From positions 1 through 49,209 of the IMG/VR virus record IMGVR_UViG_3300036835_000149: a DNA stretch of 49,209 nucleotides, one strand, 5' to 3'. A model generated the notes under the pieces. That model searched no databases. It saw only the letters and a program-made list of their open reading frames with translations, and was not told the origin of the DNA. Within the stretch, counting starts at the first letter, position 1; each line of letters opens with the position of its first letter. The position numbers were made by a program, and so were the translations under genes. This document shows positions 1 to 49,209 of this stretch, piece by piece. This DNA is from a virus.

Positions 1-16
1 CGAACGCGCTGTGCAC
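1..16 (-). CDS. 5' end of the next leftward gene, SAFG-motif protein (partial)
   Basis: Only the first codons are inside the window. Reading leftward, a perfect AGGAGG is followed after five bases by GTG at 16-14, then codons for His-Ser-Ala-Phe and a codon beginning with G. The peptide M-H-S-A-F-(G) matches the beginnings of three other proteins here (MRSAFG at 13268 and 27145, MAESAFG at 12340). The gene directly follows the major capsid gene. The start is well supported by its ribosome binding site; function is unknown. Confidence 0.6.
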
Positions 17-31
17 GGGTACCTCCTATGA

Positions 32-61
32 GGGAGGCCGGTCATGGCCTACCGGCCTCCT
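32..61 (-). terminator. hairpin after the major capsid gene
   Basis: A 10-bp perfect inverted repeat (GGAGGCCGGT / ACCGGCCTCC, 8-nt loop) lies just beyond the capsid stop codon. The leftward transcript has no long U-run after it, and the ribosome binding site of the next gene follows, so it may act as a partial terminator or an RNA-processing and stability element rather than a full stop. Confidence 0.55.
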
Positions 62-67
62 CTCGGC

Positions 68-1066
68 TCAGGCCACCGCGTTGGCCATGAAGATGCCCAT
101 GTCCTTGGCGATCACTCGCATGTCGTAGGTCATCTCGGCCTCGATGCGGTCCGCCTCGATCCACTCCATCCGGAAGTTCTTCATGCGGATCCCGTAGCTG
201 TTGCCAGCCAGGTAGCCGTTCCAGGTGAAGCAGTAGCCGGCGGCCGGCGTCATCAGCGACGGCGCGCTCGGGGTGTAGCAGAGCAGCGCCGACTTGCTGT
301 TGGACATGAACCGGTAGGTCGCCGCGGCGTCCTGCGCCTTGGCGTCGTTCAGCTCGGCCACGTCGGTCACCGTCGCGTAGCTGACCAGGATCTTCTCCAC
401 GTCGAACAGCGACGCGAGCAGGTCGGTGGTCACCACACCACGCTGGGTGTACTTGATGCGGTCGATGATGTCCGGGTGGTTCTTCAGCTGGGTGATCGTG
501 CGCGCCCCGAGGACCAGCGTGTTGGCCTTGCGGCCTGACTGCTCCACGAAGTTGGTCTGCAGGTCAGCGAACTGCACGATCGGGTCGGAGTTCGGGTCGC
601 TCCACTGGAGGAACTGCCCGGCCGACACGGTGCCGGTCACACCGGTGAGGTCGGTGCCCCACTGGCCCGTCTTGAAGAACTTGTCGTTCCAGTCCAGGTC
701 CCGCCGCAGCAGCATCTGGTTGGTGCAGAACGTGGTCGCGTCCGAGTCGAGTCGCCAGTTCGAGTCAGCGTTCGCGCGGACCTGGTCGTCGATGTCCTTG
801 TGGACCGCCCAGACCTCGCAGAAGTACTGCCCCGTGTCGACCTTCCAGCCGACCCCGGCCGACTCGGTGCCCGGCGCACGCTTCTGCGCGTCGGTCCTGC
901 GCCAGTCGGACTTGGAGTACTTCCAGTACAGATCGCTCTGCTTCTGGACCGGCACTCGGGGGAAGACCTTGTCAGCGATGAACTGCGCCTTGTCCTGCAT
1001 GTAGGCGACAGAGACATTGGTCAGCGGAACGTTGACGTGGAGATCGCTCTGAGTGGGGTTAGGCAT
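68..1066 (-). CDS. major capsid protein
   Basis: This 332-aa protein has the features of the actinophage major capsid family: an N-terminal arm (NPTQSDLHVN), then VFPRVPVQKQSDLYWKYSKSD, the conserved block KRAPGTESAGVGWKVDTGQY, and AVHKDIDDQVRANAD around residues 100-115. It forms the icosahedral shell. It lies downstream of the decoration-like and scaffold-like genes, the usual head-gene order. AGGAG nine bases before ATG 1066 sets the start. The arm residues NPTQSDL recur inside the prohead protease (residues 34-40). Assignment is by family resemblance read by eye; the fold is presumed HK97-like. Confidence 0.88.
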   Translation of the reverse strand: MPNPTQSDLHVNVPLTNVSVAYMQDKAQFIADKVFPRVPVQKQSDLYWKYSKSDWRRTDAQKRAPGTESAGVGWKVDTGQYFCEVWAVHKDIDDQVRANADSNWRLDSDATTFCTNQMLLRRDLDWNDKFFKTGQWGTDLTGVTGTVSAGQFLQWSDPNSDPIVQFADLQTNFVEQSGRKANTLVLGARTITQLKNHPDIIDRIKYTQRGVVTTDLLASLFDVEKILVSYATVTDVAELNDAKAQDAAATYRFMSNSKSALLCYTPSAPSLMTPAAGYCFTWNGYLAGNSYGIRMKNFRMEWIEADRIEAEMTYDMRVIAKDMGIFMANAVA

Positions 1067-1081
1067 TGCTTGTCACTCCTC

Positions 1082-1483
1082 TCAGAGGCTCAGGAGAACG
1101 TTGACGAGTTCCCCAGGGTTGGCGGTCGTGGACAGTGCGGTTCCGACTCGAGGGCCGGTGCCGGTCTTGGCGGCCTGGCCGTCGGCGCTGCAGTAGATCG
1201 GATCCCCGGCGGTGATGGCCACGTCACTGACCACCTTCGAGACGCCGGCGAAGCCGACCGTGGCGGCCTGGCCGGTGCCCTGCGGCTTGTTCTGCAGCAC
1301 CCCGACCACGTCACCGGTGGCGGCGGCGAGGCCACACTGGTGCACCCCGGTCACCTTCACGAAGTGGTACTGCTTCCCTCCGTGCGGGTCGGGAGAACCG
1401 GGCTGACCCGGGACTCCGGTGTAGATGCCAATGGACGAATCCGCGTTCAGCGTGATCGACCGAAGGCTCTCTTCGTAGGCCAT
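1082..1483 (-). CDS. capsid decoration / stabilisation protein (putative)
   Basis: A 133-aa Gly/Ala/Thr-rich beta protein without Lys-rich or membrane segments. Its spaced motifs (GDVVGVLQNKP, GFAGVSKVVSD, GDPIYCSADGQA) are typical of the small DUF2190-like head decoration proteins encoded directly upstream of phage capsid genes. It would bind the outside of the shell. The gene is 15 nt from the capsid start and has a GAGGAAGG ribosome binding site. Identification rests on position and composition more than on a diagnostic motif. Confidence 0.6.
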   Translation of the reverse strand: MAYEESLRSITLNADSSIGIYTGVPGQPGSPDPHGGKQYHFVKVTGVHQCGLAAATGDVVGVLQNKPQGTGQAATVGFAGVSKVVSDVAITAGDPIYCSADGQAAKTGTGPRVGTALSTTANPGELVNVLLSL

Positions 1484-1498
1484 TGCCCTTCCTCTCTG

Positions 1499-2320
1499 CT
1501 ACCGGTTCCGCTGCGCGGCCAGGTACTCGTCGTAGGCGTCCGGGTTGTCGTCGAACACCTTGTTGATGGCCGTCACCGGGCTGAAGTCCTCCGCCTTGCC
1601 GAACGTGTCGTAGGCGTGCTTCTCGACCTGGGAGTAGATGTCGGTGTTGTCGCCGCCACCCTGGTAGCCGACCTCCTCGAAGATGATCTCGCCGGCCGTC
1701 TCCAGGCACTTGGCGATCACCGCGCAGTCGTCGTACGACATGGTCTCGGCCATCCGGTAGAGCACCGGACCCAGCTCGGCGGGGTCCACCGGCAGGTTGT
1801 ACTCGGCGGCCTTGGAGACGTACTCCCGGGTGAGCCGGAGATCCCGCTCGGCCTGGGCCGCCTTGGCGACCTCCTCGTACTTCTTCTCGATGTCCTCGAC
1901 CCGGCCCAGCGCCTTGGCGATGACCTCATCGCGGTCCTTGTCACTGAAGGCCTTGGAGAGCTCCTCCATCACCGACTCGGTGAAGCTGCCGGCCTGGGGT
2001 GCGGGCTTGTCGAAGAAGGCGGACTTGCCGACCGTGGCCAGCTCCTTCTCCTTGTCCTTGTCCTTCTCCTTGTCCTCCGGCTCGTCTTCCTCCGCCTCGA
2101 CGAACTCGTAGGCATTGCCCTCGTCGTCGTAGACGATGTCACCGAACTCGAGATCCTGCTCGTCGAGGGGGGTTCCCTCCTGGTTGTAGAGCTGGGGCAT
2201 CTCATCCTCCTCAGGAGCCCTCTTCGCGATGACGAACCGAGAGTGCTGGTTCGCGGTCTTGTCGACGGTGGAGATCTCGTCGATCTCCATGTCCGTCAGG
2301 TTCATCCGTAGTCGCGGCAT
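1499..2320 (-). CDS. scaffold-like head assembly protein
   Basis: A 273-aa, strongly acidic protein. Residues 12-34 contain IDEISTVDKTANQHSRFVIA, a signature seen at the start of phage XkdF-type protease and scaffold polypeptides. It is followed by an acidic stretch, a Lys/Glu/Asp-alternating region near residues 77-92, and a predicted coiled coil at about 140-170. Together with its place between protease and decoration genes this suggests an internal scaffold that chaperones capsid assembly and is then removed or degraded. No catalytic residues are evident. Confidence 0.55.
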   Translation of the reverse strand: MPRLRMNLTDMEIDEISTVDKTANQHSRFVIAKRAPEEDEMPQLYNQEGTPLDEQDLEFGDIVYDDEGNAYEFVEAEEDEPEDKEKDKDKEKELATVGKSAFFDKPAPQAGSFTESVMEELSKAFSDKDRDEVIAKALGRVEDIEKKYEEVAKAAQAERDLRLTREYVSKAAEYNLPVDPAELGPVLYRMAETMSYDDCAVIAKCLETAGEIIFEEVGYQGGGDNTDIYSQVEKHAYDTFGKAEDFSPVTAINKVFDDNPDAYDEYLAAQRNR

Positions 2321-2378
2321 GTCATCTACCTCTGCTCTCAGTCTCGGATGGTCGTCCAGTCAGTGGTCCGCATCGTGG

Positions 2379-3296
2379 TCAGTGGTGTGCCCACTTCTTG
2401 GCATTGATCGCGAACTGGGCCCGCTTCCGCTGCAGCTCCGAGGACTTCGAGCTGGCCACCACAGCGTGTGCATGCTCTTGGATTCCCTTGCCCGCCTTCT
2501 TGGCCGAGGCAGTGAACTTGCCCTCGTTCTCGGGCTTGATGTTGATCGCCTTGCTCACCGGGTCGTGCTCTACCCCGAAAGCGGAGCGCTTGGCGTAGGG
2601 CTGCCAGGAACCCTGCTCCTTGCGCTTCAGCGCCCGATGCGCGCCGGCCGCACCGGCCACGGCGGCTACACCGATGGCGGCCTTGCCACCCCGTCGGACC
2701 GTGGGCTTCAGCGCCTTGAGGTGGACCGGCTTGATCTTCTTGGCCTCGTGCACCGCATGCATGCCCTGGTGCGCCGCGAAGGCACCGCCGGCTCCGGCAC
2801 CGACCAGTGCCGCACCTTGGTAGGCCTTGCCACGCTTCTCCCGCTTGGCCTCGGAGTCGAAGTTCGAGGCCGAGGGAGACCAGGCCTTCTCGATCTCGGC
2901 CTCGATCTCGGCCGGCGTGAGTGGCGTGCCCTCCTCACCGACATAGCCCATGTCCATGCTCGACTCCTTCTTCAACTGCGTCTGCTGCTTGCGTCGTGAC
3001 TCATCCCGGTAGATCGAGGCCATGTTGAAGCCACCCACACCACCAATGCCACCGGAGGCGATGCCGGTGTAGAGCGCCTTGTTCTTCAGCCCCTCAGGGG
3101 TGGTCTTCTTCAGCCCGGGCACCCGCCGGATCGCACCCAGCGTCTTCTCCCCGGCCGCACCCTTCCGGGACGCCAGTGCAGCGGTCAGGCCGAGGCCGGC
3201 ACCTGCCAGGCCCAGCGTGGAGGTGGTGTGGGTGATCTTGCTCTGCGCAGCCCGGCGACGCCGCAGCTGGGCGTCGGTCATCAGTTCCTTGGTCAT
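2379..3296 (-). CDS. head-module protein with internal SAFG motif and Gly/Ala-rich helices
   Basis: A 305-aa basic protein. The ATG at 3296 overlaps the upstream stop (ATGA); a longer reading to 3398 would run through the protease gene and is rejected. It has three small-residue hydrophobic segments (near residues 22-38, 160-175 and 208-222), an EIEKAWSPSASNF element, and at residues 237-250 the motif RSAFGVEHDPVSKA, which starts three other proteins in this genome. It reads like two modules joined at that motif. It is probably a minor or internal virion component; its function is unknown. Confidence 0.7.
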   Translation of the reverse strand: MTKELMTDAQLRRRRAAQSKITHTTSTLGLAGAGLGLTAALASRKGAAGEKTLGAIRRVPGLKKTTPEGLKNKALYTGIASGGIGGVGGFNMASIYRDESRRKQQTQLKKESSMDMGYVGEEGTPLTPAEIEAEIEKAWSPSASNFDSEAKREKRGKAYQGAALVGAGAGGAFAAHQGMHAVHEAKKIKPVHLKALKPTVRRGGKAAIGVAAVAGAAGAHRALKRKEQGSWQPYAKRSAFGVEHDPVSKAINIKPENEGKFTASAKKAGKGIQEHAHAVVASSKSSELQRKRAQFAINAKKWAHH

Positions 3297-4312
3297 GCCG
3301 GCGTCCTGCGGCCGTGACCGTGGATGGAGAACCCAGTGCGCTTCCCGGACTTGATGTCGGCCCAGACCTCGGGGTCCTGGACCTGGAATCCCACCCACCA
3401 GCCAGTGGGCACCGAATCAGGCAGCCCCATCGCGTCCCGCTTCTCCGGGGTGACGATGAAGCTCTCGATCATCTCCGACTTCTGGATCGGCTGCCACTCG
3501 TTCCGCAGGTGCATGTCCCCGCCCTTGCGGGACTTCATCACATAGGAGTAGCCGGCCTTCTCCATCTCGTCGGGGGAGATCAGGTCGCCCTGCAGGTCCT
3601 CCACTTGCTGACCGCCGATCTCGACCACCGAGGCCCAGCCAAAGATCTGCTGCTTGTCCGCGTCGGCCTTGGCGAACTCGCCCTCCCAGACCACGTCCAG
3701 CTGCTTCTCCACCTCGTTGGTGGTCTTGATCTTCTCCGGGAGCTTCTTCAGCATCCCGCCGGTCTTCTTGGTGTACTCCAGCCCCTTCTTGCGCATCTTG
3801 GGACTGGTCACCGTAGCCCGGGTCAGCTGGCCCTTGGTGGGCATCTTGTCGCTGGCCTGGTTCAGCATGTCCAGGGTGTCGCCCTTGGAGACCTTCTTCT
3901 TGGTGTCGCCGTGCAGGATCCGGGTTGCCATGATCTCGCCGCCCAGGCCGGCGGCTTCGAGCGGGATCAGTCCGGTGGCAAACTTCTCCTGGCCCAAGGT
4001 GTGCTTGGCCGCAGCTCCGCGAGTCATCTTCGGCAGCAGCTGACCAGCGTGCGAGACCGCCCGGCCGGCTCGAGCTGCTCGGTAGGACCGGCCCAGGTTG
4101 CGAGTGGCCAGCCCCAGGCCGGCAGCACCGGCACCGGCACCCACCGCGCTGAGTCCAGCAGTCAGGGCCCGCTTCTTCCGCTCATGGGTGGACAGGTCGG
4201 ACTGGGTGGGGTTCATCTTGGTGATCAGCTGGTCCCCGCCGCCACCGAACAGCAGGTCAGCCACCTCGGCGAACGTGTCGTCGGTGGCCAGTAGCTCGCG
4301 CACGTCGCTCAT
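3293..4312 (-). CDS. prohead maturation protease, XkdF-like (putative)
   Basis: A 339-aa protein of two parts. Residues 1-190 are basic with a Gly/Ala hydrophobic stretch (about 48-66) and contain NPTQSDL at 34-40, identical to the capsid N-terminal arm. Residues 195-335 resemble the XkdF / Peptidase S78_2 domain: GWASVVEIGGQQVEDLQGD, then MESFIV-type and GWWVGFQVQDPEVW segments, and GKRTGFSIHGHG at the end. It is expected to trim scaffold and head proteins during maturation. Catalytic residues cannot be fixed by eye. An alternative start is the internal ATG just before NPTQSDL. Confidence 0.66.
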   Translation of the reverse strand: MSDVRELLATDDTFAEVADLLFGGGGDQLITKMNPTQSDLSTHERKKRALTAGLSAVGAGAGAAGLGLATRNLGRSYRAARAGRAVSHAGQLLPKMTRGAAAKHTLGQEKFATGLIPLEAAGLGGEIMATRILHGDTKKKVSKGDTLDMLNQASDKMPTKGQLTRATVTSPKMRKKGLEYTKKTGGMLKKLPEKIKTTNEVEKQLDVVWEGEFAKADADKQQIFGWASVVEIGGQQVEDLQGDLISPDEMEKAGYSYVMKSRKGGDMHLRNEWQPIQKSEMIESFIVTPEKRDAMGLPDSVPTGWWVGFQVQDPEVWADIKSGKRTGFSIHGHGRRTPA

Positions 4313-4334
4313 GTCCTCATCGTCCTTCCCTGCG

Positions 4335-6308
4335 CTACTCGCCCTCCTCGGGCAGATCGACGGACTGCCTGGGTTCTACCTTGAAGGTGGTCACCATGTA
4401 GCCGTCATCGTGCACCACCCGGCTCACGGAACCAGGGGTGAGCTCGTAGTCGCCGTCGATGGAGTAGGACTGATGCCGGCTCCGGGGGCCACCGCTGATG
4501 TGCTCGACCGCGCCCTCCTCGGTGGGCACCGCGTCCACCTGGACCACATAGTGCTCGAAGTCTTCACTGCGCAGCCCGAACTTCTCCCCGATGTAGGACA
4601 GCGGCACTCGATCGGGCATCCCTTCGTATCCCTGGCCACCTTCCCAGTTCACCCGGATCTGCTCATCGCCGACGAAGTTCGGGTCGTAGTCCTCATGCCA
4701 GTGTCGAGTCGCGGAGTTCGCGTACCACTCAGCCACCGCCTCGATCTGCCGCGGAGAAAGCTCGGCTCGGTATCGCTGGCCGGTCCGCTTGTCGGTCTCC
4801 TCGATCACTGCGCCCTTGTCGATCATGTCGTCGATGGACCGGTACATCTGGTGCTGGATCGCCTCGGCTGCCTCGGCTGCTGCCGAGATCTCATCGGTGG
4901 TGAAGGTGATCCCATGGTTGAGCCTGAGCTCGCTGATGTCTCCATCACCCAGGTCGTGGTACGCGACGACCGCATAGCCTGGCTGCACCTTCTGGATCGG
5001 AGTCTTGGTGAGCTGCCGGGGCTGGGTCTGCACATTGAGCCGGGTCTGCTGCCGCAACTCCACCGCCAGATCCGCAGCAAAGTCAATCTTCGCCTCCGGG
5101 TCCGCCACGTGAGTGACGGCCTGCTGAGCGAAGGTGCGTCGCTCCAGGGGTGAGGAGAACCCAGTGTGGAAGCCCCGGGTCTGCGGCTGGGCGGATACCA
5201 GCTCGGCGAACGCCCGGTCGGTTTCGGTGTCCGGCTCTACGGTCTCCGCAGCGGCCACATAGGTCAGGTGCCGGGTCGGCTGCCGCACCGGCTGGGCCAC
5301 GATCTGCCGGAACGCCTGGTCCACGTCGATGGTCTTCGTCTGCCGCGTGCGTGCCTTGGTGCCGAACCGGCCGTGCTCGGCCCGTGGGTGCAGCTGATTG
5401 AACTCGTGCAGCTCCGCGCCGGCCAGGCTCTTGGTGAACTTGTTCTCGATCAGCCGCACCTCGCAGCGGCAGTTCGGGTGCAGCCCAGGAGTCCAGAACT
5501 CGCCCTCCTTGGTCACGAACCGCTCGTTGAGCCCGACCTTCTTCCCGTGCAGCGGCGCACAGATCGTGCAGGTGCGCTCGTCCTTGGCGGTCAGCCACAT
5601 CTTCTGGGCCTTGCCACCGAGCCGGCCCTTGTCCTGGAGCCACATCCAGGCCAGCTGCTTGGCCTGCTCGTCGATGTTGTGCTCCTCCTGGGCGCTCATC
5701 TTCCGGATCCGGGTGGTGAACGCCTTGTCGATGAAGTCCCGGGCCCGTGCCTTCACGCTCCGGGGCAGCACGTCGGAGACCGGGGTGGAGAACTTGCTGG
5801 CCCCCACGTAGGACCGCATCTGCCGCGAGGTCAGCCCATAGGCATCCAGCACCGTGTCCACCGCGGCCTTCGCCGGCACTCGCCGGTTCACCAGGGTGTT
5901 GTAGCCCTCGGCCAGTGCCTCTCTCGAGGAGGCGTGGAAGTACTCCCCGACCTTCTCCGCGTGCTTGTCGGCCAGGTCGTAGATCATGCTCATCGGCACG
6001 TCGCCGGCGTCAGCCATCCGGTAGGCCCGGAGGTAGGCGTCGGCCATGATCGGGGCCGAGATCTTCCGGTACCGCCAGAACGCGGCCTGCCAGGCCAGGT
6101 CCGCCAACCGCAGCAGCTGGGCCCGGGTGGGCTCGTCGATGCCAGTCATCTGCTGGCGTAGCTCGGTGACCACCTGAGCCCTGGTCACCGCCAGGGCAGC
6201 CTCCAGCGCCTCGGCCGGCGATCCCAGGAACTCCCCGGCACGAGGGATGTCCTGGGGTCGTAGTCCGGTGGGGTTGAACCCCAGTTCGACGTACGGGGCT
6301 GTGGTCAC
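4335..6308 (-). CDS. Mu gpF-like minor head protein with long C-terminal extension
   Basis: A 657-aa protein starting at GTG 6308 (GTGA overlap with the preceding stop). Residues 190-290 carry the phage Mu F (SPP1 gp7) domain: RTCTIC with Cys247 and Cys250, then HPNCRC with His277, Cys280 and Cys282. Such proteins sit at the portal and help DNA ejection. Residues 307-316 (HPRAEHGRFG) match the HPR...GRF linker common after phage head domains. The remaining 340 residues have no recognised domain. The extension is much longer than in plain Mu-F proteins and may be an ejected cargo. Confidence 0.75.
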   Translation of the reverse strand: MTTAPYVELGFNPTGLRPQDIPRAGEFLGSPAEALEAALAVTRAQVVTELRQQMTGIDEPTRAQLLRLADLAWQAAFWRYRKISAPIMADAYLRAYRMADAGDVPMSMIYDLADKHAEKVGEYFHASSREALAEGYNTLVNRRVPAKAAVDTVLDAYGLTSRQMRSYVGASKFSTPVSDVLPRSVKARARDFIDKAFTTRIRKMSAQEEHNIDEQAKQLAWMWLQDKGRLGGKAQKMWLTAKDERTCTICAPLHGKKVGLNERFVTKEGEFWTPGLHPNCRCEVRLIENKFTKSLAGAELHEFNQLHPRAEHGRFGTKARTRQTKTIDVDQAFRQIVAQPVRQPTRHLTYVAAAETVEPDTETDRAFAELVSAQPQTRGFHTGFSSPLERRTFAQQAVTHVADPEAKIDFAADLAVELRQQTRLNVQTQPRQLTKTPIQKVQPGYAVVAYHDLGDGDISELRLNHGITFTTDEISAAAEAAEAIQHQMYRSIDDMIDKGAVIEETDKRTGQRYRAELSPRQIEAVAEWYANSATRHWHEDYDPNFVGDEQIRVNWEGGQGYEGMPDRVPLSYIGEKFGLRSEDFEHYVVQVDAVPTEEGAVEHISGGPRSRHQSYSIDGDYELTPGSVSRVVHDDGYMVTTFKVEPRQSVDLPEEGE

Positions 6309-9300
6309 CGCTGGGCAGCGCTCTTGTCAGTCCGTGCGATCAACCTCTCCAGCTGCTGGTGCAGCTGCGGATGCTCCTCCCGCAGCCTGCTGTGGGTGTC
6401 GAGGAACGGGTCCATGCCCTTGTCGCTGGGCAGCATGTCCACCTTGCGCGCATAGTCGTTGTAGGCGTCCATGGCGACCTGACCACCCTGCTGCTGAGCC
6501 ACCTGGGCCAGTCGCTGCGCGGCATCCCGGTACTGGCTGTGCACCCGCTTGGTCTCCGGGGCCAGCTCGGCCTGGAGCTTCTCCTCCTCGACCGGCACGA
6601 AGTACCCGCCACCGACCGGCTCCGGAGGCTCCGGTCGCGGTGCCGCGCCACCGCCGGACGGCTGACCGGGCAGTCCTCGCCAGGTTCCGCCACCGGCAGT
6701 ACCGGTACCACCCGGCCCGCCCTTGGCCTTCAGCGCCCGAGTCTTGTGGATGTTCTCCAGGTGCCGCGCCGCCCCGGCGTCGTCCCGGAAGAATCGGGAG
6801 GCGAAGGCACCGGTGTGCGCGAACTTGCTCCCGAAGGCATCCTGGGCGTCGTCGCCGTAGGTCTTGCTGCTCTGCATGGCGGCGCGCATGTCCTTGGTCA
6901 GGTCGAACTCCTCCCGCAGCTCCTTGTCGTTCAGCTGGGACAGCGGCTTGCCGGACTGCAGCCCGATGTCATCGCCGTCCAGCCGGTTCAGGGCCACCGT
7001 GACCGCGACCGGGTCCGCGCTGGACCGGAATGCCTCGCCGTGCTTCTCCGGGTCGAACTTGTAGGGCGTCGGCTGCCAGTGGTTGGCATGCTCGGGCCCG
7101 TACTGGGCCCCACCACCAGACCGGCTCTGGGCAGAGACGAACTGGTTGTACTGCCGGGCGGCATTGGTGTCGCCCCACTGGTCGCCCAGGTCGGTGACGA
7201 AGTCGCGGAACCCCTTGAGGTTCTCCGGCTTCTCCAGGTACTCCGCCATCTGGTCCCGGTCGTAGTCCCACCACACCGGTGGTGCGGTGCCACCCGGTGG
7301 CCGGTGCGTCTTGGCCGCCTGCTGCAGCTGGACCGCAGCGTCCCGGACTCGGCTCTGGGCCTGGACCTGCTCCAGCGCATCAGCGGCCCGGTCCCTGGTG
7401 CGATCCCGATTCGCGGAGACACCACGAGAGGACACGCTGGAGCTACTTCCCGAGCTGGTCTCATCCTCCTTGCGGTTCCCGGACCGGTACCGGGACTCCC
7501 GCGGCGCAGGTGCGCCGGGCAGGCCACGCTGGTAGTCGGCGCGGGCCGCGGTGAACTTGCCGCTCTTCCCCTCGGCGGTGCCGAACCAGCCGGCGCTGGC
7601 CCCGGTAGGCCGGTTCCGCCCGGGCTCCACGTAGCCCTCGTCCCGCTCGAACTCCTCCAGGTGCTCTTCCTTCGGGTTCGAGTCGGTCTGGATGTAGTAG
7701 GGGAACTGCTCACGCAGGCTCTCCAGGGCCGCGGCGTAGCCGACTCCGTTCAGCCGGAAGTGGATCTCCTTGAGGTCGCGGAGCTCGTTCATGACCTCCT
7801 TGCGGTAGTCGGCCACGTCCTGCCGGCTGTAGACGCCGCGCTTCTCGCCCTCCTCCATCCGGCTGATCGCGGCTTCGGCCCGGTCCAGGTCTCGACCGTT
7901 GATCTGCGGGTTCTCCTTGAACTCCTTGATCCGGGCATCGATCTCGGCCCGGACCAGCCGCTGCGAGGCGGACGGGCCGTACTCACCACGGACCTCGTCC
8001 TCGATCATCTTCCGCCAGCGCACCGGCACGTCCTGACGCTCCACCTGCTCGGACTGCACCGCGTCCAGGAGCTGCTCGTAGCGCCGAGTCATCCGCCGAG
8101 CCTTGTCGTTGTGCCGACGCCCGCCGCGGAAGTCCGGCTGGAACTCCATGGTGAAGGTGCCAGATCGGGAGACCACCGTGACCCGGCGGGCCCCGGAGAT
8201 CAGTCCGGTGTACACGTCCTCGCTGGTGAGACCACCGACCGAGCGGTTCCGGATGTACTCCCCACCCTTCAGCCCCTTCAGGTTCTTCAGGTTGAACGGC
8301 AGGTAGTGGTCGTCGCCGTAGCCGACTGCCTGGGTGACGATCTGGCCGTCGGAGTTGATGATCACGCCTTCGCTGGGCGGCGTGTTCCCGCTGGCCAGCT
8401 GGAGCTTGTAGTGCTGCTTGCTGGGCAGCTTGTCGGTCAGGTAGTCGGCCACCGCCTTGCGGCCCTGCTCCCGCTCCTGCCACTCCGGAGCCCGCCCGGC
8501 GCGAGCCTCCCGCTCGGCCACCATCTGGGTCAGCGACGGAGCCGGGCCCGGTCCAGGACCCTTCTGCTGCCGAGCACCCTTGGGGCGCACCGCAGTCTCG
8601 GTACCGAACGGCTGCCGCCCAGCACCGCGTGCCTGCCGCCGTCGTCCCTCCTCGAGCTCTGCGAACCGGTCGATCGGACCGATCTTCTTGCCCTCCTGGA
8701 TCGCATCGCCATAGGAGCGGACCAGGCGCTGGTCCGGGGTCTTCTCGGTGCCTCGGTACCGGTAGGCGGTCTTGCGCGCCGAGGGGCCGAGCACCGCCTC
8801 GGCCTGCGGGCCGTACTGGCCGACGATCTCGGCCATCTTCCCGGCCAGCTGGACCTTGCCACCTGGAGCACCCAACGTGCCGGCAGCTTCACCCAGGGTC
8901 TTGGTGCGCTGGTACAGCCGGGCGTTGGCATTCTGGGGCTCGCCCTCACCGGCCTGCAGCCAGGAGGTGCCCCAGCCCTCGACCTTGGGCCCGGCCGCCT
9001 GCATCCGCTGCACGGTGCCGGCTTCCATGGTGTGCCCCATCGCCCCGGCCAGGCTGAACGCAGCCCCACCAGCGGTCAGGCTGGTGGGCAGCGCCTCGGC
9101 CCCGACTGCCCGGACGTTCTTGGGCATCATCGTGGTCATCGGCTTGGTGCTGGTGGCCTCCTCGGCCCAGGTCTCCCCGGTGTCGTCGTCCACGAAGTGC
9201 ACCAGGGTCTTGTTGTTGCCGTCGGTGGCCGCGTTCACCGCGTCCAGGAAGTTGGCGACCTGCAGGTACTGGTTCTGGTACCGGGCCTTGTCCTTGGCAT

Positions 9301-10051
9301 CCAACGCGCCATAGACCTTGCCGGAAGTCCCGGCGATGCCCATCGACTTGGCGGTCTTGTCCGGCATCGGCCGGTCCAGCCCGCGGTCGGAGAACTTGAT
9401 CTGGAACCGGCCGGTGGACGGGTCGCGCTTGATCTTCCGCTCGAACTCCCAGTTCGGGATCGGGTCGGCCTTGTGGATCTGGGCATCGAGCATGGCCAGT
9501 GCCTGGGCGTAGGGAACCGGGTTCTCCATCCCCTTGCTGACCAGCCGGATGGTGGCCTGCTTCAAGTCGTTGACGCGCTTGGCAATCACCTCGTTCAGGT
9601 GCTTCTGCAGAGTGGCCTGGTTGTTCTCGACCTCCTGCTCCAGCAGATCCGAGGCGACGATGTAGCAGAACATCTCCGCGGTCTCGTCGTCCATCTTCAT
9701 CACCAGGTCGAACATCTTCTGGGCCGCGTCCTGGTTGAAGAAGGAGTCGTCCGAGAGCGGCACCAGGAGCTTGGAGATCTTGCCCTTCTTCCGCTCCTTG
9801 CGCCGGCGCTCGGCGCGCACCACGTCCTGGGCTGGTGGGATCTGGTTGGCCAGCGCACCAGCCACAGTGCCTGCGGCCACCGGCTTCCACCAGCCGTACC
9901 GGTCGGCCTTCCGGATCCGACGACGCTTCTTCTTGCCCGGGTCGTTGGGGCCACCCTTGACGTAGCCGTGCCCCTCCTCATGCCACTTCGCCGCGATGTC
10001 CGGGTGATGGATGTGCATGAAGGCGGCCTGCTTGTTCGAGGCGTAGGGCAT
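6305..10051 (-). CDS. very large virion-associated protein between portal and Mu-F genes
   Basis: A 1248-aa basic protein. The start at ATG 10051 is set by AAGGGGAAG upstream and a 1-nt gap from the portal stop; codons upstream of it lie in portal coding sequence. The N-terminus (MPYASNKQAAFMHIHHPDIAAKW) belongs to the short phage family with the pattern PY.S..Q...M....P.IA..W. A Gly/Ala hydrophobic segment follows at about 50-70 and another at about 355-375. Further elements are KIKRDPSTGRFQ near residue 190 and many Arg/Gln/Ala-rich helices. No enzyme motif was recognised. Its size and position suggest an internal or ejected head protein. Confidence 0.68.
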   Translation of the reverse strand: MPYASNKQAAFMHIHHPDIAAKWHEEGHGYVKGGPNDPGKKKRRRIRKADRYGWWKPVAAGTVAGALANQIPPAQDVVRAERRRKERKKGKISKLLVPLSDDSFFNQDAAQKMFDLVMKMDDETAEMFCYIVASDLLEQEVENNQATLQKHLNEVIAKRVNDLKQATIRLVSKGMENPVPYAQALAMLDAQIHKADPIPNWEFERKIKRDPSTGRFQIKFSDRGLDRPMPDKTAKSMGIAGTSGKVYGALDAKDKARYQNQYLQVANFLDAVNAATDGNNKTLVHFVDDDTGETWAEEATSTKPMTTMMPKNVRAVGAEALPTSLTAGGAAFSLAGAMGHTMEAGTVQRMQAAGPKVEGWGTSWLQAGEGEPQNANARLYQRTKTLGEAAGTLGAPGGKVQLAGKMAEIVGQYGPQAEAVLGPSARKTAYRYRGTEKTPDQRLVRSYGDAIQEGKKIGPIDRFAELEEGRRRQARGAGRQPFGTETAVRPKGARQQKGPGPGPAPSLTQMVAEREARAGRAPEWQEREQGRKAVADYLTDKLPSKQHYKLQLASGNTPPSEGVIINSDGQIVTQAVGYGDDHYLPFNLKNLKGLKGGEYIRNRSVGGLTSEDVYTGLISGARRVTVVSRSGTFTMEFQPDFRGGRRHNDKARRMTRRYEQLLDAVQSEQVERQDVPVRWRKMIEDEVRGEYGPSASQRLVRAEIDARIKEFKENPQINGRDLDRAEAAISRMEEGEKRGVYSRQDVADYRKEVMNELRDLKEIHFRLNGVGYAAALESLREQFPYYIQTDSNPKEEHLEEFERDEGYVEPGRNRPTGASAGWFGTAEGKSGKFTAARADYQRGLPGAPAPRESRYRSGNRKEDETSSGSSSSVSSRGVSANRDRTRDRAADALEQVQAQSRVRDAAVQLQQAAKTHRPPGGTAPPVWWDYDRDQMAEYLEKPENLKGFRDFVTDLGDQWGDTNAARQYNQFVSAQSRSGGGAQYGPEHANHWQPTPYKFDPEKHGEAFRSSADPVAVTVALNRLDGDDIGLQSGKPLSQLNDKELREEFDLTKDMRAAMQSSKTYGDDAQDAFGSKFAHTGAFASRFFRDDAGAARHLENIHKTRALKAKGGPGGTGTAGGGTWRGLPGQPSGGGAAPRPEPPEPVGGGYFVPVEEEKLQAELAPETKRVHSQYRDAAQRLAQVAQQQGGQVAMDAYNDYARKVDMLPSDKGMDPFLDTHSRLREEHPQLHQQLERLIARTDKSAAQR

Positions 10052-10052
10052 C

Positions 10053-11897
10053 TCACTTCCCCTTCTTCTTCGGGGGCACCTTCTTGGCCGCGGCCTTCTT
10101 GGCCGGTGGCTTCGCGAACCGCTGCTTGTCCCGCAGGGACTGCGCCTGCAGTTTTGCACTGCTCGCGGCCGAGCGGTCCTTGAGCCGCATCTGCTCCTTG
10201 GTCCGCTTGTGGTCCCGGTTCGCCATGGTGTCCTGCAGCCGCATCTTCTCCTTTTCGCGGCTGTGCGTGGCCTGGGCGACCTTCTCCTGCATCTGCATCA
10301 TCTGCATCTGCCGGTCGTGGTCCTTCTGGGCGTTCGGGTCCTCGGGCGGCGGCTGGTTCATCAGCTGCTGCTGCTCGGCGTCCTGCTGGGCCATCTCCGG
10401 GGTGGGCTGCTGGGAGGCCATCTCGGCCTGCTCCGGGGTGTAGCCCTGGGCGGTCATCTCGGCCTTCTGCTTCAGGCCGAGCAGGTCCATCTGGCCCTGG
10501 CCGTACTCCATGGCCTGCTGCTGCTCGAGCATGGTCCGCTTGTAGTCCACGTCCTCGTCGGTCATCTCCGGGAGGCGAGCGATCTCGCGGATGTACTTCT
10601 CCAGCTCCGGGTCCGGGAACCACTGCATGCCGGCACCGGCGGTCGCCGAGATGAACGAGGCGAGCTGGTCCAGCGCCGGCGGGTCCACGTTGGTGGGCTC
10701 GAACCGGGGCAGTGCGTCCAGCTTCCAGCCATTGATGGCGAACAGTCGGGGCACCACGTACCGGTTCAGGGTGTCCGCGATGGCCTTGGTGATCGCGTTC
10801 AGGGCGGCCCGGAAGATGCCGGTCTTGTCGGTGTGCAGCGAGTAGCTGCCGGTGTCCTGGTGGCCGACCAGGATGAAGTCGGCCAGCACGCTCATCAGGA
10901 TCCGCTGCTCGTAGCGCTGGATGATCGAGTTGGTGTCGAACTGCCGGGTGCCACCGCTGCTCATCAGCTCGAAGTCGAAGAGCGGCTGCTTGGTGTCCGG
11001 GTCGTACTGGGTGGGCAGCACCAGCCCCTCGTTCTCGTCCCGGCGGACGCCACGGACCATCTTCCGGAAGGCGTCCACCGTCTTGGCCTGGGGCGTGCCC
11101 TTCTGGGCGGTCAGGTAGTCGGCGGGCACCTTGCCCACCGGCATGCCGGCCAGGTCGCGCTCGACGCCGATGGCCTCGAACTCCTCGAGCCGCTTCTTGA
11201 AGTACCAGGCCCGGTAGGACGTACGCAGCAGGCTGACGCCCTCCGGGTTGCCCTTGGCGATCGAGGTCCGGAAGAGCACGCTCTTCTCGATCGGGATCAC
11301 CGTGGTCTGGTACCTGGGCGGGGCCATCTGCACCATCGCCCTGATCCCGCCGGTCTCGTCGAAGGACCAGCGCAGCATCGTCTCCTGGGCTCGGATCGGC
11401 ATCTTCCGCCAGCCGATCAGCCCGTCCTCGTACTTGCTCCGCTTCTTCGGGTCCTTCTGCCAGGGACCGAGCCGGCGCTTGTAGACGATCTCGTGCCAGC
11501 TCCAGCCGTAGACCAGCATGGAGAGCACCTCACCGATGAAGTCGTCCCAGCTGTGAGACATGTCGTCCATGCATGACTCCAGGAACTCCTGAGCCAGCAC
11601 CCCCTCGTCGGTCTGCTCGGGTGGGAGCACCTTCCACTCGACCTCGCGCAGCAGCTTGTCGATGGAGAACAGCAGCGCCCCGACCATGGAGTCATTGGCC
11701 GACATCTCCCGGTAGACCCGGACCGCCTTGCGCCCCCGGAGTGCGGGGAGGAACTCCTCGTCAATGTAGCCGGAGACCCGCTTGACCCCGGTGACACCGA
11801 GCTCCTGCATGGGCCCGACGCGCTGCGGGATCTCGTCACCCGCGTTGTCCTCGTCCCAGGTGGAGATGTCACCCTGCGGAAGCCGCACATCTGCCAT
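10053..11897 (-). CDS. portal protein
   Basis: A 614-aa protein of the DUF935 / Mu gp29-like portal family. It has an N-terminal domain with KAVRVYREMSANDSMVGALLF, then LLREVEWKVLPP, and the core SMLVYGWSWHEIVYKRR. Further on are GVSLLRTSYRAWYFKKRLEEFEAIGVERDL and a GSYSLHTDKTGIF segment. The last 150 residues are Gln/Met-rich helical, followed by a Lys/Ala tail (KKAAAKKVPPKKKGK). It forms the dodecameric DNA gate. The start overlaps the upstream stop as TGATG. Confidence 0.9.
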   Translation of the reverse strand: MADVRLPQGDISTWDEDNAGDEIPQRVGPMQELGVTGVKRVSGYIDEEFLPALRGRKAVRVYREMSANDSMVGALLFSIDKLLREVEWKVLPPEQTDEGVLAQEFLESCMDDMSHSWDDFIGEVLSMLVYGWSWHEIVYKRRLGPWQKDPKKRSKYEDGLIGWRKMPIRAQETMLRWSFDETGGIRAMVQMAPPRYQTTVIPIEKSVLFRTSIAKGNPEGVSLLRTSYRAWYFKKRLEEFEAIGVERDLAGMPVGKVPADYLTAQKGTPQAKTVDAFRKMVRGVRRDENEGLVLPTQYDPDTKQPLFDFELMSSGGTRQFDTNSIIQRYEQRILMSVLADFILVGHQDTGSYSLHTDKTGIFRAALNAITKAIADTLNRYVVPRLFAINGWKLDALPRFEPTNVDPPALDQLASFISATAGAGMQWFPDPELEKYIREIARLPEMTDEDVDYKRTMLEQQQAMEYGQGQMDLLGLKQKAEMTAQGYTPEQAEMASQQPTPEMAQQDAEQQQLMNQPPPEDPNAQKDHDRQMQMMQMQEKVAQATHSREKEKMRLQDTMANRDHKRTKEQMRLKDRSAASSAKLQAQSLRDKQRFAKPPAKKAAAKKVPPKKKGK

Positions 11898-12340
11898 CAG
11901 GCAACCCTCGCAATCCGAGCCAGCCTACGGAGCACACCGGTCTTCTTGGCCGTCGGAGCCAGCTTCTGTGCCGCCGATGCTTCCATCCGGCCGATCCCGG
12001 TGCCGGGCTTGCGCCGGTTCATGTTGTTGACCGCACTGATCGAGGCGTTGCTGAACGCCTTGTGGCCCCGCGCGTTCTTGATCGCGTCCTGGGCCATGCC
12101 CGCGGCCCGTGGATGCGGGGAGCCCTTCATCTGGTGGATCAGCCTGCTCGCGTCCCCGGCGTTCTTCCGGGTCAGGTAGTTGGTCCGCATCCGGGTGTCC
12201 ATGGACTGAGTCTTGTCGTTCATCCCGGCATCGGGCCCGAGCCGGGCAACGATGTCGTTGCCAGCGGAGTACACCTTGGGCCCCAGCTTCCGGTAAGCCT
12301 TGGAGATCGTGTGCTCAACACCGAAGGCACTCTCAGCCAT
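11897..12340 (-). CDS. SAFG-motif protein upstream of portal
   Basis: A 147-aa basic protein beginning MAESAFGVEHTISKAYRKL. The ATG at 12340 overlaps the upstream gene by 8 nt; earlier in-frame codons belong to that gene's reading. It is rich in Arg, Lys, Ala and Asn, with a highly basic end (RRLARIARVA), and contains no recognised domain. The N-terminal motif is shared with genes at 13268 and 27145, with the interior of the 2379-3296 product, and apparently with the gene at the left edge. It is likely a small virion or capsid-internal protein. Confidence 0.68.
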   Translation of the reverse strand: MAESAFGVEHTISKAYRKLGPKVYSAGNDIVARLGPDAGMNDKTQSMDTRMRTNYLTRKNAGDASRLIHQMKGSPHPRAAGMAQDAIKNARGHKAFSNASISAVNNMNRRKPGTGIGRMEASAAQKLAPTAKKTGVLRRLARIARVA

Positions 12341-13268
12341 GGCTGGCCTTCCACTTGCGGTGTGCCTCGCCCGCGGCCAGACCGGCTGCTCCAAGGCCGG
12401 CTACCGCCAGCCCAGGCTTGGTGGCCCGACCGACCATCTTCGCGTTCTTACCGTAGGCCATCGCGAAGTACCGCTGCTGGGACGCGGCACCGTGCAGCTT
12501 GCCGGCCTCGGCGGCCTTCGCGTTGGTGGTGCCGGTGAAGATCTTCCGAGCCTTGCCCTTGTGCGACAGCTCCTTGTCGTAGTCCCCGACCGGACGGGTC
12601 TTGTGCGCCAGCCCGGGCACCAGCTCACCGGCCTGCTTGACGCTCTGCTGAGAGCGCGCGTACCACTTCTTGCCCTGGCTGCCGAGCAGCGCCTTGCCAC
12701 CAATACCGACGCCAGCAGTGGTGGCACCGGCACCCAGCGCCGCACCTGAGTACTTGTCGGTCCGCTCGCTCTTCTTCACCTTCGACCGCTGTGCGCCATA
12801 GGCAGCGAGCCCGACCCCGCCGGCCAGGGCCGCAATGCCGGCCTTGCGACCGACCTTGAGATGCCGGATCACCTCCTCCTCCGGGCCGATCTTCCCGGTG
12901 CCCCGGCCGCGAAGGAAGTGCTGGGTCCGGCTCAGCCCCTTGGTGTGGGCGTGCTTGGCCTGCTCGGTCTTGAGCTCGGTGTTGAAGTGCGCGTGCGCCT
13001 TGGTCCGGTAGCCCATCACCCCACCAGGGGCGGACCGGATCATCCCCGGGTTCCCGGACGGGTCGCTGCGGAAGACCCGGGCCGCCTTGCCGGGGTTCTC
13101 GTTCTTCACCCCGTGCGGGTTGGATCGCAGTCCGGGGACCCCGCCGACCGCCAGCCCGGTGGCCGCGGTGGCCGCGCCAGCGCCGACAGCGGTCCCACCC
13201 AGAGCAGATCGGTGATCGTTGCGGGCCTTGCTCACCACGCCGTGCTCGATGCCGAAGGCGCTCCTCAT
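12333..13268 (-). CDS. SAFG-motif protein with glycine-zipper-like segments
   Basis: A 311-aa basic protein beginning MRSAFGIEHGVVSKARND. It contains four stretches dominated by Gly, Ala and Val (near residues 24-45, 150-165, 182-200 and 285-302), resembling glycine-zipper or weak transmembrane helices, separated by Lys/Arg-rich loops. It lies between terminase and portal genes. Such composition fits a protein packaged in the head and able to insert into membranes during DNA delivery, but this is inference; no family was recognised. Confidence 0.65.
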   Translation of the reverse strand: MRSAFGIEHGVVSKARNDHRSALGGTAVGAGAATAATGLAVGGVPGLRSNPHGVKNENPGKAARVFRSDPSGNPGMIRSAPGGVMGYRTKAHAHFNTELKTEQAKHAHTKGLSRTQHFLRGRGTGKIGPEEEVIRHLKVGRKAGIAALAGGVGLAAYGAQRSKVKKSERTDKYSGAALGAGATTAGVGIGGKALLGSQGKKWYARSQQSVKQAGELVPGLAHKTRPVGDYDKELSHKGKARKIFTGTTNAKAAEAGKLHGAASQQRYFAMAYGKNAKMVGRATKPGLAVAGLGAAGLAAGEAHRKWKASHG

Positions 13269-13294
13269 GCCTCCAGTCTCGCCGGTGTGTCACC

Positions 13295-14800
13295 TCACAC
13301 CATCAGGTCGAGCTCCGGAGCCACTTCCTTGGACTTGTTGTCCACCGAGCCGACCACCCACTGACCAGGCTTGCGCTTGGCGTCCTTGTTGAAGCGCATC
13401 TCATCCTCGATCCAGGTCGGGTCGTTGTTCCCGGCCAGCACGATCGGCTGGGCTGGGATGGCCCGCTTGCTCACCAGCCGCCAGCACAGCGCCATCGAGC
13501 AGATCTCGTCGGGCAGGTGGTACTCCTTGCCCCGCGCGTACAAGCTCTCCACGCTGGCGTAGAGGTGGTTCTTGAAGAAGACCGGCACCCGCGGAGCCAG
13601 CCACTTGTCGTTCTCGATCGCACTCACGTACTCGCTGAGCATGTTGTCCCGCTGGGCACCGGTCATCAGGAAGCCCCGGGCCCGCCGGTCCACGTAGTCA
13701 GCCACCACTGCGCCGAGCCCGGTGGCGTCGTGGATGCCCTCGGCGTTGTACTCCTTCATCAGCTTGTTGAACGCGCCGATCATCACCGGGTAGGGGTGCC
13801 GACGCATCCTGGTCCAGTGCACCACCTTGGCCGGCATGAAGCTCACGTCGGCGACCGTGATCACCGTCCAGTCCACCGCCTGGGCCCAGTCCGCGCCGAT
13901 CACGTACTCGCGGTCGGACTTCGGGTCCTCGAAGCGGTAGTACTGGTGCTCCTTGGTGACCTTCTGGCTGATCGCCTCCTCCGGAAGCGAGAACATCCGC
14001 TCCACCGCGGCTGAGTCGATGGCACGGTTGCCGATCGAGGGCTCACCCAGGTCGTACTCCACCCGCCACATCTCGGCCGGGATCTCGAGCCGCTTCTGCT
14101 CGATGGTCTCCTGGTCCAGCCAGCCGTCGATCGGGTTCGAGGTGTCCTTGTAGCACCACTGGTAGATGTGCTCGTCGCGCTCCCGGAACCGCTCCTGGAC
14201 CACCGCGAAGGTCTTGTCCGGGTACTGCCAGGTGCTGGTCATCGCGGTCATCGGCTGGATCCGCCGGCCCTGCCAGTTCTCCTGCGGCATCGGCTGGCCC
14301 AGTGAGGCATCGAAGATGGCCAGGTCCATCTCGTCGATCTCGTCCAGCAGCAGGGACGGTGGGTGCGGGCCTCGGACGGTCTTCTGTGAGGCGGTCAGCG
14401 GCATGATGATCGCCTTGTTGTTCAGCCTGATCCGGGTGGCCGTCTCCTCCTTGATCAGGTACTTCGGGGCGTGCTCGGACTCCCAGGCGTTGCGCATGGT
14501 GTTGTGGATGTTGATCGACTGGTTCAGCGAGCCGCCGACGATGTTCACGTCCGAGCCCTGCACCGCGGCCTTGGTCAGGCCCAGGATGGAGATCAGCCGG
14601 CTCTTCCCGGACAGCCCACGGGAGCCGTGCATGAGGATCGAGGACTTGCGGTTGAAGTAGGCCTCGGCGAACGCATCGAAGGGGGCGTCGTGATCGCTGC
14701 AGACCTTGTGCCGGGGGATGGTGATCCCCCACAGCGCCCTGACGCACTCGTAGAGCTCGGAGTCAGTCCGTGGCTCCCGGGTCAGGACGATCGCGCTCAC
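13295..14800 (-). CDS. terL: terminase large subunit
   Basis: A 501-aa packaging motor. The ATPase domain has a Walker A-like loop at residues 58-67 (HGSRGLSGKS) and Walker B LLLDEIDE at 150-157, with the coupling motif near TAMTSTW (186-191). The C-terminal RNase H-like nuclease shows Asp304 in VIGADWAQAVDWT and Asp358 in GIHDATGLG. It cuts concatemeric DNA and pumps it through the portal. GTG 14800 overlaps the upstream stop (GTGA). The small subunit gene is not adjacent but 12 kb away, on the far side of the tail-fibre block. Confidence 0.93.
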   Translation of the reverse strand: MSAIVLTREPRTDSELYECVRALWGITIPRHKVCSDHDAPFDAFAEAYFNRKSSILMHGSRGLSGKSRLISILGLTKAAVQGSDVNIVGGSLNQSINIHNTMRNAWESEHAPKYLIKEETATRIRLNNKAIIMPLTASQKTVRGPHPPSLLLDEIDEMDLAIFDASLGQPMPQENWQGRRIQPMTAMTSTWQYPDKTFAVVQERFRERDEHIYQWCYKDTSNPIDGWLDQETIEQKRLEIPAEMWRVEYDLGEPSIGNRAIDSAAVERMFSLPEEAISQKVTKEHQYYRFEDPKSDREYVIGADWAQAVDWTVITVADVSFMPAKVVHWTRMRRHPYPVMIGAFNKLMKEYNAEGIHDATGLGAVVADYVDRRARGFLMTGAQRDNMLSEYVSAIENDKWLAPRVPVFFKNHLYASVESLYARGKEYHLPDEICSMALCWRLVSKRAIPAQPIVLAGNNDPTWIEDEMRFNKDAKRKPGQWVVGSVDNKSKEVAPELDLMV

Positions 14801-15120
14801 GAGGGGATTCTGTCACCGTGCATCTTCAGCAGGTCCCGCAGGCTGTAGCCGTTCTCGGCCCAGGGCACGTAGGTGACCCAGGCTCCAGCCGGTGTCTCCA
14901 CCGTGTAGGTGAACGGGACAGAGTCAGCGTCGGTGGCGGTCAGGTAGGCCACGAACTTGCCGCTCGGACCGACGGTGATAGTGGGGGCCAGGCAGGCCCA
15001 GGTGATGCCCTCGTACACCACCCACAGCCTGCCTGGCGTGAACCGGACCAGGCCCTGGACCGGGTCGTCGTGGTACATGAAGGAGCCGGTGACGATGACT
15101 GCAGGAGGTTCAGATGACAT
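14797..15120 (-). CDS. small beta-rich virion protein (putative minor tail domain)
   Basis: A 107-aa protein. Its opening (VIVTGSFMYHDDPVQGLVRFTPGRLW) follows the pattern V.G.....G.P..G.V.FTP of the small beta-sandwich modules found at the N-termini of actinophage minor tail proteins. It stands alone here and is translationally coupled to the terminase large subunit. It probably decorates or attaches a fibre. The assignment is tentative. Confidence 0.5.
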   Translation of the reverse strand: MSSEPPAVIVTGSFMYHDDPVQGLVRFTPGRLWVVYEGITWACLAPTITVGPSGKFVAYLTATDADSVPFTYTVETPAGAWVTYVPWAENGYSLRDLLKMHGDRIPS

Positions 15121-15129
15121 AAGCCCATA

Positions 15130-15252
15130 CTATCCACTACGTGTGGACTCTTCGAGGGCATCCGCCAACCGCTCGATGGCCTCACTGAGTCGGTCCAGTC
15201 GCTCCAGGAACAGGTTGATCGCGTCGGTGATCCAGCCTGCGTCCAGCGTCAT
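15130..15252 (-). CDS. 40-aa coiled-coil microprotein
   Basis: A 40-codon gene with ATG at 15252, an AGGGGA ribosome binding site and an 8-nt gap from the endolysin stop. The peptide is almost entirely an amphipathic helix (AINLFLERLDRLSEAIERL) with a heptad spacing of Leu/Ile, suggesting self-association. Its position between a lysis gene and the packaging genes would allow a regulatory or structural role. A longer in-frame reading passes through the endolysin gene and is rejected. Confidence 0.55.
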   Translation of the reverse strand: MTLDAGWITDAINLFLERLDRLSEAIERLADALEESTRSG

Positions 15253-15260
15253 CGTGTCCC

Positions 15261-15800
15261 CTAGGCGAAGATCAACGCCCTGGCTCCTGGGTTGGCCTCC
15301 AGGATCTTCTTCCCGCGCTTGGAGTCGCACAGCTCCCGGGCCCGCTTCTCCACGTCCTTCATGCCCTTGTCCAGCTCCCAGTGCATCGGGTCCGGGCGGT
15401 TCTTGTAGTCGCCGCCCCATCGGATGCAGCCCTTGTAGAAGGGCAGCCGCTTGTGGATCGCGACGATCTGCTCCTTGGAGAAGTTCTTGCTCGCCGGGAT
15501 GCCCAGCGGGTGCCTGGTGGCGTTCAGGTCCATCGCCGTGCCGGAGGCATGGTTGGAGTAGGTCGTGGAGCTCCCGCGGATCGGCCGGCTGGCATAGCCC
15601 CAGTCGTCGAACTGGCCGGTGTCGATCCGCTCGATCTTGGCGTCGAACCACATCGCCAGGTGGATCAGCAGGAAGCCGGCTGAACCGTCCCTGAGCAGGA
15701 TGTCCCGATCAGCCGCCGGCACGTCCCAGTGCCGCAGTCGGGGTGGCTGGCCGGTGGTGTCGTTGTCGAGGACCAGCCACCCGTTCTGGGAGTTCGCCAT
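15261..15800 (-). CDS. endolysin, peptidase M15 (D-Ala-D-Ala carboxypeptidase-like)
   Basis: A 179-aa peptidoglycan peptidase. The M15 zinc ligands are visible: SNHASGTAMD at residues 82-91 supplies His84 and Asp91, and PMHWEL at 139-143 supplies His140 with Glu142 as catalytic base. It would cleave cell-wall peptides at the end of infection. There is no signal peptide and no clear wall-binding domain; residues 1-60 may fill that role. ATG 15800 is chosen because earlier in-frame codons lie in the acidic gene. A holin-like gene lies 1.7 kb upstream within the same transcription unit. Confidence 0.87.
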   Translation of the reverse strand: MANSQNGWLVLDNDTTGQPPRLRHWDVPAADRDILLRDGSAGFLLIHLAMWFDAKIERIDTGQFDDWGYASRPIRGSSTTYSNHASGTAMDLNATRHPLGIPASKNFSKEQIVAIHKRLPFYKGCIRWGGDYKNRPDPMHWELDKGMKDVEKRARELCDSKRGKKILEANPGARALIFA

Positions 15801-15804
15801 CAGC

Positions 15805-16026
15805 TCACTCCTCGGCTGCTTCCTCGTCCTCGTCCTCGGCTGATCCTGGCTCCTCGTCCTCGTCGTCCTCTGGCTCGAGAGTGTCGACCTTGCCCGCGGC
15901 AAAGGCGGCGGCGCGCTCGGCGTCGACGTTCGGCTCGGGGTACATGATCTGCCCCTCGACACCCGGACCGTCCTCCGCTTCGGCCTGAGGCTCGGTCTCT
16001 TCGACTTCTGACTCGTTCTCGCTCAT
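15805..16026 (-). CDS. acidic low-complexity protein
   Basis: About 73 aa, almost half Glu or Asp, ending in an EDDEDEEPGSAEDEDEE run, with one ordered-looking stretch (MYPEPNVDAERAAAFAAGKVDTL). ATG 16026 has GAGG eight bases upstream and is preferred. GTG 16056 (GTGA overlap) would add ten residues. It directly precedes the endolysin. Function is unknown; a disordered chaperone, inhibitor or DNA mimic is possible. Confidence 0.58.
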   Translation of the reverse strand: MSENESEVEETEPQAEAEDGPGVEGQIMYPEPNVDAERAAAFAAGKVDTLEPEDDEDEEPGSAEDEDEEAAEE

Positions 16027-16052
16027 GTCTCCATCCTCATCTCGTTGGCTAG

Positions 16053-17189
16053 TCACACATCCTCTTCCCAGACCATGTGGATCGAGCCACCGTTCCAGTA
16101 GCAGATCGAGTAGTCAGCGGCCACTGCGTCTGCTCGGTCCGGGCTCTTCCAGGCCAGCCCCACGCCCTTGGCGGAGCCGTCCTTGAAGTTGTCCCGGAAC
16201 TTGTCCGGGATGGCGAACCACTTCCCCTGGCCCTTGGCCAGGGTCCCGATGAAGGTGTCCTGGTTGGTGGTGATCGCGCCGCCCACCGGAGGCAATGCGT
16301 AGGTGTGCCCGTACGGGTGATGGAACAGGTAGATGTTGGCATTGGCCGAGCCGGAGTCCGCGCCACGAGCGATCCAGATCTGCTGGGAGGTGATCCTCGA
16401 GTTCGGCGTCAGGTTGTCCCGGATCTGCCCGCCGTAGAGCCACAGCCCCTGGGACCGTGGCGACTTCTGCTGGATCAGGTTGCCAGCCACCCACTCGTTC
16501 TTCTTCCAGGAGCCGGCTGCGTTCGGGACGAAGGTGGCCTCCTTGACGATGGTCCGAGGCTCGTCCACGCCGCCCTTGGGGATGTCGATGTGACCCTGGG
16601 TGCCGGCGCTCCAGTTCCCGTTCTCGTCCATCGCCCAGGCCCCGAAGTGGTAGTTCCGGTCGCCCTTGAGCAGGGTGCCGGTCCCGGCATTCAGTGGCCA
16701 CTGCTTGTAGATGATCTTGGAGTTGTCCGAGTGTGGGGCACCGGTGCCGTACACCGACCCGTCGTAGCGCCAGTCCGACCAGGGCTCTCCCGGGTAGTCC
16801 TGGTCCGGCGTCGAGGTGTACGTGCCACCCAGCGGCGTGGTCGGTGCCTTGTCGTTGTAGTCGGTGAGCACCCGGATCAGCGGCAGGGTCGGGTCATGGC
16901 TGGGCGTGGACTGCCGGACTCCCACCCTGATCCAGCGTGAGGAGACCTTGCCCTGGTTGTCCCGGTTCTCCACCAGGATCAGGTCCAGCTGCGGTGGGGC
17001 CGGCGGCGTGGTGTCGTAGGCCCACTGCTGCACCCAGACCCCGCCGACCTTGACGTAGTAGAACTTGCAGCCGGTCCAGACGTTGTTGTACTTGGCGTAC
17101 GGGCGCTTGAAGGTGACCTGCTCCCAGGTCCCGTCGCCCACCTCGGGTTCGACCGGATCACTGCCCGTGTACTTCCAGACCGCCGGCAT
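16053..17189 (-). CDS. minor tail / appendage protein
   Basis: A 378-aa Trp-, Tyr-, Gly- and Asn-rich beta protein with no membrane segment or enzyme motif. Repeated aromatic patterns (WEQVTFKRPY, FYYVKVGGVWVQQW) resemble phage tip or adhesin modules. It lies in an unbroken run of tail-fibre genes and is only 3 nt from the preceding stop. It is probably a receptor-facing virion protein; the family is not recognised. Confidence 0.6.
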   Translation of the reverse strand: MPAVWKYTGSDPVEPEVGDGTWEQVTFKRPYAKYNNVWTGCKFYYVKVGGVWVQQWAYDTTPPAPPQLDLILVENRDNQGKVSSRWIRVGVRQSTPSHDPTLPLIRVLTDYNDKAPTTPLGGTYTSTPDQDYPGEPWSDWRYDGSVYGTGAPHSDNSKIIYKQWPLNAGTGTLLKGDRNYHFGAWAMDENGNWSAGTQGHIDIPKGGVDEPRTIVKEATFVPNAAGSWKKNEWVAGNLIQQKSPRSQGLWLYGGQIRDNLTPNSRITSQQIWIARGADSGSANANIYLFHHPYGHTYALPPVGGAITTNQDTFIGTLAKGQGKWFAIPDKFRDNFKDGSAKGVGLAWKSPDRADAVAADYSICYWNGGSIHMVWEEDV

Positions 17190-17192
17190 GGA

Positions 17193-17519
17193 TCACACCT
17201 GGAAGTACACGTCGCCGTTGAGACCCTGGCTGTTGTTGGGCACGCCCGACCCCACCGTCACCTGGGCCTGGCGGGGCGGGAAGCTCTGCCAGGCGGTGCC
17301 GTCGAAGTACCAGGTGGTGTTCGTGTCCTTGGTGAAGGCGAACATCCCCTCCTCGAGACCGGCGGAGCTGGTGGCCGAGTCCCGAGCCGCGGTGGTGGCG
17401 TAGACCCCCATCACCCGCTTCTCGATCTGCTTGGCCAGCTGGGTCATGTCGTCGACCACATCCGGGTCGTCGCCGGAGACCGGCACCCGGAAGGCCTGAG
17501 CGGGGGTGGTTCCTGGCAT
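17193..17519 (-). CDS. minor tail protein / fibre tip module
   Basis: A 108-aa protein. A short helical N-terminus (DDMTQLAKQIEKRVMGVYATTAARDSA) is followed by the fibre pattern GMFAFTKDTNTTWYFDGTAWQSF, then a beta end (QVTVGSGVPNNSQGLNGDVYFQV). The G.W.FDGTAWQ pattern also occurs in the fibre proteins at 18067-25727, so it is likely a structural component of the same appendage. Start ATG 17519 sits 25 nt from the holin stop. Confidence 0.6.
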   Translation of the reverse strand: MPGTTPAQAFRVPVSGDDPDVVDDMTQLAKQIEKRVMGVYATTAARDSATSSAGLEEGMFAFTKDTNTTWYFDGTAWQSFPPRQAQVTVGSGVPNNSQGLNGDVYFQV

Positions 17520-17544
17520 GGCTGCCTCCTCTAGTCAGATCGTC

Positions 17545-17775
17545 TCATTCAGCGCCACCCGCCGGCGGCGGTGTGGGAGCCGGCTCGGAGTAGTCGTTGG
17601 GTGGGGCCACGTAGACCGCCGCACCCGAGATGATGATCGTCGCCAGAGCGGTGATCCACTCGCTGGTGGTGATCGAGCTACCACCCTCGCTCTGCGGCGT
17701 CACCGACGCCACGATCGTCACTGCGCCAGGAGCCAGAGCTCCGGCGATGGCCTTCCAGTACCGCTGCCACTTCAT
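17545..17775 (-). CDS. holin (putative)
   Basis: A 76-aa protein with two hydrophobic segments: residues 8-24 (AIAGALAPGAVTIVASV), and 38-56 (EWITALATIIISGAAVYVA), the latter preceded by the polar hinge TTSEW. The short basic N-terminus (MKWQRYWK) and Pro/Glu-rich tail fit the actinophage holins of the form W.KA..GAL...ITA.EW. It would permeabilise the membrane and release the M15 endolysin encoded 1.7 kb downstream. Its stop overlaps no other gene, and its start overlaps the upstream stop (ATGA). Confidence 0.7.
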   Translation of the reverse strand: MKWQRYWKAIAGALAPGAVTIVASVTPQSEGGSSITTSEWITALATIIISGAAVYVAPPNDYSEPAPTPPPAGGAE

Positions 17776-18059
17776 GTCGGCTCCTCCTCAGGTGGTGGAT
17801 TCATGGCCTGCACCTGGGACAGGATCATCCCATCGGTGATCACTGCCTCGTCGGTCCCAGGGTCGTAGTTCTGATCGCTGCTGTGCACGTTCAGTGCGTA
17901 CTCCCAGGCATCGTCCCAACCTGGTGCAGCTGCCCACTCCCGCTGATGCTGGTAGGCCCAGTTCTGGCCATCTGAGATCTGCTCGCCCACCGCGCACTGG
18001 ATCACCCGCTCGTTCATGGCCTGGTTGGCCGCGATCTTGCTCTGGGTCAGATAGCTCAT
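17772..18059 (-). CDS. conserved small phage protein next to holin
   Basis: A 95-aa acidic protein (SKIAANQAMNERV, then REWAAAPGWDDAWEYAL and DPGTDEAVITDGMILSQVQ). The same arrangement of WAAAPGWD..W and ITDGMILS recurs in small proteins of unknown function near actinophage tail and lysis genes. ATG 18059 is chosen because earlier codons lie in the fibre gene. It is coupled to the holin by ATGA. Confidence 0.6.
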   Translation of the reverse strand: MSYLTQSKIAANQAMNERVIQCAVGEQISDGQNWAYQHQREWAAAPGWDDAWEYALNVHSSDQNYDPGTDEAVITDGMILSQVQAMNPPPEEEPT

Positions 18060-18066
18060 GGCTCTC

Positions 18067-20673
18067 CTAGTTGTCGGCCGGGAACGAGACGTTGTCCATG
18101 GACCAGTAGCCAGTGGTGCCACGCGCGAGGATGTCGCCATTGGCGTTGACGTTGCCGCTGCCAGCACCGGCGGTGCTGGTGACGTTGGCGAAGTGCATGC
18201 CACCGATAGGGCGGAACCCCGCCGGCAGGTTGTAGACGACCGTGCCCTGCGTTCCTCCGGTGACCAGGCCCTTGAGGTAGACGATCCCGGCGATCTTCCG
18301 GTAGCCGGCCGTGTTCCAGCCGGAGCCGTAGTTGGTCCACGAGTTCAACAGCGTGGGCGTGATCCAGCCAGTGTCTGCCTGTCCGATGATGGACTGTGGG
18401 GAGAGCAGTACCGCGCTGATCGAACCAGTCGAAGCGGGGAACAGTGCCGTGTTGTCGGTGTAGCGGAACAGGTTGATGGTGTCCCCGGCATTGAGCAACG
18501 CCGTGAAGTTGGTGGTCTTCGCACCAGCGCCGTTGTAGGCGTACTCGGCCGGTTGGTACTGCGGACTCACCGTGCCGTTGACTCCGAAGGTGACGCCCTT
18601 GCGACCCAGTTGCCCACCGGTACCGGTCTGGAACGAACAGGAGGTGGTGATCGAGTAGTAGCCCCCCACTGGGACAGTCATCCCATTCGCGGCGAGTGTC
18701 ATTCCACCGACTAGGGGATCGGTCGCCAATGCCGTCACTGCTCCGGTATGAAGAACCCAGCCAGTAGAAGAGTTCATCGAACCAACTGCGACCCCACCAC
18801 GTACCTCAGACGCACCGATGATCGGGTTGCCGATGATGTTGGCACTGAACTGGCACCGACCACCCTGGGCGTTGGACTGGTTCGCCACCTCGGGCGAGCA
18901 CTGCACCTCGAAGGTGTCTCCGACCTGCGCGTCCACGATCAGCGTGATCGTGGTGTGGGTGAAGGTGCCCACCGCTGCACCAGTCACCACCGAGTCCCGC
19001 TGGGTGACCACCGAGCCGCCCCGGCGATGGATGACCGAACCGATCAGCCATCCGCCGGAAGCGGCGGTCTTGTAGATGGTGACGTTGGCGACGACCTTGT
19101 ACGACCCGGCCCTGCCGACCACGAACCGGCCAGCACCGTCGTAGCCGAGGCTGCCGGCTCCAGTTCCTACCGGGAACGGGATCAGGTTGTTGGCCGCCAC
19201 CAGCACGAAGTCCGAGCCCAGCTGACTATGCCGCCAGTCCGGTGCGGTGACGGTTGCACCGGTGAGCACCGGGTTCCACACGATCGGCGTGGTGCCCAGG
19301 GTGTCCTGGATCTTGTTGCTGCACTTCCAGGTGGAGCCACCGTAGGCGGTGCCGCTGAACACCGAGACCATCGCCCCGGCCAGCTTGAGGATGCCGTCCG
19401 CATCCATGGACCGGACCCAGGTGCCGTTGCTTCCTGTGCCCGGATCGTTCACCAGCCAGATGCCGTTCTGCACCGGGTTGATCTGAGCCCGAACCAGCAC
19501 TCGGTGGCCCTTGACCAGAGTGATCCCGTCCACCACCTGGGGCGCACCACCGGCGGTGGTCACATCAACGCTGGTAGCCACGTCCACTGGCTGCTTGTCC
19601 CAGAACAGCACCTTGGGATTGTCGAGCTGGGTGTTCGAGGTGCCGGTCTTGCGCACCGTCACGTTGTCGATCAGGTACGTCACCGTGCTGGAGGCGTCGG
19701 TCCCCATCCGGAAGAAGACCTCGGCACCCTGGGTGCCCTGGATGACGGTGAAGGTGCGCCTGAAGAACTTCCAGGTAGCACCGATCGGCAACGCCTCGGT
19801 CTCCACCTGGGTCGAGGTGCTGTCGAAGAACCCTGGTGCGCCCGGGTAGGGGCCTTGGTAGAGGCACACGCTGAAGGTGGGTGTGCCAGTGCTGGTCAGA
19901 ATCCGGGCCCAGAACGAGACCTCGACCTCGTCCCCACCACCGATGGCAGTGATCTTGGTGGACTCCAGGACCTGGCTGCTGCTGACCGCGAGCTGGGTGG
20001 ACCAGCATTGGGTGCCGAACAGCTTGCTGCTGGTATCCGCGGTGTTGGTCCGGGTGCCGCCACCCCAGAAGGTGCCCCAGCTCGACGGCGGGTTGCCGGC
20101 CTCGAAGTCACCGTTGGTGATCAGGTTGGTGCCCTCACCGGGACCGTCGAACCTGACCCAGAGCTGCGCGGTGGTGTCCGGGGTGACGGTCCCCACCGAG
20201 GCCATCGTCCAGGTGGTGCCCTGGTTGACCGCGCCCTGCTCGACGATGACCCGGGCATCCGTGGTGATGTTCGATGAGGAGTTCGCATCTGATGCTCGGC
20301 CCCAGGTGCCGCCGGTGTTGGTGGAGTAGATGCCGTTGTAGGCGGTGTTGATCTGGTCCTTGACCAGCACCCGATCCCCAGTACCGGTCGTGTAGCCGTC
20401 GATGGTCTGCGAACCACCAGGTGCACCCATGCCGCCACCGAGTGGTCCGGTGGTGGCGACCTTGACCGAGTCCTTCCATTCCCCCGAGCCACCGCTACCA
20501 CTGCCCAGAGCCACCCAGAGCGTGCTGGAGGAGTTGTACTGGTAGGTCTTCTTGTCCGTGGTGTTGTAGTACAGCTGGCCGTCCACCGGGCTGCCAGGTG
20601 CAGCAGCGGCTGACTCGGGAACCAGGCCCTTGATGGCGATCTTCTGCAGATCGACCTGTTCGTAGTGCTTCAT
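18067..20673 (-). CDS. large tail fibre protein
   Basis: An 868-aa fibre. Residues 1-56 (MKHYEQVDLQKIAIKG, then SPVDGQLYY and TYQYNSSSTLWVAL) form an attachment module shared with the next gene upstream. After it come two copies of a module with VATTG...TIDG......GDRVLVKDQIN...NGIY (near 75-165 and 355-450), separated by a carbohydrate-binding-like block beginning TNLITNGDFEAGNPPSSW (about 185). C1q- or jelly-roll-like beta domains follow (around 490-620 and 640-760), and the end has WTNYGSGWNTAGYRKIAGIVYLKGLV, typical of receptor-binding tips. The start overlaps the previous stop (TGATG). Confidence 0.82.
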   Translation of the reverse strand: MKHYEQVDLQKIAIKGLVPESAAAAPGSPVDGQLYYNTTDKKTYQYNSSSTLWVALGSGSGGSGEWKDSVKVATTGPLGGGMGAPGGSQTIDGYTTGTGDRVLVKDQINTAYNGIYSTNTGGTWGRASDANSSSNITTDARVIVEQGAVNQGTTWTMASVGTVTPDTTAQLWVRFDGPGEGTNLITNGDFEAGNPPSSWGTFWGGGTRTNTADTSSKLFGTQCWSTQLAVSSSQVLESTKITAIGGGDEVEVSFWARILTSTGTPTFSVCLYQGPYPGAPGFFDSTSTQVETEALPIGATWKFFRRTFTVIQGTQGAEVFFRMGTDASSTVTYLIDNVTVRKTGTSNTQLDNPKVLFWDKQPVDVATSVDVTTAGGAPQVVDGITLVKGHRVLVRAQINPVQNGIWLVNDPGTGSNGTWVRSMDADGILKLAGAMVSVFSGTAYGGSTWKCSNKIQDTLGTTPIVWNPVLTGATVTAPDWRHSQLGSDFVLVAANNLIPFPVGTGAGSLGYDGAGRFVVGRAGSYKVVANVTIYKTAASGGWLIGSVIHRRGGSVVTQRDSVVTGAAVGTFTHTTITLIVDAQVGDTFEVQCSPEVANQSNAQGGRCQFSANIIGNPIIGASEVRGGVAVGSMNSSTGWVLHTGAVTALATDPLVGGMTLAANGMTVPVGGYYSITTSCSFQTGTGGQLGRKGVTFGVNGTVSPQYQPAEYAYNGAGAKTTNFTALLNAGDTINLFRYTDNTALFPASTGSISAVLLSPQSIIGQADTGWITPTLLNSWTNYGSGWNTAGYRKIAGIVYLKGLVTGGTQGTVVYNLPAGFRPIGGMHFANVTSTAGAGSGNVNANGDILARGTTGYWSMDNVSFPADN

Positions 20674-22034
20674 CAGGCTGCGCCCACCACCACGATCAGG
20701 GTGCCGCCGGACACTGCTATGGCCGAGCGGACCTGGATGTTGTCACCGTCGATGGTCTTCCAGTCCAGCTCACAGCCCTCACCGGTGCTCGCCTCATAGA
20801 AGGAGACCACGTTGTTGGCCGCGCCCAGCGCATGGTTGATGTTGGTGGACCAGACGTTCGCTGTCAGCGCCGGCACCGTGGTGGAATACCGGCCCATCGC
20901 GTTGATGCTGTTCCGTGCGGTCAGCCTGTTGGCCGCGGTGTTCGGGTTCACCCCCAGACCACCGTTGGCCGTAGGCAGGATTCCGGTGACCGCCGAGGCA
21001 GTCAGCACCACTGAGTTGGAGGCCAGCTTGACCGCGGTGATCCCGGCGTCCTTGACCCGCACCTGGTCCGCGACCACCTCGATCGTGGAGTTGTCCGGGT
21101 TCACGTCGAAGGTAGTGGTGCCAACCAGGCCGTTGCCGGCGCTGATCGAGGCCGCCGAGGTGAACTTCTGCCACAGGATGGTGGTGGTGCCCAAGGTGCC
21201 GCCAACCTTGGAAACGCAGACCCATCCGGAACCGGCGTTGCTGGTGCCCTCCTCCACGAAGGTGTAGGCGCTGGGCACCTCGGCCCAGCTATCCATGTCG
21301 GTGGCCCGGGTCCAGGCCCCGGAGGCCGCGATGTAGATGCCGTTGTTGGCGTCAGCGGTCTGGTCCTTGACCAACACTCGGTCTCCGGCCACGGTGGTGA
21401 CCACCGCGTCGATGGTCTGCAGGCCAGACAGGGTGATGTTCGCGGTGGTGGCCACCCGCACCGAGGCCTTGGCATCCAACCCCTGGGCGATGGCATCGAG
21501 CTGACCCTTGTTCACCCCGTCGGTGGCGGCGACCCCGTTGGCCACGTTGGTGAGCAGCTGGCTGTTGATGCTCACCTGGCCGTTGGCAGGGGCGAGCTCG
21601 TTCAGCCGGGTGTCGCTGGCCAGCGCCATGGTCTGCGCGCCGGTGCCACCGATCAGCTTGCGCAGCCCGAACACCCCGGCCGCCGGGCCCTGCAGGGCTG
21701 TAGCAATGTCGTCGATGGTGATAGTGCCGTCCGCGATGTCCCCGCCTGGACCACCGGAGACCGAGCCCGCCGCCAGGTTCAGAGCCGGCCAGGTGGAGCC
21801 GGCCAGATCACCGGTGATGGTGCCACTCGGAGTACGGGAGTCGGTGAGTCGAGAGTCGGTGGACCGGATCAGCTCCTGCCAGGCAGTGGCCGTGGAGTTG
21901 TACTCGTACAGCTTCTTGGCCGTGGTGTCGTAGTAGATCTGGCCATCCACCGGCGAGCTCGGCGCTGATCCAGCCTCGGGCACGAAGCCCTTGATGGGGA
22001 TCCTCTGTGCGTCGATCTGCTCGTAGTGCTTCAT
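20673..22034 (-). CDS. tail fibre protein, paralogue
   Basis: A 453-aa fibre sharing its N-terminal ~55 residues (MKHYEQIDAQRIPIKG, SPVDGQIYYDTTAKKLYEYNS) with the 868-aa fibre. It contains one copy of the module VRVATTANITLSGLQTIDA...GDRVLVKDQTADANNGIY near residues 190-275, here followed by TATNM-free linker sequence and the helical repeat-like stretch LLTNVANGVAATDGVNKGQLD seen in trimeric fibres. The C-terminal 60 residues are a beta cap. Two fibres with the same base and different tips suggest hetero-fibres or host-range diversification. Confidence 0.82.
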   Translation of the reverse strand: MKHYEQIDAQRIPIKGFVPEAGSAPSSPVDGQIYYDTTAKKLYEYNSTATAWQELIRSTDSRLTDSRTPSGTITGDLAGSTWPALNLAAGSVSGGPGGDIADGTITIDDIATALQGPAAGVFGLRKLIGGTGAQTMALASDTRLNELAPANGQVSINSQLLTNVANGVAATDGVNKGQLDAIAQGLDAKASVRVATTANITLSGLQTIDAVVTTVAGDRVLVKDQTADANNGIYIAASGAWTRATDMDSWAEVPSAYTFVEEGTSNAGSGWVCVSKVGGTLGTTTILWQKFTSAASISAGNGLVGTTTFDVNPDNSTIEVVADQVRVKDAGITAVKLASNSVVLTASAVTGILPTANGGLGVNPNTAANRLTARNSINAMGRYSTTVPALTANVWSTNINHALGAANNVVSFYEASTGEGCELDWKTIDGDNIQVRSAIAVSGGTLIVVVGAA

Positions 22035-22041
22035 CTCGTCC

Positions 22042-23616
22042 TCACTTCTGGATCAGCATGGAGCCGGAGACGGCGATCTGGAAGCTCGCCTGCACCTGAT
22101 TGGTGCTCGGGTAGCTGATGTCCCCGCCGATCACGTTGCCGCCGGAGTCCATCAGGGTCACATCAACCGGAGTCTGGCCCATGTTGTGTACACCCAGCCA
22201 GGTGGTGCTTGCCGAGCCGAAGGTCAGGATCAACCCTCCCGGTGTGGTGCCCGGCCCGGCTCCTGTCGAGTCCGCCTCGAGCTGTCCGGTGGTGGTGTTC
22301 AGGTAGACCGGGTAGCGGACCGGCACCGGGTCCTGGGTGTTGAAGGTGGCCGAGGCCGACCAGGCCCCAGCGGTGGCACTCACGCCCCAGGTACGGACCT
22401 GCCACTCGTAACTTTTGGAGTAGATGAAGGTGTTCGCAGCCACCGTGGCCTGCTGGCTGGTGCTGCTCACCTGGCCCAGCGAGGTCCACGAGCCCGCACC
22501 CACCTCGCGGTACTGGATCTCGTACTTGGACTGCGCATAGCCGTCGGTGGGGTTGTAGGTCCAGCTGAAGATGATCGGCGTGGTCGGGTCGTAGAGCGTG
22601 GTGACGCTGTTCGGGGTCAACCCGGTCGGTGCTGCCGGGGCCGAGGTGACACCGGTGGTCTCAGTGGTCTCCGCGGTATAGGCCGAGTACTGACTGAGGT
22701 TCTGGGTGTTCTTGGTCCGCAGCTTGTACTTGTACTTCTTGGTCGGGTCGGTGCCGGTCTCGGTGTGCGTGGTGACGCCGGCGGCCTTGGTGGCCAGCAG
22801 CGTGTAGGTGCCGTCCAGGCTGCGCCACACCTCGGTCTGGTACTCGGGGTAGGAGCAGGTGTTGGTCCAGTCGATCTTCTGGTCCACCGTGCCCACCACG
22901 GTGCGGGTGGGCGTGGTGGGGATACCGGGGCTGGTCCACTCGGTATTCGTGATGGCATCGGCCTGGCCGACCGAGTTCACCGCCCGGATCAGGTACACCC
23001 AGCGCTGGTTCGCGGCGGTCGAGTGTGCATAGGCGCTGATCTGCCCCGCGGTGTACGGCCCAGCCACTCCTGCCGGACCCTGCCAGCCGCCCCCACCGGT
23101 GGACGACCAGTAGACGTAGATGCCGTTGTAGGGCTCACCGGAGGTGTTCTGGTTGAGCCACTGCACCCGGATCTGGGAGTCGTTGACGTAGTTCGCGGAC
23201 TGGAACCACACCGGAGCGGGAGCCGCATAGGGCCGAGCCGGCATGGTGATCGTGGTGGTCACCCCGGGGGTGACGCCGTTGTCCGCGCCCTGCAGCAGCG
23301 CCTTGTAGCTCCTGGTGCCCGGAGAGGTGCCGTAGGAGTTGTCGGAGTAGTTGTGGGTGTCGGTCCTGGTGCCGCGCTTCTGGATGCCCAGACCCTCGTT
23401 GTTGGTGAAGTTGATCGTGCCCACGTAGTCCAGGGACAGGTTCAGGCTCTCGGCGTCGTTGCGCCCGTTGAAGCCGCCACCGGAGTTCTGGGTGTAGTAG
23501 TCGATGGTGAAGTCGACATGGTCCGAGCCATGGGAGACCGAGCCGATGGTGACCTCGATGCCGACCCTGATCCCACGGCCGCTGTTCGACTCGTACGGTC
23601 CCCACTCGATGGCCAT
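22042..23616 (-). CDS. tail protein with fibronectin type III domains
   Basis: A 524-aa protein. The first ~150 residues form a beta domain (HVDFTIDYYTQNSGGGFNG, PGTRSYKALLQGADNG). At least three fibronectin III-like repeats follow, recognised by PAPVWFQSANYVNDSQIRVQW, TPTRTVVGTVDQKIDW and PAAPTGLTPNSVTTLYDPTTP starts and by Y.Y.LRT and YEWQVRTWG ends. The last 80 residues (WLGVHNMGQTPVDVTLMDSGG) look like the conserved phage C-terminal beta cap. ATG 23616 overlaps the previous stop (TGATG). It is probably a fibre shaft or tip binding host glycans. Confidence 0.8.
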   Translation of the reverse strand: MAIEWGPYESNSGRGIRVGIEVTIGSVSHGSDHVDFTIDYYTQNSGGGFNGRNDAESLNLSLDYVGTINFTNNEGLGIQKRGTRTDTHNYSDNSYGTSPGTRSYKALLQGADNGVTPGVTTTITMPARPYAAPAPVWFQSANYVNDSQIRVQWLNQNTSGEPYNGIYVYWSSTGGGGWQGPAGVAGPYTAGQISAYAHSTAANQRWVYLIRAVNSVGQADAITNTEWTSPGIPTTPTRTVVGTVDQKIDWTNTCSYPEYQTEVWRSLDGTYTLLATKAAGVTTHTETGTDPTKKYKYKLRTKNTQNLSQYSAYTAETTETTGVTSAPAAPTGLTPNSVTTLYDPTTPIIFSWTYNPTDGYAQSKYEIQYREVGAGSWTSLGQVSSTSQQATVAANTFIYSKSYEWQVRTWGVSATAGAWSASATFNTQDPVPVRYPVYLNTTTGQLEADSTGAGPGTTPGGLILTFGSASTTWLGVHNMGQTPVDVTLMDSGGNVIGGDISYPSTNQVQASFQIAVSGSMLIQK

Positions 23617-25727
23617 CAGATGATCCTGACCGCGATCCCTGGCTGGAAGTCGAAGATCTCCTTGGCCGGCACCACGCCGACCCGCTGCACGATGGTGCCG
23701 GCTCCGCTCGGCGGCTTGTTGGTGAGCTGCCCTGGGGTGGTGGCCGAGAGCCACTGGGTGCCGGTGGGCAGATTCGCTCCGGTGGAGTAGGGCACGAAGC
23801 CCAGGTGGTAGACGTAGACCGGCTGTCCTGCGGTGACCGTCTCCAGGACGTAGCCGTGCGCCTCCCTCAGCAGCGAGGCATCGGCCTTGCGCACGTTCGG
23901 GACATTGGAGTTGTTCCAGATGTTCACCAGGTCCCCGTAGCTCAAGTTCGCGCTGGCGATCACCTGGGCCGCCATCTGCTTGTCCGGGGCCAGCGAGTTG
24001 TCCTCGATGATCCGACCGTCGAGCTCGCCGGTCAGCTTCGCCGCATCCAGGGAGACGATGGTCTCGTCCACCAGGTACTTGCGGAACCAGGCGTTGTCCC
24101 GCAGCTCCCAGAGCTCCTGGATCTTGTCCCCGTGCAGCCCCGAGGTGGAGTTGTGCGCGGTGCCGTTCCAGTAGCCATCATCCAGGGACCCATCGAAGTA
24201 GCGACCGTAGCTCGGGTACTGCTCGAGCAGCAGCGCGCCCATGTGCCAGACCGCGCTCTCGTTCCCTGCCGGGCTCACCATCCGCGCGTACACGCCTGTG
24301 GTGCTCGCCGGCGCGGTGCCGGTCACGAACACCCTCGGCTCCTGGGCGGTGCCGGCCAGCTGAGTGTCCCAGGCGTCCTGCACCTGGTCGTAGGGGTCGG
24401 AGGGCACCACCAGCAGGGTGCTGCCACCTGAGTCCACGAACACCAGGTCCAGATGCACGTCGTTCCCGGTGCCGGAGATCAGCTCGGTGTAGATCGAGGC
24501 CGTCCACACCTGGTTCTCCAACGCCGGCGCGGGAGCAGCCTGGCCCCAGGTGACCAGGTGATCCCCGACGGTGGCGGAGTTGGTCACCTCCAGCGTCCAC
24601 TCCCCGGCCGGCACATGGTCCGCAGCCACCCTGGCCTTGGTGCACAGGGTGGCGGTCCAGAAGTTCTCGTTGGTCTCGAAGCTGGGGTTGGTGCACAGGT
24701 TGGTGCGCACCCTGGTCCGCACGAACCAGATCGAGCCGTTCACCCGCGGCACCAGCTCCTCGGTGGTGGTGATCGCACCCAGGTCCGGGCCCGGGGTCAT
24801 GTTCACCGAGTACTTCAGGGCCAGGTACTGCAGGTCGTCCGGACCAGGGCGGTAGTCACTCATCGAGACCCGGCCATCGGCGGTGTCCGAGCTGTTCTCC
24901 GCCGAGTAGGCCAGACCCAACGCGGTGCCCAGGTAGTCCTGCATCGGGTTGAGCACCTGGTAGTTCTGGTTGGACAGGGTCAGCGCGGCCAGGGCATTGG
25001 GGTCGCTGGCGTCCACCCAGCCGCCATTCGCTGCCGAGGGGTCGCCGGTGTAGAACCAGGGCCGGTTGTTGTCGTCGGTCTGGTACCAGATGTCCCCGAT
25101 GGTGACCCCAGGGATCGGGATCAAGGTCTTCGGGTCACCGGTATCCGCGGGGTCGAAGCCGGGCGCGTAGTAGGACTGGATCTTGGTGTCCGCGGTGTCC
25201 TGGGCGGTGGTGTCCCGGATCCGGGTCCAGCCACCGTCACCGGGGTTGCCGATGAAGCTGATCCCGGTCGCCTCGGCCCGGTACTCCTTGTCCCCGTCGT
25301 CGCTGTCGTACCAGATGTCCCCGGTCCCGGTGGAGGTCGGGATGCTGGGCTGCCGGAAGATGTGCACGCCGGTGAAGCCACCACCGGGCTGCACCCAGGC
25401 CGTGCCGTTCCAGACGTAGGCCTTCATCCCGTCGTTGGAGTCGTACCACTGGTCGCCCTCGTTGTACGTCCCACCGGTGGGCATCTCGTCGCTGACGTAG
25501 ACGCTGACCCCACCTGGTCCGCTGCCGATGGCCTCCCACGCGCCACTCTTGGCGTTGTAGATCATCAGGATGCCCAGGTCGGCGCGGTGGATCAGCATCC
25601 CCGGCCAGGCAGCCTCGAGCAGATCTGGTACGTCGTTGACGGGGTCTACGTCGTAGGACTGGACGAAGGTGTTCTCGATCGGGACTCGCTGACCAAGCCG
25701 AGCACTCTGTGCTTGGTCGTAGACCAT
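23616..25727 (-). CDS. minor tail protein / fibre base with repeated GD.WYDS modules
   Basis: A 703-aa protein. The N-terminus (ENTFVQSYDVDPVNDVPDLLEAAWPGMLIHRADLGILMIYNA) resembles attachment modules in phage fibres. Residues 90-245 hold three related units with GDQWYDSNDG, GDIWYDSDDG and GDIWYQTDDN. A carbohydrate-binding-like block starts at TNLCTNPSFETNENFW (about 345), and the end has ITASANLSYG-type and PAKEIFDFQPG beta elements. ATG 25727 lies 25 nt after the collagen-like gene with no strong ribosome binding site. Confidence 0.75.
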   Translation of the reverse strand: MVYDQAQSARLGQRVPIENTFVQSYDVDPVNDVPDLLEAAWPGMLIHRADLGILMIYNAKSGAWEAIGSGPGGVSVYVSDEMPTGGTYNEGDQWYDSNDGMKAYVWNGTAWVQPGGGFTGVHIFRQPSIPTSTGTGDIWYDSDDGDKEYRAEATGISFIGNPGDGGWTRIRDTTAQDTADTKIQSYYAPGFDPADTGDPKTLIPIPGVTIGDIWYQTDDNNRPWFYTGDPSAANGGWVDASDPNALAALTLSNQNYQVLNPMQDYLGTALGLAYSAENSSDTADGRVSMSDYRPGPDDLQYLALKYSVNMTPGPDLGAITTTEELVPRVNGSIWFVRTRVRTNLCTNPSFETNENFWTATLCTKARVAADHVPAGEWTLEVTNSATVGDHLVTWGQAAPAPALENQVWTASIYTELISGTGNDVHLDLVFVDSGGSTLLVVPSDPYDQVQDAWDTQLAGTAQEPRVFVTGTAPASTTGVYARMVSPAGNESAVWHMGALLLEQYPSYGRYFDGSLDDGYWNGTAHNSTSGLHGDKIQELWELRDNAWFRKYLVDETIVSLDAAKLTGELDGRIIEDNSLAPDKQMAAQVIASANLSYGDLVNIWNNSNVPNVRKADASLLREAHGYVLETVTAGQPVYVYHLGFVPYSTGANLPTGTQWLSATTPGQLTNKPPSGAGTIVQRVGVVPAKEIFDFQPGIAVRII

Positions 25728-25752
25728 GGGCCGATGCTAGTGGTGGATCGGA

Positions 25753-26433
25753 TCAGTGCGGGAGCATCTCCGCGTAGGTCGTGAAGCCGGAGTTGGCGTC
25801 GCCGTCGTTGCCCTGGATGCCCTGCGGACCCTGGATGCCCTGAGCGCCCTGGATGCCGGGAGGGCCCTGCGGGCCGATCGGACCAGAGCCGGTGCGGGTC
25901 ACACACAGGTTGCCCAGGCTGATCGAGGTGGCGGTGCCGGACTTGGCGTACACGTTGGCCACCTCACCCGCAGCCGCCCGGTAGGGGAAGACCAGGTCCA
26001 CGTAGAACGGCGCTCCAGCACCCGCCATCCTCGAGCACCGGGCGATCATCGTGGAGCCCACCATGTACCAGATCTCCCGGGCCGTGGAAGCCGCATCGTC
26101 GAACCGCAGCCAGGTGCTCAGCAGGTAGTCGCCGGCCTCGGCGAAGGTGATGTTCGAGACCGAGGTGAAGCAGCTCAGGTCGTCGTAGGCCACCGAGCCG
26201 AAGCTGATCAGGGTGTCGGTGTTCGCGGCCAGCGGGATGTTGACGCCCACGCTGGTCCGGCCCTGCTTCTGCAGGATCTGACCGATCGGCCCCTGCTCGC
26301 CCTGTGGACCCTGCTCGCCCTGCACACCCTGTGGTCCGGCCACTCCACGTGGACCGATCGGGCCGATGCCCTGCAGCACGCCGGTGCGCACCTGGATGGT
26401 GCCACCGTTGACCAACCTGACTACGTTCGCCAT
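25753..26433 (-). CDS. collagen-like tail protein with C1q-like globular domain
   Basis: A 226-aa protein in three parts: a Gly-X-Y collagen run near residues 22-52 ([19 protein letters not shown]), a beta domain of about 125 residues ([17 protein letters not shown] through [10 protein letters not shown]), and a second collagen run ([16 protein letters not shown]) near the end. The pattern predicts a trimer with a jelly-roll-like core between collagen stalks. ATG 26433 overlaps the upstream stop as TAATG. It is a likely fibre or spike element. Confidence 0.78.
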
Positions 26434-26819
26434 TACAGCACCGTCACCCTCTGGTTCACCGTGCACTCGCCCTTGATCAGCCGCTGCACCTGGTTGCCGA
26501 TGTACTCATCCCCGTCGTTCACGGTCACGAACAGGTCGTACTTGTAGACCCCGGGCACCAGGTTGCTGGTCACCGAGTCCTCGATGTGCAGCTGGATCAG
26601 CCCGATGTCCGAGCTCAGCGTGATCTCCGGGATCTCACCATCGGGAGGTGGATCGTCTGGAGTGGACAGGGACAGCTGGATCGCACCGGTGGCGCTCTTG
26701 ATGTCCAGCCGGCACGGGGCGATCACGTTCTGCGGCTGGTCCATGTCGTCGGTGAAGATGACGTTGGAGGTCCAGTCCTCGCCCTGGTCGATGTCCATCG
26801 GGACGTAGGCAGCGCTCAT
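26433..26819 (-). CDS. small beta-sandwich tail-associated protein (LtfC/BppU-like, putative)
   Basis: A 128-aa acidic beta protein: [17 protein letters not shown], then [11 protein letters not shown], and [34 protein letters not shown] at the end. The layout (modified-dimension strand pair, LDIK block, YKYDL..V block, final G...V) matches small beta-sandwich proteins that sit upstream of phage fibre genes. A similar protein is encoded in the rightward cassette at 41322. It is coupled by overlaps on both sides. Confidence 0.55.
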
Positions 26820-27145
26820 GGCAGGTTCCTCTTCCTCGGGGCCGTCGCCATGTACTCCGCGGCCTTGGCTTGCATGCGACCCCTGCTGCCCTCCGACATC
26901 AGCGGGTTGACCCGGCGGATCTCCTCGATCGGCATCCCGGTGCGCTGCAGCCCACCACGACGGGACAGGTCGTGGCCGGCATCCCGGCTGCGCAGCTTCC
27001 CTCGAGCCCAGTTGGTGGGCAGGTTGCGGTGCTGCTCACCACGGGCGAAGACTTTGGGCGCAGTGGCGGCCCGCTGCAGGGCGGCCAGGTTCTTGGGGTT
27101 GATGGACTTGGAGAGCTCGTGCACCACCCCGAATGCGCTCCTCAT
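26816..27145 (-). CDS. SAFG-motif protein next to terminase small subunit
   Basis: A 109-aa very basic protein starting MRSAFGVVHELSKSINPKNL. The shared SAFG...SK motif is followed by Arg/Ala-rich helical sequence without Gly-zipper segments. It lies 4 nt after the putative terminase small subunit and overlaps the next gene by ATGA. It is probably a virion or packaging-associated protein; function is unknown. Confidence 0.65.
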   Translation of the reverse strand: MRSAFGVVHELSKSINPKNLAALQRAATAPKVFARGEQHRNLPTNWARGKLRSRDAGHDLSRRGGLQRTGMPIEEIRRVNPLMSEGSRGRMQAKAAEYMATAPRKRNLP

Positions 27146-27149
27146 GTCT

Positions 27150-27638
27150 TCATGATCCTTGGTCCGTCGAGGCAGCCCGAAGCGCGGCGATGTAGTCGTC
27201 CTCGGCCTCCCCGACCACCAGCACCAGGTTCTTCTGGACCACCGGGTCGACAGCCTCCAGGCCGTTGATCTTGGCCCTGGCCATCACGATCCGCACCGCG
27301 GAGTCCACGCTCTTGGGGTCGCCCATCATCGCGGCCGGCCAGACCGCGGCCTGCAGGGCGTTGAGCCGCAGGTTCTCCAGGGCCCGCAGGTCCTTGCGCT
27401 CCTGGTCGGTCAGGTGCGCGGCATCCTGCTTGAACCGCTCGGTAAGCATCCGCCAGACATCGTCGGAGTACTGGATGTTCAGCAGGTCGGCGATCTCAGA
27501 GTGCGACTTCCCGCCGAGCAGCAACTCGTAGGCCTGGACCGCCTTGCTCATCCGCTCCTTGTCGGAGCTCGACGCACGTACCACGCTCTTGCCTCTGCCC
27601 CGCTTCGGGGAGTCGATAGGTGTCACCTTGTCCGTCAC
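27150..27638 (-). CDS. terminase small subunit (putative)
   Basis: A 162-aa helical DNA-binding protein. Residues 33-66 (AVQAYELLLGGKSHSEIADLLNI) form a helix-turn-helix, and the second half (LENLRLNALQAAVWPAAMMGDPKSVDSAVRIVMARAKINGLE) follows the L..LRLDALQ.A.WP.A..GD...V..V..I..R...LLGL pattern of actinophage small terminases. It would recognise the packaging site and recruit TerL. GTG 27638 is used, but ATG 27551 is possible. Its first 143 nt overlap the WhiB reading frame. The large subunit gene lies 12 kb away. Confidence 0.66.
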   Translation of the reverse strand: MTDKVTPIDSPKRGRGKSVVRASSSDKERMSKAVQAYELLLGGKSHSEIADLLNIQYSDDVWRMLTERFKQDAAHLTDQERKDLRALENLRLNALQAAVWPAAMMGDPKSVDSAVRIVMARAKINGLEAVDPVVQKNLVLVVGEAEDDYIAALRAASTDQGS

Positions 27639-28083
27639 GGAACTTCTTCACCACCTCATCCACCGTGGTCACGCCATTGTCCACCATCTTGAAGATCCGC
27701 CGGCGCACTCGTCCAGAGGTGCCGGCCCAGACCCCGTACTCCTCACGAACCTCCAGTGCCCAGCGCAGGCAGTCCTCCCAGACCGGGCACACCTCGCACA
27801 GCTTCGAGGCCCGGCGTACCGCCTTGATGCTCATCGTGGGCTGCTCGGCGTCGTCCCCGAAGTAGTAGGCGACCCCTACCCCTCGACAGTGAGCGCGGAG
27901 CTGCCATTCGGGGTAGAGGTCGTCGATGGAGTAGGAGACCCAGCGTTCGGAGTCAACCTCAGGTGGGATCTGGTTCGTCCTCGCCAGCCAGTCGTCCAGG
28001 CTGTAGCTGGATACGGGCGGCTCGATCCAGGATCCGGAGTCCGTAGAGGGCGATGCAGGTGGCGTCGTAGAGGTCCTGGTCAT
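27496..28083 (-). CDS. WhiB-family iron-sulfur regulator, overlapping both neighbours
   Basis: A WhiB-like protein with cysteines at residues 66, 96, 99 and 105 (C-x29-C-x2-C-x5-C, in LCEVCPVWEDC) to hold a [4Fe-4S] cluster. A GVWAGTSGRVRRR turn and basic end follow for DNA or sigma-factor contact. The first in-frame ATG is 28083 (195 aa), 125 nt inside the resolvase gene. No ATG, GTG or TTG lies nearer, so a non-standard start just inside or after the resolvase stop is also possible. The last 47 codons overlap the terminase small subunit. Phage WhiB proteins can shut down host regulators. Confidence 0.72.
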   Translation of the reverse strand: MTRTSTTPPASPSTDSGSWIEPPVSSYSLDDWLARTNQIPPEVDSERWVSYSIDDLYPEWQLRAHCRGVGVAYYFGDDAEQPTMSIKAVRRASKLCEVCPVWEDCLRWALEVREEYGVWAGTSGRVRRRIFKMVDNGVTTVDEVVKKFRDGQGDTYRLPEAGQRQERGTCVELRQGADEQGGPGLRVAARREVAL

Positions 28084-28492
28084 CCCCACACAGCGGAGCG
28101 TACACAGGATGAACGTCAGTGATGTAGTTCCGTATGTCGTCCTTGGAGGCGTTGCCGTTGCCCAGCAGCTCCTTCTTCCAGTGCTTGTTGTCCACGGTGC
28201 GGGTGTCCAAGCCGTTGTGGAGCCGGACCTGGCCGAGGTCCGAGAGCACGGCACCCTTCGTCTCGGCCAGGCCTATGGAGTACTTCCTGTTGTTGCCGAT
28301 GATCACCTCCTCGACCCACGCTGAGTCGGCTCCGTGCAGGATGCAGAAGTCATGAGCGAAGGCACCCAGCTCGAGCAGCTGGATGTCCCTGGGCCCCGGT
28401 CCCACGTGGTAGGCATCCGCGGTCCGCTCACCCTCGGTGATGCAGACACAGGCGATCTTGTGCACGCCCAGGTCGATGCCGACCACGCTCAT
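27959..28492 (-). CDS. RuvC-like Holliday junction resolvase
   Basis: A 177-aa RNase H-fold nuclease: GIDLGVHKIACVCI at residues 5-18 with the first Asp, WVEEVIIGNN near 58-67 with the Glu, and DDQDLYDATCIALYGL near 135-150 with the last acidic pair. This spacing is that of RuvC-type resolvases. It would resolve branched DNA before packaging. The start overlaps the tiny membrane-protein stop (ATGA). Confidence 0.78.
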   Translation of the reverse strand: MSVVGIDLGVHKIACVCITEGERTADAYHVGPGPRDIQLLELGAFAHDFCILHGADSAWVEEVIIGNNRKYSIGLAETKGAVLSDLGQVRLHNGLDTRTVDNKHWKKELLGNGNASKDDIRNYITDVHPVYAPLCGDDQDLYDATCIALYGLRILDRAARIQLQPGRLAGEDEPDPT

Positions 28493-28566
28493 CTATGCCA
28501 CCTGACGAAGGCAAAGGCCAAGGCCAGGACCACGATGATGATGACTGCTACCACGAGCGGGCTCAT
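28489..28566 (-). CDS. 25-aa single-TM microprotein
   Basis: ATG 28566 opens a 25-codon gene, nearly all one transmembrane helix (PLVVAVIIIVVLALAFAFV) ending in RWHR. It overlaps the upstream 30-aa gene and the downstream resolvase by ATGA at both ends, which strongly supports translation. Function is unknown; one of a tandem pair of tiny membrane proteins. Confidence 0.6.
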   Translation of the reverse strand: MSPLVVAVIIIVVLALAFAFVRWHR

Positions 28567-28655
28567 CGGCGCGGCCGGAAGTAGATCGCCAGCTGCAGCA
28601 CGATGATGATGATGACCCCGATGAAGGTCAGCAGGTGATACGTCTCTGTGCTCAT
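28563..28655 (-). CDS. 30-aa single-TM microprotein
   Basis: ATG 28655 overlaps the preceding nuclease stop as TGATG. The peptide is MSTETYH, a helix LLTFIGVIIIIVLQLAIYF, then the basic end RPRR (N-out orientation predicted by the positive-inside rule). Its stop overlaps the 25-aa gene (ATGA). The conserved design of the pair suggests a joint membrane role such as lysis regulation or superinfection interference. Confidence 0.62.
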   Translation of the reverse strand: MSTETYHLLTFIGVIIIIVLQLAIYFRPRR

Positions 28656-29620
28656 CACAACACCTCCCCACCAGCGGTACCCGTGACCGCGTTGACCGCG
28701 TAGATCTCGTCGGTGCGGTAGTCCCCGAATCCCCACCAGGCCTCTCCGTGGTAGGTGTTGCCCTGGGCCGGCTCCTCTTCCTCGACCTCGGTGATCGGCT
28801 TCCCGGCCACGGTGGTGAACTCGAAGCCCTCCTTGTAGGGCCGGTGGTCCGAGCTCCTCACCGCAGCCATCAGGTTGGGCTCGATCCAGATCTTCGCTCC
28901 CCGGCGCAGCGTGCCGTCGATGATCCGGTCCGCGTAGTCCACTCCAGGCGCACCCAGTGGTGCGACCGGTCCTCCACTCAGGCTCCCGCCCGTGGTAGGG
29001 AAGCGCTTCCAGGCCTGCTTGAACTGGGGGAAGTTGTTCTTCAGCAGGTCCCGCACCCAGTCCTGCTTCAGGTTCAGGTTCCAGTCCGCGATGGTCAGCA
29101 CCATGTCCGGCTTGTGCTTGGTGGTCTGGGCAGCGATGTAGACCGACCAGTTCTGCAGGGAGGACAGGTAGGCGTTCTTCCTCGCCTGCCACTTGTACTC
29201 GGTGGTCCTCCAGCCGCCGAACCCCTCCACATGGGCGGGCATGTGGGTGACCGTGACCAGCACCCGATGACCGGTCTGGACTCTCTTCAGCACCACCATG
29301 GCCGTGACCACCGGGTCAGCCACCCTGCCATCCAGCCGGTAGTACTTGGCGTTGTTGAGCTTGCAGGTTCCTGCTGCGCCCCTGGTCCAGGTGTCTGCTC
29401 TCCAGGCGATCCCGCACTCGTCCTGGCCATCGGACTTCTTGGCGTTGAAGTAGGCCCAGCCCTTCTCCCGCATCCGCCCGGCCCGCTGGTCGTTGCTGAT
29501 CTCGGTCAGGGTGATCAGCGAGCTCTGCCCCATCCAGTCATCCAGGTCCGCCTCCAGCGAGGCCGGCGAGCGGTCGAACCTGGAGGAGCAGTGGATGTGC
29601 ACGAACTGGGGCTGTGCCAT
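28655..29620 (-). CDS. endonuclease/exonuclease/phosphatase (DNase I-like) family protein
   Basis: A 321-aa protein with the full set of EEP motifs: Glu40 in LITLTEISND (metal), His126 in VTVTHMPAH, Asp179 and Asn181 in IADWNLN, and Asp258-His259 in SSDHRP. These build the catalytic centre of DNase I, exonuclease III and related phosphodiesterases. Substrate cannot be told; phage roles could include host DNA degradation. A related gene lies immediately upstream. The 57-nt gap between them holds two perfect palindromes. Confidence 0.82.
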   Translation of the reverse strand: MAQPQFVHIHCSSRFDRSPASLEADLDDWMGQSSLITLTEISNDQRAGRMREKGWAYFNAKKSDGQDECGIAWRADTWTRGAAGTCKLNNAKYYRLDGRVADPVVTAMVVLKRVQTGHRVLVTVTHMPAHVEGFGGWRTTEYKWQARKNAYLSSLQNWSVYIAAQTTKHKPDMVLTIADWNLNLKQDWVRDLLKNNFPQFKQAWKRFPTTGGSLSGGPVAPLGAPGVDYADRIIDGTLRRGAKIWIEPNLMAAVRSSDHRPYKEGFEFTTVAGKPITEVEEEEPAQGNTYHGEAWWGFGDYRTDEIYAVNAVTGTAGGEVL

Positions 29621-29642
29621 GGAGTCAGCCTAAGTCTTACGG

Positions 29643-29671
29643 AGACCATGGTCTTTGTCATACGTATGACA
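29643..29671. promoter_or_regulatory. two adjacent palindromes between the EEP nuclease genes
   Basis: AGACCATGGTCT (29643-29654) and TGTCATACGTATGACA (29656-29671) are both perfect palindromes, separated by one base. They sit in the only sizeable gap of this leftward block, 23 nt upstream of the downstream nuclease gene at the closest. The pair could be a repressor operator. A related TACGT-centred repeat is at 40205-40224. Confidence 0.5.
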
Positions 29672-29677
29672 CTAGGC

Positions 29678-30367
29678 CTACTTCTTCGCGGTCTCCTTGG
29701 CCTTGACGTACACGCTGCCGAACGGCCGATGGTCACTGGAGGCGTCGTCCTTGAGCAGGAAGGCGTTCTTGGCCCTGATGTTGGCCATCGTGCCATCGAT
29801 CAGCCGCTTCCCATGTGTCCCGCCCTCGGGCATGTGCCCAGCCCAGTTCAGCTTGAGCCTGGGGAAGAAGTTCTGTACCCGCCCCTTCCAGATCGGCATG
29901 TGGAAGTCCACATTCCAATCAGCCACCACCATGGTCAGGGCCGGCCGGTACTTCTTCCGCTGCAGCTCGGTGTACTTCCCCCAGTTGTCCATCGCGTCCT
30001 TCCAGGCACGGGCCTGGGCGTTGTCGTAGTACCGGGAGCCGTTCTGCACATGGCTGGGGGTGTGGCACACGCTGACCCAGAGCTTCTGCCCGCCCTTGTG
30101 GGTCAGCAGCATGCTGCCTGCGTAGGTCTGGTGCTTGCGTCCATGGCCATCGGTCCAGATGAGCTCGGTGAGCTTGTGGGCCTCCCTGGCTCCCGGCTCG
30201 AACTGGTCCTTGGACCACATGATCGCGACATCGGTGATATCAGGCTGCCAGGAGCCGTACTCGGTGGGGCTGGCCTTGCGCAGCACATCCTCCCGCTCCT
30301 TGGAGCCCACCTCGGTGAAGGTCAGGATGGTCGCCTTGGGCCCGTCGTCATCGATGTAGCCATCCAC
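29678..30367 (-). CDS. second EEP-family nuclease (5' end uncertain)
   Basis: At least 229 aa from GTG 30367, with the same catalytic set as its neighbour: LTFTEV (Glu), CHTPSH (His), VVADWNV (Asp/Asn) and SSDHRP (Asp-His). Sequence homologous to the neighbour's first 25 residues (VHSSSLYSASAKSLE against VHIHCSSRFDRSPASLE) is encoded upstream of the GTG, in frame, as far as an ATT at 30433 preceded nine bases earlier by GGAG. The true start may therefore be ATT 30433 (251 aa). The two genes look like a tandem duplication that has since diverged. Confidence 0.78.
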   Translation of the reverse strand: MDGYIDDDGPKATILTFTEVGSKEREDVLRKASPTEYGSWQPDITDVAIMWSKDQFEPGAREAHKLTELIWTDGHGRKHQTYAGSMLLTHKGGQKLWVSVCHTPSHVQNGSRYYDNAQARAWKDAMDNWGKYTELQRKKYRPALTMVVADWNVDFHMPIWKGRVQNFFPRLKLNWAGHMPEGGTHGKRLIDGTMANIRAKNAFLLKDDASSDHRPFGSVYVKAKETAKK

Positions 30368-30433
30368 CTGCCGCTCCAGGGACTTGGCACTGGCGCTGTA
30401 GAGGGAGCTGCTGTGAACGTGTCTGATCCTAAT

Positions 30434-30480
30434 CTTGAATCACTCCAGATCTAGTATGAACGTCGTTACATCGGCTAGAT
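30434..30480. promoter_or_regulatory. gap upstream of second EEP nuclease with inverted repeats
   Basis: The gap between this nuclease and the HTH gene holds ATCTAG (30449-30454) inverted as CTAGAT (30475-30480), enclosing the 9-base palindrome AACGTCGTT (30459-30467). The leftward strand also has CATACT, a -10-like hexamer, but no good -35 was seen. It is likely an operator, perhaps for the adjacent HTH protein. Confidence 0.35.
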
Positions 30481-30684
30481 GTCCAGGGATGGGTGACGCT
30501 TCCAGTACAGCCGGATGGCGGCCTCACTCACCCCCACCGCCCTCGCGATCTGGGAGTTGGTCCAGCCCTCATCCCGCGCCTGCCGGAGCATCTCCATGTA
30601 CCGGGCATGAGCCACCTTGCGCGCTCTCATCGCTGCGACCAGGTCATCCCTGGTCAGCATCCTCTCCTCTACCGCAACGCTCAT
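30475..30684 (-). CDS. small helix-turn-helix DNA-binding protein
   Basis: A 69-aa basic protein. Residues 42-62 (WTNSQIARAVGVSEAAIRLYW) form a clear helix-turn-helix of the resolvase/transposase-like type. Residues 12-38 are a long helix rich in Arg and Met. ATG 30684 overlaps the upstream stop (TGATG). It lies beside an inverted-repeat gap that could be its own target, so a regulatory role is likely. Confidence 0.72.
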   Translation of the reverse strand: MSVAVEERMLTRDDLVAAMRARKVAHARYMEMLRQARDEGWTNSQIARAVGVSEAAIRLYWKRHPSLDI

Positions 30685-31121
30685 CAGTCACCGTTCCCTG
30701 CGTCGTAGCGCTGTTCTGACAGCAATCGTTCCTGTGAGAGCCGCCTTGACCCCAGATCCGCCATCATCTTGGCCATCTCGATGAATGATCTCAGCTGACC
30801 GGTCCGGAACTTGTAGTACGAGGATCCTCTGATCACCCGCCGGTTCTGCTCCTCCCAATGGATCAGCATGTCGATCTCCTTGGCCCGCGCGTAGTAGGCC
30901 GCGGCCACCTCCATCAGGTCCAGGTAGAAACCATTGATCTCAGCCGGCGGGTCCGCCCGGCCCAGGATCACGTTGGCGTAGCCCAGTAGCTCATCGTGCA
31001 GCTCCTCCACACTCGGCAGTCCCTCGAGTGTCTCCACATCGGTGAGCCTTCTGCCGAAGGCGCGCTGAGTCGCGTCGGGTGCTGCCACCTGACCATCGGG
31101 AATGATCTTCATCCCGCCCAC
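30684..31121 (-). CDS. phage protein of unknown function, helical
   Basis: A 145-aa, mostly alpha-helical protein (EELHDELLGYANVILGR, NGFYLDLMEVAAAYYARAKEIDMLIHWEEQNRR). No domain was recognised. GTG 31121 begins one base after the preceding stop; ATG 31112, three codons in, is equally plausible and neither has a convincing ribosome binding site. It belongs to the replication and recombination block. Confidence 0.6.
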   Translation of the reverse strand: MGGMKIIPDGQVAAPDATQRAFGRRLTDVETLEGLPSVEELHDELLGYANVILGRADPPAEINGFYLDLMEVAAAYYARAKEIDMLIHWEEQNRRVIRGSSYYKFRTGQLRSFIEMAKMMADLGSRRLSQERLLSEQRYDAGNGD

Positions 31122-31122
31122 T

Positions 31123-31335
31123 TCAGGCGCTGGCCTTCATCCGCTCGTCCCTAGCGTTGGCTTCCTTCATGCCCTCGCCCCAGCCATGCAGCCAGGCCAG
31201 CCGCAGCGGATCCACTCGACCGTTGTGCAGGGCAGTGGCCACGGCTCCTCGATAGGTGCGGCACCAGATCCCCGGCGGTGCCAGGCAGTAGCTGCAGGTG
31301 TACTTCAGCGCCTGCTCCTCAACGTAGTCCCACAC
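31123..31335 (-). CDS. small zinc-finger protein
   Basis: A 70-aa protein with CSYC (Cys14, Cys17), then WCRT (Cys25) and His37 in ALHNGRV. The layout C..C..APPG..CRT..G.....H..R is the short DNA-binding zinc finger common in actinobacteria and their phages. GTG 31335 has GGAGG six bases upstream and overlaps the nuclease gene by 17 nt. Confidence 0.7.
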   Translation of the reverse strand: MWDYVEEQALKYTCSYCLAPPGIWCRTYRGAVATALHNGRVDPLRLAWLHGWGEGMKEANARDERMKASA

Positions 31336-32083
31336 GTGCTTCCTCCCATGTGTAGATCTGCAGACACCGGTCCCGGAACGGGCAGGAGTTGTAGATGTAG
31401 CCCTGGCGATCGATGCACTTGTCCAGTGGCTCGTAGAGCACCTTCTTCTCGATCGAATCCCACAGCGCCACTGCCTTCCGCTCCGCCTCGCTCATCGGCA
31501 GGTCGTCACGGTTGACCACGATCTCCTTGTACTCCTGGGTGTCCTTGCACTCGTAGATGAACACACCCTTGGTCCGCTTGGTGCACAGCATGTAGGTGGC
31601 CATCTGGAACAGGTGGCCCACCAGCGGGCCGAAGGTCTGTACTCGGCCGAAGCCGTTCCTGTTGATGCTCTTCAGCTCAAGTACTGATCCATCATAGACA
31701 ATCCCATCCATGGTTCCGCTGAGGCGCAACGGGTTTGTGCCCACCGGTACTTCCACCGCGTGCAGCCAGCCAGCACTGATCCCGCCCATCTGCCAGCGCA
31801 GGTGCATGAACGAGCCGTTGAGCATCCGGGCCAGGCTCTGCACCTCAGGCTGCAGCTTGGGCATCCCCAGGAAGATGAACTGCTGGGCTCGAGCACATGA
31901 GCCCAGGGAGCTCGCACTGACCGTCCCCTGCCGCAGCCTGTCCTTGGCATGCAGTTGCCGCTGGGCGAACGCCAGCGCCTCATGGCTGTACACCGGATGG
32001 TCACTGAGAGCCAACCACTCCTCGTGCCGGCGCGAGACCACCAGCTCAGGGTCAGCGAGCTTGATGGTCTCGGCGAACCTCAT
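31319..32083 (-). CDS. Cas4/RecB-like PD-(D/E)XK exonuclease with Fe-S cysteines
   Basis: A 254-aa nuclease. Catalytic residues are Asp126 (LSGTMDG), Glu136 and Lys138 (LELKS), and Gln160 (HLFQMATYM), the signature of RecB-type exonucleases. Cys63 (LGSCAR), Cys223, Cys234 and Cys240 are spaced like the [4Fe-4S] ligands of Cas4 and AddB. No Cas1 or Cas2 gene and no CRISPR repeats were found, so a role in replication or recombination is more likely than spacer capture. Confidence 0.8.
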   Translation of the reverse strand: MRFAETIKLADPELVVSRRHEEWLALSDHPVYSHEALAFAQRQLHAKDRLRQGTVSASSLGSCARAQQFIFLGMPKLQPEVQSLARMLNGSFMHLRWQMGGISAGWLHAVEVPVGTNPLRLSGTMDGIVYDGSVLELKSINRNGFGRVQTFGPLVGHLFQMATYMLCTKRTKGVFIYECKDTQEYKEIVVNRDDLPMSEAERKAVALWDSIEKKVLYEPLDKCIDRQGYIYNSCPFRDRCLQIYTWEEARVGLR

Positions 32084-32373
32084 GAGCGCGGGTACTTCTC
32101 ACTCAGGTACTCATCGGGCCCGGAGTAGATCACCTCACCGCGGTAGCCGGTCTTCACGAAGCCACGGATCAGCAGCCCGTTGTCGAACGCCGGCTTGTCG
32201 TGGGCCACTCGATGGTGCTCGCCACACAGCCAGAGCTGATGATATGTCTCACCTGCCCTGTCTAGAATGAGACCACCCCGGGCCCTGGTCACCTTGTGGT
32301 GTAGCTGGGCGTCCGGGGCTCCACACGGCACGTACCTGCCGTTGGTGGCCACCAGTGCTTCGCACCTATGCAT
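32080..32373 (-). CDS. HNH endonuclease
   Basis: A 97-aa nuclease. The core is LHHKVTRARGG (His25, His26), then YHQLWLC and GEHHRVAH (His53, His54), with Cys4, Cys17 and Cys50 likely holding a structural zinc. Its end overlaps the Cas4-like gene by 4 nt, and it follows the polymerase gene with an 8-nt overlap. It may act in recombination, packaging or as a homing-derived nuclease. Confidence 0.8.
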   Translation of the reverse strand: MHRCEALVATNGRYVPCGAPDAQLHHKVTRARGGLILDRAGETYHQLWLCGEHHRVAHDKPAFDNGLLIRGFVKTGYRGEVIYSGPDEYLSEKYPRS

Positions 32374-35122
32374 GAATCCTCCTGATCGTGAGCCGGTTCA
32401 GTGCGCCTGAGGTGTAGAGCTTGCCGAGGATCCCGGTGAGGGACTCGGGGCTGCCGTCGTACTCCTTGAATCCGGAGACGGACTGCTCTCCTGCTCGCTG
32501 GACCAGATCGTCCAGGTCAGCGAAGGGCTGGAGGTCCTCGAGTCGGTGCGCGGTGATGAAGCCGACCCCATCAATGCTCTGTAGGCCACGTCGTATCGCT
32601 CCCCGCGACCCGTCGACCGTGTAGGTCGCCCCAGAGGCGTTGATCTCAGGAGCCAGCACCCGAATCTCACGACGGCGCGTCGCACGGAGGTAGCGATTCT
32701 CCTTCTTGGCGTCCCCCTCACTGGCCACACCAAGCAGTGCAGTGTGGAACTCCAGTGGATGACGGGCTGCCAGGTACGCGACACGGTAGGCCGTGATCCC
32801 GTACACCGTGGCGTGAGCACGGTTGAATCCGTACTCCGCGAAACCGGCAATAGCGTCGTGGAGGTAACGCTGGTCCTCATCGGTCATGCCCTCGTCCCTG
32901 CATCGCCCGGTGATCCAGCGCTGGTAGGACTCGATGACCTCACCGGCGTCGCCGATGTCCTTGTTGGAGGCCTTCACCGCCTTCAGGAAGGTGGTCAGGT
33001 TCTCCGCATCCATGCCCAGACCACGGAGTAGGTCGATCACCTGCTCCTGGTACAGCATGATCCCGTTGGTGTCCTTGGTGACCTTCATGATCAGCGGGTG
33101 TCGCATCGGCAGCCCGGCCCGGTTGTGCTTCCTGGCGATGAACGCCCGGGTTGCGCCGGTGTTCATGGTGGCCGGCCGGAACAGCGCCATCGCCGCGATC
33201 ACGTCCCTGATCGTGGTCGGCTTCAGGTCCCGCAGCCCCCACATGGTGGCCCGGCCCTCGAGCTGGAAGATGCCGTCGGTCTGACCGGAGCGGATCAGCT
33301 GATAGGTGGGCGCATCGTGGTACTCGATGTCGGCTAGCCTGCTGGTGGGCAGTCCGAGCAATCGCATGGTGCGGTCGAGCACAGTCATCGTCTTGAGCCC
33401 GAGGGCGTCCAGCTTCACCAGACCGAGGGCCTCGATCTGGTTCTTCCCGTACTGGGTGACGAACCCACCACCATGGCTGCCACGTGCCATCCAGGCCATC
33501 GGCACCAGTGCCTCGAACTCGGCCTGGGTACTGGTCAGCACGACACCAGCGGCATTGGTGCCCATGCCCTTGTACAGGTGCCGGTCGGAGAGGGAGGCGA
33601 GCATGATCTTGTCGGCCTCGGGCACCTCTGCCCACGACGTGGCTCCCTCGTCCTTCTTCTGCGCCGCGGTGAAGTACCGCACCCGCAATGAGCCTCGCTG
33701 GGTCTCGCCGAACTCGTCCTCGGTGTCGTTCAGCGAGTATGTGGCCCATGACCCGATCTGGTGGGCTGTGAACCGTAGGTTCAGCATCTCCATCAGCTCA
33801 TCACGACGGTCATGGGCCACATCTAGATCGATGTCCGGGGGCTTGGTGCGGTCCTTGGACAGGAACCGCTCGAACCTCAGGTTCCACTTGATCGGGTCCA
33901 CATTGCTGATCCCCAGCAGCCAGCACACCAGCGAGCCGGCGGCGCTGCCGCGGGTCTGGAACATGATGTCCCGCTTGGTGAGCCAGTCGGTCACCTGGGC
34001 GACCAGCATCATGTACCCGGCCATCCCGGACGCCGCGATGACCTCCAACTCCTCTCTCAGCTGCTTGGCGTACCGAGGAGGCGCGCTCGCAGGCGCGAAT
34101 GTCCCCTCCAGGGCAGCCTGGCAGCGGGAGGCCATCGCGGCCTGAGGGTCGGCTACGACTTCGGGGACCGCGTACGAGTAAGAGTCAAGGACAGGGATCT
34201 CGAGTGTGTGTCGACCGAGGAGATCACCCAGTCCCTCCACTCCTCGCGCAAGCCGATGTTGACCGTGATGGTCCGCAATCCATTGGGCATCTGCCACATG
34301 GAACCCATCTCCGGGGAAAACAGCGTCGTCAGGGTCTGGTCCGAAAGCGACCAGGCGCTTGAGGCCGTCGTGGTCAGGTCGGTCTTCCTTCTCCAGGTAG
34401 TGCGCGTCCTGAGTGATGACCACTGGGAGCCCAGCCTGGTCCGCCAGTCCGACCAGCGCGTCGGCGAGTTCATCGTCGGTGGTCCCGTCGTCGTGGGTGA
34501 TGCAGTGATTCTGTACCTCGACGTAGACCGAGTCCGGGAACCACGACGAGAGCGTGTAGAGGAACTGCAGGGCTGGGGCTTCCCCACCACCAACCAGCAG
34601 GGTCTGGGCCAGATAGCCGTAGAAGCACCCTGTGCTGACTGCCAGCCCTGCAGTCCGTCCGTCCTCCGCCAACTGCGCCAGCATCTGGTAGTCCGCGAGC
34701 GGCTTCCAGTGGTGGTTGCGGTGCGTGCTGGTGGAGAGGTTGACCAGGTTCGTGTAGCCCTGGGTCGTGTACGCCACCACTCCCAGGTGGTACATGGTGG
34801 CCTTGACCTGCTTGTTCGCCCGGTCCGCCCGGTACTGGTCGGTGCTGGGCACGAAGTAGAGCTCGCTGCCCGGGAACGGGGCGATGCCGTGCTTGCGGCA
34901 GGCCTGGTACAACTCGACTGACGCGGCCATGTTGCCGTGATCGGTGATGGCCAAGGCCTGCTGTCCAAGAGCCGCGACCTTGGCCACCATCGCATCCACG
35001 TGCGTCAGTGCGTCGTTGTAGGAGTAGCGGCTGTGCGTGTGCAGTGACCACCAGCCGCTGGCCGCTGGCTCGATCCGCCATCTGGGCGCAGGAATAATCC
35101 GGAAACCACTACGAGCGGACAT
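32366..35122 (-). CDS. dnaE: DNA polymerase III alpha subunit (DnaE-type)
   Basis: A 918-aa replicative polymerase, shorter than the ~1160-residue bacterial form. The PHP domain starts with WWSLHTHSRYSYND (His28, His30) and ITDHGNM (59-65). The catalytic domain has RGSAAGSL (391-398), PDIDLD (429-434) with the two metal-binding Asp, and KLDALGLKTM with the third. The C-terminal ~150 residues include a helix-hairpin-helix-like region (GLQSIDGVGFITAHRL) but the OB and tau-binding parts appear reduced. ATG 35122 opens the gene; a strong hairpin stands between it and the ssDNA-binding protein gene. Confidence 0.92.
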   Translation of the reverse strand: MSARSGFRIIPAPRWRIEPAASGWWSLHTHSRYSYNDALTHVDAMVAKVAALGQQALAITDHGNMAASVELYQACRKHGIAPFPGSELYFVPSTDQYRADRANKQVKATMYHLGVVAYTTQGYTNLVNLSTSTHRNHHWKPLADYQMLAQLAEDGRTAGLAVSTGCFYGYLAQTLLVGGGEAPALQFLYTLSSWFPDSVYVEVQNHCITHDDGTTDDELADALVGLADQAGLPVVITQDAHYLEKEDRPDHDGLKRLVAFGPDPDDAVFPGDGFHVADAQWIADHHGQHRLARGVEGLGDLLGRHTLEIPVLDSYSYAVPEVVADPQAAMASRCQAALEGTFAPASAPPRYAKQLREELEVIAASGMAGYMMLVAQVTDWLTKRDIMFQTRGSAAGSLVCWLLGISNVDPIKWNLRFERFLSKDRTKPPDIDLDVAHDRRDELMEMLNLRFTAHQIGSWATYSLNDTEDEFGETQRGSLRVRYFTAAQKKDEGATSWAEVPEADKIMLASLSDRHLYKGMGTNAAGVVLTSTQAEFEALVPMAWMARGSHGGGFVTQYGKNQIEALGLVKLDALGLKTMTVLDRTMRLLGLPTSRLADIEYHDAPTYQLIRSGQTDGIFQLEGRATMWGLRDLKPTTIRDVIAAMALFRPATMNTGATRAFIARKHNRAGLPMRHPLIMKVTKDTNGIMLYQEQVIDLLRGLGMDAENLTTFLKAVKASNKDIGDAGEVIESYQRWITGRCRDEGMTDEDQRYLHDAIAGFAEYGFNRAHATVYGITAYRVAYLAARHPLEFHTALLGVASEGDAKKENRYLRATRRREIRVLAPEINASGATYTVDGSRGAIRRGLQSIDGVGFITAHRLEDLQPFADLDDLVQRAGEQSVSGFKEYDGSPESLTGILGKLYTSGALNRLTIRRIHA

Positions 35123-35158
35123 CGGCTCGTCTACCTTCTCCCTGGGGGAAGAAACAGA

Positions 35159-35197
35159 TGGGGCCCGGCCTTGGGGGGATTGGGGTTACGGGCCCCA
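35159..35197 (-). terminator. strong hairpin between ssDNA-binding protein and polymerase genes
   Basis: A perfect 9-bp stem TGGGGCCCG / CGGGCCCCA encloses a 21-nt loop with G6 and G4 runs on the plus strand. In the leftward transcript the loop is C-rich and no U-run follows, so it may attenuate or stabilise rather than end transcription. On the plus strand, four G-runs could also form a quadruplex. Confidence 0.5.
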
Positions 35198-35216
35198 CCT
35201 GCGCTCTCATGGTGGT

Positions 35217-35984
35217 CTAGCGCTGCAGATCCATCAACCAGTCGACGACCTGGTTCGTGGTGGTCAGGGTGCTCGGTGGGGTCTCACCCATCTGCTCCTT
35301 CACCACCATCACCAGGTGCTCGTAGTCCATGGCACGCAGGTCCGTCTCCTGGTAGACCTTCGGCTCAAAAGGGGGCTCCTCCGACTGCGCGGCCGGCGCG
35401 ATGGTCGCCCTGGGACGGAACACTTCCTCCTCGCGCTGCACCGAGCCGCCCTCACCCCACACGTCGTCCCAGGCCTGCTGCAGCAGCGCCTCGATGTCCT
35501 TCCACTCCTCCTTGTGCAGGTCGATGGCGACCGGGGTGCCACCCTCCACGTCGAAGTCCCAGCGGTCACCCGAGCCCTTGTACCTGCTCAGGGTGTAGTC
35601 GCGGTCGGTGATCGTGTCCCACCGCTTGATCCGGTTCTCGAGCTTGTCGGCCACCATCGGGCCGACCTTCCACACGTTGACGTACTCGACGCCGTTGAAC
35701 GAGGTGAGCGCGTTGAAGGCGATCTTGCGGCTGACCTTGGCGGTCCGCTCGTTGTCCGAGGAGCAGCCCTGGCACATCTCGATCGGGTCGGTGGCTGAGC
35801 GTGGGCACGGGTAGGAGACCTGCTTGCCCTGGTCGTAGTGCTCCCAGTAGTACTTCCACTCCGACTGCTCCTGGAGGATCCGCATGGTCACCGGGTCGTC
35901 CTTGAGGTAGCGGATGAAGTCTCCGCCTCCACCGCCCCGACTGGGCTCCTGATCCGCCTCGGTCTTGCTCTTCCCGAACGTCAT
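35217..35984 (-). CDS. single-stranded DNA-binding protein, T4 gp32-like (putative)
   Basis: A 255-aa protein. His49, Cys60, Cys71 and Cys74 give H-x10-C-x10-C-x2-C, close to the zinc motif of T4 gp32 (H-x12-C-x9-C-x2-C). Downstream, FNALTSFNGVEYVNVWKVGPMVADKLENRI and DRDYTLSRYKGSGDRWDFDVE fit an OB-fold core. The acidic, Asp/Glu/Leu-rich end (residues 200-255) may bind partner proteins. It would coat ssDNA at the replication fork. ATG 35984 overlaps the previous stop (ATGA); earlier codons belong to another gene. Confidence 0.72.
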   Translation of the reverse strand: MTFGKSKTEADQEPSRGGGGGDFIRYLKDDPVTMRILQEQSEWKYYWEHYDQGKQVSYPCPRSATDPIEMCQGCSSDNERTAKVSRKIAFNALTSFNGVEYVNVWKVGPMVADKLENRIKRWDTITDRDYTLSRYKGSGDRWDFDVEGGTPVAIDLHKEEWKDIEALLQQAWDDVWGEGGSVQREEEVFRPRATIAPAAQSEEPPFEPKVYQETDLRAMDYEHLVMVVKEQMGETPPSTLTTTNQVVDWLMDLQR

Positions 35985-36223
35985 GTCCTGCTCCTGTTCC
36001 TGATCAGCACTTCTACGGCCTCTTCGACGCTTCGATTGACGTGGCCCACGGCCCTGGTCCTGGCGTCCTGTGCGGTCTCTTCTGGGCGCACCTTGGTGGT
36101 GGCCTCGTACTTCACCCACGACTTGTCGCGACCGACGTTCACCTCGTGGGTGATGCCCACCAGGATCGTGTCGCCCTCGTACAGCTCGTAGGCTCCGGTT
36201 CCTTTCATGGCCAGATGTGTCAC
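35981..36223 (-). CDS. small protein of unknown function in the replication block
   Basis: An 80-aa beta-alpha protein (GAYELYEGDTILVGITHEVNVGRDKSWVKYEA, then a helix NRSVEEAVEVL). GTG 36223 has AGGAAG eight bases upstream and overlaps the previous stop (TAGTG); ATG 36208 would remove five residues. No family was recognised. Its coupling to the ssDNA-binding protein suggests a replication role. Confidence 0.6.
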   Translation of the reverse strand: MTHLAMKGTGAYELYEGDTILVGITHEVNVGRDKSWVKYEATTKVRPEETAQDARTRAVGHVNRSVEEAVEVLIRNRSRT

Positions 36224-36534
36224 TACCGCTTCTTCCTTCCTCTCCTCGTGGTGGGGCGCTCCCCGAAGTACTCGGCGAGCTCCTCCACGTCCTCCGGCGT
36301 GTACACCCAGACGATCAGCTCGCCGTTCTTGGCGGCCTTGCTGGGTGCCTTGAACCGCGGCTTGCCGTTGGCGTCCTTGGCCCGGCCCAGTCGCCGGATG
36401 GTCTCGATGTTCACGCCGAACTTCTCCGCCACCTGGCGTGCGGTGAACAGCCCCTCGGGGATCTGCTCGATCATCCGGGTGGCGGGAGCCTTCTTCGGCC
36501 GGCGCTTGACCTCGCCGGCGTCGACGATCTTCAC
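36223..36534 (-). CDS. helix-turn-helix (excisionase/MerR-like) DNA-binding protein
   Basis: A 103-aa basic protein. GTG 36534 overlaps the upstream stop (GTGA). Residues 29-48 (LFTARQVAEKFGVNIETIRR) are a winged helix-turn-helix start of the MerR/excisionase type, followed by a wing (FKAPSKAAKNGELIVWVYTPED) and a basic end (RRGRKKR). It could be a regulator or architectural protein of the replication block. Confidence 0.74.
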   Translation of the reverse strand: MKIVDAGEVKRRPKKAPATRMIEQIPEGLFTARQVAEKFGVNIETIRRLGRAKDANGKPRFKAPSKAAKNGELIVWVYTPEDVEELAEYFGERPTTRRGRKKR

Positions 36535-36908
36535 TCGGTCTCCTTCTCGGTGTAGGACAGGAACGGCTTCTTCGGGACCTGGCTGACGTAGCGGGACACC
36601 GTGATCGGGTCCACCTCGCCGTTGTCCATGGCCAGCTCCATCGCCTTCCGGTCCAGCACCCGCTTGGTGTACCGGTCGAAGACCTTGGCGGTCAGGGCCT
36701 TGCGCAGCCCCGGCTCGTCGATGTGCGTGGTGTGCTGCTGGACGAAGGTGAGCTTGTGCACGAAGCCGTCCTCGTTCCACCGGAAGTACTTCCGCTGCTC
36801 AGCCTCCATCTGCTTGATCAGCCGGTCCCGCAGCACCTCGAAGTCCGCCTGGGCGTTCTCCATGCGGATCTTGGCCTGCAGGTACTCGACCACCAGGGGG
36901 TCGTCCAT
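36531..36908 (-). CDS. coiled-coil protein of unknown function
   Basis: A 125-aa protein. AAGGAG lies five bases before ATG 36908, which is therefore preferred to GTG 36911. Residues 8-40 are a charged amphipathic helix (EYLQAKIRMENAQADFEVLRDRLIKQME), and the second half is mixed. No family was recognised. It is coupled to its neighbours by TGATG and GTGA overlaps. Confidence 0.62.
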   Translation of the reverse strand: MDDPLVVEYLQAKIRMENAQADFEVLRDRLIKQMEAEQRKYFRWNEDGFVHKLTFVQQHTTHIDEPGLRKALTAKVFDRYTKRVLDRKAMELAMDNGEVDPITVSRYVSQVPKKPFLSYTEKETE

Positions 36909-37276
36909 CACTTCTCCTTACATGTACAGGTCGCGCAGTGCACTTCCCTGACGATGACCATCCCGGGTCCGAGGTAGCCCTTGTGCCGGTAGCCCGGCCA
37001 GGTCTTCCGGTCGCCGACGAACTCGGGCAGCACCGCGACATGGTGGTTGTCACGACGCTCGGCCAGGTACTCGACGCGGGGTGGCCGCTCCTGCTGCAGC
37101 ACGGTGAAGCACCCGCCCCAGCCGTTCACCGCAGACTCATCACCCGGGTTCATGATCTTCGCGAACTCGCGTGCAGTCAGCCCCTCGAACCGCGCGTCCC
37201 GCAGTGCGGCCAGCACCTTCAGCTGCTTGGCCGTCGGGTTCTTGTGGCCCGACGGGTACTCGTGGTCCTGAGGCAT
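36908..37276 (-). CDS. winged-helix protein with C-terminal cysteines
   Basis: A 122-aa protein. Residues 15-62 (AKQLKVLAALRDARFEGLTAREFAKIMNP) look like a winged helix-turn-helix, and the last residues (CATCTCKEK) offer three cysteines that may bind metal or join a partner. It is translated from ATG 37276 just after the primase. Probably DNA-binding; function is otherwise unknown. Confidence 0.6.
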   Translation of the reverse strand: MPQDHEYPSGHKNPTAKQLKVLAALRDARFEGLTAREFAKIMNPGDESAVNGWGGCFTVLQQERPPRVEYLAERRDNHHVAVLPEFVGDRKTWPGYRHKGYLGPGMVIVREVHCATCTCKEK

Positions 37277-37280
37277 GGCT

Positions 37281-38108
37281 TCACCCTATACATGCAAGGC
37301 CGGCTGATACCAGCCCATCTACTACTTTCCTGCGGCGTGTCTCTCCGATCTCGTCGATGTCTCCACCCCAGGCCTTGGGCCAGGTGAGCCGCCCCACCCG
37401 CCGGTGCCTGAAGGCCCGTCGCGTGTCCAGGAACGCCTGCCAGCCGGCGTTGTCGGCGTCGTAGGCGGTGTAGACCCACTCCGGGTCGACCTTGTCCACC
37501 AGTCTCACCTGGTCCACCGACAGTCGAGAGCCGTAGATGGCGAAGGCGTCCACGCCCACGTTCCACAGCGCAATGGCGTCCAGCGCACCCTCGACGAGGA
37601 CTACCGCACGCCGCTGGTCGGTGCTGTAGTTGAACAGCAGCCGACCCACGTCGATACCTGCCGGGTAGCGGTACTTCGGTCCCCCACTGTTCAGCGACCG
37701 GCGTACCACCCCAAGCACCTGGCCGGCGGGGTCGCGCAGCGGGTAGGTGACGGCCTCGGCTTCTGGGTCCGAACCGAGTCGGAACCGCCGGGCCGCCACC
37801 TCACCCACCCGTCGCAGCCAGTAGGGGTGCACCGGGCCGGCGTCGTACTGGGCCAGCCAGGACTCCGGATAGACCGTGCCCTCGGCCAGCTTGCGGTCCA
37901 CCCACAGCCGCATCTGGTGGTAGTCAGGCTCGGCCAGCAGCGCCTCACCATCGAGCCCACCGTGCGCGTGGCAGGTGTAGCAGTACCAGACCTTCTTGAT
38001 GATGTTGACCGAGGCGCTGGGCCGGGAGTCCCCATGCTCCGGGCACAGGAACGGACGCTCGACCCCGTGCCCGAACCTGATCGCCTCGGCCAGGGTCAGG
38101 GCCCTCAC
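37281..38108 (-). CDS. DNA primase (CHC2 zinc finger + TOPRIM)
   Basis: A 275-aa primase without a fused helicase. The zinc finger is Cys22, His25 (LCPEHG) and Cys43, Cys46 (WYCYTCH). The TOPRIM domain has Glu173 (VVLVEGALDAIAL), and Asp217 and Asp219 (YDADNAG). It would lay RNA primers for the DnaE-type polymerase. GTG 38108 is chosen because it overlaps the stop of a 41-codon gene (GTGA). An upstream GTG at 38159 would run through that gene in another frame. Confidence 0.88.
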   Translation of the reverse strand: MRALTLAEAIRFGHGVERPFLCPEHGDSRPSASVNIIKKVWYCYTCHAHGGLDGEALLAEPDYHQMRLWVDRKLAEGTVYPESWLAQYDAGPVHPYWLRRVGEVAARRFRLGSDPEAEAVTYPLRDPAGQVLGVVRRSLNSGGPKYRYPAGIDVGRLLFNYSTDQRRAVVLVEGALDAIALWNVGVDAFAIYGSRLSVDQVRLVDKVDPEWVYTAYDADNAGWQAFLDTRRAFRHRRVGRLTWPKAWGGDIDEIGETRRRKVVDGLVSAGLACIG

Positions 38109-38230
38109 AGAGGCCTGCGCCAGTAGTGGTGCTCGCCGTCGCAGTTCTCCTGCACGCACACCCAGGTGTAGTGCTCGCTGGCGGTGATGTGGGCGGTGGG
38201 CTGTTCTACCTCGTGCAGCACTGCAGTCAT
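38105..38230 (-). CDS. 41-aa Cys/His microprotein between helicase and primase
   Basis: ATG 38230 overlaps the helicase stop (ATGA), and its TGA at 38107-38105 overlaps the primase GTG (GTGA), so a ribosome could pass helicase to microprotein to primase. The peptide ends YTWVCVQENCDGEHHYWRRPL: two Cys and two His suggest a mini zinc finger. It may bridge the primase and helicase or serve only as a coupling link. Confidence 0.66.
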   Translation of the reverse strand: MTAVLHEVEQPTAHITASEHYTWVCVQENCDGEHHYWRRPL

Positions 38231-39525
38231 AGCTCGTCCTTACTCTTGATCACCCTCAGCTTTGGAGGGGTCGCCGGTGCATCCGCCAGGGCCTCGGCGT
38301 TGATCACCAGGTCCTCGACGTGGTCGGCCGAGACCTCGGTGTAGGTGCCGCGGTCCGGGTCGAAGGTGGTGAAGAACCGCACGCCGCTGACCCCGTGCCG
38401 GTTCTTCTCCAACGAGAAGTCAGTGGCCACGTCGTGCGGCTTGGCGCGCAGGGTCAGCACCACGTCGCCGTCCTGTCCGAGCGCGTCGGACTGGGCCAGG
38501 TTCTTCACCTTGGGCGGGCCGCTGCCGGTCTCGCCGTCTCGGTTGATCTGGGCCGCGCAGAGCAGCCGTGCGCCCTTGTTGGCCAGCACGATCTCCTTCA
38601 GCGAGTTGGAGATCTTGGCCATCTCCCGCCAGTCGTCGATGGCCCTCCCACCGCCGTCGGAGCGCATCAGCCCGATGTAGTCGATGGTGGTCAGGTCGTA
38701 CTCGCCACAGCGCGCCGCTACCACGCTGGGGGAGACCGGACCGTCCGCCGGCGTGAGCACGTCCAGGAAGCCGCCACAGGCCTCCAGGCGCTCCTTCAGC
38801 TCCCCGATGAACTTCCGGTACACCGCCTCGTCCACACGGCGGTCACGCAGCGCGCTGAGGGTGATCCCGCTGTAGCCCAGCAGGGTGGCCAGAGATGCGT
38901 GGAACCGGGCCCTGACCTCCTCCTCGGACATCTCGAGGGAGTAGAACAGAACCCGGTTCCCATCCAGTACGGCGCGCTTGCTGAATGATGCGAGGTGAGC
39001 GCTCTTACCCTGCCCCGGCCGAGCCGCCACGTACCACAGGTTTCCTGCCCGGATCCCGCCGGTGTACCGCTGCAGCGTGGGGTAGGGGAGCTCGATCGCG
39101 TAGCCACGATCGGTCAGGTCCAGATGGTTGACATCGGTGAGCAGGTTCTTCGGCCTGCTCAACGCCCGCTTCGGCGAGGCATCCATCAGCCGCTGGTAGG
39201 CACCCTGGGCATCACCGAGGTGGAGGTGGTCGGTGGCCTCGCTGATCGCCTCGGTGATCCGCCTGCGGTTGGCGCTATCGTGCACCGCCTCGCAGGCCGC
39301 CTGGACCTGGGTGTGCTCGATCAGTGGGAAGTCGGGGAACTTGACCTTGACGATGGCCGGCGACGGCTGGTCGTCGTAGGTCGAGACGTAGTTGGTGATC
39401 CAGTTGTACTGGTCCTTGTAGGCCAGGAAGTCGGCGGCTGAGATCCCGTACTGGGTCTCCTCACCGACCGAGCCGGTGCTGACCAGGGCAGAGATCAACA
39501 GGGCTTCGGGGGATGGCGCTGGCAC
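38227..39525 (-). CDS. replicative DNA helicase, DnaB-like
   Basis: A 432-aa RecA-fold helicase. Walker A is ARPGQGKS (168-175), followed by FYSLEMSEEEVRAR (H1a), the Walker B region LTTIDYIGLM (near 268-277) and AQINRDGE (H3). The arginine-finger region is near DVVLTLR and KNRHGVSG. The N-terminal ~110 residues form the usual helical collar. GTG 39525 has AAGGAG seven bases upstream. It unwinds DNA with the primase encoded next. Confidence 0.9.
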   Translation of the reverse strand: MPAPSPEALLISALVSTGSVGEETQYGISAADFLAYKDQYNWITNYVSTYDDQPSPAIVKVKFPDFPLIEHTQVQAACEAVHDSANRRRITEAISEATDHLHLGDAQGAYQRLMDASPKRALSRPKNLLTDVNHLDLTDRGYAIELPYPTLQRYTGGIRAGNLWYVAARPGQGKSAHLASFSKRAVLDGNRVLFYSLEMSEEEVRARFHASLATLLGYSGITLSALRDRRVDEAVYRKFIGELKERLEACGGFLDVLTPADGPVSPSVVAARCGEYDLTTIDYIGLMRSDGGGRAIDDWREMAKISNSLKEIVLANKGARLLCAAQINRDGETGSGPPKVKNLAQSDALGQDGDVVLTLRAKPHDVATDFSLEKNRHGVSGVRFFTTFDPDRGTYTEVSADHVEDLVINAEALADAPATPPKLRVIKSKDEL

Positions 39526-39601
39526 GGCATGGCTCCTTGGTGTGCTCGTCCTTCACACTACATACAGCCAACCACATACAAGCGCACGCACTACAGACGT
39601 G

Positions 39602-39991
39602 TCAACCGATCCGAGTCCGGTAGAAGGGCATCTGGTTGGTGTCCGGCCACACCCAGAAGTACCGGCCACCGCGGTCCACGATCAGCACTCCGCCGTTGTG
39701 CCCGCAGGCGTACTTGCTGTTGCACTTGGCGCAGTAGGTCTTGCTGATCCTCACGCGCGGAGCGTCCGGGTAGCAGGTGTGGCACGGGCGGTAGCCGATC
39801 TCGTTCAGGTCCACGGCCATCAGCTCATGATCCGGGCCTCGAGCGGGCGACTTCCGCAGTTGCCGGCAGTCTGGGCTGCGGTGGAACCGGTTCCTGTGCT
39901 TCGGCGATTCCCGCACCCAGACCGTGGGCATCTTCCGGACCGTACACCTGTTCGGGGCGGTCCGGAACCCGTCTACATGGGTCATCTTCAT
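39602..39991 (-). CDS. cysteine-rich zinc-binding protein
   Basis: A 129-aa protein with two metal modules: FHRSPDCRQL plus YRPCHTCYP (His37, Cys42, Cys70, Cys73), the layout of Ada-like metal-binding modules in phage proteins, and YCAKCNSKYACGH (Cys87, Cys90, Cys96, His98). ATG 39991 overlaps the upstream stop (ATGA). A longer reading to 40117 would run through the small membrane gene. Probably nucleic-acid-binding. Confidence 0.7.
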   Translation of the reverse strand: MKMTHVDGFRTAPNRCTVRKMPTVWVRESPKHRNRFHRSPDCRQLRKSPARGPDHELMAVDLNEIGYRPCHTCYPDAPRVRISKTYCAKCNSKYACGHNGGVLIVDRGGRYFWVWPDTNQMPFYRTRIG

Positions 39992-40092
39992 CCCGGGCTG
40001 GCCTTGTCGATCACGGTGCTCAGGAACACCAACAAGGTGGCGCAGAACAGCACCAGGAACCCCGCCAGGACACACACGCACAGGACGAACAT
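39988..40092 (-). CDS. 34-aa single-TM microprotein
   Basis: ATG 40092 has AGAGG five bases upstream. The peptide is one long helix (MFVLCVCVLAGFLVLFCATLLVFL) with four cysteine residues and the tail STVIDKASPG. Its stop overlaps the next gene (ATGA). It is the first gene of the leftward replication operon. A longer in-frame ORF to 40200 would cross the attenuator hairpin and lacks a ribosome binding site. Confidence 0.55.
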   Translation of the reverse strand: MFVLCVCVLAGFLVLFCATLLVFLSTVIDKASPG

Positions 40093-40145
40093 CGCAGCCT
40101 CTGCTAGCCGCTTCCACACGAGGAGAACCCCATCACAAAGAAGAA

Positions 40146-40168
40146 GGCCCCGGGAACGATCCGGGGCC
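40146..40168 (-). terminator. leader terminator/attenuator ahead of the leftward replication operon
   Basis: An 8-bp GC-only stem (GGCCCCGG / CCGGGGCC, 7-nt loop). The leftward transcript continues with TTCTTCTTT directly after it, giving a rho-independent layout 54 nt before the first start codon (ATG 40092). It could attenuate expression of the whole replication block or end an unseen upstream transcript. Confidence 0.6.
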
Positions 40169-40204
40169 CTCGCGCTTGACCAGGTTGCCCTGAGGGTCAT
40201 AGCG

Positions 40205-40224
40205 TCACGTATGCCAGTACGTGA
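40205..40224. promoter_or_regulatory. TACGT-centred inverted repeat (operator candidate)
   Basis: TCACGTA and TACGTGA are separated by TGCCAG. It lies in the control gap of the leftward replication operon and shares the TACGT core with the palindrome at 29656-29671. The rightward strand also has TTGACC (40176-40181) 18 bases before TAGCGT (40200-40205), a weak promoter resemblance that would overlap this repeat. Confidence 0.45.
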
Positions 40225-40442
40225 TGTGACAACTGTAGACCACTAAAGACCATCAGAGTCCACAGTTTCCTTCGCGTACCGGTCCTAACTGGATCGAGGA
40301 CGCGCAACCCCGCGGCGGGGTGAAGCCGAGATGTGAACCGGCAGTCGACCGGTGGGGCCGTCAGAGGGGCAGCTCTGGGGTGCCTTCACGAAGCACAGGG
40401 TGCCCCTCGCGGGGGATATAGGGGGCCATGTACAGCGCGAAG
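40225..40442. other. non-coding gap without recognised gene
   Basis: No credible gene was seen on either strand between the leftward replication operon and the collagen-like gene. The stretch contains a CCCCGC/GCGGGG inverted repeat near 40308-40320 and scattered G-rich runs but no clear promoter. It separates two leftward units and may hold the early promoter region. Confidence 0.4.
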
Positions 40443-40463
40443 CTCCTCGGCTCCGGAGGAGCC
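40443..40463 (-). terminator. hairpin after the collagen-like gene
   Basis: GCTCCTC / GAGGAGC form a 7-bp stem with loop GGCTCCG just downstream of the leftward stop at 40469. There is no U-run, so termination is likely but not certain. Confidence 0.45.
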
Positions 40464-40468
40464 CTTAG

Positions 40469-41005
40469 CTACTGCCCGTCCTGGACACAGACCATCACCA
40501 GGAGATTCCGATCGGTGGGCTCACGCTGATGCAGCGAGACCACATCGGAGTGGAAGCCATTCGGACACACGGGACCTGGCGGTCCCACCGGACCGATGGG
40601 ACCGACATGGCCACGATGGCCGTGCTTCCCTCTCTTCCCCCGCTTCCCCTTGGGGCCCTTCGGGCCCTGGGGTCCTCGTGGTCCGACGGAGCCGGTGGCT
40701 CCTCGAGCTCCGGTAGCTCCGACAGCTCCAGTGAGACCTGTCGCGCCAGCTGGACCAGCCACACCATCAGCTCCATCAGCACCCGCTGGACCGGCTGGGC
40801 CCTCAGGCCCAGCGGGTCCTATCGGTCCCGGTGGTCCGGTCACGGTCACCGTCACCGTCGGCTCGGGGGTCTTCGTCGGCTTCGCCTGCGTTCCAGTGGT
40901 GGTCACTGCCGAGTCGAAGGTGGTGGTGTATGGAGCCACGGTGGCGAACGCCACCACCGTCAGCACCAGTGACGATGCGTATCCAGCTGCCGCTCTAGGG
41001 CTCAT
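40469..41005 (-). CDS. membrane-anchored or secreted collagen-like protein
   Basis: A 178-aa protein. ATG 41005; residues 8-26 (YASSLVLTVVAFATVAP) are hydrophobic and could be a signal anchor. A Thr/Pro linker (TKTPEPTVTVTVTG) leads into about 29 Gly-X-Y triplets (GPIGPAGPEGPAGPAGADG, turning to GPKGPKGKRGKRGKHG near the end). A 32-residue cap with two cysteines (VCPNGFHSD, VMVCVQDG) may form a disulfide. The layout suggests display outside the host membrane rather than a tail fibre. It overlaps the two-TM gene by 11 nt. Confidence 0.75.
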   Translation of the reverse strand: MSPRAAAGYASSLVLTVVAFATVAPYTTTFDSAVTTTGTQAKPTKTPEPTVTVTVTGPPGPIGPAGPEGPAGPAGADGADGVAGPAGATGLTGAVGATGARGATGSVGPRGPQGPKGPKGKRGKRGKHGHRGHVGPIGPVGPPGPVCPNGFHSDVVSLHQREPTDRNLLVMVCVQDGQ

Positions 41006-41267
41006 CAACCGGCCCCTTCTTGGCCTGGTCCTGGATCTCCTTCTTGGTGAGCACATCGGTACGACCGGCCAGGTAGCCGGCGAGGAGACCGATCAGGGTG
41101 TTGATGATGTCGGCGATGTTCCGAGCGGCCTCAGTCAGATCTCGGTCGGTGAAGAAGGCCAGTGCCAGGATGATGATTCCCTGGAGGACCACGTAGCCAC
41201 AGACGGTGACCCCGACCAGGATGATGAGGATCTCCCCGGTTGGCCTGTCGAAGAGCTTCTTCCACAT
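40995..41267 (-). CDS. two-TM membrane protein
   Basis: A 90-aa protein with two hydrophobic segments: 12-36 (EILIILVGVTVCGYVVLQGIII...) and 51-68 (IADIINTLIGLLAGYLAG), and a Lys-rich end. ATG 41267 has AAGGGGG six bases upstream. It heads a short leftward unit with the collagen-like gene. It could be a second holin, an antiholin or a membrane partner of that protein. Confidence 0.68.
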   Translation of the reverse strand: MWKKLFDRPTGEILIILVGVTVCGYVVLQGIIILALAFFTDRDLTEAARNIADIINTLIGLLAGYLAGRTDVLTKKEIQDQAKKGPVDEP

Positions 41268-41281
41268 GACGACCCCCTTCA

Positions 41282-41319
41282 CCTCACGGTAGTGACGAGC
41301 GCCCGTCGATACCGTGAGG
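41282..41319. promoter_or_regulatory. 10-bp inverted repeat in the divergent gap, enclosing a ribosome binding site
   Basis: CCTCACGGTA (41282-41291) and TACCGTGAGG (41310-41319) are perfect complements 18 bases apart. They lie between the divergent genes at 41267 and 41322. The right arm contains the GAGG next to ATG 41322, so a transcript starting upstream would hide that site in a hairpin. As DNA it could instead be a divergent operator. Confidence 0.55.
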
Positions 41320-41321
41320 AC

Positions 41322-41690
41322 ATGGTCCAGATCAACCTGGCTCCTGCTGTGGTGGACGTAGCTGGCATCAGGGCTGGAGACCGCAACCTGTTCCAGGTCA
41401 CCGTCAGATCGGGTGGCTCTGCACTGAATCTGACCGGCTACACCATCACCGCTCAGGCTCGGGATACCGCAGCCGACGAGGCCAACATCCTCGATGCAGT
41501 GTGCACCGTCACCGATGCGACCACTGGGAAGATCGATGTCCGCTGGCCCGGAGATGATGTCCGGACCTGGCTGGGCAGTAGCTCCACCCTCAAAGGGGTC
41601 TGGGACATGCAGCTGGACGACGGCACCAACGACCCCTGGACCGTGATCGCCGGTAGCTTCTCCGCCGAGTTGGATGTGACCCGTGTCTGA
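41322..41690 (+). CDS. small beta-sandwich protein heading the rightward adhesin cassette
   Basis: A 122-aa protein: RAGDRNLFQVTVRSGGSALNLTGYTITAQARD, TGKIDVRWPGDDVRTW, KGVWDMQLDDGTNDPWTVIAGSF. This is the BppU-N-terminal-like pattern (D....V..GD.......V...G...DLTG......R) found ahead of phage fibre genes, and its layout parallels the leftward 26433-26819 product. It is probably an attachment or assembly module for the next gene. Confidence 0.66.
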   Translation: MVQINLAPAVVDVAGIRAGDRNLFQVTVRSGGSALNLTGYTITAQARDTAADEANILDAVCTVTDATTGKIDVRWPGDDVRTWLGSSSTLKGVWDMQLDDGTNDPWTVIAGSFSAELDVTRV

Positions 41691-42438
41691 GTACATCCAG
41701 CTGGTCCTGGACCTGGACGTGGCTCCTCCCATCCAGGTCTCCGGTCCCGGCTCCGATGTCACCGTCACCGTCGGAGCACCCAGCGTGGTGATCGACGCAC
41801 CCATGCCCAGCCTCACCGTCGGCGTACCCGGTACTGCCGGTCTGATGGGACCGGCAGGTCCACCAGGAGCCGATGGCGCTGCAGGAGCAGACGGTGCCGA
41901 TGGAGCTCCTGGCCCCGCTGGGGCCGACGGCGCAGACGGAGCCGATGGGCTCCCAGGTGCTGCTGGTCCTCCGGGCGCAGCCGGCGCTGCCGGTACACCT
42001 GGAGCTCCCGGCTACTCGAGCTCGGCGTTCCTCTACACCTGGAGCACCACTACGTTCCCGCCACCGCCAGCGCAGAGCGCGCTGACCAACCAGACCATCC
42101 TGAACTTCGATTCGGTGCTCTGGGTGACCAAGGCCGATGCCGCCGGCGTGGACCAGTCGCTCTACCTGAAGTCCCTGGTGTTCGGCTCGCTGGTCTTCGT
42201 CTCCGCCACCGCCAGCCCAGGTGCCTACCTCAAGGGCACGGTGGTAGGCACTCCGGCAGACAACACCACCTTCATCACCATCCCGCTGCAGTGGACAGAG
42301 AAGGGCTCTGCCATCAGCAACGGAGCTCAGGTGGTGGTCAGCTACAACCTGGTCGGTCCGGGCGTGCTGCTCATCAATGCTGGTGCGACACCACCGTCTG
42401 GCACTCCGGTGGGCACCCTGATCTACGAGAAGGCCTGA
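41683..42438 (+). CDS. collagen-like tail fibre
   Basis: A 251-aa protein from GTG 41683 (8-nt overlap). Residues 1-50 are a beta module (QLVLDLDVAPPIQVSGPGSDVTVTV). Residues 50-110 are Gly-X-Y triplets (GPAGPPGADGAAGADGADG). Residues 115-251 form a globular beta head (YTWSTTTFPPPPAQSALTN, GPGVLLINAGATPPSGTP). It is predicted to trimerise through the collagen stalk and to display the head for receptor binding. Confidence 0.78.
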   Translation: MSEYIQLVLDLDVAPPIQVSGPGSDVTVTVGAPSVVIDAPMPSLTVGVPGTAGLMGPAGPPGADGAAGADGADGAPGPAGADGADGADGLPGAAGPPGAAGAAGTPGAPGYSSSAFLYTWSTTTFPPPPAQSALTNQTILNFDSVLWVTKADAAGVDQSLYLKSLVFGSLVFVSATASPGAYLKGTVVGTPADNTTFITIPLQWTEKGSAISNGAQVVVSYNLVGPGVLLINAGATPPSGTPVGTLIYEKA

Positions 42439-42439
42439 G

Positions 42440-43501
42440 ATGACCCTGATCTTCTTCGATGGTCTCCAGGACGCGACCACCACGCCCAAGCCCGAATGGG
42501 ACACCATCGTCGGCACGTGGAACGGTGTTGCGGCCGGTCGAGATGGCTCCACCAACGGCTGTGCTCGGCTCAGCGGAGCCGCCGGCTCCGGCTTCGCGGC
42601 CCGCAAGCTCAACCTGCCTTCGTCGGCTACTACCTGCATCGTCGGATTCGCCTTCCAGGTCAATGGTGCTCACGGCGTCTCCGCCAACGAGCACATCATC
42701 GGATTCCAGCGCGGTGCCACCTTCGAGGCCTTCCTCACCTGCAACGCCACGACCAACCTCTGGGAGCTCCGGATCGGAGCCAACTCGGCTGTCGCGGTCA
42801 CCGCTACCGGAACCGCCGCGCTGCCCTTCAACGAGTGGCACTACATCCAGGTCAAGATCACCCTCTCCTCCACTGCTGGGTCGTGCATCGTCCGACAGGA
42901 CGGAGTCGAGATCCTAAACTTCTCTGGTGTCACCTCCACCGTCACCGGTGCGGTGACGGCCATCCAGATGTCCCGCGACTCGAACAACGACACCTACTAC
43001 GACGACCTGTGGGTCTGCGACGGTGTGGACGCCACCTCCACCCAGGGTCGAACCAACAACGACTTCCTCGGGGATCTGAAGGTGGCCACGCTGTTGCCCA
43101 GCGCCACCGTGAATGGTTCCTCCACCCAGTGGACGAAGTCCACCGGCACTATCGCCGGCGCGCTGGTGGACGAGGTGCCGCCGAACACCACCGACTACAT
43201 CTTCAGCTCCACCTCCGGACAACGAGAGCTGATGCCGATCGCTGACCTGGCGGCTACCGCATCGGCCGTGTACGGGCTCAGGATCGGTGTCTACGCGCTC
43301 ACCAGTGACGCCGGAGCCCAGTCGATTAAGACGGTAGTCAAGGAGAGCGGTGGGACCATCACCGCGCAGGCTGCCAAGGCGCTCTCAGCCACCGCAGCGC
43401 CCTACTACGGGGCCTACCTGTTCACCAAGCCCTCGGCACCCACCACGCCCTGGACGGTGGCCGATGTCAACGGCATCGAGGCCGGGGTTGACCTGGTATG
43501 A
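42440..43501 (+). CDS. lectin-like (LamG/concanavalin-type) minor tail protein
   Basis: A 353-aa protein. Residues 1-195 follow the LamG-like jelly roll of phage structural proteins: FFDGLQDATTTPKPEW, CIVGFAFQVNGA, LPFNEWHYIQVKITLSSTAGSC..R.DG..ILNFSG, and YYDDLWVCDG. The second half is a beta domain (DFLGDLKVATLLPSATVNGSSTQW). It probably binds surface glycans. ATG 42440 starts one base after the preceding stop. Confidence 0.77.
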   Translation: MTLIFFDGLQDATTTPKPEWDTIVGTWNGVAAGRDGSTNGCARLSGAAGSGFAARKLNLPSSATTCIVGFAFQVNGAHGVSANEHIIGFQRGATFEAFLTCNATTNLWELRIGANSAVAVTATGTAALPFNEWHYIQVKITLSSTAGSCIVRQDGVEILNFSGVTSTVTGAVTAIQMSRDSNNDTYYDDLWVCDGVDATSTQGRTNNDFLGDLKVATLLPSATVNGSSTQWTKSTGTIAGALVDEVPPNTTDYIFSSTSGQRELMPIADLAATASAVYGLRIGVYALTSDAGAQSIKTVVKESGGTITAQAAKALSATAAPYYGAYLFTKPSAPTTPWTVADVNGIEAGVDLV

Positions 43502-43770
43502 CCGACGCCAGAGTCTCCCGTGAGCAGGTCGAGGTCCTGGAGGCCCTTACCGTCGACGCCCGGGTCTCCCGTGAGCAGGTGGAGGTACTGGAGCGGCTCA
43601 CCGTGGATGCGCGGGTGTCCCGGGAGCAGATCGAGGTGTTGTGGAGCACTGTGCCGGCTCCGATCGGCTACTGGTGGGACGGCAGCACCAAACAGATCGC
43701 CAGGCTGAAGGGCTGGTGGGACGGCTCCCAGATCCAGCCGGTGAAGCCGCCCTATCCCTACGCGGGCTGA
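43498..43770 (+). CDS. short protein with three tandem ARVSREQVEVL repeats
   Basis: A 90-aa protein coupled to the lectin-like gene (ATGA overlap at 43498). Residues 3-53 are three tandem copies of DARVSREQVEVLEALTV (the third ending differently), then a Trp-rich tail (YWWDGSTKQIARLKGWWDGSQIQPV). ARVSQ.VVEVL-type repeats are known as short linkers in actinophage virion proteins. It may be a spacer or trimerising rod. Confidence 0.7.
   Translation: MTDARVSREQVEVLEALTVDARVSREQVEVLERLTVDARVSREQIEVLWSTVPAPIGYWWDGSTKQIARLKGWWDGSQIQPVKPPYPYAG
43504..43656 (+). repeat. three tandem 51-bp coding repeats
   Basis: Units at 43504-43554, 43555-43605 and 43606-43656 encode the 17-residue repeat. The first two differ mostly at synonymous positions; the third diverges after the first 36 bp. 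Copy number could change by slippage or recombination. Confidence 0.8.
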
Positions 43771-43787
43771 CACGCGCAAGTGGTCTA

Positions 43788-43822
43788 TGGACTAGTGTCC
43801 AGGAATACCTAATCTTAGGTAT
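43788..43822 (+). promoter_or_regulatory. promoter with overlapping inverted repeat upstream of glycosidase-like gene
   Basis: TGGACT (43788-43793), 16 bases, then TAATCT (43810-43815) form a plausible sigma70-like promoter. ATACCTAA (43805-43812) is repeated inverted as TTAGGTAT (43815-43822) over the -10 element and start point, a classic operator position. An ATG at 43821 sits at the predicted start point. Confidence 0.5.
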
Positions 43823-43904
43823 GCGCCGTCGGAGTGTCCTTGCTATGAGTCTGGCGGCTCTCGGGCATCCTCTGCTCATCCGTATCGAGACAGGACCCGC
43901 ATCC

Positions 43905-44993
43905 ATGACGCACTACGACGACATCCGCACCGCCAACGATGCCGCTGACGCCGAGCACAAGCAGGCACTCGAGGACCTGGCCACCTCCCAGGCGGAGTAC
44001 GACCAGCTGCAGGCCGAGTACGAGGCCTACAAGACCAGCCACCCGGACGCTCCACCGACCCCGGACCCAATCCCGGACCCGAAGCCACCGGAGCCGGTTC
44101 CGACCCAGGTGCTGCTGGGCTGCTCGGTGCACTCCGGTGAGAAGCCGCCAGCGGTGGTCACCAAGTTCGACTTCTATCGGCACTTCTTCCAGCCCGGTGA
44201 GATGAAGACGGCGCAGAGCTGGACCGGCGAGAAGCAGCTCGTGCAGGCTCACGACACCTATGGCTGCCGGTCCTATTCGATCTCCTTCAAGCCGGACGGT
44301 GGTGGCACCAGCGCCACCGCGTTCGGGGCCGCCTCGATCACGAACATGAACAGGTTCCTGGACTCCATCCCCAAGGACGTGAAGCCCGCGGACGTGTACC
44401 TGACCTACTACCACGAGCACGACGGCAACCTGAAGGACGGGTCGCTGACCCTGGCCAACTACAAGGCCGGCTCGAAGCAGGTCGCGGATGTGGCCAAGGC
44501 CCACGGGATGCAGTTCGGCCCGATCCACAACGGGATGGTCTACAACGGCAAGTGGGGGCTGTGGCCCGAGATCTGGGCCCAGAACGAGGCCGATGTCAGC
44601 CTCTACACCTTCTGGGGCGTGGACTGCTACAGCGACAAGTACGAGGCATGCTCGCCCCGGATGGACCCGATCCCGACCTACGCCAAGTCCCTGGGCCTGC
44701 CGGTGCTGATCGGGGAGATGGCGTCTCCCATCAACGATGCGGCCAAGCAGACTGCCTGGGCCACGCAGGCCCGTGCCTGGGCGCTGAAGAACACCCAGCG
44801 GGCGTCCTGGTGGTCCTCCCAGGTCTCGGCCACCACGAACAACTACCGGCTCACCGATGGTGCGGCCAAGGCCTGGTTCGGGATCGGTGCGACCACCGCG
44901 GCCACCAAGGCTGCGCCCTTCGACCAGCAGTGGGAGCCCGGCCCTGGCACCAGCGCGGGCCGGCACTGGGAGGCCGGTCCCGGCTCGTCCTGA
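43905..44993 (+). CDS. glycoside hydrolase-like virion protein
   Basis: A 362-aa protein. After a helical base (MTHYDDIRTANDAADAEHKQALEDL, coiled coil to about residue 45) and a Pro-rich linker comes a barrel-like domain: FDFYRHFF, LTYYHEHDG near 165, YTFWGVDCYSD near 245 and LPVLIGEMASP near 270. Glu in YHEHDG and Glu in IGEMA are candidate acid/base and nucleophile, as in GH26-like enzymes. It probably cuts capsule or wall glycan during adsorption. AGGA nine bases before ATG 43905 is used; ATG 43821 would add 28 residues. Confidence 0.72.
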   Translation: MTHYDDIRTANDAADAEHKQALEDLATSQAEYDQLQAEYEAYKTSHPDAPPTPDPIPDPKPPEPVPTQVLLGCSVHSGEKPPAVVTKFDFYRHFFQPGEMKTAQSWTGEKQLVQAHDTYGCRSYSISFKPDGGGTSATAFGAASITNMNRFLDSIPKDVKPADVYLTYYHEHDGNLKDGSLTLANYKAGSKQVADVAKAHGMQFGPIHNGMVYNGKWGLWPEIWAQNEADVSLYTFWGVDCYSDKYEACSPRMDPIPTYAKSLGLPVLIGEMASPINDAAKQTAWATQARAWALKNTQRASWWSSQVSATTNNYRLTDGAAKAWFGIGATTAATKAAPFDQQWEPGPGTSAGRHWEAGPGSS

Positions 44994-44997
44994 TCCC

Positions 44998-45026
44998 TTG
45001 ACATGTAGTGTCGTGTATGGGATACT
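44998..45026 (+). promoter_or_regulatory. strong promoter P1
   Basis: A perfect -35 TTGACA (44998-45003), a 17-base spacer and -10 GATACT (45021-45026). This is the best consensus promoter in the window. The predicted start is near 45033, exactly at an ATG that opens a 23-codon frame. Transcription would end at the terminator at 45192 unless read through. Confidence 0.8.
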
Positions 45027-45032
45027 TATGTC

Positions 45033-45222
45033 ATGAGATCGAAGGCCACCTCAGAGTGGCTGCCCTCCCGGGCTCTAGGTAGTGACCGAAGCGGCCCGGG
45101 GTGAAGGTTCACCGGTCTCATGAGGTCATCACAGATCTCTCGTAGTCACTGGGATAAGTCCTCTTCTGAGAGGCACCTAACCTACCGAACAGGCCGGCCC
45201 CATCGGGGTTCGGCCCTTGTGC
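45033..45222 (+). ncRNA. probable small RNA / leader between P1 and its terminator
   Basis: The stretch is bounded by promoter P1 and a GC-rich terminator, giving a transcript of about 190 nt. It holds several hairpins (GCCAC...GTGGC near 45046, GGTGAA-GG-TTCACC near 45100) and a possible leaderless 23-codon frame (45033-45104) of no known family. It could be a regulatory RNA, a leader peptide region, or both. Confidence 0.45.
45192..45222 (+). terminator. terminator of the P1 transcript
   Basis: GGCCG-G-CCCC, loop ATC, GGGG-TT-CGGCC form a strong stem (45192-45215), followed by CTTGTGCTTGTTG, modestly U-rich in the rightward RNA. It lies between P1 and P2. Confidence 0.55.
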
Positions 45223-45246
45223 TTGTTGTAGTGTTTTTGCTATAAT
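45217..45246 (+). promoter_or_regulatory. promoter P2 with extended -10
   Basis: TTGTGC (45217-45222), 18 bases, then TATAAT (45241-45246) preceded by TGC (extended -10). The start would be near 45253, followed by a leader with two hairpins and the 59-aa gene. The -10 region (TTTTTGCTATAATAGATG) resembles that of P3 (TTTTGTGCTAATATAGAGG). Confidence 0.75.
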
Positions 45247-45280
45247 AGATGCGTGTGCAGTACTCGCATGCCTGCACGCT

Positions 45281-45324
45281 GACCCCAGTGTCGGGGAGGA
45301 TCCAACCCTCCTGACACTGGGGTC
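45281..45324 (+). terminator. leader hairpin upstream of the 59-aa gene
   Basis: GACCCCAGTGTC is perfectly inverted as GACACTGGGGTC, with GGAGG/CCTCC pairing inside, giving a stem of 17 or more pairs. It is followed by TTTGC. A smaller hairpin (GTGCAG/CTGCAC, 45255-45276) precedes it. The layout suggests an attenuator or RNA stabiliser 33 nt before the start codon. Confidence 0.6.
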
Positions 45325-45339
45325 TTTGCATGTCCAGAT

Positions 45340-45359
45340 CATGAAAGGAGATACATATG
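45340..45359 (+). promoter_or_regulatory. start-associated sequence, copy 1
   Basis: CATGAAAGGAG-ATACAT leads into ATG 45357. AAAGGAG is the ribosome binding site; the preceding GCATGTCCAGAT resembles copy 2. Confidence 0.6.
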
Positions 45360-45536
45360 ATGGATCTCGGCACCTGTGAGCTCTGTGAGGAGCCAGCAGT
45401 GGTCTCGGTGAACGGCGAGAAGGCCTGCGTCGAGCACATCGACCAGGTGATGAGCCGGGTGCTCCAGGCAATCCGTCGGGTACTCAATGACCCGCATCTG
45501 GTGCTGGCTGTCGACGAGCCGGTGCGTGAATCATGA
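45357..45536 (+). CDS. 59-aa zinc-ribbon protein
   Basis: Starts at ATG 45357 (a second ATG follows) with AAAGGAG upstream, and ends ATGA-coupled to the next gene. The N-terminus is GTCELCEEPAVVSVNGEKACVEHI: Cys-x2-Cys, then Cys and His, a treble-clef-like zinc site. The rest is one helix (IDQVMSRVLQAIRRVLND). First gene after promoter P2 and its leader hairpin; a likely early regulator. Confidence 0.7.
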   Translation: MMDLGTCELCEEPAVVSVNGEKACVEHIDQVMSRVLQAIRRVLNDPHLVLAVDEPVRES

Positions 45537-45802
45537 GATTCCGGAAGCGCGAGAAGGTGACCGTCATCCCGATCGAGCCACCTCAGCCGTGGATGGACAA
45601 GCAGTTCATCGTCAATGACAAGCCCACCAACCTGCGCACCATCCGCGGGTTCGCGGTGGACATCGCGGAGGAGGACTACATGACCTCCACCGAGCGAGGA
45701 CTGGCGCTGACCATCGTCGCGCTGGTCGATGAGATCTGCTGGCTGCACGCGCAGCTGGCCGATGTACAGCTGGAGGTGAACGATGACCGAAGCACCACCT
45801 GA
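45533..45802 (+). CDS. small protein of unknown function
   Basis: An 89-aa protein: a basic start (MRFRKREKVTVIPI), then beta and helical parts (IRGFAVDIAEEDYMTSTERGLALTIVALVDEICWLHAQL). No domain was recognised. It is coupled upstream by ATGA and overlaps the next gene by 20 nt. Confidence 0.62.
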   Translation: MRFRKREKVTVIPIEPPQPWMDKQFIVNDKPTNLRTIRGFAVDIAEEDYMTSTERGLALTIVALVDEICWLHAQLADVQLEVNDDRSTT

Positions 45803-46175
45803 GGGCTGGCAGATGTTCGGCGCTCACGCCGGCGACGATCCGGTGCCGATGCTGCAGTTCAGCGAGGCCACGGACGAGGCCGGCATGCCGTTGTGGGAGA
45901 GGGTGTGCCCACGATGGCCCCACAGGGGCCCAGAGGGCCCGAATGAGGACCTTGCACAGTGTGGCTGGTGCCTGGGTCCAGATCACTCCATGAGGCCCGC
46001 AAACGAGACGTACGGGCTTCACCTGGACGACTGCTCACTGCCCCTGGACCACGAGGGCTCCTGCGTGGGCGGTGGCCAGGGCCATCCACCCGCCGAGGTG
46101 ATCCGTGGCTGGTGGCCGGACATGGAGGCTGAGATTGCCAAGGCGCGACAGAAGTGGGAGGAAGCCAGTGGCTGA
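45783..46175 (+). CDS. Cys/His-rich small phage protein
   Basis: A 130-aa protein. Cys60 and Cys63 (QCGWCLG), then His79, Cys83, His88 and Cys92 (YGLHLDDCSLPLDHEGSC), offer metal ligands in the order seen in small actinophage proteins with H..DC..P.DHEG.C. The surroundings are Pro/Gly/Asp-rich. Its end overlaps the next gene by 8 nt. Function is unknown; possibly zinc-binding. Confidence 0.62.
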   Translation: MTEAPPEGWQMFGAHAGDDPVPMLQFSEATDEAGMPLWERVCPRWPHRGPEGPNEDLAQCGWCLGPDHSMRPANETYGLHLDDCSLPLDHEGSCVGGGQGHPPAEVIRGWWPDMEAEIAKARQKWEEASG

Positions 46176-46644
46176 CCCACCTGATCCGAGGATCTTCGAG
46201 GTCAACAACCCCGAGGAGTTCTTCCAGTTCATGGCCCAGCAGGAGGCCGAGGCGATTGCGCACACCCTGGACGAGCAGTGGGCGATCGGCTGGGGCACCT
46301 ACGTGCTCCGAGTGGTCGACGGGCTGTGGATCTTCGGGAAGATCTTCACCGAGGCTCAGTTCCTGGAGGTCGAGCAGTTCGACGAGGCTGAGCTCGACGA
46401 GGAAGGCCAGTACGAGCTGCAGCACCTGCGCGACATGCACGAGCGTGGCTACCGCTACGGGCAGTGGTTCTCCGAGGTGGTCCCGAACGGGGAGTACGGC
46501 TCCTCGCATGTGGTCAACCTCTGGGAGATCAGCTACCCGGACTTCCGAGAAGCCCAGGCGAGGGGCTGGGAGGTCCCGCCGGAGCTGGCGTTCAAGGTCG
46601 GGAGTGAGGTCGGAGATGCCCTACAGCGAAGGGAGAAGGGGTGA
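46168..46644 (+). CDS. acidic protein of unknown function
   Basis: A 158-aa protein from GTG 46168, with GGAGG six bases upstream. It is rich in Glu, Phe and Trp (FQFMAQQEAEAIAHTLDEQWAIGWGTYVLRVVDGLWIFG), with a second part YRYGQWFSEVVPNGEYGSSHVVNLWEISYPDF. No domain was recognised. Strong acidity and aromatic content could suit a protein-binding inhibitor. Confidence 0.63.
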   Translation: MADPPDPRIFEVNNPEEFFQFMAQQEAEAIAHTLDEQWAIGWGTYVLRVVDGLWIFGKIFTEAQFLEVEQFDEAELDEEGQYELQHLRDMHERGYRYGQWFSEVVPNGEYGSSHVVNLWEISYPDFREAQARGWEVPPELAFKVGSEVGDALQRREKG

Positions 46645-46790
46645 TCTGGATGCACAAGCTGCTCAGGCACCGGCAGAAGTTCACCGACTTCCCGCCGGTG
46701 TTCGTGCATGGTGGCCGGCTACCCAAGCGCACCCTGATCAACTGCTCGTGCGGGAAGTCCTGGGTGCGCCGGGGAAGGGAGCCACGGTGA
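46641..46790 (+). CDS. 49-aa basic microprotein with CSC
   Basis: GTG 46641 and TGA 46788-46790 overlap the neighbouring stop and start (GTGA on both sides). The peptide is basic (MIWMHKLLRHRQKF, then LPKRTLINCSCGKSWVRRGREPR) with one Cys-x-Cys. The CSCG.SW pattern resembles half of a zinc ribbon. Translation is well supported by the double coupling. Confidence 0.6.
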   Translation: MIWMHKLLRHRQKFTDFPPVFVHGGRLPKRTLINCSCGKSWVRRGREPR

Positions 46791-47125
46791 TCCTCGCCAA
46801 GATGCTGTTCGGCCTGGCCGTCCTGCTGTTTCTCGCCTCCTGGCTCCTGCCACGGTTCCTGACGTGGCGGGAACGCCGACGGGAGGCACAAGAGCTCGAG
46901 GACATGCCAGAGCCACCGCAGAACGTCCGGATCAGGTACCCGGACGGCCATGAGGAGCCCGTGGAGCTCCTCTACCAGGGCAGGGACCACCGTGGATTCC
47001 ACGTCTGGGTGGCCACCCCGACGGCTCCCGAGCTGAGCCGGGAGGGGTTCTTCGGTGGCGGCGTCCATGTCCTGTGCGACGTGCTGCCGGCCATGACCTC
47101 GGTGGTGCTGCGCGGGCGCGGATAG
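46787..47125 (+). CDS. single-TM protein with C-terminal beta domain
   Basis: A 112-aa protein. GTG 46787 is coupled to the preceding gene (GTGA). Residues 6-22 (MLFGLAVLLFLASWLLP) are a transmembrane helix, followed by a basic hinge (RFLTWRERRRE) and a cytoplasmic domain (NVRIRYPDGHEEPVELLYQGRDHRGFHVWVA). The last gene of the P2 operon. Confidence 0.66.
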   Translation: MILAKMLFGLAVLLFLASWLLPRFLTWRERRREAQELEDMPEPPQNVRIRYPDGHEEPVELLYQGRDHRGFHVWVATPTAPELSREGFFGGGVHVLCDVLPAMTSVVLRGRG

Positions 47126-47137
47126 TGGTGTTTCTTA

Positions 47138-47167
47138 TTGCATATAGTGGCTGTTTTGTGCTAATAT
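47138..47167 (+). promoter_or_regulatory. promoter P3 with extended -10
   Basis: TTGCAT (47138-47143), 18 bases, then TAATAT (47162-47167) preceded by TGC. Start near 47174. The sequence around and after the -10 (GCTAATATAGAGGTGTTGCAG) resembles P2 (GCTATAATAGATGCGTGTGCAG), suggesting a duplicated control unit. Confidence 0.7.
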
Positions 47168-47198
47168 AGAGGTGTTGCAGCTGCTGCATACCCAAAAC

Positions 47199-47216
47199 CC
47201 GGGGGAGATCCCCCGG
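47199..47216 (+). promoter_or_regulatory. leader hairpin downstream of P3
   Basis: CCGGGGG / CCCCCGG with loop AGAT, in the P3 leader. A smaller TGCAG/CTGCA hairpin (near 47175-47188) precedes it, the same order as in the P2 leader. Confidence 0.55.
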
Positions 47217-47221
47217 TCGGC

Positions 47222-47256
47222 AAGCCCCGTCAGACACAGTTCTGGCGGGGCTTTTC
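47222..47256 (+). terminator. rho-independent terminator directly upstream of a start codon
   Basis: AAGCCCCGTCAG (47222-47233) pairs with CTGGCGGGGCTT (47242-47253) over 12 positions (one G-T pair), followed by TT and CGC. The canonical layout ends the P3 leader 28 nt before ATG 47284, so expression of the next gene needs read-through or another start. Confidence 0.75.
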
Positions 47257-47268
47257 GCATGTCATGAC

Positions 47269-47286
47269 CATGAAAGGAATCACATG
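47269..47286 (+). promoter_or_regulatory. start-associated sequence, copy 2
   Basis: CATGAAAGGAATCAC-ATG places ATG 47284; the preceding GCATGTCATGAC resembles copy 1. Confidence 0.6.
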
Positions 47287-47544
47287 TACGACTACCAGCA
47301 GAATCAAGAGCCGGTTCCGGTTCGGATCGTCAAGCAACCCCGCAAGAAGTGGGTCAAGTTCGACGACATGACCCCGCAGGAGAACCACGCCAACAACCTG
47401 GCGTGCCTGGGTCTGGTGGCCATCGTCATGGCCATCGGCGCGGTGCTCTGGGCGATGGTCATCTTCTTGCCCGGATGGGCGCTGGCCATGCTCTTCGTCG
47501 GCTTCGTCATCACCTGCCTGGTCGCCGGCGCGAGGAATAGCTGA
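47284..47544 (+). CDS. two-TM membrane protein
   Basis: An 86-aa protein. A basic soluble start (VRIVKQPRKKWVKFDDMT) is followed by two hydrophobic segments (residues 40-61 and 62-82: CLGLVAIVMAIGAVLWAMVIF, GWALAMLFVGFVITCLVAG). It is set by the start-associated sequence and overlaps the regulator gene by one base (TGATG). A possible membrane effector controlled together with the XRE protein. Confidence 0.7.
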   Translation: MYDYQQNQEPVPVRIVKQPRKKWVKFDDMTPQENHANNLACLGLVAIVMAIGAVLWAMVIFLPGWALAMLFVGFVITCLVAGARNS

Positions 47545-47858
47545 TGGGCCGCGGGACCGCCCTGTTCCTGTACCTGAATGGGGAGCAGGTGAGCAAGCTG
47601 TGGTTGGGCCGAGCCCTCCGAGACATCCGGAGCCGGCACGGTCTCAGCCAGACCCAGCTGGGCCAGCGGGTGGGTCTGAGCCGTACCTCGATCCTCAACA
47701 TCGAGAGCGGTGGGAAGTACCCCAGCCGGGAGAAGTTCGACGCGATCTGCCGTGCTCTGGAGATCACCGAGGAACAGGTCCTGGACAAGGTGGCGGAGAT
47801 GCAGGGTGTGCTCCGCCGGCTGGACTGCGGTTACATCCAGATTCTGAGCTGGTCATGA
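47544..47858 (+). CDS. XRE/Cro-family helix-turn-helix regulator
   Basis: A 104-aa protein. Residues 22-78 are a HTH_3 domain: LRDIRSRHGLSQTQLGQRVGLSRTSILNIESGGKYPSREKFDAICRALEIT. It is likely a repressor or transcription regulator, perhaps acting on the P1-P3 region. ATG 47544 overlaps the previous stop; a GTG at codon 16, after GGGGAG, could remove the first 15 residues. Confidence 0.82.
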   Translation: MGRGTALFLYLNGEQVSKLWLGRALRDIRSRHGLSQTQLGQRVGLSRTSILNIESGGKYPSREKFDAICRALEITEEQVLDKVAEMQGVLRRLDCGYIQILSWS

Positions 47859-48124
47859 AGCTGGCGCACATCGAAGCCCTGGAGCGGTTCGTGGACGCCG
47901 GCTTCCTGATCCAGGGCGGTGGGAAGCCGAAACTGGACAGGCTGCTGGCTGCCAAGGTCTGCTATGCACGGACTCGTGCCGGTTGCGCGCGGGCCGGGAA
48001 GCGGTTGGGGGAACGAGCGAATCCGGCAGTCAATCGAGCCATGCACGGTCAGGCCAGCAGCAAGAAGACGTTGCTGACCCACTACCACCGGATCTCCGCG
48101 ATCCGGGGTAAGCAGCTGCCCTGA
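47855..48124 (+). CDS. small basic protein of unknown function
   Basis: An 89-aa protein coupled to the XRE gene by ATGA. It is basic and helical (LERFVDAGFLIQGGGKPKLDRLLAAKVCYARTRAGCARAGKRLGERANPAVNRAMHG), possibly nucleic-acid-binding. It ends with TGATG overlap with a membrane microprotein. No family was recognised. Confidence 0.6.
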   Translation: MKLAHIEALERFVDAGFLIQGGGKPKLDRLLAAKVCYARTRAGCARAGKRLGERANPAVNRAMHGQASSKKTLLTHYHRISAIRGKQLP

Positions 48125-48225
48125 TGGGCCCCGGGTTCTGGGGCAGCAAGACCGGCGCAGTGCTCAGGACGATCGTCCTGATCATCAGCATCCTGTTGCT
48201 GACCTGGTTCGTCACCAGCAGATAG
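48124..48225 (+). CDS. 33-aa single-TM microprotein
   Basis: ATG 48124 overlaps the previous stop (TGATG). The peptide has a short start (MGPGFWGSKTGAVLR) and a helix TIVLIISILLLTWFV before TSR. The last gene before a terminator. Confidence 0.58.
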   Translation: MGPGFWGSKTGAVLRTIVLIISILLLTWFVTSR

Positions 48226-48242
48226 ATCGCATAGATCAAGAC

Positions 48243-48274
48243 CCCCTGGCAACCGTGCCAGGGGTTCGTGTTTT
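48243..48274 (+). terminator. rho-independent terminator
   Basis: CCCCTGGCA (48243-48251), loop ACCG, TGCCAGGGG (48256-48264), then TTCGTGTTTT. It ends the P3 operon just before the next start-associated sequence. Confidence 0.78.
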
Positions 48275-48285
48275 CATCCATCAAC

Positions 48286-48304
48286 CATGAGAGGAACCAC
48301 CTTG
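48286..48304 (+). promoter_or_regulatory. start-associated sequence, copy 3
   Basis: CATGAGAGGAACCACC leads to TTG 48302. Aligned with copies 1, 2 and 5 this marks TTG, not the ATG inside the motif (48287), as the start. Confidence 0.55.
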
Positions 48305-48523
48305 CGCTTCTACGGCTGGACTTCAGTCCAGGAGGAGCTTGACCGAGCGGTACAGGCGGAGAGCCGCGGTATGGCCATCGAGGCCCAGCGGCATCTCTAC
48401 CGCGCCCTGCTGATTGAGGAGCAGGACCTGCTGAACAGGCGGGCCGCCGAGCGCATGGCGCGCGAGTCGGACGCCTGCATGGAGCACCGGACCTCCCGTC
48501 CGGACTGCCCCCGCTGCCTCTAG
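48302..48523 (+). CDS. small protein with C-terminal Cys/His motif
   Basis: A 73-aa protein from TTG 48302 (78 aa if ATG 48287 were used). It has a helical body (WTSVQEELDRAVQAESRGMAIEAQRHLYRALLIEEQDLLNRRAAERM) and an end with CMEHRTSRPDCPRC, a likely zinc site (Cys, His, Cys, Cys). Function is unknown. Confidence 0.6.
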   Translation: MRFYGWTSVQEELDRAVQAESRGMAIEAQRHLYRALLIEEQDLLNRRAAERMARESDACMEHRTSRPDCPRCL

Positions 48524-48538
48524 GCAGTGTCCAAAGCC

Positions 48539-48559
48539 CCCCGTTGGCGTTAAACGGGG
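48539..48559 (+). promoter_or_regulatory. hairpin in the gap before the 95-aa gene
   Basis: CCCCGTT / AACGGGG with a 7-nt loop, no U-run. The first of two hairpins in a 141-nt gap with no obvious promoter. Confidence 0.5.
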
Positions 48560-48585
48560 CGCAACACCTTCGGGTCGTTGCCCAT

Positions 48586-48621
48586 CACCCAGGTCCCGGT
48601 TGGGGGATCAGGACCTGGGTG
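48586..48621 (+). terminator. second hairpin upstream of the 95-aa gene
   Basis: CACCCAGGTCC (48586-48596) is perfectly inverted as GGACCTGGGTG (48611-48621), 14-nt loop, then TTTGGGG. As in the P2 and P3 units a strong hairpin lies directly ahead of a start-associated sequence. Confidence 0.55.
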
Positions 48622-48645
48622 TTTGGGGGGTGACCCGCACCCCAC

Positions 48646-48667
48646 CATGAAGGGAGCAATCGCAATG
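48646..48667 (+). promoter_or_regulatory. start-associated sequence, copy 4
   Basis: CATGAAGGGAGCAATCGCA leads to ATG 48665; AGGGAG is the ribosome binding site. The ATG inside the motif opens a shorter-spaced frame and is not used. Confidence 0.5.
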
Positions 48668-48952
48668 TCAGCTGATGTTCTCGAGAGGCCTGTGGAAGAG
48701 GTCAAGCCGAAGGTGACCGGCATCCTCTACCAGGGCAATGTTCGTTCGGTCCCCTGGGACAAGGACGACCCGACTTCTGTGGCTGTTGCCCAGGAGGCGT
48801 TCTACACCGGCCTGCGTATGGGGATGGCCGCGTTCGAGACGGTCGACATGCCGTCGTACTACGGCGGCACCCGCAAGGAAGAGGTCCAGACCCGGGCCTT
48901 CAACCCGGAGACCGAGCAGATCCGCATGACCGCGCAGTACGCCGGCGGCTGA
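48665..48952 (+). CDS. small protein of unknown function
   Basis: A 95-aa acidic protein: VTGILYQGNVRSVPWDKDDPTSV, then AFYTGLRMGMAAFETVDMPSYY and an end (TRAFNPETEQIRMTAQYAGG). No domain was recognised. ATG 48665 is set by copy 4 of the start-associated sequence; readings from 48578 cross the hairpin. Confidence 0.65.
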   Translation: MSADVLERPVEEVKPKVTGILYQGNVRSVPWDKDDPTSVAVAQEAFYTGLRMGMAAFETVDMPSYYGGTRKEEVQTRAFNPETEQIRMTAQYAGG

Positions 48953-49000
48953 TCAACAGATGACGGGCACCGTCGGCCATCCCCTCCGGTGTGGCCGGCG

Positions 49001-49156
49001 GTGTTCTCGGGAGGAGGAGTCATCGCTTCCATCTGCTGGAGGTGTGGAGGGTTCGGATGGGTGGTCGACCGCATCGAGGCCGGCTACACCGTCTACAAGG
49101 TCTGCGAGGAGTGCAGACCACAATCAGAAGACGATCACATGAAAGGAAACACATGA
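49001..49156 (+). CDS. 51-aa zinc-ribbon microprotein
   Basis: The frame has ICWRCGGFGWVVDRIEAGYTVYKVCEEC, i.e. Cys-x2-Cys-Gly and Cys-x2-Cys, a classic zinc ribbon. Its stop overlaps the next start (ATGA). GTG 49001 is the first start codon, but GGAGGAGG lies inside the frame just before ATC 49022, so the true start is uncertain. A 60-codon frame over the same bases shows no protein-like features. Confidence 0.6.
   Translation: MFSGGGVIASICWRCGGFGWVVDRIEAGYTVYKVCEECRPQSEDDHMKGNT
49138..49155 (+). promoter_or_regulatory. start-associated sequence, copy 5
   Basis: CATGAAAGGAAACAC-ATG places ATG 49153; almost identical to copy 2 (AATCAC replaced by AAACAC). Confidence 0.6.
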
Positions 49157-49209
49157 TCGACGACAAGGCCATGGTTGGCCTCAGCTACTGCAACGAGACC
49201 GAGTTCCTG
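49153..49209 (+). CDS. rightward gene cut by the window edge (partial)
   Basis: The first 19 codons (MIDDKAMVGLSYCNETEFL) after copy 5 of the start-associated sequence; overlaps the zinc-ribbon gene by ATGA. Too short to identify. Confidence 0.6.
   Translation, partial: MIDDKAMVGLSYCNETEFL

Follow-up and report, generated by a model that had tools for sequence, protein, structure and literature searches.

Signals that send proteins into a viral capsid have been described in only a few model phages; most are propeptides at the N-terminus, and their shared consensus is weak or absent. In encapsulins, short terminal cargo-loading peptides, most of them C-terminal, bring unrelated proteins into a shell of the HK97 fold by docking on the shell protein itself. 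In phage T4, the basic and variable proteins IPI, IPII and IPIII are loaded by means of a short targeting peptide that has an affinity for the core of the prohead; some of them are ejected into the host (PMC9026906). DarB of phage P1 carries an N-terminal signal for packaging into the capsid, 30 residues of which suffice for a reporter, and its authors found no consensus shared by the Dar proteins (PMC9024508). Giant phages of the SPN3US type eject head proteins whose N-terminal propeptides are thought to target them, two of these proteins having identical N-termini (PMC5694885).

The peptide described here (consensus SAFG(V/I)(D/E)H(G), often with (V/I)SK within a few residues after it) was found in a 49.2-kb stretch of viral DNA (the window, i.e., the whole stretch analysed) and in its relatives, and looks like an address label, undescribed so far, for loading proteins into the virus particle. 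As with the targeting peptide of T4 (the T4 CTS), a short sequence is common to divergent, basic and variable proteins, here ca. 92 families of protein bodies, 72 of them singletons, with a median net charge of +11.5 per 100 residues (−2.1 for the untagged genes of the same genomes). In T4, however, the CTS is a propeptide of 10-19 residues at the N-terminus that the head protease gp21 removes, whereas this tag can sit at either end (168 N-terminal, 23 C-terminal and 13 internal copies), and relatives of the window have up to nine tagged genes, unlike the T4 set of IPI, IPII and IPIII. The L/I-x-E site of T4-type head proteases is absent from SAFG(V/I)(D/E)H(G)..(V/I)SK, although the window protease is of another family and its specificity may differ. 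Owing to its unrelated sequence, the lack of a T4 cleavage motif and its independence of the N-terminus, we do not file the tag as a T4 CTS; by analogy, the best reading is that it works like one, as a portable capsid-loading tag. P1 DarB is similar in that a terminal peptide serves (in P1) as a capsid signal, but the consensus of our tag is strong and dozens of proteins carry it, while the SPN3US propeptides are mostly long, N-terminal and cleaved by the prohead protease, with no short, end-independent tag. With encapsulin cargo the likeness, by description only, is that of a short terminal peptide on unrelated proteins.

The structural genes of the window (65% G+C) lie on the minus strand. 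They start with an untagged terminase small subunit (TerS) candidate (27150..27638, so called only for its place and conserved gene order), directly followed by a 109-aa tagged protein (26816..27145; net charge +14; tag SAFGVVHELSKS at 27139-27104) that has no Pfam or PHROG match and a homologue in one relative (G016). Tail/fibre genes, the untagged terminase large subunit (TerL, 13295..14800), a 311-aa tagged protein (12333..13268; net +34; tag SAFGIEHGVVSKA at 13262-13224), a 147-aa tagged protein (11897..12340; net +18; tag SAFGVEHTISKA at 12331-12296) and, directly after it, an untagged portal (10053..11897; PHROG 113, E 3e-87) come next. Beyond the portal lie a 1284-aa protein, MuF, an untagged XkdF-type (Peptidase_S78_2) protease (3293..4312; Pfam PF14550, E 5.3e-17), a 305-aa protein with an internal tag (2379..3296; net +28; SAFGVEHDPVSKA at 2585-2547), an acidic, untagged scaffold candidate of 273 aa (1499..2320; net −36), a small decoration-like protein, the untagged major capsid protein (68..1066; PHROG 1005, E 1.8e-88) and a gene truncated at the edge of the window. 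A sequence-only reading of this DNA had reported the motif at the N-terminus of three proteins and inside a fourth, and all four copies of SAFG(V/I)xH were recovered where it had put them: MAE-SAFGVEHTISKA (start 12340), MR-SAFGIEHGVVSKA (start 13268), MR-SAFGVVHELSKS (start 27145) and the internal PYAKR-SAFGVEHDPVSKA (Ser codon at 2585). The neighbours it had named were confirmed too: portal, TerL, a TerS candidate, the protease (XkdF-type) and the major capsid protein.

The start of a putative fifth tagged gene, also claimed by that reading, is present at the left edge (1..16, minus strand), where GTG-CAC-AGC-GCG-TTC-G.. is read from base 16 as M-H-S-A-F-G?, with AGGAGGT upstream. A 20-base probe of this edge had no match in IMG/VR. 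The gene immediately 3′ of the capsid gene is tagged in relatives, a place that matches that of the edge-cut gene, and in eight of the 12 genomes in which the capsid gene is complete and has a tag downstream, that tag lies 14-86 nt past the capsid stop (57 nt in the window). Proximity of the tagged genes to head and packaging genes holds in the window, but is too narrow a description for the relatives: tagged genes are found on the TerS side, between TerL and portal, portal and MuF, and protease and scaffold, and just after the capsid gene, but also behind the tape-measure gene and within the tail genes. Some other features of the window can be recorded here. The XkdF-type protease (3293-4312) and the major capsid protein (68-1066) both have the heptapeptide NPTQSDL close to the N-terminus, and it recurs in some relatives. 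At a likely internal ATG start of the 1284-aa protein (6305-10159) stands SNKQAAFMHIHHPDIAAKWHEEG, and a similar segment, MPYxSDAQRxFMHAKHPEIAAKWD, lies close to the N-terminus of certain C-tagged proteins (G007, L184). The adjacent genes at 28655-29620 and 29678-30367 encode similar endonuclease/exonuclease/phosphatase-like sequences (DWN, SDHRP) and look like a duplicated pair.

The tag nearly always occurs once per protein, with very few proteins having two. The family of the 311-aa protein (A2) has it at the N-terminus in the window and in two relatives (L265, as SGFG, and L123), and in three others (L182, L098 and L206) the protein ends in it (NPRM-SAFGVEH-stop). Two further relatives (L221, L091) have the 311-aa homologue fused to the 305-aa homologue, with one tag at the end of the fusion; the tag seems to be needed once per chain. 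In the predicted structure of the 311-aa protein, a low-confidence model, the tag segment is unstructured. Internal tags sit at module borders, and in several relatives the tag is the very end of the 305-aa homologue. A motif of the form SWxxYAKRD often directly precedes the C-terminal tags of relatives, as well as the internal tag at 2379-3296 of the window. Two other candidate peptides were rejected: a C-terminal ending (K/R)R.LP on ca. 25 tagged proteins (e.g., 26816-27145) fits, by eye, a ribosome-binding site and a CC(A/G)TGA overlap with the start of the next gene, and the N-terminal LLFG.G...K of XkdF was judged to be a separate segment and not a tag variant.

Absence of the motif from relatives, which would have counted against a signal in the sequence-only reading, was checked in IMG/VR, and 207 distinct tagged proteins with 209 tags were found (IMG/VR scans plus extracts of relatives). 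The number of tagged genes reaches nine in long relatives, is one or two in a few that are divergent, and is zero in a single genome (G010). Genuine-looking tags also occur on contigs that do not match the core genes of the window, but the proteins encoded there are of the same kinds, so that the tag seems to be a trait of a single broad lineage. As the motif search itself demanded the motif, invariance among its matches means little, and an unbiased test of retention used body queries with the tag cut off, counting only homologues reached via a query less than 85% identical to them. The strict tag was present in 111 of 120 such homologues, a variant in three and none in six (95% keep the tag); the variants seen are SGFG, SPFG, NAFG and SAWG forms. 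Among cultured phages, neither a tagged peptide of 31 residues nor the 311-aa protein gave any match by tblastn, the terminase of the window has only remote relatives, and Arthrobacter and Microbacterium phages with related portals had no tag in the stretches read. From G+C content and these portal relatives, actinobacteria of soil or rhizosphere may be guessed as hosts. In GTDB genomes, 15 pattern matches were obtained, all in unrelated taxa and contexts and none with a preceding Ser-Ala-Phe-Gly that opens a comparable protein, and we took them as chance. The strings SAFGVDH, SAFGVEH, SAFGIDH and SAFGIEH were printed in no paper of the literature library searched. In the untagged genome (G010), similar basic modules are fused into proteins of 1029 and 409 aa, so the tag is not the sole way to handle such cargo; these two large basic fusions (G010, L284-L287; 29950-33036 and 42360-43586) stand at matching places and have cargo-like modules, including HEHAH...EEARAD.

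The tagged proteins are extremely basic: 91% of them reach +8 or more per 100 aa, vs. 3% of untagged proteins. In most, no known domain is recognised. One contains a GNAT acetyltransferase domain (PF00583, E 5e-6), eight share an invariant HExxH followed by EE(A/G)RAD, a pattern suggestive of zinc peptidases, and another group has DGNHR-A in common, by eye, with ParB-like nucleases. A guess of ADP-ribosyltransferase for a 157-aa tagged protein gained no support, and transmembrane segments were dismissed as a hallmark, a simple hydropathy cut being passed by 4% of tagged vs. 13% of untagged proteins. The core head proteins are untagged, apart from the portal of a divergent lineage, which is tagged near its C-terminus in two genomes (G013, L194) and has a variant in a third (L345), while 56 portals are untagged. 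The portal C-terminus is the end expected inside the head.

A lead to the partner of the tag, suggestive only, comes from the scaffold candidate, whose gene stands just before the decoration and capsid genes and encodes a conserved SAFF...EELSKAF segment (SAFF...EELSKA at 2023-1949). The pattern SAF...SKA is present in 11 of 1169 untagged called genes, and all 11 are the scaffold candidate protein, which suggests a connection between scaffold and tag. Since the choice of pattern came after inspection of the sequence and the scaffold role is itself deduced, we regard the match as no more than suggestive. It is place, acidity and helices that make the 1499..2320 product a scaffold candidate: no other head protein of the window that was tested is as acidic (−13 per 100 residues), and it is predicted to be helical, although its structure model matched no known fold.

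Could the peptide be something other than a targeting tag? Chance does not account for it. Across 18 genomes (the window plus relatives found via TerL, portal or motif), the coding strand has 92 copies of the pattern SAFG(V/I)x(x)H and the opposite strand none, with 0.15 expected after codon shuffling, and the reversed DNA pattern of the tag had no matches. An accidental in-frame reading of a DNA or RNA signal (an operator, a processing or a packaging site) would suit copies that stand mostly at gene starts and on a single strand, but codon usage refutes it and leaves its probability practically negligible: 87 of the 91 coding 21-mers are distinct, every codon of serine (six), alanine, glycine and valine occurs at near-genomic frequency, and codons for S, A, F, G, V and I track genome usage (with some preference for the G/C-ending codon at E, D and H). 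The C-terminal and internal copies are in frame too. Since the codons vary freely, the peptide is what is conserved, and selection acts on it. The same freedom of synonymous positions around a fixed peptide speaks against a by-product of gene shuffling, i.e., a common 5′ segment copied between genes with no targeting role; many bodies are indeed singletons and internal tags look as if a C-tagged gene had fused with an N-tagged one, but homologous proteins bear the tag at either end and 95% of homologues keep it, and we find this origin very improbable.

That the main role of the peptide is to be a propeptide or cleavage site, cut at the motif by the XkdF-type head protease during maturation, is a more serious proposal, as a serine head protease gene lies within the cluster, internal copies sit at module borders, and the T4 targeting sequences are cleaved after targeting (PMC9026906). 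Yet in at least 18 C-terminal copies no more than four residues follow the His, and a cut there would free almost nothing; little is fixed outside the core and many C-terminal copies lack the SK tail; the capsid protein has no motif and the scaffold candidate only parts of it. We consider it unlikely. A role after or outside assembly, e.g., binding of a host factor or guidance of ejected proteins in the new host cell, could explain a constant tag on varying bodies and the enzyme-like cargo, and the basic charge could likewise serve outside the capsid, a counterpoint to capsid loading. However, tagged genes occur only among late head and tail genes, a portal is tagged and the scaffold candidate shares tag elements, which leaves this role, too, with a low probability. 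Of the sorting signal put forward in the sequence-only reading, targeting is well supported (the tag is conserved, end-independent, present once per protein and attached to unrelated basic bodies encoded with the head), the scaffold link is suggested by the acidic candidate being the sole untagged protein with SAF...SKA, and a protease site is disfavoured, with C-terminal copies stopping at or near the motif, little fixed outside its core and no T4-type cleavage motif.

We lean, with some confidence, towards a portable docking tag by which accessory proteins enter the procapsid, probably via the scaffold core or a partner of the SAF...SKA segment of the scaffold. SAFG(V/I)(D/E)H(G) would dock these proteins into the phage procapsid by binding either the scaffold core or, as the scaffold probably does with its own SAF...SKA segment, a common partner. 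Being very basic, the tagged proteins would remain with the packaged DNA and could be ejected along with it; enzyme-like domains are present in some of them. The capsid interior, the scaffold as partner, ejection and any cleavage are what we infer for them. More tentatively, and with considerable doubt, we postulate that the seven-residue, end-independent tag copies a scaffold element, so that any basic protein or enzyme gaining it would be co-assembled and delivered to the host, with cargo being swapped behind a fixed tag. If docking is indeed its function, the likely internal and ejected proteins of such uncultured phages could be listed from sequence alone, and the tag on some 200 natural proteins would point to a candidate set of host-takeover proteins. 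A strict, very short tag that works at either end may also become a compact tool for work on the entry of cargo into a procapsid.
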